A DNA stretch of 64,000 nt from Heterotrichella gracilis. Lineage: Eukaryota > Sar > Xanthophyceae > Tribonematales > Xanthonemataceae. This document shows, piece after piece, positions 1 through 64,000 of the stretch (position 1 is the stretch's first letter; each line of letters starts with the position of its first letter). The stretch covers positions 1-64,000 of the forward strand of contig JAULBX010017748.1 of the NCBI GenBank assembly GCA_032358255.1. The letters run 5' to 3'. Position numbers and translations under genes: made by a program. The notes beneath the pieces were generated by a model that saw nothing but the letters and a program-made list of their open reading frames with translations, was not told where the DNA came from and made no database searches.

Positions 1-898
1 ATCGCAGCAGTGCCATCAACTGCCCCCCCCGTTTCACTGCCAGTAAAGCGTTCTCGTTTCCGTGGCGCCCAGTGTAATTGCACATTCCAACGACCCCGCA
101 CCGGTCAAGCAACCACACGCCAGCCGCACGCACCCACTACTTCCCTTGCCACTCGCTGCTTGACGCAGGTTGTGTACTCACCGGCTTTTCTGGGTTTGGT
201 GCTGTGCAATTGTACCAAGTCCGGGTCCTGACACAGAAGCATGCATTCCAATTGGCCTAGCCCATGCCTGCTAGACCAGGAGGTGCCTTTGCAACTGCGC
301 TTACAAGCGCACAGCCCTGTATCAGACGGTATATATGCGCGTTGAGGCTGCACAAGCGTGGTGGTAGGCAACCTCTAGCTGCTTATCGAGCCGGCAATTC
401 CTGCCCTGTTGTAATAGTTGTAATGGGTTTCTCCAGTTTCAAATGGCCATGGTGCATAGTAATTTGTATCGGGGAAGATGAAACCTGTCCACAAAAGTTG
501 GACAATCAAACAGCCACGTTCTTGTACATTGTTCAAGCACGAGCAATTTGCTTTCCTGTATTCGCGAATACAACGTATGTCGTTTTGTCCAGTAGCTCAC
601 TGTGGGCTTGCCACGCCCTGCCAGCCTTGGCCATGGCCCGGCATGGTGCTTTCCACACCCTACGTTTGCCTCTCAGACTGTACATGCCTCGGCGCATGTT
701 GCGAAATTAACTTACCCGTGGAAACACGCACGTTATAGGTTATAGGCAAGATTTATTTCGTGGGCTTTACCTTTTTAAACCTTTTTCAAGGAGCAGATAT
801 GGTGTCCAAATAGAGCTCTATTAACCATACTGAGAACCCTTACTGAACCCTAAACCCCCATTGGGGCCCAGTGCTTTGACAGGATCCTCCGGAGCACC
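1..898. other. 5' flank, no supported gene
   Basis: Open frames here are short and overlap one another, with no recognisable domain or exon-like coding continuity. The stretch directly before 899 contains a TTTAGGG-type element (CCCTAAAC near 848) and presumably holds the promoter and 5' UTR of the secreted-protein gene starting at 899. No TATA box could be assigned. Confidence 0.4.
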
Positions 899-2304
899 AT
901 GGCGCCCACCGGTACCGCACACCCCAGTAGGGTCAACTCCACCTTCCTGGCTGTGATCCTCCTGACCTTGGCCACCTGGCCCACCCTGACAGCGGCAGAT
1001 GCAGCTGCAGGTGAGTCATCGGCATGGACTCCAGAAGTATTCCTAGCTAGTGACGCATGTTAACATTGCAGCCTTGCATGTTTGCGTCCAAAGCCTAGGC
1101 ATGCCTGGCTGGCTTCAGATTGACATTCACAGTTACTGTCTGAGTCAAGCCTGCAGTCTGCACTCAGGGGGAGATTGATGCCCCGTTGTCATGTGGGCCC
1201 ACGTCAGTATCGTGCCCAGCGATATCACCTGGCAAGGCTTGCTAACATCCCCATATATAATGTGACACACTGTTTCTTGCAGATCCCCCTGCCTCTACCG
1301 TTGATCCTCCTGCCAATGCCCCCCCTGGTACTGCTACCGGTACCCAGGGTGCAGTGCGCGGCCATTTTCAGGGCTGCGCGGGGCGCACCCCTTTGGTGCG
1401 CGGGCGCGCAGGGCTGCGCGCAGGATAATGGCATTTAATAATTATATTCAATTTTAATAAACGAAATGACGTGATTATCCACCCATTTACAAGGTTTATG
1501 TAATTAAAAATGATTTAAATAATCGTTTTAATATTATTTTATGTAATAAAAAATGATTTAAATTAAATTCCGCGCACCAAATATGGGACCCTGATGTGCG
1601 CACCCCTCTGCGCACCCCCGCGCACCGCGCACGCGCAGGGACCCGCGCACCGCGCACTGCACCCTGCCGGTACCGAAGTACATGTCATTGACGAACCCCA
1701 GGTATACCCAGTGGTCAACCCCTCAAGCCACTGCTTCCCTGAGGCCCCCTTTCCTCCTGACACCCCGCCACCACCACCCCTGGAGTGGCGCGGCTCGCAG
1801 TGCTTCCAGTACACCGCCATTGGCAACACCATCAACTCATTCTACCTGCAGGTGAGTCACACGCCCTAATCAGGGCCCCTTTGCTGACTCCTCCTATGCA
1901 ACTGTACAGTCGCATGAATTCAACGCAGGCAGCACATGCATGCGCAGTTTTTTTACACTGCCCAATCTATGACCAATAAAACACAAAAAATGAACCAAAA
2001 CGCAATGAAAGGTTCTGAACGCACGTATATTATATTCAACATGCATATGCATTTCTTATTTCTACCCGTTTATGTAGTATTGGTTCTCCGTCTGCAGGCC
2101 CGTAATGGTCCCTTTGCAAGCCAGCGCGCATGCAATGAGGACGCCAACTGCGCCGGCTACAAGTCACGCCGCTCCGCAGTGTTTGGCGGCCCGGTGTATG
2201 GTGTGGACTGCGACAATGTGGCCATCAGGGCATTCGATGATGTGCCAACTGTTGGCTGCTCAAACCCCCCGCCTGCACCTGCAATCAGGCGCCACAGGAT
2301 CTGA
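899..2304 (+). CDS. small secreted cysteine-containing protein, unknown function
   Basis: Proposed exons are 899-1010, 1283-1851 (interrupted by the mobile element at 1345-1666) and 2098-2304; both introns are GT-AG. The start lies in an ACCATGG-like context. The first exon encodes a classic signal peptide: a short polar N-terminus, then a hydrophobic stretch ending near TLTAADA. A Pro-rich linker follows, with a cysteine-containing C-terminal part (motifs QCFQYT, RACNEDANCAGYK, GVDCDN, VGCSNPPP). The Cys spacing and NCAGY resemble PAN/Apple-like modules, but that is only a resemblance. Removing the element plus one target copy restores a continuous frame across 1344/1675, giving about 185 aa. 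With the element retained as exon the frame stops at 1426-1428. Extracellular or cell-wall location is inferred from the signal peptide. Confidence 0.6.
1345..1666. mobile_element. hAT-like MITE, 322 bp, inside a coding exon
   Basis: The ends are a perfect 17-bp terminal inverted repeat, CAGGGTGCAGTGCGCGG at 1345-1361 and its reverse complement at 1650-1666. They are flanked by a perfect 8-bp direct repeat CCGGTACC at 1337-1344 and 1667-1674. An 8-bp target duplication and CAGGG termini are hallmarks of hAT elements. Subterminal regions are dense in TGCGCG-type motifs and the core (about 1430-1570) is AT-rich, with no transposase frame, so it is non-autonomous. It lies in exon 2 of the secreted-protein gene. 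No second copy was seen in the window. Confidence 0.85.
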
Positions 2305-2460
2305 CCCCTAGGGCTGCTGCATGTCCCACGGGGCGAGGAGTCTGTTAGATTGTTGGGCTCTCAGTGAGGACCCCAGAAATGATCAACATCGTGAGGCGGC
2401 TGGTCCATGTCAGAGTGATGGTTCATCGAGTCATTGACAAGATTGTAGGCATACGGCATG

Positions 2461-2559
2461 GACAACGCTGCCATCAGGACATTTGATGACGTCTCAACTG
2501 TGGGCTGCTCCCACCCCCCACCTGCACCTGCACCTGCAATTTGGCGTCACAGGATCTGA
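2461..2559 (+). repeat. degenerate copy of the secreted gene's terminal exon
   Basis: About 99 bases closely match the last third of the terminal exon (about 2209-2304), from the GACAAT/GACAAC start through the proline-rich tail to the same ATCTGA stop. The copy carries an extra CCTGCA unit and several substitutions. It has no start codon and no second half of the domain. It is the first of many local same-strand exon-edge copies in this window. Confidence 0.8.
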
Positions 2560-3589
2560 GGTCTAGATGGGTCCACCCCCAGCCTAACAGGAGAAACCTA
2601 GGACATGTCACTGGTGTGTTGCGCCCAAGTATGAATTCCAGGGATTCAATGGTTATGTGCCGACGCATTGGGCCCTCGCACTGGAATTTGCAGGTTGCGG
2701 GGAATACACATTAAACAACAGATGTCCCTCAGGCATGGTTGTGTGAACATTGGGTTATCCCACGCCCATCTGCCAGGGCACGTAGCAACACAAAAATAAT
2801 GTGTTGACATTTTATGGCGCCCACCATGTTATGTCACTTATAAGGGGCGGTTGTAGAATATTATGTCACGTATTTCGAGTTGAGTTCAGGCCTGCTGGAT
2901 TTTGGGAGTCACTCATCATTGATAGCTGACTCTTTGTGCTACTTGAAGATTGTTGGTTGACATCATGTATCCTGCGTTTTATTGCATCTGGCATTTTGGG
3001 CATCTGGCCATTTTCGGCTTTTCACATAACAGACACGCCGTTATTGATATACATCTGTACAGTTTATCTCACCCAGGCACCTCGTACGTTTGCAGAAAGA
3101 CTTACTCGATTAAGGGTATATGTGTTGCCATTGCTGTTGTTGGGTCTTGACACTCTGCATCTTTGAAAACAGTTTTGCATGCATGTCATGAGACATCACA
3201 ACACGCCTGACACAGGCCACATTCAACGCGTATACCACCACTCAGCACTCCGACTTGCAGCCTTAACGCTGAAGCAAGTTGCAGCAGGTCAGCTGGCAGA
3301 GTCCAGGTGGGTTTTGGGTGCAAAGCAACTACGCCTGGGTATGACCATATATGCATGCATTGCAGTGCAACTTCAGCCGCTTGTAGACGGCGGTATAGAC
3401 AACCCTTGATGCAGTGCAACTTGTGTGCACATCAAATTATGTCTGCTTTTAGCTTTGCATCGGAATAATACCTCCAACGGTAACGGTGCAACTGTATAGG
3501 GTCACTCAAGATACCAGGCGCTGAGTCCTGCACTTGGATAGTGCTTGAAAGCTTCAACACCACTCATCTTGCATCAGTCAGGAGGTGCC
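2560..3589. other. intergenic region upstream of F-box copy 1
   Basis: No supported gene. The stretch 3225-3312 (CAACGCGTATA ... GCAGAGTCCAGGTGGGT) recurs in diverged form at 7797-7892 upstream of F-box copy 3, so the duplication unit included upstream sequence. An ATATGCATGCATTGCAG block lies at about 3349-3364. Confidence 0.5.
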
Positions 3590-4870
3590 ATGGCCAGCAG
3601 CAGCAGCAGCCCAGCGGTGCTAGACCAGCAGTGCGACGGGTGTCCCATACACTCCCTCCCGGACGACATGCTGCAGCGCATCTTTGAGTTGCTACCCTTC
3701 GAGCTGTGGCTACATCGCGGACGCATATTGCGCAGGAGGTTCTACAAAGCAGGGCTGCAGGTGGTCTGCAAGCGTTGGCGCCAGGCCCTTGCGGGTCCAC
3801 GCATGGCATGGGCAGACGTGGAGTGCCCTCTGGGCTCAAGCAAGTCCTTTCTGCCATGGCTGTACCCCAGGCTTGCAGCAACCAGGTCCATCAGTCGTCT
3901 GCAAGGGGAGCCACAGGACTTGCTGCGGGTGCTCAACAACGTCAACCCGTCGTTCCTCACTTTTCTTACTTTTCATAACCCAAAAGACGTGTACCACGGG
4001 GACAGTGCTGGGCAGCTGCTAGACGCCACCTTCCGCCTGACGTCCCTGACTTCCTTGGATCTGCACCTGCGCTGCACCCCGGAGGCGCCATGCCTGCTAG
4101 CCATGGCAGCAATGGTCCATCTACGGAGACTTGACCTTGCTTTGGAGAACCCAGATCCCAGTACCCAGCAGGTGTGGCCACAGCTTCCATGCCTTCCAAA
4201 GCTTCGGCATGCAAAATGGGCAATGAACGGGGCAGACTACGTTCCTATGCTATCCAAGCAACCCAAGCTGACCAGGTTGGACCTACATGAGGGCGTGTAT
4301 TCAGGCGGGGGAGTGGGCGTCAGCGCCTGCTTGCGCCAGCTCACGCAGCTGAGGGAATTGCGCGTAGAATGCTATCAAATGGACATACCGCCTGCCTGCT
4401 TCCCAATGTCACTGGAAAATCTTCAAATTATTTGTGCGGATATGGCTGTTGACTGCATGGCGCTTCTCCCAGACCTCGCCCACTTGACTTTGCTTCTCCT
4501 GGATGGAGGAGGCATACAGCGCTTGACCCCTGCCTTGGCCAGCCTCACCAACCTCCAGAAGCTGATTTTGTGTTATTTGGAGGAGCCGCTGGTGCTGCCT
4601 GCCATGCCCAGCCTCACAACGCTCACGCCAGTGTGTATGGCCAGCGTGCAGCTGCAGGTGCCCATCAACCCCGAGCTGCGCCTGCGGTGGTGGTCCAGTG
4701 CAGCACCACATGACGGGGTGGTTGTCATCAAGGGCCGGCACGGCACGTACACCATGGGATTGGACGAGGATGATTGTATTGTGGTGACCGCGGCACAGCG
4801 GCTAAATCCCGGATATACCCCACTTGATGATGATTGGGTGCATAAGGCGAGGGAGGAGAGGGAGCAGTGA
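3590..4870 (+). CDS. F-box/LRR protein, copy 1
   Basis: A single open exon of 426 aa. The F-box is near the N-terminus (CPIHSLPDDMLQRIFELLPF, then a VCKRWRQAL helix). Leucine-rich repeat segments follow (LDLHLRC, LRRLDLALE, LTRLDLHEG, LRELRVECY, LQNL-type units), ending in an acidic family tail (GLDEDDCIVVTAAQRL). F-box proteins of this layout normally recruit substrates to an SCF ubiquitin ligase through Skp1; the substrate is unknown. The start at 3590 was chosen because GGTGCCATGGCCAGC and the MASSSSSP N-terminus recur in the paralogues; an in-frame ATG at 3545 would add 15 residues. The tail is shorter than in the paralogues, stopping after REEREQ and lacking the usual WVGWLHTAA end. Confidence 0.85.
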   Translation: MASSSSSPAVLDQQCDGCPIHSLPDDMLQRIFELLPFELWLHRGRILRRRFYKAGLQVVCKRWRQALAGPRMAWADVECPLGSSKSFLPWLYPRLAATRSISRLQGEPQDLLRVLNNVNPSFLTFLTFHNPKDVYHGDSAGQLLDATFRLTSLTSLDLHLRCTPEAPCLLAMAAMVHLRRLDLALENPDPSTQQVWPQLPCLPKLRHAKWAMNGADYVPMLSKQPKLTRLDLHEGVYSGGGVGVSACLRQLTQLRELRVECYQMDIPPACFPMSLENLQIICADMAVDCMALLPDLAHLTLLLLDGGGIQRLTPALASLTNLQKLILCYLEEPLVLPAMPSLTTLTPVCMASVQLQVPINPELRLRWWSSAAPHDGVVVIKGRHGTYTMGLDEDDCIVVTAAQRLNPGYTPLDDDWVHKAREEREQ

Positions 4871-5979
4871 ACTACTTGGCTGCATGCCGTTGCAGTATCA
4901 CGCAGCCACGAGTGATTGATTGGGGTGAATGGATTGCTTTGTTTTGGACTCCCAAACGCCTCCTGACACACAGCTGATGTGCCGCACCATCGGCTGGTCA
5001 CATGCAATGAGCGTACTACAAGCAGCCCATGCACATTTGTATTAGTATACTCACTGGAGAAACAACCGCCTCCGCTAGATGCTATTGTGTAACTATTATA
5101 CGCCGCTGGTCATGTGCGGCTGGTCAGTGGTTGTGAGGCAATGACCATCGGCTACCCAGACCACTTAGAGTAGTGGCTATTCCCCCCGATTTCCACACTG
5201 GTTTTTAAGTACACAGTCACCAGTACTTGTGATATACACTTATGTATAGCGCAAATTGCAACAAAATTTAATGGACTTTCATCAAATAGACAACGCCATA
5301 AAATTATATACATATATGGCATAAGCAACTCAGGCCCTGTTGAAAGACCTTACACATATTAAAATGGTTGCCAGTGACTTGCCAGGAGTAAAACTATGAT
5401 GCAGCAACACTATTGCAGTTGCAGTGCAGTCACTGACTGGGTGGTCAGCTGATGCAGCAAACACTGGCGACTATTTTATTAATAAATGATGATACATATG
5501 AGTTCAATAACCCTAGCGGTCCGAACAACATGACCAAACACCACAAAAGGTATCACACGCTCTTTAACACGCGCATACTATCACCTCCAACACCGGAACG
5601 CAGATGTAAGTTGCGATAACAGAACAGGTGTCAGGTGGGTGGCTACATATATGCTGTATGCATGCATGCCTGGTCATGTACGCATGCAACGCTAGGAAAG
5701 TGTGTCGCAACTTGCTTGTGTCCCTTTGAGCCTGGAAACAGTCAAACTCTGGTAACAGGGCAGTTTGTGTACGTTCTTCAAGATATCCGAAGCTTTAAAC
5801 CGTATTTGACTGGTTATCACCCAGTTCATACCTGATTTCATATACCACCCATTGTGCTACCAAAGTCCACACTCTGTAAAGTGTTTGCCACTCAACTCTC
5901 TCTCCCACCTGTTGTACAGACCTACGCTGTACCCATCTCACCGAGCAACAGTCAGCAGCGAGCAACAGTCAGCAGTGCC
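4871..5979. other. intergenic between F-box copies 1 and 2
   Basis: No gene recognised. It holds an AT-rich part (5200-5560), then a TGCATGCATGC block near 5657-5667. Just before copy 2 is a pyrimidine-rich stretch ending in TTGTACAG (5911-5918) that matches the same position before copy 3 and looks like a splice acceptor of a 5' UTR intron. Confidence 0.4.
5088..5092 (+). terminator. candidate TGTAA polyadenylation signal
   Basis: TGTAA, the usual chlorophyte poly(A) signal, lies about 218 bases past the stop of F-box copy 1. A five-base motif occurs often by chance, so this is only a candidate. Confidence 0.3.
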
Positions 5980-7356
5980 ATGGCCAGCAGCAGCAGCAGT
6001 CCTGCTGTGGTAGACCAGCAGGAGGAAGGGTGCCCTATACACTCCCTGCCAGACGACCTGCTGCAGCGCATATTTGGGGAAGTACTCTTCGAGCAATGGA
6101 CAGGCGCCCCACGCAAGAGGCGCAGGCCTTTTCATAAAGCAGAGCTGCAGCTGGTATGCAAGCGCTGGCGCCAGGCCCTCGTGGGCCCAAGTGAGGCGTG
6201 GGCAGAAGTGCAGAACGATCGCGATTACTCCAGTCGCCCTGGCTTCCTGGGCTGGCTGTGCCCCAGGCTGGGAGCAACCAGGTACCTCCGATGTTGGGAT
6301 GGGGAGCCAGAGGACAAGCTGCTGGTGCTCAACAGCCTCAACCCATCTTGTCTAACTTCACTCGCTCTCCACTACGTACAAATGCGGGTTCACCATGGCG
6401 ACAGTGTGGGTCAGCTGCTCGAGGCCACCTTGCAACTGCGCCTAATTTGTCCACTGGAGCACGTGGCACCCTTCATGCCAGCCATGTCAGCAGTGGTCAA
6501 CCTAGAGCGGTTAAAGCTGGATGCTCAAAACCCATGGCCTCAAACAGGGCCCAGGTCCCGAAACTGGTGGCCGGAACTTCCATGCCTCCGCAGGCTTTCC
6601 GAAGCAGTGGTGGTGGTAAACGGGGTAGCTGTAGACTACGTTCCAATGCTGACCAACCAGCCGGCGCTGACCAGCTTGTGTATATCTGAGAGGAAGCCTG
6701 GAGGCGTGGAAGGGTTCGTCAGCACCTCCTTGCGGCAGCTCACCCAGCTGAAACGCGTGCACGTGAATTGTAGCTACATGACTATCCCGCCTGGCTGCGA
6801 GACAATACGAGACCTTGACATTTACTATTCAGGGGAGATGGCTGTTGATTGCATGGCGCTCCTCCCAGACCTCACCCACCTCATGTCGCCTGCCTTAGAG
6901 ACTAGAGGCGCACAAGGGTTGCAACCTGCCCTGGCCAGCCTTACCAACCTTCAGGAGCTGAGCGTAGCCTGGATTCAGGAGCCACTGGTGCTTCCGGTCA
7001 TGCCCAGCCTCACACTGCTCAAGGCATGGTGTGTGTGCAGTGTGCAGTTGCATGTGCCCATCAACCCCAACCTTAACCTGAGGAAGTGGGCCAGTGAAGC
7101 CCCACAAGACATGGTGGTTGGGATAAAGGGGCTGTACGGCATGTACAGCATGGGCGTGGGTGAAGCTGACCGGGTTTTGGTGACTGCAACACAGAGTCTC
7201 CCCCCCGGGGACACTCGTGCCCAATGGGATGAGTGGGTGCGCGAGGCGAAGGAGGAGCGGGAGCACTGGATTGGGTGGCTGCACACCGCCGCAAAATTGC
7301 GTGCAGGTTCATACAACATGGGGCATAACTGCCGGTGTTATCTTGGGTTAACATAA
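5980..7356 (+). CDS. F-box/LRR protein, copy 2
   Basis: A single open exon of 458 aa, colinear with copy 1. It has the MASSSSSPAVVDQQ N-terminus, F-box (CPIHSLPDDLLQRIFGEVLF and VCKRWRQALVGPSEAW), LRR-like units (RLKLDAQNP, LTSLCISER, LKRVHVNC, DLDIYYSG) and the family tail ending REHWIGWLHTAAK. The start at 5980 aligns with the conserved family start; the frame is open upstream to 5854. The predicted role is SCF substrate receptor in cytosol or nucleus. The LRR part has diverged more from the other copies than the F-box and tail have. TGTAA at 7526-7530 is a candidate poly(A) signal. Confidence 0.85.
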   Translation: MASSSSSPAVVDQQEEGCPIHSLPDDLLQRIFGEVLFEQWTGAPRKRRRPFHKAELQLVCKRWRQALVGPSEAWAEVQNDRDYSSRPGFLGWLCPRLGATRYLRCWDGEPEDKLLVLNSLNPSCLTSLALHYVQMRVHHGDSVGQLLEATLQLRLICPLEHVAPFMPAMSAVVNLERLKLDAQNPWPQTGPRSRNWWPELPCLRRLSEAVVVVNGVAVDYVPMLTNQPALTSLCISERKPGGVEGFVSTSLRQLTQLKRVHVNCSYMTIPPGCETIRDLDIYYSGEMAVDCMALLPDLTHLMSPALETRGAQGLQPALASLTNLQELSVAWIQEPLVLPVMPSLTLLKAWCVCSVQLHVPINPNLNLRKWASEAPQDMVVGIKGLYGMYSMGVGEADRVLVTATQSLPPGDTRAQWDEWVREAKEEREHWIGWLHTAAKLRAGSYNMGHNCRCYLGLT

Positions 7357-8223
7357 CATATCTGCTGTGCCAAGCAACTTGCACAATCAGGCCAGGCTCA
7401 AGGTTTGTTGCTCACTGTCACGCGAGTTTGTATACGGTATTTAGGCCCTTCTAACAGAAGTCATCACAAATACATACACAAATACATACACAAATAGATC
7501 TGCCTTGGGTGGCTCACTATTGAACTGTAACAAATGCTAATTGAGGGAACTAATGGCCACTACTGCTTTGGTTGACTGAAATTCGTTCCCTTTTAACAAA
7601 GTGATATCATTATTTATTCGCCATACCATAATAATATACAGTTACCGATAACCTGCCTTGGCAAGAGTAAGGCAACTTTGCTAAAGACCAAAGGGAACTA
7701 CCCTGAGCACTACTGCCATCAAAACAAAGGCCAACATTCTCGAACCTGCATCCTGCGTGCTGCACTTCCGAAAGCACTAGCATTTATAGCCAGTTGCAAC
7801 GCGTATATCATCACCTTCCAGCACTCAGCTTTGAAGCCAAGCGCTGGAGGAACTTGCAGCAGGTCAGCTGTCGTGGCAGAGTCCAGGTGGGTGGCAAAGC
7901 CGTATGCATGCATGCATGGCCTACATGCATGCATTGCAGTTAACGTGTGTAAATAGCACTTGCAACCTTTTCAGCCTGGCAACACTCAAAACCCGATCTT
8001 AACAGGGCAGCGCGTGTAAGTAACAGGGCAGTGCGTATAGGTTGGCAAGATACCTGCTCTGACGGCCCATTTAGGTGAACCCTCTTAACCAGCTGACACT
8101 ACCCTGTGCTGAAGTTCATATTTGAAGTTTCCAATGCGCCTGTGCTTGCCGTTCACTCCCTGTCTCCCATCTGTTGTACAGATCTTCAGCACCCAGCTCA
8201 GCAGTGAACAGTCAGGAGGTGCC
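7357..8223. other. intergenic between F-box copies 2 and 3
   Basis: No gene recognised. 7797-7892 is homologous to 3225-3312 (upstream of copy 1), and a dense run of TGCATGCA units covers about 7902-7938. A CTGTTGTACAG acceptor-like site about 45 bases before the copy 3 start matches the one before copy 2. Confidence 0.5.
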
Positions 8224-9602
8224 ATGGCCAGCATCAGCAGCAGCTCAGCTGTGCTCGACGGGTGTCCCATACACTCCCTCCCAGACGACCTGCTGCAGCG
8301 CATCTTAGGGCAAGTGCCCTTCGCGCACACTAATTTTCTTACCGGAAAGCCCTGGACAAAATTCAGAGCAGAGCTGCAGCTGGTGTGCAAGCGCTGGCGC
8401 CACGCCCAAGTGAGGCTTGGGCAGAAGTGGGGAGCAATTACTTTAGCTGGCCTGGCTCCTGGAATGGCTATGCCCCAGGCTGGGAGCAACCAAGCACGCC
8501 AAAGGGCTGCCACCCAAGCCAGAGGACGTGCTGCGGGTGCTCAACATCCTCAACCCGTCTTGCCTCAAGTCACTCACAGTTCCCTCCCTGAACCACGGGG
8601 ACAGTGCCGGCCAGCTGCTTGAGGCCACCTTCCGCCTCACCTCCCTGCGCTCCTTGGAACTGTGCCTGCGCTGCTCCCCGGAGCAGGTGGCGCCCTGTAT
8701 GCCAGCACTGGCAGCACTGGTCAACCTGGAGAGGCTCTATAGACGTCAATAATGCACAATCCACTGGCCAGCACTGGTGGCCAGAGCTTCCCTGCCTTCC
8801 CAAGCTGTGCAGCATGACAGTGGTGGTAAACGGGGTAGACTATGTCCCAATGCTGGCCAACCAGCGTGCAGTGACCAGCTTAGAACTATGGGACTCCCCG
8901 ACGGTCGCACTGGCCCCCACTGGCCGCACTGGCCCCCACCTCGATTTCAACGGGGGGGTGGGTGTCAGCACCTCCTTGTGGCAGCTCACTCAGCTGAAGA
9001 GCTTACGTGTGGCCTGTAACCAGATGGGTATATCGCCTGCCTGCTTCCCCACGTCACTCCAATACCTGAACATCTGCTGTGGGGGGCATGCCACGCATGT
9101 TGACTGCATGGCGCTGCTCCCAGACCTCACCCACCTGACGTCGCTTGTCCTCGAGGCTGGAGATGTACAGGGCTTGGCCCCTGCCCTGGCCAGCCTCACC
9201 AACCTCCAGGAGCTGAGCATGTTCTGGCTTGAGCAGTCGCTGGTGCTGCCGGTCATGCCCAGCCTCACAGCGCTCAGTGTACGTCGTGGAAGCAGCGTGC
9301 AGCTGCAGGTGCCCATCAACCCCAAGCTGCGCCTATCGGAGTGGTCCAGTTACGCCCCACACGACAGTGTGCTTAGCATCAAGGGGGTGCACGGCACGTA
9401 CAGCCTGAGCGTGGATAAGGACAACTTTCCTGTTGTGACGGCGTCAAAGCGCCTGCACCACCAGTACATGAGGAGTCCGCCAGATGCTGAATGGGTGCGT
9501 GAGGGGAGGGAGGAGTGCGAGCACTGGGTGATGTGGCTGCATACAGCCACGGCGTCGTGCAGCAGATGGGAACAAATTTTGATGCTCCGGAAAGGTGTTT
9601 GA
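8224..9602 (+). pseudogene. F-box/LRR copy 3, frameshifted
   Basis: Homology to copies 1 and 2 runs end to end: MASISSSSAVLDG start at 8224, F-box, WWPELPCLPKL, LQVPINPKLRL, and a tail ending in HWVMWLHTA. The frame changes at least three times. A deletion of about 10 bases right after VCKRWRH (near 8405) moves PSEAWAEV to a second frame. A further shift near 8480 puts KPEDVLRVLN in a third. Another near 8740 moves on to STGQHWWPELP, open to 9602. No clean GT-AG intron explains these, so I call it a recently decayed gene. If the shifts are assembly errors it would be an intact sixth paralogue. Confidence 0.75.
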
Positions 9603-10312
9603 ATTGAATTGGGGTTTTAATAATTGTTATTTAGTCCGGAACCCCAATGGCTAAGCCCACCTTCATTGGCAATGCTTATTGGTCAGGCACATTGACTGTC
9701 GCAGCAAACGGATCCATCCTACTGGTTACTGAACCTTGGACACTAACTTTGAAAGGAACTGCAAGGACATGGTGTTGTAGAGGAATCAATATGTCCATTC
9801 AACGTGTCGTATTCTTTTTAAACGTTTCTGCAATTTTATACCTCGTGACATGGGACATGGTCACCATGTACCGTGTGTCCTACCCCGCAGCATACTAATG
9901 CACACCCCCGTAATACATACCATGCAACCCGCATTGTCGCATTGAGTCTCTGACCATGAGCTCAGCCTGCCAGCTGTCGCTGCAACCCCCCACACTACCA
10001 CTGCAACAAATTTTGTCCCCCTGGGCCAGTCACTGCCAGGCTGGGCGTCGCCGACCCAATTGGATGATACAAACACCGACAGAAACTGGGCCATGGCCTT
10101 GTCACCCATGTCATGTCACACTGGTTGCTGCCTGGCCTGTCTGTGCACATGTATGTTTTTCACCATTGCTGGCTCGTGGTGTGCCGCAGTATGTGGGAGT
10201 GTTCTATCATTTGTTTATTTCACCGAGTTTCCCCCTTCACAGTAACCAGCCGATGTAAATCCCCCCACCTGCCCCTTCCCCTCCTAGGGATCCCACCAAC
10301 CACCCACACCCC
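9603..10312. other. intergenic, 3' side of F-box copy 3 and PCCA
   Basis: The two flanking genes converge here. A short frame at 9647-9898 has no recognisable domain and is not supported. No repeat or RNA gene was recognised. Confidence 0.4.
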
Positions 10313-13300
10313 TCACTTCAGCCTGACCAGCACCTGGTCGGCAGCCACCACCTGCCCCTCCTCAGCCTCCACACACCCCACCTCCCCCCCCACCTCCGCC
10401 CGCAGCACGTTCCTCATCTTCATGGCCTCCACCACAGCCACCTCCTCCCCCGCCTCCACCCACTGCCCGGAGGCCACCCGCAGGGAGATGAGGGTGCCGG
10501 GCATGGGGGACTGGATCACCTGCGGGGGTGGGGGTGGATGGTTGACCTCAGTGGGGTGAGGGAGGGTATGCGTATGGTAGATGGGGGCACGACGCAGGCA
10601 GGGGATTGGGTGTCTTGTATGAGTGTGTGGGAGTGGGTAGGGGCAAGGGTGTGCAAGGATATCAGAATGTGTGCAAAGTGGTTCCTAGTTGCAGGGCGAC
10701 ATGCGCGAGCAACATGCGCCATATGTGCCACACATTTAATGAAGCCAAATGACGCAGAGCGACAGCAACAGATCTTGAATCACCCCTCCTACCCATCCTA
10801 CAGGATGAATCCGGATGGCGCAGCCTGTGCAACCATGTTCCTAAACCCTAAAGTATAAAACCCTAAACCACTACCCGCTGCTCTATACCCTTAGTTGAAC
10901 TATACCCTCTCCCCAGCCACCCCCCACCTTGCTGGTATCCACCATGACCGGTGGCGGCATGTGCGCAGCCAGGCGCGCACCCACAGGCGAATCCACCACC
11001 ACCTCCCGCTGCGCGCCACAGTACTGCACCACCCAACCCCGGGGGAGGCGCCGCATGATCTGCACATACCGCTCCCCACCATCCACGGTCACAGCCACCA
11101 GCTCCGCCACGTGGCTGGTGGGGGGTGGGGGGTGGCGGGGGGCGATGTAGATCATGCGGGTGGGCAGCTGGACCTCCAGGGTGCCTGGTGGGGGGTGTTG
11201 TGGGAGTTAGGGTGAAGCGGCCACGCAGGGTGAATGGGGGGGAACAAGGTGGTGGGGTTTGGAGACCACTGGCCCACAATTCAACACTGGCATTGCAAGT
11301 TCACACTATTACTTCTGGCTTCAGGATCTGAATTCGAAACACTGTGGTATGAGACACAGATGGCCTGTACTGGAATATTGGAGGGAATATGCGGACCTGT
11401 GCGCCGATGAACACCAGTGTCCCCACTAGCACCTAAGTACGCGCCATCAGCAGGTGATAACATGCAACTACTTTTGATTAAATGAGGGGGTCCTCACCAT
11501 GCGCCACCCCCTCCGCCCCCACCATGGCTGGTGCTGCAGGGCGCACAGTGGCGGGGGTGGGCCGGCCCCCCACGCTCACCACCACCTCCACCTCCCGCTC
11601 CACATGCTGCTTGCCTGCGGGTGGGTGGGTGGGTGGAGACAAACTCTTGGCTAGGGTTTTACAGTGGTGCGTGGATGTTGTTGTGGACCTGGGTTGCTTC
11701 CAATTGGAATGTGTTAGCCTTGAGGATCTCCATCGGAAGGTGCCGCACATGAGTACCAGGATCTGCCTCAAGCAGCGAACGCTACAGAGCAGAACGATCA
11801 CTGGTTGAAGCAGATCCTGTCACTCACGAGCCGAGCCTTTGGGCAGAGATCTTCAAGGCCATTGCCTGTGGTGACATGTCACATTGGTTGGAGCCCATAG
11901 CTGTGCATACTCATTTTGGCAGCTAGAGAGCACTGCCCCGCCACCCGCCACCACCACCACCAGCAGCAGCATGGCTGTGGCTGTGGCTGTGGCTGTGGCT
12001 GTGGCTGTGGCTTTGGTCCTTGCTGGCAATATCGCTGTCACTGCCATCACCATCACAGCCACACCCATAAACCCTCGCAGCGTTTTCCCCACAACCCCAC
12101 CCAACTCACCTCACTCCCCAACACCCACCAGCTTGGCCTGGCCTCCCCGGGTCACATGCATCATGGCCACCACCACCACCACCACCACCACCACCACCAA
12201 CAACAACAACACCGACTCATGGATGTGGCTGCGGTCTCCTGCCAATATCCACTGCCACCCCCATCACCCACCCCCCAACCCCTTACCTGCCAGCCTGGCC
12301 TCCCTAGTCACATGCATCATGGCCCCCAGCGCCACCACCTCCTCCTCCTGACCCTGGCTTAGGGCAAGGTTGAGGGGGTGCATGGAGGCGTGGGTGGGGT
12401 AGTGCTCGCTGTGGTAGGCGGTGGAGATGTCGCCAGCCTGTGGGGGTGGGGGGTGGGTCATGAACCCTTACAAGGGTTGAGAAGGTGCATGGTGGCAGGG
12501 CGCAGTGGGATAACAGCGCACAGGGGCTATGATGATCATTGTAATTACCTTTCGCCTCGTAATTGTCCTTATCATTGTTATTCTGGGTAAGGTATTCTAA
12601 ACTTTAGAATACCTTAATGAATCGGATTTAATCAGATGATGATGATGATTTATTCCCCCCTACCTGGAAGTCGTCCTCCACCACCACATGCCTGAGCAGG
12701 CAGGTGTTGTTGGCAGGCCCCCGGATGACATATGCATCCAATGAAAATGCTAGTGATTATCATGAAATGGCATTATGATCACAGGATCAAGATAATGACA
12801 ATGACTTGATTGCAATACATTTCTGAGTCCGGTTACAACCAGTCCCACCTGGAAGTCGTCCTCCACCACCACATGCCTGAGCAGGCAGGTGTTGTTGGCA
12901 GGCCCGCGAATGACGTAGGCATCCAATGCGCTGCACATGGCGGCTATGGCGGCGGGGCGGGTGGGTGCGTGGGTGACCAGCTTGCTGATCAGGGGGTCAT
13001 AATAGATGGAGATGGTGGAGCCTGGGGAGGAAATGGTGAAGTGGCGTGTTGGGTGGACCGGGATGTGCGTGTGGTGTGGGGCTGTGGTGTGTTGCTGGCC
13101 ATGCTCCCTTTGACGGATTTTATACGTACACGACACACGTACACCATTTACATCCTTGCACAAAGTGCAAATGCTACTCAGATTTAATAAAGGAAATTAT
13201 TGAAGGGGACGGGAGCACAATAAATTGGTGCATATACTATGTAATGTCATAACGATACACTATGGTGTGTACAGTACCATTAACACCGGGATCCATTACA

Positions 13301-16300
13301 CAAGCCCCATGCCCCCCCCGCCTACCTTCCTGTACCCCTGAATCCACACGCACCCCCTCCCCGCTGGGCTCCGCGTATCGTTTCAGGCTTCCCACGGAGG
13401 GCATGAACCCTCGGGCAGGGTCTTCGGCGTACACACGGCACTCCAGTGCCCACCCGTTGATCTGGGAGGCCTGCACGGGAGGGTTGGGAGTAGGGTGTAC
13501 GTTTTCAAAGTCTGGCTGCAAGTGGTGTGAAAACACGGGGAAAAAGGAAAGATTAGAGGGAACCTTTCGTATGACCTCAAAAACTTTTAAATAATCTTAA
13601 AAGAATCTGCTTATTTTTACAAATAAACAGCTTCACCCGCACTCACCCTCTCCTGTGTCAAGTCCAGGTGCTCCCCCGTCGCCACCCGCAGCATGTGCTC
13701 CACCAGGTCCTGGCCACTGATGGCCTCGGTCACTGGGTGCTCCACCTGCAGCCGCGTGTTCATCTCCAGGAAGTAAAACTGGCGGTGCCGGTCAACCAGG
13801 AACTCCACCGTGCCTGCGGGAAATAAGGGCACGAGGTTGGCCTCGTGAACAAAGGGTTCATGCGTAGGTTGGTGGTACTAATCGGGGTTTTGCACTTTCG
13901 AGCTGGGTCTGTGGCTGGGTGCTCCACCTGCAGCCGCGTGTTCATCTTCAGAAACAAAACTGGCGATGGCGATCAACCAGGAATTCAGCTGTGCCAACTA
14001 TAAAGATGAATGTTGAGGATACAGGTAAGGGATTGGAGCTGGTGGTGTGTCACTGCAAACAGAGGTCGGTGGCTAGAACCCTGGTTTTGGTCAGTAATTG
14101 CTGTATCTGCACTCGCATGTTCATCTCTAGGAGACATAATAAGGGTTTAAATTTGGGCGTTGGTCAATTGATCAAGCAGAACACAACCCCCCACCCCACC
14201 TGCCGAGTAGTACCCCACCGCCCTGCACAGCGCCGCAGCCTGCTCCCCCATGGCTGCGCGCGTGGCGGGGTCAAGGAAGGTTGACGGCGCCTCCTCAATA
14301 ACCTTCTGGTTGCGGCGCTGAATGGAGCACTCACGCTCAGGCAACCATACCACATGACCGTGCTGGTCGCCCATAACCTGCACATATGGCATGTGGAGTT
14401 GGGATAGGTGTACACTTTAAGGAGCGCGGCCTAGCAAGTGGAGTGTCCTGCTGCCCATCAGTGGGCGGCCACACCACGAGGCCGTGGAGCCATGCTAGTC
14501 GGTCACCACCTGTATCTCGATACCCCTAGGTGCCTAGGGGCGCTTTTCACAACAGGAAACCCTCCTAGGGTTCTAGGGTCTGCCCCACCTGTATCTCTAT
14601 GTGCCTGGGCATCTCAATGAACTTCTCCAGCAGCATGCGGTTGTCACCGAAGGAGGACAGCGCCTCCTGGGATGACAGGCAAAACCCCTCTACAAGCTCG
14701 TCCTGCAAGGGGGTGAAAATGGGTCATGATGCAGTGAAAGGAGAGGGAAGTGCAGCCTAGAAGTTAGCGTTGCGAGGAATCCCTTCTGGTGTGCTCTGTA
14801 TATGCTCCTGGCTACACATGCAAAATCTATTGCGATTTCAGTGAAGCATACATATACAAGGGTACAACAGTCGGCATACTCCAACTACATCTGCAAAATC
14901 ACTGCATTTAACACCTGTGCAACCTCAACACTGTACACTGTGCAGCACATGTGCTGGGAGCAAAAACGTACATCGCTCCACGCCACGCGCATGCCCTTGC
15001 CTCCCCCTCCCGCAGAGGCCTTGATCATGACCGGGTAGCCAATCTCTTGGGCAAGTGCAACCGCATGGTCCGGCCCCTCCACCTCGCCTACCCACCCGGG
15101 GATGGTGTGCACCCCCGCCTGCTTGGCAATGCGCTTGCTCTCCACCTGGGGACAGGGGGCATCCACTGGTTGCTACCATCCCATCCAATAGGGTCACCAG
15201 CAGAAGATGATGGCAGAATGATGATGAAACAGTGTCACTAGCCCCCAGCGCTTGTAGTGTAGCACAGAAGTTTTGCTACAAGGGCTTGAGGTTTTCTGCA
15301 CCAGGCCATTTGTGTATGCATGGTAGCCAGCGCCTGTTACCCATCAGGCGAGCTTGCGCAAGTTGAATGGGAAATTGAAAGCAGTTGAATGGGAAATTGA
15401 GTGCCGAGGTAGGGTTTGTGCAGCTTCGCACAAAAACCCTAAACCCTAAACATATGCCACAAGCTAAGAGGATTCAGGGTTCATGCGCATGACTTAAGCA
15501 GGCAACAAGGCTGCTGGGTGTACTTGCCACCTACCTTGTCGCCCATCGCCCGGAGGGCAGAGGCAGGGGGTCCAATAAAGGTGATGCCCGCCTTGCCCAG
15601 GGCCTCTGCAAAATGCGCATTTTCTGACAGGAAGCCATACCCAGGATGCACCTGCAGTAAAAGAACCGTCCTTTATGGGAAGGGCACGTTGCACGTGATA
15701 TGGATATTCGGGGATGGAACAGGTTGCGGAATGGGACGGCATGGCGTCCGACGTGGCACTATTACCCAGTCAGACCCAACTACCGTACTTCCCAACACTC
15801 CCAAAAAACAGGCTATAAATCGTACTTATAGCTAATGAACGGGAGTCTAGCGCAACTGGCCTTCTCGCTTTCGCTTGACAGCGCACCATATGCATGCATA
15901 TAAATCTGTTCCGACACATGTGGTGTCGGAGTTTCCCATACCGCTTCAGCCCCAGTCTCTCGGGCAGCATTCACGATGGCATCGATGCGTAGGTAGCTTT
16001 CAGCGGACGGCGGAGGTCCCTGCAAGCGTAGCCGAGCAGTTTACTCTGCGAGTGCCCACCAATGGGACGACCAAGAAATTGCACCCATATTACGAACCTG
16101 AAGCAGCGACTTACTATGCAAACGGCTTCGTCTGCAAACCTGGAGTGCACTGCATTCCTGTCAGCCTCGCTGTATACTGCCACTGTCTGTATGCCCAATC
16201 TCCTTGCCGTCCTGACAACTCTACAAGCAATCTCCCCCCTGTTTGCGATCAGGATTTTGCTGAAGATGGGGGCCTGGGGTGCTGTGGAGAAGCCCTTAGG

Positions 16301-16402
16301 GCCGTGGGCTGTGATTGAGACGACAGTGGCGCTATCAGGTTGAAAGAGCAAGCGTTGGGCAGCTCGTATGCTGAGTAATGCCGAGTGGAAGTGACGCCTC
16401 AT
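10313..16402 (-). CDS. PCCA: propionyl-CoA carboxylase alpha (biotin-carrying) subunit
   Basis: Exons in gene order: 16115-16402, 15942-16019, 15535-15651, 14972-15145, 14589-14702, 14200-14377, 13647-13813, 13326-13470, 12849-13021, 12287-12437, 11498-11614, 10928-11184, 10313-10519. All introns are GT-AG and phases close to 721 aa. The Arg-rich N-terminus (about 1-40) looks like a mitochondrial targeting peptide. Biotin carboxylase follows ([20 protein letters not shown] near 48), the ATP-grasp loop GGGGKG near 207, active-site RLQVEHP near 340, the subunit-interface BT domain, and the biotin acceptor EAMKM with Lys near 687. It carboxylates propionyl-CoA to methylmalonyl-CoA with the beta subunit, which is not in this window. 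PCCA is preferred over methylcrotonyl-CoA carboxylase because of [37 protein letters not shown] and AGDIST, which follow PCCA closely. Confidence 0.93.
11968..12012. repeat. (GGCTGT)n hexamer microsatellite
   Basis: About six tandem GGCTGT units lie in a PCCA intron, followed further on by a (CAC)n run at about 12169-12198. They are simple repeats and have no visible coding role. Confidence 0.85.
12135..12168 (-). repeat. echo of PCCA exon 10 3' edge
   Basis: CCTGGCCTCCC followed by GTCACATGCATCATGGCC repeats the coding sequence at 12294-12323. It lies in the downstream intron in the same orientation, with a few changes. Confidence 0.65.
12662..12743 (-). repeat. echo of PCCA exon 9 3' edge with donor site
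   Basis: 59 bases at 12662-12720 are identical to 12847-12905, covering the donor site and the last about 19 codons of exon 9. A few mismatches follow before homology ends. It is the least diverged exon echo in the window, so it is probably recent. The copy keeps a usable GT donor but has no acceptor. Confidence 0.9.
13916..14140 (-). repeat. two echoes of PCCA exon 7 5' half
   Basis: 13916-13996 repeats 13735-13814 (the part encoding VEFLVD through [10 protein letters not shown]) with scattered substitutions. A more decayed third copy lies at about 14093-14140 (CGCATGTTCATCTCTAGGAG). Both lie in the intron upstream of the true exon in gene orientation. Confidence 0.8.
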
Positions 16403-16682
16403 GGTCGATAGTCAATGCGTTTGGTTCAGTCATGCCTTTCCAGGGGAAGCATTAAACACTTGGGTGCCATAGCCAGCCACACTGTGTGCTTTACCACAGG
16501 AATTAGGACCAACTGAAGTTGTATAAACCACCTAAAATTGTTTTCGAGACCAATAGCCAGTTTACATCCCTGGGACTGCGTTTTGTGCGGTGCTGCTCTT
16601 CAACAACGTTCTGTGCTTTCCTTCAGGAACGCACCTAGCACTTCCCAGAACATAACGGCGTGTTCACTGCGTCGAGATAGTT
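16403..16682. promoter_or_regulatory. divergent promoter region of PCCA and MSL channel
   Basis: About 280 bases separate the PCCA start codon (minus strand) from the earliest in-frame start of the channel gene (plus strand), so both core promoters should lie here. If the channel starts at 16860 the region is about 460 bases and includes the TGCATGCATGCATG block at about 16745-16758. No TATA box is convincing. Confidence 0.45.
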
Positions 16683-19600
16683 GTGCACTCTGTCGAGGTT
16701 GTTGCTGCCAAGGTTTCACACTCTTCCCGCCATCATCTGTTATATGCATGCATGCATGTGCCCAGTTGCGGGGCTCTCCAACACCGGCTGATCTGGTGGT
16801 CCAACAGCGGCAGTACCGTTTTCCATACGCCCAGATATACCACGTTGAACAGCCGCACAATGTTACGGACGCACACCAGCGGTGCTATGCACCTCAAAGC
16901 AAGCACCATATGGCATGCAGCAAAGCTCAGCCACCACACACCCACTCCAAGGCCCTCCCAGGGGCCCAGCACCCTGGCAAGCCCATACCGTAGGCCTTGG
17001 CCCAGCCCGCAGCGCAAGGCAGCTCAGCGACAACGCAGCCCAATCAAACCCACAGCCCTGGCAGACACCTCGTTCAATTTCCTGCACTTTTCGGCAGAAG
17101 TCTCCGACACCCTCACCAGCTCGCTGTCCCAAGCGGTGCTGACAATGGCAGCCAGGGCTGGCAGTACCATAGTTCAGCAGAGCTGGGCTGTGATCGCTGT
17201 CAACTTCCTGTGCTCCACCCTCATCTCACTCACCCTCACGGCAGTGGGGCTCAAGCTGCTAGACGCCTCCATCCATAAGCTGCAAGCCCTGGTAAGCGTG
17301 TATTACGATGACGTCAAGACCTTGTTGTGCACTTAACATCTCAGCCGGCAGACAACGAGATACCTGGCATCTGCGCACTGGAAAACTCTGCAATCCCTCC
17401 AGGGTAATGGTTGCAGAACCCCGACAGCAACCTGATTAGCACCCCTCGGACTGTGATGTCAGGCCTGATACAGCAGGTCTCATACAACGTTGTATAGCAG
17501 CAAATTTACTTAGAGGTTCCCACTTGGTCATTGCCTGCTACCCCAACGAACATCCCTACCCATTGAATGCCGCCCACCGAAGGATCTGGGCCGTGGTCAC
17601 AGGCGAGTGCTACCTCCGACAGCAACCTGAAGACCAGCACCCCCCAGTTTATGATGTCAGACCTGGTGGCCTCATATAACGCTGGATAGCAGCAACCTGG
17701 GTACCCACATGGTCTTGGCCTGCTCGGTGAACATCCTTGGCAATTGAAAGCGGCCCATTGACAATGACTAAGTGCAATTCAATGAACGCTACATCTCACT
17801 TACAGAACACTGGTTCCTGGTCGATGATCATTGAATGCTGCCCACTGAGACACCTGGGTCATGGTTGCAGGCGCAAGCTACTTCGGACAGCAACCTGAAG
17901 AACAGCACCCCCCAGTACGTGATGTCAGACGTGGTGGCATCCTGCGAGCGCCCCGCGGCCTTCCTCATCTACCTCATCGCCATCGGGCGGGTGCTGCGGC
18001 AAACAGCTGTGGCGGTGTACTTGGAGTACTTCAACAAAGGGGGCGCGCCAGGTGAGAATAACTAAAGTCTAACACAACTCTAAACTGTGAACCTTAAATC
18101 CCAAACATGGAGTACTTTCACAAAGGAGGTACGCCAGGTGAGAAAACGATTGACCTAAATCTCTTCCTCTTGTTCCTTACATTCAACAATATATTCAAGA
18201 GGCAGTGAATGTCATACTGTCGGATGCTGAGGAGGAATTTGTCTGGCTGGTGTCACCCAGCTGCTCCCTGACCGTTCACTTTTGAAGTGTTGTGTTGATT
18301 GCTATGCAGTGGGTCAGGTCCTGCAGAAGGTGTTTGACAACGTGGTGCTGCTTGAGGACATTGCCAGCCGCATGTTCAGGATGGTGTTGTGGACACTGCT
18401 GTAAGTGTGGACCCCCCCCCCCCCCACACACACACACACACGCACACACACACACACACTCCCAGTAATTGTGACTGTAATTGTGTTTGCAGTGGAGGTG
18501 AAGGCTTTATTTGAACTTGAAAGGCTGCAAATATTGCTGTCAAATCACTATCAATTGACTTGCCTGCAGGACGTGGGCTGTGCTGGAGTTCAAAGCCATC
18601 GCCGTTGCTCGGACCATTGACATCACAGGTGATGAGCTGGATGCCTCTTTTTGCCTTGAATCAACCTCCCGAATGTCTGGAATCACCTGCAGGTCGCATC
18701 ATGTCATGTCGTGTTTTTGCGTTGATGTCTGATTGGCCCTGATTGATGTCTGCATGCACCTGGCCGCCCCCTTTTGTGAAAATGGGGTGTCTTGTGTGTG
18801 GTCCACCTGTATCACATCTAAGGCGCATGTGCCGATGGCTGGGGAGATGCAAGCCCTGGCTGCTGAATGTCTATCATCACCTCCTGATCACCTCAGATCA
18901 CCTCTGATTACTCATGAACCCATGCACCCGACCATGTGGATTGCATGGTGATTGCTGGCCACCTGGCTGGTCCTAATCACATCTAATCGCCTCCTGACTG
19001 TGTCTGATCACATCTGATCGTTACAGGGGACGATGTGGATCATGTGGTGATTGCTGACCACCTGGCTGCTTCTGACTACATTTGATTACATCTAATCACC
19101 TCAGATTGTTCCCCATTTCTGTTCAGGCGACGATGTGGATCGTGTGGTGATTGCGGGGGACACGCTTGCCACCTGGCTGGTGCTAATCCCATTTGATTGC
19201 CTGCTGATTGTGTCTGATCATCTCTGATCGTTGCAGGGGATGATGTGGATCGTGTGGTGATTGCTGGGGACACGCTTGCCACCTGGCTGATCCTGGCTGT
19301 GTTCACCCTGCGCATCGCCATCATTGCGGGGATCAATGTAGCACCGGTGCTGGCGGCAGGGGGCATCTCCACATTTGTGCTGGGGCTGGCATCGCAAGCC
19401 GCCCTGCAGGACGTGATCGCAGGGGTATCATTGGTGCGCCCAGTGCTTAGGTTCATGCATTGCACATTAGCGGCCAGAGCCACACATGTACAAAAGAGCC
19501 GCCAAGCAATAAGTGTCCTGCGACTGTTATGACCATTGACTGCTTGGTAGTTGGGCCGGTTTTGGTAGTGGGGGGCCATCTCCACCTATATGCTGGGACT

Positions 19601-21917
19601 TGCATCGCAAGCCGCCCTGCAGGACGTGATCGCAGGGGTCTCACTGGTACGTAGGCCACATTGTTGCGCCCTTACTTAGGGTTCATGCAATGCAGATTGG
19701 CAGCCAGCCTCATAGCTTTCAACGCGTATATACCATTGACTTGTAGCAATAGCTTTGTACCCTTAGTTTCTTCCCCCTGCTGCAGTTCATTTCCGGCCCG
19801 TTTGTGGTGGGTGAGCGCGTGAAGCTGGGTGCCCCGGCCAATGTGGGCGGGTATGTGGAGCGGGTGGACTTCACACGCACTGTCATCCGCACGGACACCC
19901 TCATGCCCATCACCATACCCAACAAGGTGATGATCAGGTCCAAGCAATCAATTGCCAAGCAATCACAGTGTATCTAACCCTGATGACGGCTGGGAATGCC
20001 TTTTGTTTGTTTGTTTTGTATCTTTCCCCAGGTGAATTCACTAAACGCGCACAGCCATCCGCACGGACACCCTCATACCCATCACCATACCCAAAAAGGT
20101 AGTCATCTGACCCCAGCCGATGGCCATCTCAGTTACAATGGGGTCCCATCAACCTAATTCTGGTGATGGAAACTTCACGGTCACTGTCATTTGCACAGAC
20201 ATGCTCATGTCCATCCCCATCCCCAACAAGGGGATGGCCTGACCCTGGGGGATTGCCAACTCAATCACAATGGGATTTAACTATTTAGGGTTTAGGGTTT
20301 AGGGTTTAGGGTGATACGAATTTCATGGTCACTGTCATTCGCACAGGCATGCTCATGCCAATCACAATACCCAACAAGGGGATGGCCTGACCCTGGGGGA
20401 TTGTCAACTCAATCACAGCGCATCAAACCAGGGTTGATTGAACAGTCACTTGAACAGTCACTTGAACCTAAAATTTCTTCCAGGTGGTTGTCATTTGCAA
20501 TCATCACCAATGAGTCGCGTGCTGGCCAGAGCCCAGTCATCACATAGGATTACAATCACGTATAATTACACGCAACCACTTGCCCTGCCAGCTTCTAATA
20601 ATAACAACAATAACAGCAGTAGTGATGATAATCACCTGAAAAACTTGACAGGTGGTTGCCAGCTCCATCATCACCAATTCCCACAGAATCAGATTGAATT
20701 ACAGTTACAATAACATGTAAATTATGTGATATAATGATATAAATTGTATGATATAATCCCACAGTTAACACGCAATCACATGACCTCCCAGGTGGTTGCC
20801 AGCTCAATCATCACCAATGAGACTCGCGCTGGTCTGAGCCCAGTCATCACCTCCTACCCCGGCCACCGCCAGCTGTCGTTCTCCCTGCAGATCGCCTACA
20901 GCTCGCACACTCGAGTGGATGAAGCATGCAGGTGAGCCAAGGTATAAATGTAATTGATAGTTTTAATTACATTGTAACTGTAATAAAAGCTGCTAATTGC
21001 CTACCGTTTGCATGCTGGAGTTACGAAGCATCCAGGTGAGTTGGGGATCAAGAGGAGGCCCTGATGGTTTAGGGTTGAAAGGGATATGGATTAGGGTTTA
21101 GGTGAGTTAGGAATAAAGGGAGGACCTGTCAGTAGGGCTGTCATTTCTTGAGCAAATAGCATTGCTGCATTTTTCTTTATTGTCTAGGTACTCTGCCACA
21201 ATGGTACTGCTGAAGTTGGTGCTGTGTGGGGCCTTCAAGTCCCCTTAAAATGGTTAATATGCGTGTGTGCCGTGCCGTGACGTATGTGGCATTTTCTTGG
21301 TGTGAAATTAGCACCAGGTTACAAGGCACTGAACAAGCGAACCCCCTTGCTTGCAGCGCCCTGGTGGGGCAGCTGCGGTCCGACCCCCAGGTCAGCTCCA
21401 ACAAGCCCGCCAAGGTGTTCATCTTGGACACAAAGGACACCCACCTGCAGATGATCGTATCGGTGCGTGCTGCCAAAACCCTAACCATGAACCCTAAACC
21501 CTAAACACAGGCCTGCCAAGGTGTTCATCCTGAGCAAAAAGGACGCACACCTGCAGATGATCGTGTCGAAATCAACAACCCCCCATGAGGACCACCAAAC
21601 ACATCAGGCAGGGTGACCCACTAGTGAGCATGCCACCACCACAATATCCACCATGCATGTGCACAACCCAAACCCCTAATGCACAGCCCCCCCCTCATCA
21701 TACACACCCCCTTGCACACCTGTAAACCCCCACACTCACACCACCATTGCCCCCCTTGCAGCTTTACAGCACCAACGAAGCAGCTCGGGGGTTCAGCGCC
21801 CTGCGCCAGCGGATAATCCTGCAAACTCTAAGGGTCCTGGACGAGCACAGGGTGGAGATCATGGATCGGATGCTGCTGGGTGCACCGGATGGGCTGGTGA
21901 TTCGCCAGGAGACTTGA
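16683..21917 (+). CDS. MscS-like mechanosensitive ion channel (MSL type)
   Basis: Exons: 16683-17291, 17871-18051, 18310-18400, 18570-18628, 19237-19433, 19786-19926, 20792-20931, 21357-21462, 21762-21917. All junctions are GT-AG and in phase, giving 559 aa from 16683. Starts at 16860 or 16887 are equally possible, and the basic, Ser/Thr/Pro-rich N-terminus could be an organelle transit peptide. Hydrophobic segments lie at the end of exon 1 (VNFLCSTLISLTLTAVGL), in exon 2 (AFLIYLIAIG), exons 3-4 and exon 5. The MscS signature is the pore helix GISTFVLGLASQAALQDV in exon 5, followed by FISGPFVVGERVKLG in exon 6. This family releases ions when membrane tension rises; plant homologues act in plastid, mitochondrial or plasma membranes. 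The cytoplasmic domain is short. Confidence 0.9.
17402..17690 (+). repeat. two echoes of MSL exon 2 with its acceptor
   Basis: 17402-17485 and 17588-17677 repeat the true exon start (about 17857-17945) with the ATGGTTGCAG- or GTGGTCACAG-type acceptor and CGACAGCAACCTGAA core. The spacer (ATAGCAGCAA ... TGGTC ... GCCTGC) is also repeated, so units of about 190-270 bases were duplicated, not just exon pieces. Confidence 0.85.
18107..18142 (+). repeat. echo of MSL exon 2 3' edge
   Basis: GGAGTACTTTCACAAAGGAG and the following CGCCAGGTGAGAA copy 18022-18060 including the GT donor, just inside the downstream intron. Confidence 0.8.
18929..19236 (+). repeat. three tandem echoes of MSL exon 5 5' edge
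   Basis: Units at about 18929, 19026 and 19126 each carry a GATGTGGAT..TGTGGTGATTGC core, ACCTGGCTG, and a CTGATCA-rich pyrimidine spacer ending in an ACAG or TCAG acceptor. The fourth unit is the true exon starting at 19237. The period is about 100-110 bases. Confidence 0.85.
19545..19660 (+). repeat. echo of MSL exon 5 3' half
   Basis: About 19553-19647 copies the pore-helix coding segment (GCATCGCAAGCCGCCCTGCA ... GGGGTCTCACTG) and its GT donor, downstream of the true exon. The 5' part of the copy is decayed and out of frame. Confidence 0.8.
20035..20440 (+). repeat. three echoes of MSL exon 6 3' edge plus TTTAGGG tract
   Basis: Copies of the segment encoding TVIRTDTLMPITIPNK occur at about 20047-20100, 20179-20232 and 20326-20382. 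Four perfect TTTAGGG units (20284-20311) lie between the second and third. Later copies share changes such as AAGGGGATGGCCTGACCC, so duplication was stepwise. Confidence 0.85.
20478..20700 (+). repeat. two echoes of MSL exon 7 5' edge
   Basis: About 20481-20546 and 20650-20690 copy the acceptor and start of exon 7 (CAGGTGGTTGCCAGCTC, ATCATCACCAAT, GCTGG, AGCCCAGTCATCAC). The true exon starts at 20792. Confidence 0.85.
21506..21568 (+). repeat. echo of MSL exon 8 3' edge
   Basis: GCCAAGGTGTTCATC ... CACCTGCAGATGATCGT repeats 21408-21462, right after a CCCTAAACCCTAAAC tract. Confidence 0.85.
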
Positions 21918-22026
21918 GGGAGCAGGGTGACATTTGGGATGGGGGTGAAAGGGGCTCAATGATGGTTTTGCGCGCTGAAATCTACTCCCTGGTGGGACCC
22001 TTGGAGCTATCTGTATCATGACACCT

Positions 22027-22400
22027 AGTGGTGTTGGAGGACCACGGGGTGGAGATCATGGATCGGATGCTGCTGGCTGCTCTGGATGGGCTGGTGGTCC
22101 GCCAGGAGACTTGATGCAGGGTGCAGGCAGTGGGGGTGAAATGGGTTTGGGCTTATTGGGCTATTCATGACCAGCGCGTGGGTAAACCACTATGGCGGGC
22201 CCTTGGAGCAGTGGGTGGAAAATTGCGTAAGGGCCCAATGTGGGTAAGGGGCTCGAGCCACATTTTGCGCCCTTGGGATAAATTGCAGCAATGCACCTTT
22301 GGGAGGGTTGGAAGCCCTCCTTAGGGTTTTTGGGAGAGGTTTGAGGTGCAAACCATGCCCGGGATGCTGCTGGGCACGCCTGAAGGGCTGATGGGTTGAG
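22027..22400 (+). repeat. two echoes of MSL terminal exon
   Basis: 22027-22114 repeats the last about 28 codons and stop (GTGGAGATCATGGATCGGAT ... CGCCAGGAGACTTGA) at about 21833-21917. A more decayed copy lies at about 22340-22400. They lie past the gene's own stop, so splicing is not needed for an echo to form. Confidence 0.85.
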
Positions 22401-23000
22401 GGAGGTTCGTGGGTGGGTGGGCTGGGGGGTGGGGGGGTGCAGGGATGGTATAACGGAGGGCTTGGGCTATTTGAGGGTGTAGATTTACAAAGACAAGAAG
22501 GGCTTCAGCTGAAAAGAGTGTAGGGGTACAATCGCAATTGCATGGGTGCGCACTCAAGGTGAACATGAACTGAAAGGGTATAACTCCATTTTTATGAGGC
22601 GATTTAATTAACACATTTGCAAAATCATCCATTAGCGTGAGGTGCCGGGCATATCGAGTCATACCACATTTTCAAGCCCAAGTGCCGCGCAATTATTGTG
22701 TCAATAGTCTGTGTTGTGTGTCATATCTACAGTAAGTCGATGCTACACTAAGTCGCATATATGTAGGCACAATACTCCCAATTGCACCTTGAAGTTGGGG
22801 AAATTTACCGTTTAACGAATAGTAACACATTGTTGTCAATCGGATTGGCAATCCACTGTAAGCTGCAACTCCAGCTATAGTTTGGGAAAGCTGGATTTCT
22901 CTTGCCGCGGTGGATGTTACAGTTTATATTTTCCTTCCATACCCCATTAGCAACGTCATGTAAATGCATTGACATTAATGAAATGAAGTTCCATTTTAAG
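22401..23000. other. convergent 3' flank between MSL and AP2 genes
   Basis: No gene recognised. It is AT-richer than its surroundings. A minus-strand TGTAA (TTACA at about 22917-22921), about 80 bases past the AP2 gene stop, is a candidate poly(A) signal. Confidence 0.4.
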
Positions 23001-26000
23001 TCACCATGTGCTCATCAACGCATCCAAATCAGGCCCGCTCATTTCCGGCCCAAGCCAAGGGGGGATACCATTGCTTTTAATGGGTGCCTCTGTAACGGGG
23101 AGAAACGCTGCGCCCTCCTGCAGGCCTTCACCTTGTCCCCTGGCAGAACAACTATTGTTATCCCCCTCTCCAGCTGGTGCACTGCTGCTGCTGGCCTTTC
23201 CCGCCCCTGGCACCACATCGCTGCCGCCACTGCAATCAATCGCGCTGTGGACCTCCTGTTGCCCCTGTGCATTTGGCCCCTGCGGCATCCAGGCGTGCGG
23301 CACCAAATCAAGGTGGGCGTCGTAAAACGGGGAGGAAACCTGCGTCGCTGCGGATGTGGGCGACACATCTGATGACGTCACCCCCTCACATGCCGTCGCT
23401 GGGCCTCCCTCCCCTGGCTCCTGCTTTACCTCCCTTGATGTCATCATGATGTTGGCCATTACCTCCCCTGCTGCGACAGTCATCATGTTCGCAATTACCT
23501 CCCCTGCTGGCATTGCATGTGCATCCTCCGGGAGGCAGGGTGCCTGGGGGTCAATGGTGGCATCCAGCTCACCCCTGGCTTGGAGCTCAGTGATTTGGTC
23601 GGCGCCTGCAGCATTTACCAGATGAAAATGATCAGTACACTGCCAATCTGACTCAGCTTGGAGCTGCTGCTATTATGTCATTCAAATCACCCTTGATACT
23701 AACTGTCTCCTGGACCAGCCGTCACCACGATGGGTGCTATACAGGGCAGAAAGGGTGGGGTGAAGGTTTGCGCTCACTCAGCAGTTCCAGGTAGTTCTCC
23801 AGGTGGAAGTTGGTTTTTGCCAGCACCCCCCGCTGCACAACCGCCTCCTCGTCATACGCCTGTGCAGCCTCAACCTCTGTGGTGAATAGGCCAAGGTACC
23901 TGGGGGCCCAAGGGAAGACATTGAGATCTGAAAGGTGGGGGGGGATCAGGGATGGTGAAGCGGGCAGGGACCTGGGAGGTCATACCCTAAAATACCCTTG
24001 CATAAAACAGGCTTAAGAGCCCACGCGCACTGGTTTGTACTTGCGCGTGCCATTTAAACCCCAAACACCAAATCCTAAACCATACATGCTGACTTGTACA
24101 CCGCAAGTATCCCACAGCACGTTGCGCGTGCCCCACAACCCACGTGGGTACAACCCTAAACCCTGCACTCCAAACCCTACACCCACCCACTTATACTTGC
24201 GCGTGCGCCACATACCCTAAATCCTAAACCCTCAACCCCAAACCTACTAAATTGTACTTGCGCATGCCCCCATATACCAAACCCTGAACCCTGCATCCAC
24301 TCACTTGTATTTGCGCGTGCCAGCCTGGCCAATGCGCGACTCCCACCTGCCCTTCTGGTGCCTTGTCACCCCCCGGTACTGGCTGGTGCTGCGGTCAACC
24401 CCCTTGCTGTGGCGCCGCAGGGCACCCACAAGCTCTTCAGAGCTGACCTGGAGCAGAAACCACATGGGAAGCTTAGTGTGGCTATACTTTGGGTATTGTG
24501 GTTTAGGATGTGCATGCACAACCTTCGGAAGGCATGTAGTACATCTTCAAGTTTAATAGTATGCTTCTTTTCTACAATTGAAGAAATACAGCTGAAGAAT
24601 TAAATGGGGGCTGCAATGCAATATCAACATACATACAAACACTCTTTCAAACGTTATGATAGATCTAGTGAATGATAATGTTTTGTCTGGGCTAGGGTTT
24701 TACCTGGTCCAGCACAGCCAGCGCCTCCCCATAGTTTTCCAGGGGGAAATTGAGCACAGTGACCACACCCCGGAATTTAAGTGCAGCCAAATCATATGCC
24801 AGGGCGGCAGCTGCCTCAGCTGAATGCCCCCCCAGGTAAACCTGCTTTCCCCCTTGCCAAATGTGTGCCTCCCAGCGGTTGGTCCTGGAGTGGGCGAGTG
24901 AGGGGGGTTGGGAGGGTGAGGTGGGCAGGAGGGTTACCCTCCTGTCCTCCCCTATGGTTAGGTAGGGGAGGGGAGATACTTTTGACAAGGAGATGAGGTT
25001 GAGGTGAGGAAATGATCAGGCGGGGGCCTGAAAGCATATAGTTGCCAGGCATTGGTCAACGCACATGTACAACGACACGCAAGGTGAACCTGGATAGTGA
25101 ACTTTAAAGCAGCATTGCATGGTTTGCGCAAGTAACACACTGCAAAATGGACAGGCAAATCAGCTGGTCCCCTCCCCTTCTCACCTGCAATGGAAGGTGA
25201 CCCCCTTGAACAGGGAGGGCTCCTTCAGCCGCCGCTTGGCACCGCTGCTGGCAGGGCTGCTGGGGAGGGGTGCTGGTGCTGCCATCCCCGCTACGCCCTC
25301 CCCACTCACATCACCATACGCGCGCTTCCCTAGCATGCCGGTGGAGCCCTGGGCTTGCATTGCCGTCTGACCGTTTGGTGCAATCATGTAATTTGTGATC
25401 GGCGCCGTGTAATTGGTCATTGGGGTCGTGTGATTGGTCATGTGTGCCATGTGATTGGCTGCCGCGTGGGAGCTGGGGGTCTCATCCCCAGGGTTTGCGT
25501 GGGTGTAGCAAAACCCTAGGTTGCCGTCGCCGAACCCTTGGGTAGGGTAACTCTGCTGCATGCTGGCCAGTGAGCCAGAGGCGCTGCTACCATGGGTTGG
25601 GGTGATGGGACCTGCTGACATCACCGACGCAGTGTGTGCTGATGTCATGATGACGTCACCGCTGTAGGGCTGGGAGTTCTGTGGTGTCATGGTGACATCA
25701 GCGCAGTGCTGTTGGGGGTGCTGCCAGGCTTGGTTGAAATGGGAGGGGGCGTAGTGGGTGGTGAGGAGGGCACCCACGGGTTTTCCGGAGAGCATGGTGT
25801 AGGGATGTTGCTGGGGCATCTCCAGGGGGTATGAGGCATTCAGCTGGGAGGGGAGGGGAGTGGTGTATTGCCCTGCGCTAGGGTTTTGCGCAGGCCAGGC
25901 GCAGTCCACCATTACGGGGGTGCTGTCCTCTGCATGGCACAATGGGAGGAATCCATTCAGCTTTGTACGGTCACAGGAACTGATTGTCATCATGGATGAT

Positions 26001-26651
26001 GACAATGTGCACATGCATACCCAATGCGCCATGATCAGACATGTGCATTGAATTCGGTATTTTGCAGGAATGATGGTGATGAGGTGTACGACTTGAATGC
26101 CAGGGCCACATGCCAATGCATGTGCTGGCTAGCAGCCTAGAAAGTGTACAGCTGCATCATGAAGAAGAACCAGCACAAGTGTGATACCTTTACTAATGCA
26201 TACATGCGTATTGCCTGACACGCTGCGCCATACACCAGTAGGGACCAAAGGAACCCAGCACCAATATCAATGCATGCATGCGCATCGCCTGTCAGTGATA
26301 CCACAGCCACCCACCTTGCAGCAGGATGGCAATGTCATTGTCATCAAAATACTCCCCCTGATCCACCCATGCGTCATTGTGATGGCATGGCTCAGCCCAT
26401 GTGGCTACCTCTGAGGTGCCATCTGTCATCACCACATCACCCACAGGCTGGAGCAACTGCTCACAAAACCCTACAAAGCCCTGGCAGAGCCCTAGGGCGG
26501 GTGGGGCGCACTGGGCGTCGGGGTGCGCCCACGCGGGGGTGGTGTGGGGTTGGAGGTGGTGGGTGGCGGTGGGGTGTTCTGAGGTGTATGTGTAGTGGGT
26601 GGTGTGGGGGTTCACCACTGTGGAGGTTAAGGGTGCTACACAAGTGGACAT
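23001..26651 (-). CDS. AP2-type transcription factor with two AP2 domains
   Basis: Exons in gene order: 26315-26651, 25185-25929, 24704-24884, 24305-24447, 23778-23899, 23001-23605. Phases close to 710 aa. The first AP2 domain spans exons 2-3 ([39 protein letters not shown], about residues 352-415). The second spans exons 4-5 ([38 protein letters not shown], about 435-500). Both end in the N-F-x-LENY helix typical of the AP2 subfamily, so it should bind DNA in the nucleus. A long N-terminus rich in His, Gln, Asn and Met has a short acidic patch ([12 protein letters not shown]) that could activate transcription. The C-terminal 200 residues are low complexity with acidic stretches. Target genes cannot be read from sequence. 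Confidence 0.9.
24020..24300 (-). repeat. four echoes of AP2-gene exon 4 3' edge
   Basis: The edge encoding GTRKYK plus donor (plus-strand TTGTATTTGCGCGTGCC at 24305-24321) recurs as TTGTACTTGCGCGTGCC near 24034, a decayed form near 24100-24140, TATACTTGCGCGTGCGCC near 24191 and TTGTACTTGCGCATGCCC near 24254. AAACCCTAAA-like tracts lie between copies. Confidence 0.85.
25380..25460. repeat. coding minisatellite in the AP2 gene
   Basis: Degenerate 18-24-base units around TTGGTCAT/GTGATTGG encode the Met-Thr-Asn-rich run [20 protein letters not shown] in exon 2. The unit count may vary between strains. Confidence 0.65.
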
Positions 26652-27971
26652 TGTGGCTGACGCGGCTTAGTTCAAGTCACTTGAAGGATGATCAAGGCAA
26701 TGATTGCAGGCACTGATTCCAGCAGTGCGCCACACTGTTGAATGATTTGTAGCGCAGCTGGTGGGCGGATTGATTTTGTGTGTGCGCAAACGTGAGCTGG
26801 GATTTTAGCAGAATGCAGGTGGTCACTAGGGTACGGAGTCCACAATGGTGTTCCAGCAAAGCAAGTGCTTGCGACACTACAACTAGTGTGGCGTTAGGCA
26901 AACTCCTTGGCGTTGGTGGTAGGAAGCAATTTGGAACACGGCAGTGCACTGCTGCTTATACTTGCGCATGCATGTCGTCAGAGCAATACCCACGTCGTCG
27001 TACCTGCGTCCCCCGTCAAACGATGCCGACAGGCTGCGCGCGCGCAAGACCCCCGTGCGCGCGCATGCATACGCCGCTGCCGCAGCGGCGGTCGGCAGTA
27101 CCGATCCCAGTGCGCGCGGTCAGAGGTGAGGTGAGGTGACCCCTGGTGCGTGCGCCCAACAAACCGGCCGGCGGAATCTCCAGCTGTACGACCCACACTC
27201 CGCAGCGGCAGCCTGTCGCCGATTGACAGGAAGGTGTATGCTTGAGGGGGGTGGTTTCATGCATATGCATGCAGCGCCTACAGCAGCTGGCGCTGTCACG
27301 ACGCGCGGTTTGTTGGCTAAGGGAAAGCAAGCATTGAGCCTCGATCCAATCCTTTCAGCCGTGCGCTTGGTTACGTGTTGCTGGAACGTGCTAAGGAGCC
27401 GTGTGTGCTCTGTCCTCGTCTAAAGCCTCGTCCCGATCCGGCCCTTGCAGCGGCCTTTTTTATTGAGCTTCGGAAGGGAATCCCGGCCGGCACTGGACCT
27501 TACGCACAAGCTTGGTGCGTGGACAACAGTGTCTCATATCCAACGGGGTTCGACATGTTGGCCACCCAAATCAACGGCAGGGGTATCAAGCGACAGCAAC
27601 TGGACAGGTTGCGGTGTTGCTTGTCAAGAAGCCTCTATGTGGTTGCTCTGTGGATTCAATTTGGCCAAATTGCTTTTAATCATGACTCAGTTCAGCCCTA
27701 AAATCAGCGACTGTCTGAAACGGTCCAGTACAACTTGGCATACCAATGCTGCAGGTTGGAAGCCCAATCGCATGTGCATCAAAATCTCTCATTAGGGTAA
27801 CTCGCTACCACTAAGTGACTACCCTGCCTGCTGCATTGCACCCCTCAGAGGTTCTCAATTATGTGTTCAAATGCCATGCAGGCCTACTGTAGCCATTGCC
27901 TGACCAACCATTGACCACCCGCAATGGTCACTCCCACCCTGCCAGGTGGCGCCACCTCAGCCACCTCTTGA
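26652..27971. promoter_or_regulatory. divergent intergenic region of AP2 and kinase genes
   Basis: The two genes point away from each other, so promoters for both should lie here. A GC/CpG-rich stretch (about 26990-27200) stands out, with TGCATG palindromes near 26967 and 27258. Open frames here (e.g. 27375-27701) have no recognisable domain and no exon context, so none is annotated. Confidence 0.45.
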
Positions 27972-30900
27972 ATGGCATTGAACCATGTGCGCATCCAGTG
28001 GGGGGGGTGCAGAAGGGGAAGGAATAGGCGACACAGCGCAGGGGGTGTAAGCAGGCACTGGTGGGGGGTGGCGGGGCTGGTGTTGGCTGTGGTGGTGTGC
28101 GCTCAGCCCTGGGGTGTGGGGTGTGGGGTGGAGGCAAGCCGCACCCTCCTTCAGATGGCAGCACCACCACCACCACCCGCCAGGTCACCACCACCAGCCA
28201 GGCCACCACCACCCACCAGGCCACCACCACCAGCCAGACCACCACCACCATCACCACTGCAGCGCCCACCACCACCTTCACCCCCGCCCTCCCCTCCCCC
28301 CCCATCACCACCCTCCCCCCCACCTCCATCCCCACCACCAGCACCAGTCCCAACCGCTGCTCCAGCCCCCGAACCAGCCCTCACTTTTTACTCCCCTCTG
28401 GCCCCTTCCACATCCATGTTTCCCCCCCTGGAGGGCCCCAGCGTATTACTCCTAGCCAATGGGTCAGATGGGACAATTTCCAACGGCACGGACAGCACGC
28501 TGGGATCCCCAACCATGGATGATCTGATGTCCCAGCAGCCCATCATGAGCATCGATCGGGCATGGCTGCAGGATCTGTTCAAAAACATCAGCCTGTATGA
28601 CTTCCTGGTACAGCTGAATGCCACCCTGATAAATCAGACGATTTCGTTTGACATCCCCCCTGCGCCCCCAAATGTGGGGGTCATTTTGCCCCCACTTGGC
28701 CTGGGGCCGGCACCGGTTGCCAGGCTTTCCCCTCCAGCAGGTGAGACCCTGCATAAGGGTTGGACTTCTCATACTGCATGGCAATAAAGAGTGTGGTTTA
28801 AACTTTACAAACCATTCCTTGCAAAGAAGCAACCAGCGAGGAAGGTGGACCATGCTGGTTTCAGGTTGTAAAATGAACATGCATTAAGTGTCAGTCATTT
28901 GAATACATGGCCTTTGGAGCAGTGTCTGTTGTCAATATGGTCCATTCAAAGCCTGATTTTGACACCCTTCTAGGGTGTCAAGCCATGCCTTTTCAATGAC
29001 CTCCCCCCTCGTCTTCCCTGCATTGCAGGTGTGCGCACACCGCTACCACCCTCCTCCTCCCCTGCTACCTCGACTACCACCAACCGCTCTCCTCCACCAC
29101 CACCACCACCGCCGCCGCCACCGCCACAATCCACCAAATCTCCGCCACCGCCGCCACCCCCTTCCCTTCCAATTTCCTCCAAATCCACCCCCCTGGGGTT
29201 GGTTGTGGGGGTGCCACTTGGCATCACCGTGGTGATCCTGGTCGCAGCCTTTGCAGTCTGGAAGTGCTGGTTCGCCTCACGCAGGTATTAATTCCCTACC
29301 TCTGTCTTTGTGCATCACTTTCACATCTTGATTCATGTATGTACCCTCCACGGCGTGCTTTTTTTTATGTATAAATATACGTATAATATTCAATGACTTT
29401 TGACGTGTTTAAATATCTCTCCATTCAAATGCTTAAATCTTTTGACTAGCGCAGCTACTAGGTTTTTAGTTGCCTTTGGGTGGTACCTCATGGTATTTGC
29501 CTGGCACAGGCAAAACCAGCCGTCAGGTGCAAACAGCACGATCAAGAAGCTGGGGATGGGATCCTCCGTACGGTGGGATTTGCCACACTCGACACCTTCC
29601 ATGGGAGGAAGGAAAAGTGGCAGCGCAGGGGGCTTGGACAATCCCAGCATCCACGCCAATGGAGTGGCTACCACGCCCCGCGGGGGTATGCACCACGCGC
29701 GCAGCGCACCTTTGATGGGCGGGGGCGAGCTGGCAAGGTGAGCTTCACAGGGCTAGTAGCAAGGGTGCAGCGATATTTTCCTATATGGATTGTACCAAAA
29801 TCATTCATCCCCAAACTTTGGGCCAAAGCCACATTGGTGTCAATTGTAGTTTTAACGGGTATTTACTTCCGCAGTCGTCATTGTTATGTAATATGATCAC
29901 CCATTATGCAAACCGTTTACAAACCATGATGGGCTCGGATTTGGCAAATGTTCCATAATTTGACGTTGCGATTGTATGTACTTGAAGAATAGTTTAATTG
30001 CATTCAATTTGTCCTTTTGTATTCGTATTATGGTGTTTAACTTCAACGTAATAACTTTTTTTTTTGCTTCAGGCAAGTTGCGCTCTTGGAGCACGCCAGC
30101 ACAGCGGGCTTGTCCAGTCTGTTTGATGCATCGGAGTACACAGGGGTGGAATACGATGAGGAGAATGGGGGAGGAACAAACGCCACAGGCGGCGGGGGTG
30201 GAGAGGGTGGGCAAGGGGGCGAGAGGGCGGAGGGTGAAGGGGGATCTGGGGAGGGCCAGGGCTTGCACAGGGACAACAGCTCAGCGGTGCGTATATAGTG
30301 GCGCAGGGAAAACCCCAAACCCTGATCCATAAACCCTACAATCAAGTAGCTCAGATATTAAACAGGGACAACAGCTCAGCGGTGCGTACCCATTGGTGCT
30401 GGAAATCCCTAAACCCTAAGCAAAATCTCAGCAGTGCGCATCTGTTGTCTCCATTACTCTAAAATATTTCAGGGTGATACCAGAAACTCTGTCATAAATC
30501 AGACTCTTCAATACCTTGAAAAGCACTAGATTCTTCCGAAATTTAGGATCACTTCCTCCATTATATTAATCTCCTTCACTCACCTGCCCCTCAGCTGCTG
30601 GATGTGGACATGTCAAGGGAGGTAACCCTGGAGGAGAAACTGGGAGCGGGGGCTTTCGGTGCGGTGTACAGCGCCATGTGGCGAGGCCAGCGTGTTGCCA
30701 TCAAGATCATGCAGGGGGGGCACGCGGATGCAAGGGAGCTGGAGAGTTTCAGGTGAGGAGGGGAGGGAGGGTGGGATGCAGCGGTGGTTAAGGTTACAGG
30801 GAGGGTGGGATGTAATGGGGGTTAGGGTTTACGGTGCCCAGCCTGGTTGCGGGGGCACAGTGGACTATCAAGCCCTAGAAGGCATTTTCAAGGAATCCAG

Positions 30901-33586
30901 ATTCTTGCAAATGCCTTCAAGAGACCCTCAATATTTAGTCTCTTGTGTTACATACAGGGCATGTGCACCCCCTAAAATCCTAACCCTTAACCTCGTATGC
31001 AGGCACGAGGCGAAGGTCCTCCAAGGCCTCAACCATGAGCGCATAATATGCTTCCTGGCAGCCTGCACCTACTAAAACCCTAAACCCTACATCCTATGTT
31101 ATTGAACCTAAACCCTAAAACCCTACAGGTTGCCGACAATAAACCCTAAACGTCCGATGCAGGCACGAGGTCAAGGTCCTCCGAGGCCTGAACCACGAGC
31201 GCATCATTTGCTTCCTGGCGGCTTGCACCTCCCCTCCTAACATCGCTATTATCCAAGAGCTGGCGGTGGGGGGGTCGCTGTACAACAAATTGCACCCCAG
31301 GAATGGGGGGCAGAAATGCTGCTGCCCCATGGAGACCCTGGAATTGCTGCAGATTGCGCTGGATGTGGCGGACGCGCTGGTGTACCTGCACCCCCAGGTT
31401 TGTACCCTTCGCTTTGCTATTATCTTTACACCACGCCAAAGTTTGTGTGCAATTAATGGTGCCTGTCGGGCTGCAAACGGTAATAGTTTATCCACTTATA
31501 TGCTCATGTAATTATTTTATCCCCCAGGTGGTGCACCGAGACCTGAAATCCCAGAATGTGCTGCTGGATGCTGAAGGGAGGGCCAAGGTGTGCGACTTCG
31601 GGATTGCAAAAATGAAGGACAGGTGCGCCGATTTGCAAAGTCTGAAGAAACATTACCCATGCCAGGCCACCCCAATAGGAAATTGCATGCGCAACTGCCT
31701 TCAGACTTCTATGCATGGCAAATGAGCATTGTATGTTGTACGATTGTCTTGGCGCACACTGTGCCTGGCAACCCTACAAGAAGCCCTAACAGCCCACGAA
31801 AACCTTTACCATGCTGCAGCACTGGCCTGCTGACCCCCTGCCCCCCACATCCCCCCAAATGCAGGACATTCCTGTCCACTGCCAACGTCCAGGCCGGCAC
31901 CCCCGCCTACATGGCGCCAGAGATGTTTGAGGGCCACCGCATCAGTGAGGCCGTGGATGTGTACTCATTTGGGGTCCTATTGTGGGAGATGCTGACGGGG
32001 AGGGTCCCCTGGGAGGACGTGAACTCGCCACTGCAGGTAGGAAAACCCTAAACCCTATGCTGTAAACCCTAAACCCTACACAAAAGGACTCCCAGATCAC
32101 CGCAGCCTAGGCCTAGGGGGATGTTGAGATGTTGAGAGCTCAAGAATCAACCCCTTGCCGCATCGCACACCCCTTCCCCTTGTGATTACACCTCGTGACC
32201 TCCCTTCTCAAATCCATCCTACCCTGTCACATTTTGAACCCCAACCCTCTCCCACCATAAAATCCCAGCCCTCCTGATTCCCCTCTTTCCTCCCCTCCCA
32301 CAGGTTATCTACCTGGTGGGTGTGCTCCAGGAGCGGCCCCCCATCCCCCCCGATGCCCCCCCCCACCTGGCGCACCTCATTCACAGGTGCTGGGGACCGG
32401 ACCCCCATGCTCGCCCCGCCGTCACTGAAATACGTGAGAGGCTGCAGGTGAGGACGCAAAACCCTAGGGACGCAAAACCCCCAGGAACGCAAAACCCTAG
32501 GATACAATACCCTAGGGCGCAAAACCCTAGGGTTCGTTGCGAGGACGTCTCCTTTCCTCTTAAAAAATTATGCTGGGTCTGTTTGAGTATATCATGTCTA
32601 TAAAGTAAAAGAGCATCAGTGCCTCTGCCTTAGATTTGGGAGTCACAACGATTCACAATGTTTCATAGGGACACATTACTCTTGAAAACATATCTTGTTG
32701 GAACATATCCCCTAGCTACTCACCTGTGTAATGCACCCTGCAGGCCATGCGCCAAATGCACCTGTGCCAGATGCAGCGCCAGGCAAAACAGCCACGGGCA
32801 AGCACATCCTCAGCCTCTGCTACAGACCAGCACACCACCACCACCACCTCCTCCAGCAGCAGCAGCAGCAGCGACCAATCAGAGAGCAGCACTGATTGCC
32901 ATGTGGCGCATCATGATCAGGGTGCAAGGGAGGCTGTACACCACCAACCAAGCCCAGGAGGAGACCACCCAGCGCACTGTGATATGGATGGAAATTCTGG
33001 GAATCCCACAATCCCCAGTAGCGTCCCCGGCAGCAGGAGGGGGTCTTTCAATGGGGCGCCAAGGGGGGGGGTGACTGGGGGTGCTGATTCAGAGCGGGTG
33101 GCGAGTGTGGTTGCTTCAACCAGCGGAATGGATTCAAGCCAATCATTGTGGAGTAGTAATCGTGATGCCATTGGAGCCTATCATCACTTGACATCGCAAT
33201 CAAGGTCAGCCAGCATGCCCAGCAGGCTCTCCCCACCATCACTCACCACTGGATCAAGCTCCAATTCAAACTCAAACACAGGATCCTGGGGGCTGTACTC
33301 ACATCCCACCGGTGGAAACCCAGCGCATCAACAGGCGCTGAGAAGACCCCCTGATGTGGAGGCGCCCCCTCCCCATTTTCACCCCATGCTGCACCCCCCT
33401 GGCTGGGTGCACCCCCTACCAAGGGTGGAGAGTGGGCAGCAGGAGTCGCATGGGGCTGGCCAGCCCCACCTCCCCTTGACACCACGCGCCTTGGGTGTTA
33501 CCCCCCTTGGACCAGGTGCAGGATTTGGGGAGAGGGCAGGCGCTTGGCGATCCCGGCGCACATTGTCGTGGGTCCCTGGGATGTGA
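27972..33586 (+). CDS. receptor-like protein kinase with proline-rich ectodomain
   Basis: Exons: 27972-28740, 29029-29284, 29510-29737, 30073-30286, 30595-30752, 31163-31397, 31528-31622, 31865-32036, 32304-32447, 32744-33586, giving 1037 aa in phase. The N-terminus has a hydrophobic signal (VAGLVLAVVVCAQP). A long PPPPSPPP-type, HRGP-like region follows, then a segment with N-glycosylation sequons (NGS, NGT, NIS, NAT, NQT). A second proline tract precedes one transmembrane helix near 312-336 (PLGITVVILVAAFAVW). The cytoplasmic kinase (about 490-757) has Gly loop GAGAFGAVY, VAIK lysine, HRDLKSQN, DFG and APE, so it looks active and TKL-like. The tail is Ser/Thr/Gln-rich low complexity. A cell-wall-sensing role is inference from architecture. 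The exon 3 acceptor at 29508-29509 is the least certain junction. Confidence 0.88.
30361..30396 (+). repeat. echo of kinase-gene exon 4 3' edge
   Basis: CAGGGACAACAGCTCAGCGG plus the GTGCGTA donor repeats 30268-30293, and a shorter trace lies near 30425. A CCCTAAACC-type tract lies nearby. Confidence 0.85.
31003..31075 (+). repeat. echo of kinase-gene exon 6 with in-frame stop
   Basis: It copies the first about 23 codons of exon 6, with a good acceptor (TATGCAG ending at 31002), and reads in the correct phase as HEAKVLQGLNHERIICFLA and onward to a TAA at 31073-31075. The true exon begins at 31163. If spliced in, it would truncate the kinase inside the N-lobe. Confidence 0.85.
32453..32533. 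repeat. CGCAAAACCCTAGGG minisatellite in a kinase intron
   Basis: Five to six degenerate 14-17-base units with a CCCTAGG core directly follow the donor of exon 9. The unit is related to the telomere-like CCCTAAA tracts seen in other introns. Confidence 0.75.
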
Positions 33587-33685
33587 TCTTGGGGGCCAAA
33601 AAACAATTAATGGGGCTGCCCCTTTAGGTTTTTGCAGGGGCTCAGGCTAAGGCTTTACAAGGGTCATGTGACACATGACATGTAC

Positions 33686-33690
33686 TGTAA
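33686..33690 (+). terminator. candidate TGTAA polyadenylation signal
   Basis: TGTAA lies 100 bases past the kinase stop codon, a plausible 3' UTR distance for a green alga. The evidence is motif and position only. Confidence 0.4.
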
Positions 33691-33961
33691 CAATTACAAT
33701 AACAATGGTTAATAGGGCAACAGCCAGAAACGACGTATTGCCTTTTGTGACCTTAAATGGCATATATAAGGGACGTCAAGTCCACGACAAAATAAGTGAT
33801 ACAGTATGCCACGGGGCTCGACCTCCGGGAGGTGCCACCGAATGCCTACCACTAGGTTTGAAAAGCTGATACATGTCAATTAAGACTAACGCTCGAGCAG
33901 GATCCCCCCTCCGCCTGCACACTGCTATACTTTAATTCCCCACAAACCCTCAACCCAGGCT

Positions 33962-34170
33962 ACTGCGGAGCCAAAGATCAGCCGCTGAGCTGGCGATGGC
34001 TGTGGCTCCCTCGTTCCCCTCCCAATCTTGTCATCTCACCGATCCCCCTTGCCATCACATGCACACCATCCCCACCCCCCATTGCCAGTAAACTTCCCAC
34101 ACCTATTCCTTCGCCAGCATGTATTGCAGCAGGCATTCTGCTGCGACCACACCAATCCCCCTTGCGATCG
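33962..34170 (-). repeat. echoes of the 5-oxoprolinase terminal exon
   Basis: 33975-34015 (CAGCCGCTGAGCTGGCGATG) repeats 34385-34420, and 34110-34155 (GTATTGCAGCAGG) repeats 34300-34345. Together they are a decayed copy of the last exon beyond its stop codon. The rest of 33587-34286 has no recognised gene. Confidence 0.75.
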
Positions 34171-34286
34171 ATATCACACCCACGATCATCACCCTTGATC
34201 ATTTCCTTGATCACAACACCCCCTGTGATCCCACCAACTCCCCCTTCTCCCCTTGCCAGTATTATGTTATTCTTGTCCCCTTGCCA

Positions 34287-37200
34287 TCACACCGACTCCT
34301 GTGCCAGCTTGTACTGCAGCAGGCTCCCCCCCTCCCGCACCACACTGCTGTACTCCCCTGTGGTGCGCCGGGTGTGCAGCCAGAGGTCAGCCGCTGAGCT
34401 GGCGGTGGCTCCCTTGGTTTCCTCCCCGTTCTCCTGATCAGGGGCGCCGCAGCCTCCTCCCCCTGCACGATGTCATGGCGCACATTCAAAAACAGTTATC
34501 TAACAATCCATATCAAATAATGGAACCATTGTGGACTTGAAAGTCCCACTGTGTGCTCTTCAGGGGCACACAAGGCAATAAGTCAATGACGGATGGGAAT
34601 GCCCTTTTATTTGTTTGTTTGTTTAAACCATTTAATGGATAGCGCAGCATGGCAACAACGCATGGGCCACATGAAATGTCAGGAAAATCCCCCCTCATGA
34701 GGGAAAGGAGTTACATCGGTGCCGATCAGTCCATATTTAGGGTTTACAGTACCCCAAGAAACCCTAAAGCCGTGATCCCTTACCTGGGGTCAAGATGCGC
34801 AGCCTGTCTCCTCCCTCCACCTCCACAGTCGCCTTCCCCCCCAGGCTCACCACCTCCCCTCCCCGTTTCAACCACAAATTCACCCCCTTGGCCGCTGGCC
34901 CCCCTCCCAATATGCCCCCTGGCGCCACCGAGCGGCGCTCAGACAGTATGGAGGCGGTCAAGGGGCGAAGGAACTCGACCTGGGTGGGGGGGAAACAACG
35001 AGATTTTATCAGAGGTTGACGAATTAACCCAAGAGGGAAGGACTTGCAATGATGCTGGCAGGCCATGGCGTCACTCGCAAACGGCCGGATTGGAAAATGA
35101 TTTGATTTTCTTAAATTCTCACTGCAATGTTACCCATTGACAATGCACTGCAAGTTGTTGGTGTAGTGGTCACATAGTTTGGGCAATTAAATTGGCAATG
35201 CCCCGCAATTTTGCTGGTGCAGTTTTGGGCACCTGCATTTGTCCCTGCACACACACTTGCCACACACATTGTCACATACTGTACAACACAGCTGGTCAAC
35301 GGGCAAATGCAAGTTGACCTGTGCCAGATAAGTGCTACACCAAACCACAGGGTTTCATGCACCACCCACCTCCCGCACCACGCCATCGCCCCCCCGCCAC
35401 CTCCCCTGCCCCCCACTCCCGGGCCGCAGCGTGAACTGGTGCAACACAAGGGGGTAGCGCCGCTCCAGAATCTCGGGGTCAGTAATTCTGGTATTTGTCA
35501 TGTGGGTGTGGACCCCGCTGCGCCCCTCCCACCCGGGCCCCGCCCCCGCGCCCCCCGCGATGGTCTCGTAATACCCTAGGTTAGGGTCTCCAAAGGTGAA
35601 GTTGTTCATGCAGCCCTGGGAGTGGTGGGTGGGGTGGTGGGTGAGTGTGAGTATGAGGACGGGAAGGATGAAACCCTAAAGACCCTTGGAGGATGTTGGG
35701 ATAGGGATGCGTAACGGCTTTCTTTGTGCTTTGCATAGGGGTTCTCAACAAGAAGCTTGCAGAGGTCGTTTCACACCTGACACTTTGCAGCTGCATGAAA
35801 AACCCTGACCACCAAATCAGCAGCCCCTTTAATGTCAGCATGGGGCTTTGCAGGTGGCTGGCTAACCTGAACAGGTCCACTTCTAGGGTTTTGCTGTTGC
35901 CTTTTATAGGGTCTCACCTGGGAGTTTGCAGCCGCATCAAAGGCCCTGAGCACCAAATCGGTGACCCTCTGCGATGTGAGCACATTTCCGCCCACCACCG
36001 CCCCCCCCCGGCTGGGGCTCAATATGGAACCCTTTGGGATTTTGACCGTGATGGGGGCCAGGCACCCGGAATTTAGCGGGATTTCTTGGGACACCATGCA
36101 GCGCAGGGAGTATATGATGGCTGAATAGGTGACGGCAGGGGGGGCGTTGGTGTTGCCAAACACCTGGGGGCCGGTGCCTGCGGGAGGGGTTTCATTCAGG
36201 GTTTTGTTAGGGCTTTTTGTAGGGTTTTGGTTGGTTCTTTTGGTGGTTTTTCTGGGGGACGCCATGCAGGGCAGGGAGTAGATGATGGTGGAGTAGGTGA
36301 CGGCTGGGGGGGCGTTGGTGTTGCCAAACACCTGGGGGCCCGTGCCTGCAGAGTACAGAGTTCCATATATAGGGTTTTGGTAGGGCTTTTGGAAGGGTTT
36401 TGGGTGATTTATTGTGCGTTTTCTGGGGGGACCATGCAGGGCAGGGAGTAGATGATGGCGGAGAAGGTGACGGCAGGGGGGGCGTTGGTGTTGCCAAACA
36501 CCTGGGGGCCGGTGCCTGCGGGAAGGGTTTCGTTAAGGGTTTTGCAGAGAGTGATCTGTAGGGCTGTTTGTAGAGTTCTGGTTGATTGGTGGGTTGGCAT
36601 GGGACAGCATGCAGCAAAGTGAGTAAATGATGGTGTAGGTGACGGCTGGGGGGGCGTTGGTGTTGCCAAACACCTGGGGGCCCGTGCCTGAACAGGAAGG
36701 GTAATTTCAGGGTTTTGTTAGGGTTTTGTTCAGATGCTGCTGGGCTTGAACCCCTGGGTTTGAACCCCATGACCTATAGGAGGGATTGCCATAACTCCAG
36801 CCAGATGCGTTATTTGGCGGAAAGTGGCATAACATCGTTGTTACCAGATCAATGCATGCAGGTACTTGCAGAAAAGCCTGACAAGGTTGAATCACGATCC
36901 CTAAAAACCCTCATGAAGGGGACTTGGACTCTTCCTCCAACACCCCCAACGTCGCCGCACCTTCAAAATCAAACACCGCCGATCCGTCCCTCCGATCAAT
37001 TGTGACCGACAGTGCGATCGGCGTGCCATCGTCCATCTGCTCCACAGCTGAAACAGTGCCTACCTCGGGGAGGCTCCTGGCCAATGAGAACTGGACAAGC
37101 ATTTCGCGCACAGCGTGCTCGGCATTGGCCTGGAAGGAGAGTTAGCGTGTGTGAGTGTGTGGGGAGGCAGGAGGTGCGAAGAGGGAGAGGGGGAGTTGGT

Positions 37201-40200
37201 GCGTGTGTGGGCACGTGAGACGGCGGGGGTTTGGAGGTGGGAAAGGAGGGAGGCCCTCACAAACCCCAGCGAACGCCAACTGTTGGGCACACACCTGCGT
37301 ATGCCTCATGTAGGCAAACCTTAGGCAAACCCTAGCCAAACCCTAGCCCAAACCTCTCCCAAACCCCACCTGTATGTGGCGCATGTATGCCGTGACCACC
37401 TCCTGCCCACACTCCCCAAACCCTAGGCCAAAACCCTAGCCCAACCCCTTTCCAAAACCCACCTGTATGTGCCGCATGTAGGCCGTGACCACCTCCAGCC
37501 CACACTCCCCAATCAGCTCCTGCACAAGCTGGATGCCACGCGTGTTGGCGGCAACCTGCAAATGCAATTACAAATAAAAGTTTACGATTACAATCACAAT
37601 TAAATCATTACGATCTCAATCAGCTCCTGCACCAGCTGGATGCCGCGCGTGTTGGCAGCAACCTGCAATTGCAGTTGCGAATATGATTACAACTCCAATC
37701 ACAAGTAATTTATTACAATTGTAATCAGCTCCTGCACCAGCTGGATGCCGCGCGTGTTGTCGGCAACCTGCAATTGCAATTGCGAATATGATTACAATTC
37801 CAATCACAAGTAATTTATTACAATTATCAATGAGCTCCTGCACCAGCTGGATGCTGCACGTGTTGGCGGCTACCTGCAATTGCAATTACGAGTTTGTTCT
37901 GATTACAACTACAATTAGAATAGATTGATACAATTTTAATCAGCTCCTGCACCAGCTGGATGCTGCGGGTGTTCGCAGCCACCTGCAATTGCAATTATGA
38001 ATATGATTACAACTACAATCATAAGTTATTACTAATAATCTCCATCAGCTCCTGCACCAGCTGGATGCCACGCGTGTTGGCAGCAACCTGCAAATGCCAG
38101 TACAAATTTGTTAATATTCCAATTATGATTGCCAATTACCTTTACAATCACAAATCACAAATTACAATTGCAATCATCCATTGCTGTTAGGGTTCCAGTT
38201 ACCCATTGCAATTAACTTCTCGCCAGCTGGATGCTCTGGTTACCTGCCAAGGAGGGTACGATTGCATATTATTATTACAATTACAGATTTACCGCCGCAT
38301 TGCACCCAGGCAGGCATGTCAAGATTTCTGAGAACGTACCGGCACACATGCAATGGCAATACCCTACCTGCGCCTTGAGGTCCGATAAATTGTCCTGTAG
38401 GTTGCGGGTGCCGCTGATCCCCGGGACACCGCTCAACCCCGGGGCCAAGAGCAGTTGGGAGATGCCCGCTTCCTGGGGATGGGAATGCCAAAATTTGAGC
38501 AATGTGGGATGTTGGTATTATAATATACTGGGTGGCGCACCCACCCACTGACAATGTCCCTGCTACTATTCCCTTACAAAAACGAACAAAAGGCATTCCC
38601 AGCCGTCATCAGCTTATTGCCTTGTATTCCCTTACTTCTGGAAATCATGATACTTGATACCTACGTAAACCCCAGACTCGCATGTGCAAGACTGGCCGTT
38701 AATGTGGCTGTATTGCTGAAATGCATGTATATAAATATTCTTCTTAGATCCCAGGCCATTTCCATGGTCGCAACCCTCGCGGACCCACCTGGAAGTGCCC
38801 CTTCTCCACCAGCTTGAATGACACTATTGCAGCCCCCTCCTCCTCCAAGCGGTGGGAGTTGGGGGGCATGGATCCCGGGGATATGCCACCTGGAAATGGC
38901 GAGAAATGAAAATAGAGGTCAGAATGGAGAGCACAGATTTCAGGAAGAGTGGCCACAGAAGGGACGGGGAGAAAGACAAACTCTAGCGGAAGCATAATCA
39001 CCAAAGACCTGCCAAAACCTTGCCAACTGTACAATGAGGGTGGTCCCCTCCCAGCGCACCCCTGGCCGCATGGTGGGCACAACACTCCAATGTCAGCCAA
39101 CAGACAGCAACTCTTATGCCACGGGGTGCGTATGACCTCAAATCCCCCACCACCGGCATCCCGACCTTCCCACCAACACCCCTTGGCAGGATTTCCCTCC
39201 CTCCCCTCGCACCTATATCCGCGTGATGCCCTCTTGATGCCACAAAGAACACCACCTGCCCCTTGTTGAACACAGGGGTGATGACTGTGATGTCGGGCAG
39301 GTGGCTGCCACCCGCAAGCTGGGGGTGGTTTGAAACCAACACATCCCCCTCCTGCAGAGGGTAGGAGCAAGGGTTTTGGGGTTGGTGTCTCCATTGGCAG
39401 GTTAGCACCTCTTTGGCCATGCTAGCAGACCAGTTCAATGTCACCACCTGCATAATCCCCAGCTAAGCCTTCCAGGATCCCCTTTTTGCTTTTTTCTGTA
39501 GCGAGTAGCATGCTGTTGGTCCCCTGGTCCCCGAGCAGAGTACATAATATATGGAAACAACAAGACTGCAACCACTGTGATGAAAGACAACAAACAATAT
39601 GGTCGAACTTGGGCATCTTACCGCAGTTGGAATACCCTACCTTGAGCCCCTGTTCCTCCCCTGGGCCCCCGGGACCATAATACGCCACCTGGAACCGCAC
39701 CGCCTCGCTCATGGCCCCCAGGTGCACCGGCAAATGCGGTGCATTTGCCACCAGGGAGCCCTCGGGTCCAAATAGCGCACACGAGAAGTCCAGTCGCTCC
39801 TTGATGTTGACAGACACAGAGGTGCGCTGCAGGGTGCGGCCCATCTGCTCAGCCACACCCATGAACCTGCACAGGGAATTGGATGTAAAATACATATAAG
39901 GAGTCAGAGGGTCCATTGCTATGGAGGATGAAGGGCTTGACAGGAAAAGACATTTCGTTGAGGGATGTGGCGGATGCTGCATTGGTGCGTTAAGATTGTA
40001 CACGTATAAAAGTCAGAAAGAAAGCAATCAACAAGTGCAATTAAGCCGTACCTGTGGGAAAAGATGGCGAGCTGGATTGGGTCACACTCCGTCGACATTT
40101 GCCCACCCCCGGTTGATTCCTCCCCCACCCGGATCACCACATCCCAGTTGGGGGTGATATTGGCCACGCAATCGGCCTCCACCACCAGGGTTGAAATGTC

Positions 40201-43200
40201 GTCGATCAGCATCGCGGGGCCCCTCACGCAATGTCCGGGGCTTAATGTTTTGAGCAGGTACGCGGGGGTGTCCTGGCGCCCGTCCGGCTCGAAATACGCA
40301 GAAATGTGGCAGGCGGGAGGGGGCAGGGGGCCTGCAATAGCATGCACAATTCAATCCCGGCTTGACAGATAATGATGTACAGTGACACAGTGGACTCAAT
40401 ATAAGACTATTACACAGCCGCAATGCTGACTGGATCCAAGTGTCTCGCACAAGCCGATGCCAGATGCCAGCCTCACGAAAAACCTCTCCTGGGGTAAATA
40501 AACCCTACCAGAAACCCTTACCCGGTTGCTCCACCTCCTGCCCCTCCTCCGGCAGCGGCATGCCCCTGCCAGTCACCCGCACACGCACGTCGTCCACCGC
40601 TATCGCTCGCCCCTCAAGCACGAAACCAAATTCCCGCATGTAGGCGGCCTCAAATGCCGCTCCGGGGTCCCCAGCAGTAGAAGGAGTTGCGTCTCCAACT
40701 GCAGCTGCGGGGGTGGAGTTTGACAGTGGGTGTGCTTAGGCCGATATTTGGTAATAGAATGTTTATTTTAGGCCAGGGGTGCATGTAGCGCGAGGAATAA
40801 GGCATACATGCATGCTTGAAAAGTGATAAGGGAATCATGCAATCATGTATGTATGTGTGCATCCATACGCATGCATGCGCCCAAGTCAAACATGTTGCTT
40901 GTGCCCCTCCCTCCCCCCCTCCCCTTACATGCGTCTGCAGCGTCGGGGCCGGAGGAGGTTCCGGGTTCGATGCACGGCGTCATGACCGCCACATCGGTGC
41001 CGTCGTATCGCAGGTTGAGGAAGCGCTGGCAGGCGATTTGGGAGGGGAGGAAACCCTGTGGGAGGGGGCCATGGAGAGGCGTTTGGAGGGACTGGAGGGT
41101 GTTGAGCAGGGTACAGTACCTAAGCCAGCAGAGTGCACCAAGCCCCTGCAAATACTCTCTAGCCAACACCTGCCTGAGATACCGCCACAATGTGTAAGGC
41201 AAAATGCCAAGTATCCTCCTGCTCTCATCAAGTACCCTCCTGCTCTAGTCAAAACCCTACCTGGTCCAACAGCTCGGTTGCCATCCCCTGCTCCAGCGCA
41301 TCCTCACATATCCTACACAATCCTACCCAAAACCCTACCCAAAAATCCTACCTGGTCCAGCAGCTTTGCTGTGGCCTCCTGTTCCAGCGCGTCCAGCCTG
41401 GCATTCAGGCCCCCCAGGGTGTCGGGGGTCAACATTTGTGCACAGGGCTCCTGGGCCTCCTCAACAATGTCGGCGAGGCCGATACCCACCGCAGACAAAA
41501 TGCCTGGGAAATTCAAGAGTTTTTAAAATACAATGAAATATCAGGGCGCAACTTGCCTGGAAATTTAAGCGCACGGTTGGCGCATCCAGGGACACACAAC
41601 TCGAGAGAGGAGCAGGAAGGCACATAGCAACAACAGTTCTGACTTCCTTTTAAAGCATTCGAGATATCATTGCAACAGACGAACAACAATGTCTTCTTCC
41701 GTACCTGAGTAGCGCTGTATAAATATTGTCTTCATGCCCAGTGACCTGGCGATGGCGCATGCGTGCTGCCCCCCTGCACCCCCAAAGCACGCAAGCACAT
41801 GCGCTGCCACGTCATACCCCTGCCAGCCAATTAACAGCGACAAGTCAGCATGACGGGTGGTGGTGGTTGAGGTGGCGGTGGTGGTGGTGGTGGTGGAGGT
41901 CGTGGTGGGTGGTGGTGATGGTGGGGATGCAGACGGCGTGAGAAGGGATTTTTAAGGACTCTTGTAATGGTTGTTGTGTTTGTACCTTGTGAACATTTCA
42001 GCAGGAAGGCGCAGTGAAGCCAACAGGTGCTGGGCCACGCACCGCTGAAGGGCAAAACCTCAGACTCCCAACCCTATGATTGGGTGCCACACCCCCGCAC
42101 CTTCATTTGCGTCAGAGCCCTGATCGGCCGGCACATGGTCTCATTCGCAACTCTAATGAAGCCAATGGCCACCTCATCCACGCTCTTCACCACCCCCCCA
42201 TTGGACTCCGCATGCGAATTCACCTCCCGCGTAATTTCCTCAAATGCGGCGCGGGCGGCATCTGCATCTAGGGGCTCATTTTCCTGGGGCCCAAAAATGT
42301 GCGGGAAATACTGGGGCAGGATCCTGCCCAGGACCAGGTTTGCGTCGGTGATGGCCAGGTACCCCCCCTTCCTGCGCAGTAGTAATATCCCCCCCTTGAG
42401 TTTGGTCATGACACCGCATGCATCACAGAAATCGTACATGTGCATCCAGGAATCACCATCGATTTCAATGATACTAAGTTGCTGTGAATTACGGATGCAC
42501 GCATTGTTGACTCCAGGGTTTACTCTAGGGTTCATACCGGCAAACCCACCCCACCACCAACCCAGCCCCACAGACCCCAACTATAATACACTTAGCACAC
42601 CACCACCCACCCCCCACCTGTAGCATACAGGCCCTGGATGCGCCCCACATGACTCTGGCCCCACCCGGAATAGGCCAGAGGCAAAAAACAGACGGGACCC
42701 CCCGCCAGCAGCTACTGTGTTGATGTCCAGCTGCGGGGCCTGGGGGTGAGTGGGGTTTTGGTGAGGGTGTAGGGTTTTGGTCAGGGTTTACAAAGGTGTT
42801 GAAGCTGGGGCCTGGAGGGGAGGGGGATGGGACTAATGTGCTTTTTTATCATGCTCTAAGAGGAATGTGTGTTGGAGCGCAACCGTATTATATAACGTCC
42901 AAGTAAACAGCTAGAATGCTTACTTGTATGGTCACCCCTGCTGTCGTGGACTCAAACACATGCTCGTATGCCCCCGCGTATCTCGACACATCTGTGGATG
43001 TGCCTCCCATGTCGAATCCAATGAGCTGGGGCCTCGGGGGGCAGCCGGGCCACCGGGAGGTCAGCGCATACCCGACATACCTGGGGGAGGGGGCAAATGT
43101 TTGGATTCACGCAGGGTTTCAGGGCAGGTGAGCGAGGGGGGTGAAAATGAGCTGGGGCCTAGGGGGGCAGCCGGGTCATGGGGAGGTCAGCGCATACCCT

Positions 43201-46200
43201 ACATACCTGGGTGGGGGAGGGGGAAGTGCTGACATACGAGGGGGTGCAAGGGGTTGCAATGGCAGGGTGTGAGCATGGATGGCAGAATAACATGGATTGC
43301 AGAATAACATGGATTAGCTTACATAACACCCTGGTTTATGTAAGGAGTGGCAGGAGGCACAAGGAAGCTTCAAGAGGCGATTTTTCATAGAGGGTGTGAG
43401 TTCACGCTGCTAGCGGCATCACATGCAATGTCTGTACTATCATTGCACCTGGCGGAGCACACCCTGTGAATACAGAAATTTTGCCTATTAATATTTAGCA
43501 GCAGGCAGTGCTACATGTTGCACATTTCCACTCACCCCCCGGCCGGCCCCGACAGGATTGCTTTGTGCCCCGAGAAGGAGGACACTGGAGTCAGGCCCCC
43601 ATCCGACTGCATGAACGACACCTGGACGCTATCCAAACCCTCGTCAAACCCTGACTGGAAGGTCTGGATGTACCTGCACATGGGTGGGTGGGTGGGGGTA
43701 ACCTGGGATGCTTGCCAATGCCCTGCAGGTTGACTAATTTCCAGTGTGTGTTTGGCGGGCACAAATTCCATGTCTGAGAAGGAATGTACCGTATTTGTGA
43801 AGATCTTCATTTATTAAAAAGGTACAGTCGTCGGCCCGCCGTGGTTGCCAACATTATTGTGGGAATTGGCTTATGGCAAGTGGCACACCCACCGCATGAT
43901 GTGGGGGGTCAGATACGCGTCCGCGCACGCCGTGAATGCCCGGGGCACAATCTTCACCACCGGCATGACCACAGATGACAGCGAGATCTGGCGGAACCCC
44001 ATTTCCCGCGCAATGCCCCCCACCATCAGCTCGTGCTGGGGGTAGATGGCTGCGTGCTTCAGGGCAACCGCGATACTGAAAATGCCGCGGGACAGGATTT
44101 CCTGCAGGAGGAGGAAGGGCAGAAATAGATGTTGGGGAGGTTCAAATTCCTCTCAAATCCCTTTAATATGTGCTTGAGGGCCACTCTGATGCTAAAATGC
44201 AGGGGTGGGATTTCCTGCAAGGGGGGAGAGGGTTATGTTGGGTGTGCGGGGAGGTCCCGGATTAGGTCAAGGGTGATACGACAATGATAGGACCAAACAT
44301 TGCCTCATTTGCCTGGCTTAGGTGCCCAGCCGGGCTCTGAAATACAGAGCCAGCAGGGGCATGTGCTTCCCATTCTCCCCACCAAAAGGTATTCAACAAC
44401 CCGCAACATCAATACTAATTCTACCCACTCACCCCCCCCCTCCTTCATTACCTGCAGCACCCCCTTCACTTGCTGGGGGTCCGGGGCCTTACGCACGCAC
44501 ACCATCTCCCCTGTCACCCCCCTCACGTACTCCCCCACAAGGGGGTATGCGGCAGCGGAGGCAAGGGGGTTGGGGCCAGAGCGCCTGCAGGAGGGGGTGG
44601 AGGAGGGTGAAATTGGGTAGGATGATGTAAAATCCAGTACCGTTAGGTGCACCCTAAAACCCTTATCAGGACTTGTCAGGGTTTCCTCCTCATTTAATCC
44701 TCCTAGGAAACAATATGTACTGCCACATCCACTGCCATCTCACACCCAGCCTTGGAAACAAGGCCACCAGGGCTTTACAATGGCATTCGTAGAGTCTCCC
44801 TAGGGTTTAGGGTATTTCCTCCCCCACCTGCTCTCCTCCTCCCCCAGGGGAATGACCACCTGTTCCTCCACCTCCACTGCCATCTCATACAGCACCCCAG
44901 GGACAGAGATGACCAGGTCAAAGATGTAGTTTTAATGCTCAGCGAGGGTACTGTAAGGGTATTTTCACGGAACGGCACTAGAATTGTGCTACGAATTTCG
45001 GTATTTCCCTCCCCCACCTGCTTTCCTCCTCCCCGAGGGGAATAACCACCTGCTCGTCCACCTCCGCTGCCATCTCATACAGCACCCCCGGGACGGAGAT
45101 GACCAGGTCGAAGATGTTGGGCCGGGACTGGTTGCCTATGTGCAGCAAATCCCTGAAACCAGCTGTGGTCACCAGGGCGCAGCGCTCGCCCTTGCGCTCC
45201 AAGAGGGCGTTGGTGGCAACCTGCAGTAGGGTTTTGCCAGGGTTTTGTCCAGTATTTCGATGGTTTGTATAGAATTTTCAATGGGGATTTAATGGGGTTG
45301 TGAATGTGCAGCAGATCCCTGAAACCAGCTGTGGTCACCAGGGCGCAGCGCTCGCCCTTGCGCTCCAAGAGGGCGTTGGTGGCAACCTGCANNNNNNNNN
45401 NNNNNNNNNNNNNNNNNNNNNNNNNNNNNNNNNNNNNNNNNNNNNNNNNNNNNNNNNNNNNNNNNNNNNNNNNNNNNNNNNNNNNNNNNNNGTAGGGTTT
45501 TGCCAGGGTTTTGTCCAGTATTTCGATGGTTTGTATAGAATTTTCAATGGGGATTTGATGGGGTTGTGAATGTGCAGCAGATCCCTGAAACCAGCTGTGG
45601 TCACCAGGGCGCAGAGCTCCCCCTTGCGCTCCAAGAGGGCATTGGTGGCAACCTGCAGTAGGGTTCTGTCAGGGTTTTGTTTGGGATTTAGGTGATTTTG
45701 TGTAGGGTATTGGGAGACGTTTGGATGGTGCATTGATAGAGTACTCAATGGAGTACCCAGATTGTGCAGCAGATCCCTGAAACCAGCTGTGGTCACCAGG
45801 GCACAGCGCTCGCCCTTGCGCTCCAAGAGGGCATTGGTGGCAACCTGCAGTAGGGTTTTGGCAGGGGTTTTAAAAAGGGTTCTAAAGGGTTTCGCCTTTG
45901 CGCTCAAGGAGGGCATTGGTGGCATCCTGCAGTAGGGTTCTGTCAGGGTTGTCTTTGGTATTTCCGTGCTTTTGTGTAGGGTATTGGGAGAAGTTTGGAT
46001 GGTGCAGTGATGGAGTATTCGATGGAATACTTAGATTGTGCAGGCAGTCCCTGGACCCAGCTTTGAACACCAGCGCACAGCGCTCGACCTTGCGCTCAAG
46101 GAGGGCATTGGTGGCAGCCTGCAGTAGGGTTTTGTCCGCGATTCTAGCAACAGGTTTCACAGGATTTTGACCGGGCATTTTAATGGAGTTTTGAGCCAGT

Positions 46201-47828
46201 GCCAAGTTCAACTTGCTGCCCCTCTTTCCGCCATGATCTCCATGCAAAACCAAGACCCCAAACCCATGCAAGTTTCTTGCAATCCCCACCCCAGCGTACC
46301 GTGGTCCCCATGCGGATTGACGCAACCCTGGATGTGTCCAGAGGCCTGTCCCGAGGATGCGGCACACCAGCAGCTGCCTCCAAAACCCTACGGATTCCCT
46401 CCCGGGGGGCATCGGGGTAGTTGGCGGGGTCCTCTGAGAGCAGCTTCAGTGCACTGCAAAGGCACAAAAAGGTTAAGAATATATTTATCAATATATCAAT
46501 GAGGTATTAAATATTTAATTTAACTAGTTCATCAAGTAATTACTCCTTATTTTGGTTCGAAGATGAAAGTGCTACGCTGCCTGTCCCAAGATAGGGTGGT
46601 TGGTGACGTGCACAATGGACCCGCTGGTTCACAATTGGCAGCACACTGTGTGACAGAATATAGCTCTGTGCATGCCGATCGTCGTTTGATGAGCCCTAGG
46701 GTTCCAATCCTGAACACTTAGCACTCCTTGAACGCGTGTGACATGTAGTGCCCAGAAGCGTGTGTTGTACACAGGTGAGCACCATTTTCATATAACCGTA
46801 CTATTATAACCCGAATTAAGTTAACCGTAGTATTATAACTGTAATAAAATCTCACCTTTGTACCACGCTCCCCTGCTCATCCGTCCACTGCGACATGTGA
46901 GAACTGGTTGTGAGTGTTTATGGTGGCGCTGGGTGTTTGGGGTTGTGATGGTTTCGTCGTGGGGTGTGGTGGGGTAACACAAAGACCCATGTATTTGGTG
47001 GGGCAGGGTGCATAAAGTCAGTCAGATGTCAATTTTCTATAACAATACTTAATTTGATATTCCGATACATACACGGGTCAACGCTGAGCGCTGACCAACC
47101 GAGCAACAGAACGCCAGGGGAGGGGAGGTGATGAACTGCGGCACCCTCCCCCGGTAGAGGGGAGGTCATACACTCCAGCACATGAAGGTGCAACAGGCAA
47201 GAAGTTGTGAGAGCAGCCCTGGCAAGACTGTGTGCTGTGGCAAAATTCCCAGTTCCCGATCAAAATCCCACCCTAACGGCGCAACGCTGTTTAGGGTTAA
47301 GGGTTAGGGTTTGCGGGTGCGGGCCTTGGCACACTCGCCAACCTGGGGGCTCACGCCCTGGGCCGCACACATGCCACTGCATTCAATGCATGCAGTGAGT
47401 GGTACCAGCGCAGGTGAACCTGTCCTACACCGGCAGGGCACGCAGCTGTGCTCAATAGAAAGTGCATGTGTTCGTATGGCATGTCTTTTCTCCTCTGACT
47501 GACTTCTGAACGGGGTATCAGTTGTGACTGTATCTGGTTCTGAAAGAAGCTTATGAAAGTGATTTAAAGGCGTGCAGCCGTATAACAGGGCGTGCATGCA
47601 TGGTTTGCCAGCGTGTGTCCCATATGCATGCATGTGTGAGCGCACAACCCAGTGTTCGGGTACCTACCCACACTCCCTCCACCCCCGTTATATAGCCAGG
47701 GTGACCAAAAACGGCATGTGCTACCTTTCCGTTTAGTACAAGCAGCGCCGTACCTCTGCATACACGTCTGTAAATGTGCCCCCGCGGTCGATTGAAAACC
47801 TGAACACCCTCCCCACGCCCACACCCAT
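34287..47828 (-). CDS. OPLAH: ATP-dependent 5-oxoprolinase
   Basis: Exons in gene order: 47754-47828, 46856-46887, 46300-46453, 45018-45220, 44452-44584, 43893-44101, 43536-43673, 42924-43080, 42618-42739, 42101-42371, 41705-41819, 41352-41503, 40929-41055, 40522-40704, 40052-40331, 39641-39866, 39213-39351, 38789-38889, 38368-38472, 37463-37555, 36961-37129, 35918-36177, 35370-35615, 34784-34979, 34287-34462. All are GT-AG and in phase: 1353 aa, slightly longer than usual. It hydrolyses 5-oxoproline to glutamate with ATP in the cytosolic glutathione cycle. Motifs: [15 protein letters not shown] (hydantoinase A N-terminus), [29 protein letters not shown], and in the hydantoinase B half [42 protein letters not shown], and [20 protein letters not shown]. 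Exon 2 (32 nt, weakly conserved residues) is the least certain. Confidence 0.95.
35770..35850 (-). repeat. echo of OPLAH exon 22 3' edge
   Basis: TTTGCAGCTGCATGAAAAACCCTGACCACCAAATC is a diverged copy of 35925-35958 (the segment encoding [13 protein letters not shown] plus donor), in the downstream intron. Confidence 0.75.
36240..36690 (-). repeat. three echoes of OPLAH exon 22 5' edge
   Basis: Copies at about 36245-36348, 36428-36518 and 36600-36688 each encode [12 protein letters not shown] followed by a close variant of [11 protein letters not shown]. The 36245-36348 and 36428-36518 copies are preceded in gene sense by a CTGCAG or CCGCAG acceptor; the 36600-36688 copy has TTCAG. Spacers are rich in AGGGTTTT. 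All read in the correct phase for some distance, so alternative acceptor use is possible. The true exon starts at 36177. Confidence 0.9.
37372..37425 (-). repeat. echo of OPLAH exon 20 3' edge
   Basis: CACCTGTATGTGGCGCATGTATGCCGTGACCACCTC copies 37460-37497 with its donor, in the downstream intron, followed by repeated AAACCCTAGCC units. Confidence 0.85.
37613..38095 (-). repeat. array of five echoes of OPLAH exon 20 5' edge
   Basis: Units at about 37618, 37728, 37833, 37940 and 38045 each hold the coding edge for [15 protein letters not shown] with its acceptor (plus-strand ATCAGCTCCTGCACCAGCTG ... AACCTGCA). They are separated by AT-rich spacers of about 60 bases related to each other (AATTGCAATTACGAATATGA). 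The period is about 105-110 bases. A faint sixth trace lies near 38222-38245. Confidence 0.92.
41255..41312 (-). repeat. echo of OPLAH exon 12 3' edge
   Basis: CTACCTGGTCCAACAGCTCG ... TCCAGCGCATCC is a diverged copy of 41349-41395 (encoding [12 protein letters not shown] plus donor), in the downstream intron. Confidence 0.8.
43145..43215 (-). repeat. echo of OPLAH exon 8 5' edge
   Basis: GAGCTGGGGCCTAGGGGGGC ... GTCAGCGCATACCC repeats 43023-43085, including the CATACCTG acceptor, in the upstream intron. Confidence 0.85.
44160..44222 (-). repeat. echo of OPLAH exon 6 5' edge
   Basis: AGGGCCACTCTGATGCTAAA ... GGATTTCCTGCA copies about 44060-44106 (encoding [15 protein letters not shown]) with its acceptor. 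Confidence 0.75.
44826..44936 (-). repeat. echo of OPLAH exon 4 3' half
   Basis: About 100 bases copy 45012-45115 (encoding [20 protein letters not shown] and onward through the donor), in the downstream intron, with scattered substitutions. Confidence 0.9.
45300..46125 (-). repeat. array of five echoes of OPLAH exon 4 5' edge, spanning the gap
   Basis: Copies at about 45305-45391, 45571-45658, 45763-45850, a partial one at 45895-45932, and 46036-46122 each encode [20 protein letters not shown] and on to DLLH, with a CTGCAG acceptor. All full copies break homology near the CTGCACA position. Spacers are rich in AGGGTTTTG. The first copies have a 166-base period. Confidence 0.93.
45392..45491. 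other. assembly gap (100 N)
   Basis: A run of exactly 100 N lies between two near-identical repeat units of the exon 4 echo array. The right flank repeats the spacer at about 45226-45300 almost exactly. The true array length is unknown here. Confidence 0.98.
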
Positions 47829-48732
47829 GGCTGCAATCAAATTGCCGACCAGCGCTCAATATGACTGCAATGGGTGTCGATGCAGAAGCCCGTTTGTCTC
47901 TAAAAGTGAGGGTTGACGTCACGGGTGCATGTAGGCATGCCCTGCAAAGGTCGTTGGTTGCAGCCTGTTTCCTAAATAACTAGCTTATTTGTGCAAGCAA
48001 AGCAACCATCTTTGCACGCTGTATACATCTGTGCATAAAGCCTTCGCAAAAAGTCATGCGCATAAACCCTAAACCCGGGCGTGGCCGGTGGTCCCTTGGG
48101 GCCCCAGTAAGGGTTGTGGACCAACCTGTCTTGACAACGTCACGAGCAAAGTCAGTTGCGCATGTATGCACGCTGTGGATGCCAAGAAAGCAGTGCTAGT
48201 TTGAGACTATGTTGCGTCTGGGCAGCATGGATGGCGCAATGAGGTTATGGTGGGTTGCCTTGCAACAAGCACTGCCAATACTATTATAAACTTATAAAAT
48301 AAAACTTGTGCAAGTCGCACTGTGGCTGAACTTGGTAGTTTTGCAGTCCAAAGAGCCAATAGGCATCTACTTTCTTTGCCGCGAAAAAGCCCATGGGTGC
48401 ATGGGTTAACAAGTGGCATGTAAGTTACAGCTGTTCAAAACATTAAGCCTTGGTGGCGGTGGGCAGAGTCCCGAATAGGTTCCGGTGAGTTCAAGTTGCA
48501 GCAACCACACTGGCGCGTATTACTTAAAGAGCAAGACAGAAAATGACAGGAGTGCGCAGACTGTACTCCCGTATATCATACACGTGTGCATCCCCTTGCA
48601 AAATACCAACTCTTCTGATCATTGCAATAAAACCTGATCCACCAATTTGAAAACGAGCATTGAAGGAAAGCACTGCTTGGTTCCAAAGTGCTAGTGCTAA
48701 AAGTTGCAAGTCACTCGTGCCATTTAATCCGT
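47829..48732. other. intergenic between OPLAH and F-box copy 4
   Basis: No gene recognised. It should hold the OPLAH promoter and the 3' UTR of the minus-strand F-box gene. Confidence 0.4.
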
Positions 48733-50151
48733 TCACTGCGGACGTGTGCGTGACCCTGCGGCGGTGTGCAGCCAGTCTACCCACTGTTCCCGCTCGTCCC
48801 TCGCCCCACGCCTCCAATCAGCCCCAGGCGCAGCGTCCCCAGGAGGCAGGCGCTGTGTCGCGGTCACCACAACGCGGTCATCCTCATCCACATCCATGCT
48901 GTACCTGCCGTACTGCCCCTCAATGATTATCACCCCGACATGTGGTGGGTCTTCTTTGCGCACCGTTGACCACTCCGACAGGCGCAGCTTGGGGTCGATG
49001 GGCAGCTGCAGCTGCACGCTGCGCACACCAACCGCCCACAACATTGTGAGGCTGGGCATGACCGGCAGCGCCAATGGCTGCTCAAGCCCAACCAAGCCCA
49101 GCTCCTGGAGGTTGGTGAGGCCGGCCAGGGCCGGGGGCAAGGCCTCTACTGCCTGGGACTCCAGCATAAGCGAGGTCAGGTGGAGGAGGTTTGAGAGAAG
49201 CGCGGCAGCATCAAAAGCCTCCCCATGTCTAGAGGCGATGTCAAGGTGCTGCAGTGACATGGGGAGGCAGCCAGGCGGGATGCCGTCCAGGGTGCATTCC
49301 AATCCCATGCTCTTCAGCTGAGTGAGTTGTCGCAATGAGGTGCTGACAATCACTCCCTCAACTGGAAGCTTAAGCCCCTCTTGAATGATATGCAATCTGG
49401 TCAGCGCAGGCTTGTTGGCTAGCATCGGGATGTAGTCTTCCCCGTTCACCACCACTGTTGCCTCTCCAAGCTTGGAAAGGCATGGAAGCTCTGGCCACCA
49501 GTGCTGGGTACTGGGCTGTGGGCTCCGGACATCCAAATCGAGCTTCTCCAGGTCGACCATCGCTGCCATAGCTGGCATGTAGGGCGCCACCTGCTCCGGG
49601 GTGCAGCGCAGGCGCAGCTGCAAGGAAGTCAGTGAGGTGAGGCGGAAGGTGGCTTCAATCAGCTGCCCCACCCTGTCCCCCTGGTAAGCGCTGCCGGTGT
49701 CCACTCGGCCGTGGGGCTGGAACTCCATATCATCCAGTGCAGTAAGGCATATTGGGTTGAGGCTGTTGAGCACCTGCAGCATCTCCTCTGGCTTGGATGG
49801 CGGCTCTTTAAAGGTCTTGGTTGCTCCCAGCCTGGGGCAAATCCAGTCCAGAAACTGCTTGCTGGGAGCCCGGCCACACCATACATTCACCCAAGCCTCA
49901 CTGGGGCCTGTGAGGGCCTGGCGCCACCGCTTGCACACCTGCTGCAGCTCTTCTTTGTAGAGCGTGCAACTTGTTCCCGAAAGATAAGGCTTTTCTGTCA
50001 ACTCAGAGACCGTATACCGCTGGTTACACCTCCAGGAATACGGCAGCAACCCAATGATGCGCTGCAGCAGGTCGTGTGGCAGGGAGTGTATGTGGCACCT
50101 GCTGCTCCCATGGTTTCCCACTGGCGCTGCTTTGCTGCTGCTGGTGGCCAT
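48733..50151 (-). CDS. F-box/LRR protein, copy 4
   Basis: A single open exon of 472 aa from the conserved start at 50151 (MATSSSKAAP); the frame is open to 50199. The F-box is CHIHSLPHDLLQRIIGLLPY with VCKRWRQALTGPSEAW. LRR segments (LTSLQLRLRC, LEKLDLDVRSP, LTRLHIIQEG, LKSMGLECT, LQHLDIASRH, LTSLMLESQ, LQELGLVGL) lead to the family tail SMDVDEDDRVVVTATQRL and EREQWVDWLHTAAG. It is intact and colinear with the plus-strand copies about 40 kb away, so the family sits in two opposite-oriented clusters. SCF substrate receptor is the likely role. Confidence 0.87.
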   Translation of the reverse strand: MATSSSKAAPVGNHGSSRCHIHSLPHDLLQRIIGLLPYSWRCNQRYTVSELTEKPYLSGTSCTLYKEELQQVCKRWRQALTGPSEAWVNVWCGRAPSKQFLDWICPRLGATKTFKEPPSKPEEMLQVLNSLNPICLTALDDMEFQPHGRVDTGSAYQGDRVGQLIEATFRLTSLTSLQLRLRCTPEQVAPYMPAMAAMVDLEKLDLDVRSPQPSTQHWWPELPCLSKLGEATVVVNGEDYIPMLANKPALTRLHIIQEGLKLPVEGVIVSTSLRQLTQLKSMGLECTLDGIPPGCLPMSLQHLDIASRHGEAFDAAALLSNLLHLTSLMLESQAVEALPPALAGLTNLQELGLVGLEQPLALPVMPSLTMLWAVGVRSVQLQLPIDPKLRLSEWSTVRKEDPPHVGVIIIEGQYGRYSMDVDEDDRVVVTATQRLPPGDAAPGADWRRGARDEREQWVDWLHTAAGSRTRPQ

Positions 50152-51149
50152 GGGACCTGCTGAGTGGTTCTTGCTGAGCTGCGTGTTGTAGATCTGCAAG
50201 GCGGTGGGAGGGTGAGGCGTGAGTACAGCGTCTGGTCACCCTAGAATGGTCTTAGATGATCACTAGCGCCATGACAACAACCACGCAGGGCTTGGGCACA
50301 AAAGGTGGTGAAAGCCGGGTAAAAGCCGAACCATAACCTGCCCAGTACCCGAAGTATCGTCTTCAAGCTCGATCAGTCTATATTGGTGCCAATTACTAAC
50401 GGACGTAGGTTTGTTTGCATCGGTTTGTGTGACCGTTGAAAGACCGTTCTTCACCTGGGTACAGTTGTTGCCACGCTCTATTTACTGACTGGGACGCCAG
50501 TCTGCAAATGGTGCAAACACGCACGAACAGCTTGCAAGCAATTCCGGACTGTCAGGACCAGTAAAGGGGGAAAACCCCCACAGCCACGAAGGTGAGGGCC
50601 CCAGTGGTGCAGTGGTGCCAGTTAAGGAAATCACTGTTTATTGAGTTAATTCCCCATTAAACCTCAATAGATATTTCCAAGCTTTTAGTTGGTACTGATA
50701 GTTCCTAATTCTGGCTTTACATAATGTGGAGTACCTGCTGTTCAGGGAAATTATGTACACTTCCGTAATCAAGTTGAGAGTGGTTCACATGGATATGTAT
50801 GGCCTTGGTGGCGGTGGGCAAAGAATTTTTTACAGACAAAAGGCTGCATAATATTGTCAAAGTTGACAGCAGAGCTCAGCAGGCTGCAAGGGTGCCCAAG
50901 GGATTTGACACACAGGGTTGTCCACTATGCCATCAAAGATTCTGACAGCATCTGGACGTTGCATCCAACTAGGACAACGACCAATGCATGAAAAATGTGG
51001 CAAGACAGGTGGTTGGGCTTAGGGCTCTCACAAAGTCTACCCGTTGGACCAGTAAAACCACACCCGCATTAAGCCATATACATATACCCTTTTCAAGCCA
51101 TGCAATAGGGACAACAACTGGCAGCGATGCCTTCGACCACCCCACCCAA
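50152..51149. other. intergenic between F-box copies 4 and 5
   Basis: No gene recognised. In gene sense a GCCTTGCAG acceptor-like site precedes the copy 4 start by about 50 bases, matching the family pattern. The phrase CTTGGTGGCGGTGGGCA occurs both at 50804-50820 and at 48449-48465, downstream of copies 5 and 4 respectively, supporting duplication with flanks. Confidence 0.45.
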
Positions 51150-52583
51150 TCAGCGTTGGCGTGACCCTGCGGCGGTGTGCAGCCACCCAACCCACTGCTC
51201 CCGCTCCTCCCTGGCCCCGCGCAGCCAGCCAAGACCTGGCGCATCGTACACGTACGGCAGGCGCTGCGATGCATTCACCACAATGTGGTTGTCCTCATCC
51301 ACGCCCAGGGTGTACACGCCATGCTGCCCCTCGATCACAATCACCTCCTCAAGCAGGTGACCACCATGGTCACCACGCGCTGACCAGCCCAACAGGTTGA
51401 GGTTGGGGTTGGTGGGCAGCTGCAGCTGCACACTGAGTACATTGCACGCCGAGAGGCATGTGAGGTTGGGCATGGGGGGCAGCACCAGCGCCTCCTCGAG
51501 CGAGTACACGCTCAGCTGCTGGAGACTTGCGAGGCTGGCCAGGGCAGGCGAGAATGCCTCCACATATCTAGCCGTCACGAAGAGGGAAGTCAGGTGGACG
51601 AGGTCTGGGAGAAGCGCCATGGCATCTATGACCAGGGAAGAGCTGCACTCGATGTTGAGGTGTCTGAGTGACGTGGGGAGGCAGCCAGGCGGTGTAGCCA
51701 TGCTGGAGCACACCAGGCTCACGCTCTTCAGCTGAGTGAGCTGCCGCAGTGAGGCGCTGACACCCACTCCCGCAACAGCTAAATACGAGTTCTCCCTTAC
51801 TTCCAAGAAAGACAGCGCAGGCTGGTTGGCCAGCATCGACCCATAGTCTGCCCCGTTTGGCACCACTTTTGCGCCGCAAAGCTTGGGAAGGACGGGAAGC
51901 TCTGGCCACCAGTGCTGGGTACCGGGCTGTGGGCTCCTCACATCAATCTCGAGCTTCTCCAGGTTGACCATTGCTGCCATGGCTGGCATGAAGGGCGCCA
52001 CCTGCTCTGGGGTGCAGCGCAAGCGCAGCTGCAAGGTAGTGAGTAAGGCAAGGCGGAATGTGGCCTCAAGCAGCTGCCCCACACTGTCCCCGTGGTATGG
52101 AGTCTCCGAGTCAACACCCCCGCTGTAAGGCTCAAACCCCATTTCGAGCGAGGCGAGCCGAGAGGGGTTGAGGCTGTTGAATATTCGCAGCACGTCCTCT
52201 GGCTTGTCTGGTGTGTAGTTTGGGAATCGGACGGACGTGGTTGCTCCCAGCCTGGGGCATAGCCAGTCCAGGAAGCCAGCCCGACTCGCGTGCCCACACC
52301 ACATGCGCGGCCATGCCTCGCTTAGTCCCGCCAGGGCCAGGCGCCAGCGCTTGCACACCTGCGCCAGCTCTGCTTTGTAGACTTCCCTTCTCGCCCGCAC
52401 TTGACGGAACGCGTTTTGCAAGTCCGAGAGTCTGCTGTCGTGCGGGGGCGGGTCTCTTTGCCATGAGAAGGTCAGCGTCCCAAATATGCGCTGCAGCAGG
52501 TCGTCCGGCAGGGAGTGGATGTGGCACCTGCTGCTGTCCCCTTGGTCTACCACTGCTGCTGTGCTGGGGCTGGGGCTGGCCAT
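51150..52583 (-). CDS. F-box/LRR protein, copy 5
   Basis: A single open exon of 477 aa from the family start at 52583 (MASPSPSTAAVVDQ); an in-frame ATG at 52604 would add seven residues. The F-box is CHIHSLPDDLLQRIFGTLTF with VCKRWRLALAGLSEAW. An extra basic stretch (FRQVRARREVYKAEL) lies between the two halves. LRR units (LTTLQLRLRC, LEKLEIDVRSP, LSFLEVREN, LKSVSLVCS, LRHLNIECS, LTSLFVTAR) and the tail TLGVDEDNHIVVNASQRL and EREQWVGWLHTAAG follow. It is intact and closest to copies 4 and 6 by N-terminus and tail. Confidence 0.87.
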   Translation of the reverse strand: MASPSPSTAAVVDQGDSSRCHIHSLPDDLLQRIFGTLTFSWQRDPPPHDSRLSDLQNAFRQVRARREVYKAELAQVCKRWRLALAGLSEAWPRMWCGHASRAGFLDWLCPRLGATTSVRFPNYTPDKPEDVLRIFNSLNPSRLASLEMGFEPYSGGVDSETPYHGDSVGQLLEATFRLALLTTLQLRLRCTPEQVAPFMPAMAAMVNLEKLEIDVRSPQPGTQHWWPELPVLPKLCGAKVVPNGADYGSMLANQPALSFLEVRENSYLAVAGVGVSASLRQLTQLKSVSLVCSSMATPPGCLPTSLRHLNIECSSSLVIDAMALLPDLVHLTSLFVTARYVEAFSPALASLASLQQLSVYSLEEALVLPPMPNLTCLSACNVLSVQLQLPTNPNLNLLGWSARGDHGGHLLEEVIVIEGQHGVYTLGVDEDNHIVVNASQRLPYVYDAPGLGWLRGAREEREQWVGWLHTAAGSRQR

Positions 52584-54241
52584 GGCACCTGCTGACTGTT
52601 GCATGCTGAGTGTGCTGGGTCCACGAGGTCTGCATAGCAGTGGGAGAGGGCAGCTTCAACGGCATGAAGGGGAATAGTATAAAACGAAGGCGCTCACAGG
52701 TGAACCTAAAGGTGGAGCCCACGGCTCAGCTGCTACCGTGGATCACAACACAGCACAGAGCATGCATCGGTTTAGGGTCATTGGGGGAACATGTCCAACA
52801 GGAAGCCCGTATGGCGAGAAAGCACAACTTTTTATAGCAATAGAGTGGCAGTGGTGGGTTGCGAATAAGCTGGTTGTGCCGATTGACTGGTAGTTTGCCA
52901 AGGAAACCTGAAGGAGATGCAACTAGAAGCTTACGTGGGAAGCAAGTAAAATGACCGGAGAAGTCTGGCGAAGTGGGTGCTGCAACATGAGAGGGAAAAT
53001 ATGACGAACTGAGCCTTCGCTGGACTGTCAACGTGCGCTGTTAGCAACGGAAGACCGAGGGTTGCAATGCATGCATGCCAGATGCCTCTCAAAGACTGGT
53101 CTGTACGACTCCAACCGCTGACAGACAGCGGTATCTACCGAATTTTACCTGCTGGCCATAAATCAAATTTCTGCCAAGTTAGGTCTGCGCAAAACACAGT
53201 TAGACCCCTGCTTGCACACCCGTTGATCTCTCCTCATCGATGCAGTGACATGGCCTACCTGTGACTATGCAAATGCTGACCTGCAGTTTGCTTCGCCGCT
53301 GCACCTTGACACCTGATAGTACTGAAGGTACAAAGTGTTGCAAACTAGGTGAAGATGGACGCCATATATATCACTTGGCAGTGCCAGTGGACACCCAGGG
53401 AAACGGTGCTGCCAGTCTTCCCGCCAGAATGTGCAGTGTTGACAGCAACTTGCTTCGCTACTGCAGCTTGAAACACTGGTGTGTTGTCTCAAAGGCTGGT
53501 GTAATGCAATGCAATAAGGTGGAGACGCGTGCAAAAGTGGTCAACGGCAGACTAAAAGCATCCCCTTGTGAGGTTGAACATACCAGCGCTCCCGGGGATG
53601 GCTATGGCGCTGCCGCCCCTTTAATATTCCTTCCTTCCTTCCAGCGCTGTGTAGGGTTTAGGGTGTTTAAACATGTTACCATGGTCATGGCCACCGGTAG
53701 GTTAGGCCAGTGAGTGCACCTTATTGACCCCATATTGAGATGGCTGATCACAAGTGGACGCAGAACATCCATTGTTTGCAGCGGCGCTTCTCTTGCAGGG
53801 CTAAAAAATAGTTTAATATTATTAAATAACAGACGTTAATCGGCCATGTGAGGACGGTTATCACTGGCATCAACAACACTTCCACTGGCAGGCAACGGAT
53901 GCCATACCAGATCTGCAGGCTTTCTTACCCTGATGCATAATTGTTTTGCACAATTTCTTGGCTACCATGAACTTATGCGAACAGAATACGAGGTCCTGAA
54001 ACGGGGTGGTGCCGGCAGTGCAGCCTGTGCAGAGAAACGAGGAACACAGCAGTCCAATCTGTTACACCCTTTCCCTAAAAAACAACATTCTCTCCTTTCC
54101 CAGGCAGAAGTGCAAGGATCGCTGGCACTTGATACTGTCGCGGATAGTTCATAAAACTGTAGAAACTATTGCATAAGCTGCAAACTCGAGTATTGTTGTT
54201 CACCCCCACCTAAAAAAGGTTGTCGCTACTTGGGTCAGTGC
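52584..54241. other. intergenic between F-box copies 5 and 6
   Basis: No gene recognised. An ATGCATGCATGCC block lies near 53066-53078, about 480 bases upstream of copy 5. A GCTATGCAG acceptor-like site lies about 50 bases before its start. Short frames here show no domain. Confidence 0.4.
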
Positions 54242-56273
54242 TCAAGGTTTGGGCTTGCGCGCTCCAGCGGCGGTGTGCAGCCAGCCAACCCACCGCTCCC
54301 GTTCCTCCCCCGCCCCACGCACCCACTCCCCATCTGGCGGAGCGTACTCATAAGGCAGGCGCTGCGCCGCATCCACCACCACACCATCATCCTCATCCAC
54401 GCCCAGGGTGTACGTGCCATACCCCCCCTTGACCACAATTACCTTGTGGTACACGGGTGGCTCCGGTGCCATCCAATAAGCCAAATCCCCAGTAGGGTCT
54501 GGCGTGCCCAGGACCCACTCTGACATGCGCAGCTTGGGGTTGATGGGAAGCTGCAGCTGCGCAGGATGCATGTACCATGCGCCAAGCAGTGTGAGGCTGG
54601 GCATGGGGGGGAGGACCAGCGGCTCCTTCAGGTGGGGAGACGCGCAGCTCCTGCGGGTGGGCGGGGCCTGGTTAGGGTTTGGGGTTTAGGGTTTTGGCAC
54701 CAGGCACCAGCGGCTCCTTTGGGTGCGAAATAGCAGCTCCTGCGGATGGGCGGTGCCTGGTAAGGCTTTAGGGTTTGGGTTTTGGCAGCAGGCTCTCAGA
54801 ACCCTGCAGGCTGGTGAGGGTTTAGGGTTTGGGCAGCAGACGCTCAGCACAGCACCTGAACAACGGTGGTACCATTATGCATTTCAGGATTAAAAGCAGG
54901 AGATGCTGAGACGTGTAGGCATACAAGCGAGTGATCAGGGTTTGATTTAGGGTTTGGGTACAGACGCTGTTCACCTGAAGACTGGTAAGCCCAGCCAGCA
55001 CCAGCGGCTCTGTTATGCAGGAGAGGTTCAGCTTTTGGAGGTTGGTGAGGCCGGCTAGGGCGGGGCCTACGTGCTGTATCCATTGCCCCACCAAATCAAG
55101 CGCCGTCAGGTGGACGAGGTCTGGGAGGAAGGCCATGGCGTCAATCACCCCTTCGTTGCAGATGTAGAGGTCTTGCAGTGATGGAGGGAAGCTGCTCGGT
55201 AATCGGGTAGAAAAGGTGCTTTCCACGTAGACCTCCCTGAGGTGAGTGAGTATTTAATTGTTAGTCCAATGATGCGACTTACCGCACTAATGCTGTACCC
55301 TTTTCTTTTAGTAGTAGTATATAGTCATAGAAAAACCTTCAAAAATATGCCATGAATAAGACAAATATCTGTTTATTGCAAAAATATTTAGACATGACCC
55401 CCCTCAATATAATTTAGAAACCTTCAATATTTTTTACCTGAGGCGGGTGAGCTGGCGCAAGGAGATGCCAGCGCCTGGATCCCGCTCCTCCGAGCTCCCT
55501 CTGAGCACTTGCAAGCACGTCAGCGCAGGCTGGTTGGCCAGCATCGACCCATAGTCTGCCCTGTTTGCCACCACGGTTACCTCACACAGCTTGGGAAGGA
55601 CGGGCAGCTCTGGCCACCAGTGCTGGGTGCTCGGCGGTGGGCTCTTGACATCAATCTGAAGCCACTCCAGGTTGACCAGCGCTGCCATGGCTGGCATGAA
55701 GGGCGCCGCCTGCTCCGGGGTGCACCGCAGGCGCAGCTGCAGTGAAACTAGGGAGGTGAGGCAGAAGGTGGCCTCAAGCAGCTGACCCACATTATCCGCC
55801 CTGTAGGCACCCGACTCATACGGGTGACCATTCCCCTCCTGGAGGAGTGCAGTGAGGCAGGATGGGCTGAGGCTGTTGAGCACCCGCAGCAAGTCCTCTG
55901 GCTCCCCTTGCAGGTATTCGATGGACTTGGTTGCTGCAAGCCTGGGGCACAGCCAGTCAAGGAACTGGCTGCTGGTCCGCCCAAAACACACCTCTGCCCA
56001 GGCCCCGCTTGGACCCGCCAGGGCGTGGCGCCAGCGCCTGCACACCTGCGCCAGCTCTGCCTTGTAAAGGGACCTCTTAGGCCCACGACGGTGCCTGAGC
56101 GGGTGGCCTAAGGGCACGAGGGGCGTGTAGCTCTCATTGCACCTCAGGACCTCCCAATCGAAGGGAAGCTCCCCAAAGATGCGCTGCAGGAGGTCGTCTG
56201 GGAGGGAGTGGATGGGGCACCTGCTGCTCCCCGGGATCCCCACGCCTGCTGTGCTGGGGCTGGGGCTGGCCAT
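54242..56273 (-). CDS. F-box/LRR protein, copy 6, intron-containing or decaying
   Basis: Proposed exons: 55438-56273, 54975-55236 and about 54242-54625. The first encodes MASPSPSTAG, the F-box (CPIHSLPDDLLQRIFGELPF, VCRRWRHALAGPSGAW) and LRR start. The second continues exactly where paralogues do (LTRLREVYV ... LTNLQKLNL). The third gives MPSLTLLG, LQLPINPKLRM and the tail LGVDEDDGVVVDAAQRL to WVGWLHTAAG. The first intron (about 200 AT-rich bases) is clean GT-AG. The second junction is poor: EPLVL is present on both sides and the acceptor is unclear, and two decayed copies of that edge lie at about 54612-54760. It is either a paralogue that gained introns or a gene broken by insertions. Confidence 0.6.
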
Positions 56274-56342
56274 GTAAACCTGCTGAATGCTGTATTTTGA
56301 GCTGGGTGCTGGAGGTCTGTGAGGCAGTGTGGGAGTGTAGCT

Positions 56343-56450
56343 TCAGTGGTGACCCTGGTCTAGCACCGCTCCTGTGCTGGGGCTACTGGTACTGGCCAAG
56401 GCACCTGTTGACTGCTGCATGCTGAGCGTGCTGTGGGTGCTGGAGGTCTG
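56343..56450 (-). pseudogene. 5' remnant of another F-box paralogue
   Basis: In minus sense this matches the 5' UTR and first about 20 codons of copies 5 and 6 (ACCTCCAGCACCCACAGCAC..., then a start-like region reading MQQSTGALASTSSPSTGAVL). The family ATG is changed to TTG in this copy (ALASTS for AMASPS), and no F-box follows. Copy 6 begins just downstream, so this is a leftover of tandem duplication. Confidence 0.7.
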
Positions 56451-58164
56451 CGAGACAGTGGGGGAGTCGAGACAAGAGCGTAGACCAGTGAAAGGGGAAT
56501 TGTGCCATAGTGGGTCTGGGACTGGGACTGGGTCTGGGACAACAGAGCAGTTTTTGGCACAAAGGTGCTGCAGGTTGAGTAAGACCCGAGTCTTTAAGCA
56601 GAATATCTTGTTCCAAGCTAGATCAGCTGTATCCTGGTCAAACGAGACAGGTCCAGGCACATGCATGCATTAAAATGCATGCTTTAGTGTGCTCTTGGCT
56701 GCTGAAGGCCTGTTCCATCAAAGCTAGCTGCTAGCATGCTTAAAGGACTGAAAAGCACGCCACGTTGCAAACGCATGTACACTTCACACCGTTCAGATGC
56801 AGTTGAGCAGAGACACTCGAGCATGCATGCCGCCACCCACCTGCTCTGCCCTGCTGCATTGTAAAGCTGTGAGTTGGACCTAGGATGCCGATGTAAAGCT
56901 TTGCAATAAGGTGGAGACGATGGTGCACAGCATTGAAGCAAAGCCCCCTAATATCACCGCCCTGGGTAAAAAGGGGTTGGAGCCTCCCGGAGGGTCATGC
57001 ACAGGGTTTGGGGTTTAGGGTTAGATAGCTGGTCAATAATGGCATTGTCCACAGAGAACATGCACTCTTTTGCGCGGCCAGTTATCTTAAAAAAGCAGGC
57101 AATTTCAAGAAAAGCAAAAGGCTAGTCATGACGCGGTGCCAGGCATTTACCAGATCCACACCTGACTTTGAAATTCCACTCTACCCTTGATGTATACATG
57201 TCTTTGAGCTTTCACAAGCTTATGCTGACAGAAACGCTGTCCTAACTCTGGTGGTCCAACCGGCCAATCCTACACGCTAAGGGAGAAAATAAGCTGCACA
57301 TGCTACTCATACACAGTTCAAAACACAAGCTGCAGTCCTGTGACGCAGATGCCTAAGCATATAAAGAAGGCAGTAAAGACAGCAATAGACTGGTGTGCAC
57401 GCGATCGCCGTCACTACACATCGCACAGGACAAATGAAAGAATGTTGCAATACGTTAAAAAAGAATCCGTTTACTACCGTTGTAACAAAGCAGACAGGTA
57501 CTTGGCCATTCTTGTGCGGTTGTTCGATGGCTGTACACCAAATTGCCAGGTATTCCAGAGCATGGGATTGTTGGTTCGAAATGCTAGACCTTTCAAACGC
57601 ACTCAGACATGGCCGGTGCACTGCGCCCATAGATAGCTCATGATATGCCCCCTCCACCCCATCACTCCCATCCCATTCAGCCGCTGCACCACCCTCTTAT
57701 TCACATCCACACCCACCACCTTGCCCGCACCCCCACTCACCAACACCCACCGTGTTTCCCCACAAACCCCTTGTGGCCCCCACGCGCCTGGCTCCCACCA
57801 TTCCCCATCAAACCCCCCGTGCATCCCACCCGCTCACTCCACCCCCGACCCCAGCACCCGCTCTCCCTCCTTGTCCTCTCATAATGTGGGGAATATGTGG
57901 GTGGTAGATGGGAGCGGGGAGCACTCCACCATAGTTGGACCCAGGCACCCCCTGCCCCCTCTCTCCACCCCACCCATGGTGTCCATGAGCCGCTGGGCTA
58001 CCCGGTCATTCACCTCCAGACCCACCACTGTGCGCCCACCACCCTCCATTTGCTGCTCTCCATCCTGGTGCTCTCAATTTTGGGGGAGTAGAAAAAAGAG
58101 GAAATGTGCGAGCAGGGCCGCAGCATGTTGGCAGTGTCCACCCACCCACGCACCACCAGCCTCA
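56451..58164. other. intergenic between F-box remnant and SBNO gene
   Basis: Apart from two echoes of the SBNO terminal exon (57650-58080) no gene is recognised. TGCATGCA-type blocks lie near 56661-56684 and 56820-56830. A TTTAGGG-like tract is at about 57008-57022. Confidence 0.4.
57650..58080 (-). repeat. two echoes of the SBNO terminal exon
   Basis: About 57975-58070 (CCGCTGGGCTACCCGGTCATTCACCTCCAG) and, more decayed, about 57660-57740 (CCGCTGCACCACCCTCTTATTCAC) copy the terminal exon region 58165-58250 downstream of the true stop. Flanking TCCACCC- and CCCATTCC-type stretches are also shared. Confidence 0.8.
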
Positions 58165-61100
58165 TCATTCTATCCCCTTCATGCTGTCCTTGAGCCGCTG
58201 CGCCACCCGCTCATTCACCTCCAGCCCCACCACCGTGCGCCCATCCTCGGTAACCACCCGCACCACCCGCGCCACCCTCTGCCGCTCCTCGCCGCTCCTG
58301 GTGAGGTAAGTCTGGCCCCCGCCCACAAACGTGTTGATGCGCTGCCACACGTGGAGGACAGAGCCGGTGATGAGGTGTACGGTCTGCATGCGGTTGCCGG
58401 AGGAGCAGCTGCGCCCATGGCGCTGCCTGCGCGTTGGGGAGAAACCTTGGTTGGGGTTATGTGGAGGGCATGGGTGCGCTAGGGAAGGGTCGAGGGGAGT
58501 GGGGCGATGGCACAGGCGCATGTTGCGAGGGTAATGTCTAGTCGCAGATGTCGCCCAAAACACATATGAGCAATGAGTCGATCCCTCTGCATGCATGCCG
58601 TTATCGGATGACTGGAGGAGGGGCACGGGTGTGGGGTTATGGGTTTGGGCGTAGGGTTTCGGTGCGCGTGGGTGTGGTCGCGGGGGACACAGGCCGAGTG
58701 GCGAAAACACACATGAGCAAGGGCTACCACTGATGGATTGCGTGCAGCATGACGCAGGCCATTTCAGGACCTCGTGCAGGCTGGGCTGGGGTGTTGCACA
58801 AGGTTTTTAAGAGCACTCTGCAGGACTGGTAGGGAAGTGCAACCATAGGGTTTCCCGAATCACGAACTCAATCGATACAATCCAACAATGTAGCATGTAC
58901 CCAACATTTGCACTGGCAGGCCATAAACCGGCAGTAAATTTACTCAAAATGATCAATTGAAGGAATGCGCATCGGCGCATGCAGGCCCACAGCCCAATCG
59001 CCGTGCATGCACGCACACACACCCCCACAAGGCCCTGTGTCTAGGGTTTTAGGGTTTTGGTTCTACTCACAATTGGATGCACTTGGTGGCGTGGATGCAT
59101 CCCTTCTGGGTGGCCTTGTACCAGAAGTCCCACACCTGCACAGGGGGCGGGGCATTGGCATAGGAGGGGTGGGGGCGATGGCTAGGGAAATGGCTAGGGT
59201 AATGGTTGGGGTGACGGCTGAATCAGTGGGTGTTGTAGGGTGCAGGGCTTTGCGGTCCAAGGCAACACCAGTTACATGCATGAAAGTACCACGGCCACCA
59301 CCACACCACCATCTGCAAGGTTGGTGCACCACCACCACCACTACCACCACCCACCTCCTGCGCATGCTTCTTGTCGTCCACCCTGATGTAGGTATCTGTC
59401 AGCTCAGCCTCAGTGCGCGGGTGGGCCTCGCGCCTGTTTGGTCGGATGAACCTGAACTTCCGGCGCCGCGAGTAGGCTGATTCCTCGTTGAACACCTCGT
59501 AGGCCAGCAGGATGAGGGGGTAGCCTGCGGACATAGCAAGGGGAGGAATTCAGGGTTAGGGTTTTGGTCGGATGAACTTCCTGCGCCGGGTGAAAGTTGC
59601 CTCCTCGTTGAAGACCTCATAGGCCAGAAGGGGGTAGCCTGCGAGAAAAGGATTGAATTTAGGGTTTAGGGTATGGGATTAGGGGTTGGTGTCAGTGCAT
59701 GCGGTTCCTGCTTGAAGACATCGTTGGCAAGCAGCATGAGGGGGTAGCCTGTGGTTTAGGGGAAGGTTTGGGTTAGGGTTTTTGGGACTGGGAGTAGGGT
59801 TTGGGGGTATCAAGTCACACGGACACACACGCACACCTGCAGGGTGCACCCGCCAAACCCCACCAACCCCCCACCTGCACTCTCTGGCAAGGGGATGAGA
59901 ATACTGACTAATCGAGTCCCCCTGCCTCTCGACCCTTTTCCCGCCCCTGTACACCTACCTGTGCCCCCCTGGTTCTTCACCCTTTTGGTGACGTAGAAGC
60001 CAGACAGCTCGGCAGTGGGCCGCAGGCCGCCCGCCCGCATCAGGTCGTGGCGCGTCTGCTTGGCATCGGCCAGCAGCTCACCTGCCAGCAATTTGAAATG
60101 TTATATAAAGATGAAAATTAGCGAAAGAAACAAGTTCTCGTCTCCACAAGCGGCCCCCTTGCAAGAATCCTAGGGTCTCTCCCCGCACAGAAATCCTAAA
60201 TCCCCTCAGCAGGAACCTCAGGAGACCCTCTAAAAACTCACCACAAAGCCAAGCCACACCTGCTGCCTGCCAGCTTGTTCCATGGTCCAGCTCCAGCTCC
60301 ACATGGTACACCCTACACCCTATGGTCTCCACCTGGGATAGAAACCCTAGAACCCTCCAGAAAACTCCACAACACCCTCTAAACCCTGCATAAAACCCTA
60401 CAACCCCAAACCTTACCTGCCGCCTCCCAACTTGTTCCATGGTCCAGCTCCAGCTCCACATGGTACACCTTGGAGCCGTGGATGGGGTCCGAGAACACCT
60501 CCTCCTGGGATGCGATGCGGGTGGATGAGGAGCGCAGGGTCATGATGCCGTCGTCAAACTCGCCCTGCAATGGGATGGTATTGAGGTTTAGTGTTTTTGC
60601 AGTCACAAGTAGGGCCGATGGTCGTGGTCTCAATGCCAAGATTCACTCCGCGGGAGGGTTTTAGGGTTTGGCAACATGGTTTGGAACACTGGCTAGGGTA
60701 CGTTGCGGGATATTGCACAGGGTTTCAGAATGCACTGTAAACTCCTGGGCACTGTCTAGGGTCTAGGAAACACCTCTCAACCTAGGATGAGATGCGCTGA
60801 ACAGCAAACCCCCACCCACCTTGATCCTCAGCATGTTCTCGTGCATCTTGAGCGTGTCTGAAAAGTAGTTGAACAGGGCTTCCTGGTCAGACAGGCGCAG
60901 GCCCAGCAGGCGGTTGAGGAATCGCGACACAGTCAATTTGTGGAAACCCCCCTTGGAGGCGGTGAAACCAACCACAGAGATCTCCTCACTGCGGAGAGGA
61001 AGGGGGGGGGGTTTAAAGGTGGCATTCGGGTTGCTGCAGGGTTTGTAACTTTTGGCTGCCGGGTTAGTGCAGGGGTTGGCGGGGGCTGATGGACGGTATT

Positions 61101-63972
61101 TGGGCAGGCACTGGGCGGTCATTTATGCGGGATTCCCTTTCGGAGGTGGTAAACATGCAAGGGTTTTGGAGAAAGCGTGGGATCATCTTTATGCGCCTGG
61201 TAGCACCAAAGCAAAAATTTAGACAACGCGTGAGACAACGTCAGACAACGCATGACCCCCGCCCCACTCACCCTCCCCTCTTGCTCCCCTTCTCCAGGAT
61301 CCCCACCGCCAGCAGCCGCATTTTGATGTAGTTGAGGAATCCCAGGCCATCGGGGTTGTCGGTCCCCGGGATGGCGTCCGCTGGCAGGCTGGGGATTGTG
61401 ACACCCGCCAGGGATTCCTGCTCGTACAGTACGCTGTCCAGCACGTATGATAGTGCCTGCTCGCCATACTTGTTGTCCACGTTGAACTCCTGGGGAGCGG
61501 GAGGGTTTTGTAAGGGTTTGTTAGGGTTTGTTTAGGGTTTCTGTGTCGGGGTGTTTGTACGCTGTCCAGCACATATGACAGTGCCTGCTCCCCATACTTG
61601 TCCACCATGTTGAACTCCTGGGAAGCAGGAGGAGTTGGGTTTGGGTTCATTATTACCAAAGAAGAAAGACACAAAGTGCGCTGTTCACGCCACTTCTAGC
61701 GACAATGCCACACAACACCCTGTACCCCTATCAAAATCAGATACCCTAGATCCACAATCCCCACCCACCTGGAGGTCGGTCCCCGCCCCCAGCGCGCGCC
61801 TGTCCCCCTGCAGCACTGCTCCCAGGGACTGCAGGCGCTTGGCAGCAGAAGACGCAAAGCGCGCCTCCCCCCCGCACTTTGTGACGATGATGCGGTAGCA
61901 GGGGGCCGAGGCCTGGTTGGAGCGGTGGGAGCGGCCAAACTGCTGGATGGCCTTCTCGGCAGACCAGGGCAGCTCCAGGGTGAGGTGGCAGCGGCGGCGC
62001 TGGTTGGCAACCCTGCGGTGGGGTTTTTAGGAGGGTTTTGCAAGGGTTTCAGGAGGGTGTGTGGTAGGCAGAAAGCTGCAGAAGATGGCAGTGGCCGCCC
62101 TCTCTGGAATTCTAAACACTATTTAGCTGCAGGGCGCAACACCTAGAAGGCACAGGGCATGCTCAGCCACAAGGGGAGGCAACTACATGATCAAGAGATT
62201 AGGGGGATCCCCTGTATTAGGCATAGGATGGCACCCACCTCCTGTCCGCCTGCAGCGAGATGCCTGTTGACGCCGCGTCCGACAGGATTGCCACCAGCTT
62301 CTTGCCGCTCATGAAGTAGCCCTTCTGGAGCAGGTTCACGCGCTTGCGGGCATCGGCCTGGTGGGGCAGGGAGGGTTACATTAAAGTCATGGGTAGGGTA
62401 CACAAGGGTTCCCCTGGAGCAGGTTCACGCGCTTGCGGGCGTCGGCCTGGTGGGGCAGGGAGGGTTTCATTAGGGTTTCATCAGGGTGCTGGTGAGGATA
62501 GGTGAATTTAGGGTTTGGGTAAAGTTATGGTCCAGACGGGCAGGAGTGCCATCAGTCACTGGGGTGTCACGAGCCCTAACGCCTAAAGCCTAAACCCTAT
62601 AACTTGTCGGTCCACAGCACCTTTGTCGGTGGCGGCATCCTCCTTGACGAACCCTTCCTCCCCGTCACCTCAGCCACCGCCCTGGCAAAGGGTTTTGGCT
62701 AGGGATTTGCCCAGGGTATAGGATGCAGCCTTGCAGGGTTTTGGGGGCCTTACCTCCTGGCAGCGCTCAGTCCACACCACCTTATCAGTGGCGGCGTCCT
62801 TCTTGAGGTACCCCTTCCTCCCCGTCATCTCCGCCACCGCCTCCTCCCCCCCCAGCAGGTTGATCAGCCAGTCCAGTGGGTTGGCGGGCAGCTCCATGGC
62901 GTCGATGAGGCGGAGCAGTGCGCGCCGCACCTTCACCAGCTGGGGGCGGGCCTCAACTGCAAGCGAAAATCAAATTTAAAAGAGGGAATATAATAGAAAG
63001 CAGAAGGAATCCGTAAAATGATAAGAAGGAATCAATATAATGAATAACAAGAAGGATGATTGCATAATGAGACATTTAGATGTCTAATTTCTGAGACAGC
63101 CCCACCATGAGGATATAATATACCACGATCAATTAAACTCCACCTGGCGTCAAAGTTCCCACTCAAAGCTTTCTTAGGGTCCAGTCCAGCCTATTTCCAC
63201 CATGTTTACCTTGCGCCTATGTTTGTGCCATGACCCCTGTAACGCATGCAAGGTGTTTGTGCCATGATGTAGTCATGGCGTGTGCAGGCCGCCGGCGTCC
63301 CCGTCCCTCCCCCTTTTATTTGAATATTTCTCCTTCCCGCACCACCTCCTCTCGCACCTGGCTTCTCCTCCCCTTCCTCCCCATCCCCCCTCTCCACCTC
63401 CTCCTTCCAATCAGCATCTAGCTCTGTGTGCTTGACAGCGTACTGCAGCCCAGGCACAATGGGGCTGCCAGTTGCCTGGGGATAGGGGGGGGGAGGAGGG
63501 GGTCAGGGGCTGGAGCTGAGGGGTGTTGCGATGACAGGGAGGTGGGGATACAAGCACAGCCACATGAAAACATCATGTGCAGATGACAAGAGGGGAGTGG
63601 TGCAGGCACTGCCTGTGATTTTACAACCACGTGATCGCAGAGGCATTGCATAGCAACTTGCGCACCGAGAAATTCAAGTCCGAATATTGTAGAACTAAGT
63701 GGGTAGGAGCGAAGGCAGGAGTTAGGGTATGAGTTGTGGATGCATGGTAGCATACCCCCCTCTTCCCCCTTTCACACCGTCCCCTCCCCTTTCCCCACCT
63801 GCGCCCTCCCCCTGGTGACCCTCCCCCCAGCGGGCCCCCTGTCCTCCACCATGGCAAACTCCCCCGCCTCCTCTGCAATCAGCATATCGTACGCCCCCTG
63901 TGCGTGCGCCACCCGGGCCTGCAGCTGGGTGATGCGCTTGGCGGACAGCAGCTTCTCAGCCTTGCTCAGGGC
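58165..63972 (-). CDS. SBNO: strawberry notch/FORGETTER1-type helicase, 3' part
   Basis: Twelve exons are visible in gene order: 63799-63972, 63358-63475, 62754-62956, 62239-62357, 61769-62012, 61272-61489, 60820-60988, 60417-60564, 59959-60081, 59355-59524, 59071-59135, 58165-58426. All are GT-AG and in phase (670 aa). The 5' half lies beyond 64000. Motifs of the SBNO C-terminal helicase region: [83 protein letters not shown], and the SBNO-specific end [20 protein letters not shown]. Family members are SF2/SNF2-like nuclear coregulators; the Arabidopsis homologue FORGETTER1 sustains stress-gene expression by acting on nucleosomes. Function here is by homology. Confidence 0.93.
59557..59760 (-). 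repeat. two echoes of an SBNO exon edge
   Basis: 59557-59641 (GGTCGGATGAACTTCCTGCG ... GTAGCCTGCGAG) and about 59700-59752 copy 59436-59528, which encodes [16 protein letters not shown] and more, with the CCGCAG-type acceptor. TTTAGGG tracts separate the copies. Confidence 0.9.
60258..60333 (-). repeat. echo of SBNO exon 60417-60564 3' edge
   Basis: CACCTGCTGCCTGCCAGCTTGTTCCATGGTCCAG and following bases repeat 60414-60475 (encoding [18 protein letters not shown] plus donor), in the downstream intron. Confidence 0.9.
61556..61625 (-). repeat. echo of SBNO exon 61272-61489 5' edge
   Basis: It copies 61430-61493 ([14 protein letters not shown] region with acceptor) in the upstream intron, with TTAGGGTTT-type sequence between. 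Confidence 0.92.
62410..62460 (-). repeat. echo of SBNO exon 62239-62357 5' edge
   Basis: CTGGAGCAGGTTCACGCGCT and the following bases to GGTGGGGCAGGGAGGGTT repeat 62325-62376 nearly exactly, including the acceptor tract. Confidence 0.92.
62598..62695 (-). repeat. echo of SBNO exon 62754-62956 3' half
   Basis: GGTCCACAGCACCTTTGTCG ... CCTCAGCCACCGCC is a diverged copy of about 62768-62845 (encoding [20 protein letters not shown]), in the downstream intron. Confidence 0.85.
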
Positions 63973-64000
63973 CTGCGGGGAAGGGTGAGTGTGTCAGGGT

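Follow-up and report, generated by a model that had tools for sequence, protein, structure and literature searches.

Outward copies of exon edges in the genes of an alga as possible scars of DNA-break repair with telomere-like filler

Extra copies of exon edges (echoes), located in the intron next to the exon they resemble or just beyond the stop codon, were found in unrelated genes, and we consider it somewhat better than an even chance that they are scars of DNA-break repair, left by staggered breaks near splice sites with duplication of the overhangs and incorporation of telomere-like filler. In the youngest pairs two copies of a segment flank a filler; copies extend outward from the exon and lie at exon edges beyond what geometry predicts, telomeric motifs are found between them, introns bearing them are longer, and the spare copies evolve in an approximately neutral manner.

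The window (the whole stretch of 64,000 nucleotides analysed) belongs to an assembly of 68.5 Mb. Self-alignment of the window rendered 61 same-strand repeat pairs with a period below 1.5 kb, which were compared with a 25-exon model of a 5-oxoprolinase gene and with the exons of mechanosensitive-channel, biotin-carboxylase, kinase and helicase genes (Pfam). By reading, nearly all assignable pairs in the window fell at splice sites or stop codons, and those at 24173, 54615, 56246 and 57676 were assigned to no exon edge. Rfam at gathering thresholds rendered nothing within the window. The exon-edge copies reported by the first-pass annotation are real, and its count of more than 40 holds, our reading giving about 50 in the window. 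Those of the 5-oxoprolinase gene are the following.

34287..47828, minus strand: 5-oxoprolinase gene, 25 exons (splice model; Pfam Hydantoinase A/B pieces)
45225..46118, minus strand: 5' edge of exon 45220-45018 (acceptor and 82 coding bases), present in the upstream intron in at least five copies, of which one is partial
44811..44927, minus strand: 3' edge of exon 45220-45018 (donor and 100 coding bases), copied into the downstream intron, 91.5%
43146..43223, minus strand: 5' edge copy of exon 43080-42924
41251..41303, minus strand: 3' edge copy of exon 41503-41352
37556..38087, minus strand: 5' edge of exon 37555-37463 (acceptor and 45 coding bases) in five tandem copies
37326..37419, minus strand: 3' edge copy of exon 37555-37463, in TAGGGTTT-rich intron DNA
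36178..36687, minus strand: three 5' edge copies of exon 36177-35918
35771..35818, minus strand: 3' edge copy of exon 36177-35918
33969..34134, minus strand: two pieces of the last 5-oxoprolinase exon, copied beyond the stop codon

The model runs from a first exon at 47828-47754 to a last exon at 34462-34287, and its product is 69-72% identical to named proteins of Chlorella, Coccomyxa, Myrmecia and Trebouxia, the best homologue among the matches listed reaching 74%. Without its last exon the model is colinear with three algal homologues, in which every echoed exon is present once, the sole exception to colinearity being one insertion of ca. 22 residues in the model. These identities suggest that the host is a Trebouxiophyceae-like green alga; since a profile search of the assembly gave no match for rbcL, and only the 5-oxoprolinase identities were available, nothing narrower than "Trebouxiophyceae-like" is assigned. 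The copy number of the array at 45225..46118 is uncertain because a gap of 100 N (45392-45491) lies inside it. The 74-base stretch between the 3' edge copies of exon 45220-45018 has itself as its sole match in the genome.

Echoes in other genes of the window are the following.

12659..12743, minus strand: biotin-carboxylase gene, 3' edge copy (94%) of the exon at 12844-12928
13915..13995, minus strand: 5' edge copy of a biotin-carboxylase exon (13733-13814)
18919..19179, plus strand: mechanosensitive-channel gene, three 5' edge copies of the exon that starts at 19237
19572..19651, plus strand: 3' edge copy of the exon ending near 19436
20048..20378, plus strand: 3' edge of the exon that ends at 19926, copied three times; a perfect telomeric TTTAGGG array of 4.1 units (20284-20312) separates the last two copies
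20477..20678, plus strand: two 5' edge copies of the exon starting near 20794
21507..21568, plus strand: 3' edge copy of the exon ending at 21462, with AAACCCTAA-type filler between the copies
22035..22145, plus strand: end of the last exon, including the stop, copied beyond the stop
30982..31070, plus strand: 5' edge copy of an exon (31142-31230) adjoining a kinase-domain frame, with CCCTAAA filler
62414..62472, minus strand: helicase gene, 5' edge copy of the exon at 62325-62383, 96.6% identical across 59 bases

The telomere-like filler had gone unnoticed in the earlier reading of the window. That reading had also described a copy free of divergence over 59 bases; the closest pair (62325/62414) has two mismatches. 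Continuing birth and decay of copies is borne out by a range from 98% identity to barely alignable. Most copies differ from each other by substitutions and in their flanking DNA, so that misjoining is improbable as a general cause; an assembly artefact was thus judged unlikely as the general cause, on an analysis made from the assembly, in which one array holds a scaffold gap.

Genes elsewhere were hand-picked from profile listings, including 10 regions with kinesin or tRNA-synthetase matches in addition to an initial two; contigs C180 and C331, of low GC and bacterial-looking, were dropped before the analysis. Echoes recurred in unrelated genes (15 of the 32 sampled multi-exon genes, read rather than scripted), which supports a genome-wide process, and 18 of 99 profile-bounded introns carried copies, besides several more in the 5-oxoprolinase gene. 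These figures fall short of the "nearly every intron-rich gene" first proposed, and the supposed freedom of F-box loci from echoes is contradicted by exon-edge copies at four of eight such loci elsewhere (strand and splice sites by eye). Introns without copies have a median length of 257 bases, and the 18 with copies measure 273-1916.

The outward rule, by which 5' edges are copied upstream and 3' edges downstream, was followed by each of the 42 aligned pairs lying across an annotated edge (22 3' edges downstream, 20 5' edges upstream, none reversed), pairs that are non-independent in that arrays contribute several each. This direction needs no special mechanism, because a tandem duplication spanning a junction must look so if the exon is to stay open. 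Of 49 duplication families, 46 were read as reaching an exon edge, including two copies wholly in the exon core, one with ca. 9 exon bases and three families past the stop. A simulation of uniform placement, run on 53 introns of echo-free genes, gives an expectation of 38-66% at edges, the upper value with period-length units. The excess over 66% has P 4e-6, or P 1e-5 (43/46) when the past-stop families are removed; if six pairs set aside as ambiguous, of low complexity or outside annotated exons (C902 881, C902 4281, C189 4349, C134 812, C55 5105 and C56 2594) are taken as non-edge, P is 0.003 (46/55) or 0.006 (43/52). Pure short-intron geometry was rejected as the full cause, since the simulation covers part of the edge bias and not all of it.

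Clustering of copy ends at splice sites, proposed as a check by the first-pass annotation, was observed just past the splice site in the 18 young families: the median end lies 10.5 bases beyond it, and the mean relative position is 0.225 of the allowed range (P 2e-5 vs uniform), or 0.243 with P 1.2e-4 once two doubtful boundaries are removed. The boundary analysis left out nine of 51 families, one of them young, with no usable boundary or an end well before the chosen splice site. The young family C85:5330 (92.7%) copies exon interior and ends ca. 30 bases before the splice site; it breaks the junction-spanning rule unless part of it was later lost. This family and three older ones with a similar shortfall were omitted from the young-family test. 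Duplications as frequent in exon interiors and intergenic DNA as at edges, which had been named as evidence against a boundary process, were not seen, and purely intronic or intergenic cases were rare in a sample that scarcely covers dedicated intergenic DNA and includes one apparently noncoding case, L097 454-546.

The stretches that separate copies measure anything from 0 to several hundred bases, and visual inspection shows only the telomeric motif in common. Exact telomeric heptamers occur in 26 of 48 such stretches, the remaining 22 having none, vs a mean of 4.7 and a maximum of 13 in 2000 resamples from introns of echo-free genes, and their density is 35.6/kb vs 4.0/kb in those introns. 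Genome-wide, perfect (TTTAGGG)3 renders 834 matches including overlapping ones (reversed-pattern control, 0); the majority of the first 100 listed sit deep within contigs, and a few are less than 5 kb from a contig start. In the sample, 11 of 19 perfect period-7 arrays are telomeric. The case L097 454-546 has the form S-(TTTAGGG)3-S with copies of S 97% identical, and there, as in C56:115, the telomeric run is found only between the two copies and is itself unduplicated. When telomeric arrays were chosen regardless of echoes, a direct repeat straddled 3/20 vs 19/400 controls (P 0.08), the control including echo-rich DNA. In the filler-strand analysis (51 families, 15 added by eye), the G strand was predicted after donors and the C strand before acceptors: the 16 acceptor fillers fit (C 76 and 79 vs G 3 and 0), and the 29 donor fillers do not (G 84 and 83, C 68 and 74).

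According to the break-repair reading, a staggered break would open near a splice site and its overhangs would be filled in and then joined, leaving the stretch bounded by the nicks (S, usually 30-100 bases) present twice. The product would be S-filler-S, the filler being frequently telomere-like (TTTAGGG or CCCTAAA) along with other DNA. An S inside an exon would break the gene and the event would be lost; if S spanned the whole junction, the copy joined to the remaining exon would keep the splice site, with the reading frame preserved, and filler and spare copy would become intron, so that the intron would lengthen and the spare exon edge would drift roughly neutrally. Whole units may sometimes multiply later as ordinary tandem arrays. 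The filler could come from telomerase or a telomere-associated primase, and the preference for splice sites may perhaps arise from G-rich donors, and C-rich acceptor tracts on the other strand, priming telomeric addition. The wider proposal, that telomere-coupled break repair in this lineage prefers splice sites (with G-rich donors and the G-rich antisense acceptor strand priming the addition), turns potentially lethal exon breaks into spliceable scars and is one of the main, still active sources of growth and sequence in introns, is put forward tentatively and is rather doubtful.

Short tandem duplication at random sites by slippage, template switching or unequal exchange, followed by selection, is a possible explanation, albeit on the unlikely side. 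With introns of ca. 257 bases most survivable duplications would straddle an edge, and the exon half, with one copy under constraint, would be recognisable for longer; this covers the outward rule and a large part of the edge bias (the simulated 66%), and several arrays, e.g. that at 37556-38087, are contiguous repeats of whole units. Divergence in 11 echo-echo pairs is lower in the exon part (59/585) than in the intron part (174/746), as is expected if copies branch off the coding trunk. Nevertheless, 46/49 still exceeds 66%, in the youngest pairs (C395, C56:115) the copies break off sharply a little beyond the splice site and are separated by unrelated DNA, and the telomeric motifs between copies are left unexplained. 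It is unlikely, too, that the G-rich telomere-like motifs were already present in the introns, as splicing signals or telo-boxes, and trigger duplications near splice sites by stalling replication or forming quadruplexes. Of the 99 introns classed as echo-free, 32 carry the motif, with the G strand concentrated in the 5' half (64:23) and the C strand in the 3' half (64:11), so that the motif could in part be an older feature or one of splicing; on the other hand, the telomeric run confined between copies in L097 and C56:115 does not fit this origin. The echo-free class is imperfect, intron C131 681-946 having a copy missed by the rule.

Retention of echoes by selection, as decoy or alternative splice sites controlling isoforms, seems improbable to a high degree. 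In 16 young pairs 41/70 exon-echo differences are synonymous vs 38-47% expected (P 0.0003 to 0.034, by mutation model). Over all 37 pairs, however, the figure is 148.5/311, with P 0.029 under the measured transition bias (99 transitions, 75 transversions) and 0.16-0.34 with an assumed CpG effect added; several echoes have lost GT or AG, and roughly half of the genes have none. The constraint suggested by the raw nonsynonymous/synonymous ratio (0.34; 0.22 in young pairs) disappears overall under a null of one constrained and one free copy with transition bias and assumed CpG effect, and does not fully disappear in young pairs. The earlier suggestion that echoes feed new exons or alternative splicing thus loses ground, with no robust constraint over all pairs after mutation-bias correction. 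An introner-like mobile element inserting at exon edges with long target-site duplications would also give something resembling S-filler-S, and is scarcely credible: the one filler searched genome-wide (74 bases) is single-copy, and the stretches between copies differ widely in length and, to the eye, have the telomeric motif alone in common. Against break repair itself, the rarity of purely intronic cases stays outside the model, and many older pairs are indistinguishable from plain tandem duplication with a decayed intron half. We also count against it the few straddled arrays, the heptamer-free stretches, the strands of donor fillers, C85:5330 and the motifs in echo-free introns.

Echoes suggest a route for intron lengthening and sequence gain in which imperfect break repair is rescued by splicing, and a testable tie between telomere-repair enzymes and gene structure; automatic gene finders may call echo edges exons in such genomes. 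No account of exon-edge copies with telomeric filler was found among the matches listed in the open-licence literature, but staggered-break tandem duplication and telomeric insertion with flanking duplication are published (PMC8355091, PMC7215372, PMC2246262, as far as the available parts of these sources go), so that "no described system" was too strong. Interstitial telomeric sequences inserted at double-strand breaks in primates, rodents and horse, at which random-sequence additions are likewise seen (PMC2246262, PMC7215372), resemble echoes as short internal arrays, some with a flanking direct duplication ascribed to staggered breaks; simple duplication is given for 3/66 horse loci (plus two complex), 6/130 rodent and 4/25 primate loci. 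The portions of these papers seen mention no exon-edge preference, whereas echoes centre on splice junctions, and the alga has hundreds of telomeric matches in 68 Mb. In mammalian cells, breaks whose 3' overhangs are filled in by CST-Pol alpha give rise to small tandem duplications (PMC8355091) that, like echoes, are short, tandem and derived from staggered breaks, the machinery being that of telomere fill-in; telomeric filler and a link to splice sites are absent from the part of that account seen. Intragenic duplication with the extra copy spliced out (PMC4974935, in the portion seen) is shared with echoes, but makes a new intron from exon DNA, whereas echoes duplicate an existing junction and enlarge an existing intron. 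Intron gain at proto-splice sites predicts the start of the downstream exon at the 5' end of the intron and the end of the upstream exon at its 3' end, an arrangement found in none of the 42 edge-spanning pairs, all of which are outward, the existing splice site lying within the copy or next to it. Introners (PMC9860276), as described in the excerpt, are also genome-wide insertions tied to introns; the one echo filler searched gave no multi-copy mobile sequence, and what echoes copy is the host exon edge. The contiguity of minisatellites is matched by arrays such as 37556-38087 and not by young pairs with unrelated DNA between the copies. The component processes are known in mammals and plants, and what appears to be new is a genome-wide bias towards exon edges together with the growth of introns.

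Self-alignment of the window (contig C179) rendered 61 same-strand pairs with a period below 1.5 kb, and exon echoes, that is, local same-strand copies of an exon edge in the adjoining intron or past the stop, are common to its mechanosensitive-channel, biotin-carboxylase, kinase and helicase genes. A copied end of an open reading frame (2212-2304 and 2461-2559; 79%, the alignment ending exactly at the stop codon TGA) is the gene-end version of this pattern. In the 5-oxoprolinase gene (minus strand, 25 exons in our model), nine echo families were counted by reading, with up to five or six upstream copies of 5' edges, downstream copies of 3' edges, and the last exon copied beyond the stop. Once that exon is removed, the model aligns colinearly with three homologues, the one exception being an insertion of about 22 residues; in the alignment these proteins hold every echoed exon once. 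A run of exactly 100 N within the echo array (45392-45491) is probably a scaffold gap of nominal length. Because the protein shares 69-72% identity with named proteins from Chlorella, Coccomyxa, Myrmecia and Trebouxia, and 74% with one further protein, the organism was classed as a Trebouxiophyceae-like green alga; no rbcL turned up in a profile search of the assembly (68.5 Mb, 903 contigs). Four other contigs (C180, C331, C111 and C68) carry chaperonin, HSP70 and tRNA-synthetase genes as long frames free of introns, and C180 and C331, the two measured, have a GC content of 0.37-0.38, which suggests bacterial contigs in the assembly; these two were removed from the analysis as bacterial-looking.

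Beyond the window, chaperonin and HSP70 genes were located with Pfam profiles, and kinesins and class I tRNA synthetases were hand-picked from listings, giving 33 regions (162 kb), 32 of them with at least two annotated exons, 5-oxoprolinase included. Echoes were read in 15 of these 32 genes, so that the claim of the first-pass annotation that they lie beside nearly every intron-rich gene was too strong. The anatomy that it described was correct: all 42 aligned pairs spanning an annotated edge extend outward (22 downstream copies of 3' edges and 20 upstream copies of 5' edges, arrays giving several pairs), and none has the reverse orientation. Another 27 pairs lie off every annotated exon; most of those examined are copies of copies or exon edges missed by the profiles. 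By reading, 46 of 49 duplication families touch an exon edge, including three past a stop; six additional pairs were set aside from this count.

Duplication families away from exon edges (contig:position)
C55:835, intronic duplication
C85:2974, low-complexity stretch
C96:1870, array resembling C/D-box snoRNAs

The last of these (locus L073, 1870-2606) comprises about four tandem units in a tRNA-synthetase gene, with what we take to be C/D-box motifs. F-box/LRR-like frames, mostly long and single, cluster at 3542-9599 and 48736-56669 of the window, and at least 140 F-box matches were found genome-wide; the single-exon F-box genes of the window had been described as free of echoes except at the junction of one intron-bearing copy, but four of eight F-box loci outside the window carry edge copies, as judged by eye.

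Introns without copies have a median length of 257 bases, while the 18 with copies span 273-1916. With segments placed uniformly in echo-free genes, 38% are expected at edges for copied segments as long as the alignment and 66% for segments as long as the period, and the observed 46/49 is above both (P 3e-16 and 4e-6), as is 43/46 after removal of the past-stop families (P 4e-15 and 1e-5). With all set-aside pairs scored as non-edge, 46/55 and 43/52 are still above 66% (P 0.003 and 0.006). The proposed clustering of breakpoints at splice sites also survived a test on 18 families with identity of at least 88%, whose copies reach 27-100 bases into the exon and 0-46 into the intron (half of them 10 or fewer): uniform position was rejected (P 2e-5; 1.2e-4 after dropping two doubtful boundaries), with splice sites outside the 5-oxoprolinase model assigned either visually or with a simple consensus rule. 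Excluded from this test were C85:5330, a young (92.7%) exon-interior copy that falls about 30 bases short of the splice site (locus L072, 5371-5411 vs 5485-5525 in gene orientation), and three older families; these four end 9-30 bases short of the chosen site. In the youngest families, C395 (98%) and C56:115 (96%), the inter-copy DNA is unrelated to the sequence after the second copy, and these are therefore not plain tandem repeats.

The best clue to the mechanism is a telomere-like filler between copies, missed by the first-pass annotation. Exact telomeric heptamers occur there at 35.6 per kb and in 26 of 48 stretches, as compared with 4.0 per kb and a mean of 4.7 of 48 (maximum 13 in 2000 resamples) in similar-length segments of introns of echo-free genes; exon cores have about 0.7 per kb. 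The motif is present in 20 of 24 introns classed as echo-bearing and 32 of 99 others, by a rule-based split that misassigned at least one intron. In those 99, the G strand prevails in the 5' half (64:23) and the C strand in the 3' half (64:11), and these strand-biased motifs may be splicing signals. Interstitial telomeric repeats are scattered throughout the genome, with 834 perfect (TTTAGGG)3 matches (406 + 428, overlaps counted; e.g. 20284-20312 in the window) and none for the reversed control, and 11 of 19 perfect period-7 arrays of at least 17 bases in the sample are telomeric. The link is weaker in 20 telomeric arrays taken blind to echoes, in list order but skipping overlapping hits, hits close to one another and those near the start of a contig: direct repeats flanked three of them, as compared with 19 of 400 stretches drawn at random (P 0.08). 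Most telomeric insertions therefore lack a detectable duplication. One of the three (locus L097, 454-546) has (TTTAGGG)3 between copies 97% identical, with no obvious coding content.

It is on balance probable that echoes are scars of staggered breaks repaired near splice sites, in which the overhang would be duplicated and telomere-like filler added, with steps possibly involving telomerase or CST. A duplication would survive only if it spans the splice junction, which would explain the outward direction of the copies, but C85:5330 is not covered by this rule; the predicted filler strand was found at acceptors and not at donors. The scarcity of purely intronic events, which survival does not explain, hints at a genuine preference for splice sites, for which, we speculate, their G-rich strand may be responsible. 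That telomere-coupled repair prefers splice sites in this lineage and is a major continuing source of intron growth seems to us rather unlikely.

It could also be the case that echoes are functional and retained by selection; the first-pass annotation had suggested that they could feed alternative splicing or new exons, which is unsupported here. The ratio of nonsynonymous to synonymous counts is 0.34 over 37 pairs, and young pairs alone show a synonymous excess (41/70, corrected P 0.004-0.034), which may favour function and which, together with C85:5330, led us to grade staggered-break repair and the lineage-wide preference for splice sites slightly lower and function slightly higher. Over all pairs, however, the excess weakens once transitions and an assumed CpG effect are corrected for: 148.5 of 311 differences are synonymous, and the expectation for a neutrally evolving spare copy set against an exon under constraint is then about 42-46% (P between 0.03 and 0.34 depending on the model, 0.0002 uncorrected). 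Echoes also diverge less from one another in the exon part (59/585) than in the intron part (174/746; 11 pairs), but a coding trunk predicts this equally. Several have lost GT or AG. Judged by their sequences, echoes would seem to decay mostly neutrally, and retention by selection is very improbable.

Staggered-break repair has known counterparts. Small tandem duplications are a documented class of such repair with overhang duplication, in the part of the source consulted (PMC8355091), and telomeric insertions with target duplication are likewise described in an excerpt of PMC7215372; exon echoes fit both, as far as these portions go. According to the sections seen of PMC2246262 and PMC7215372, mammalian telomeric insertions also occur mostly without duplication.
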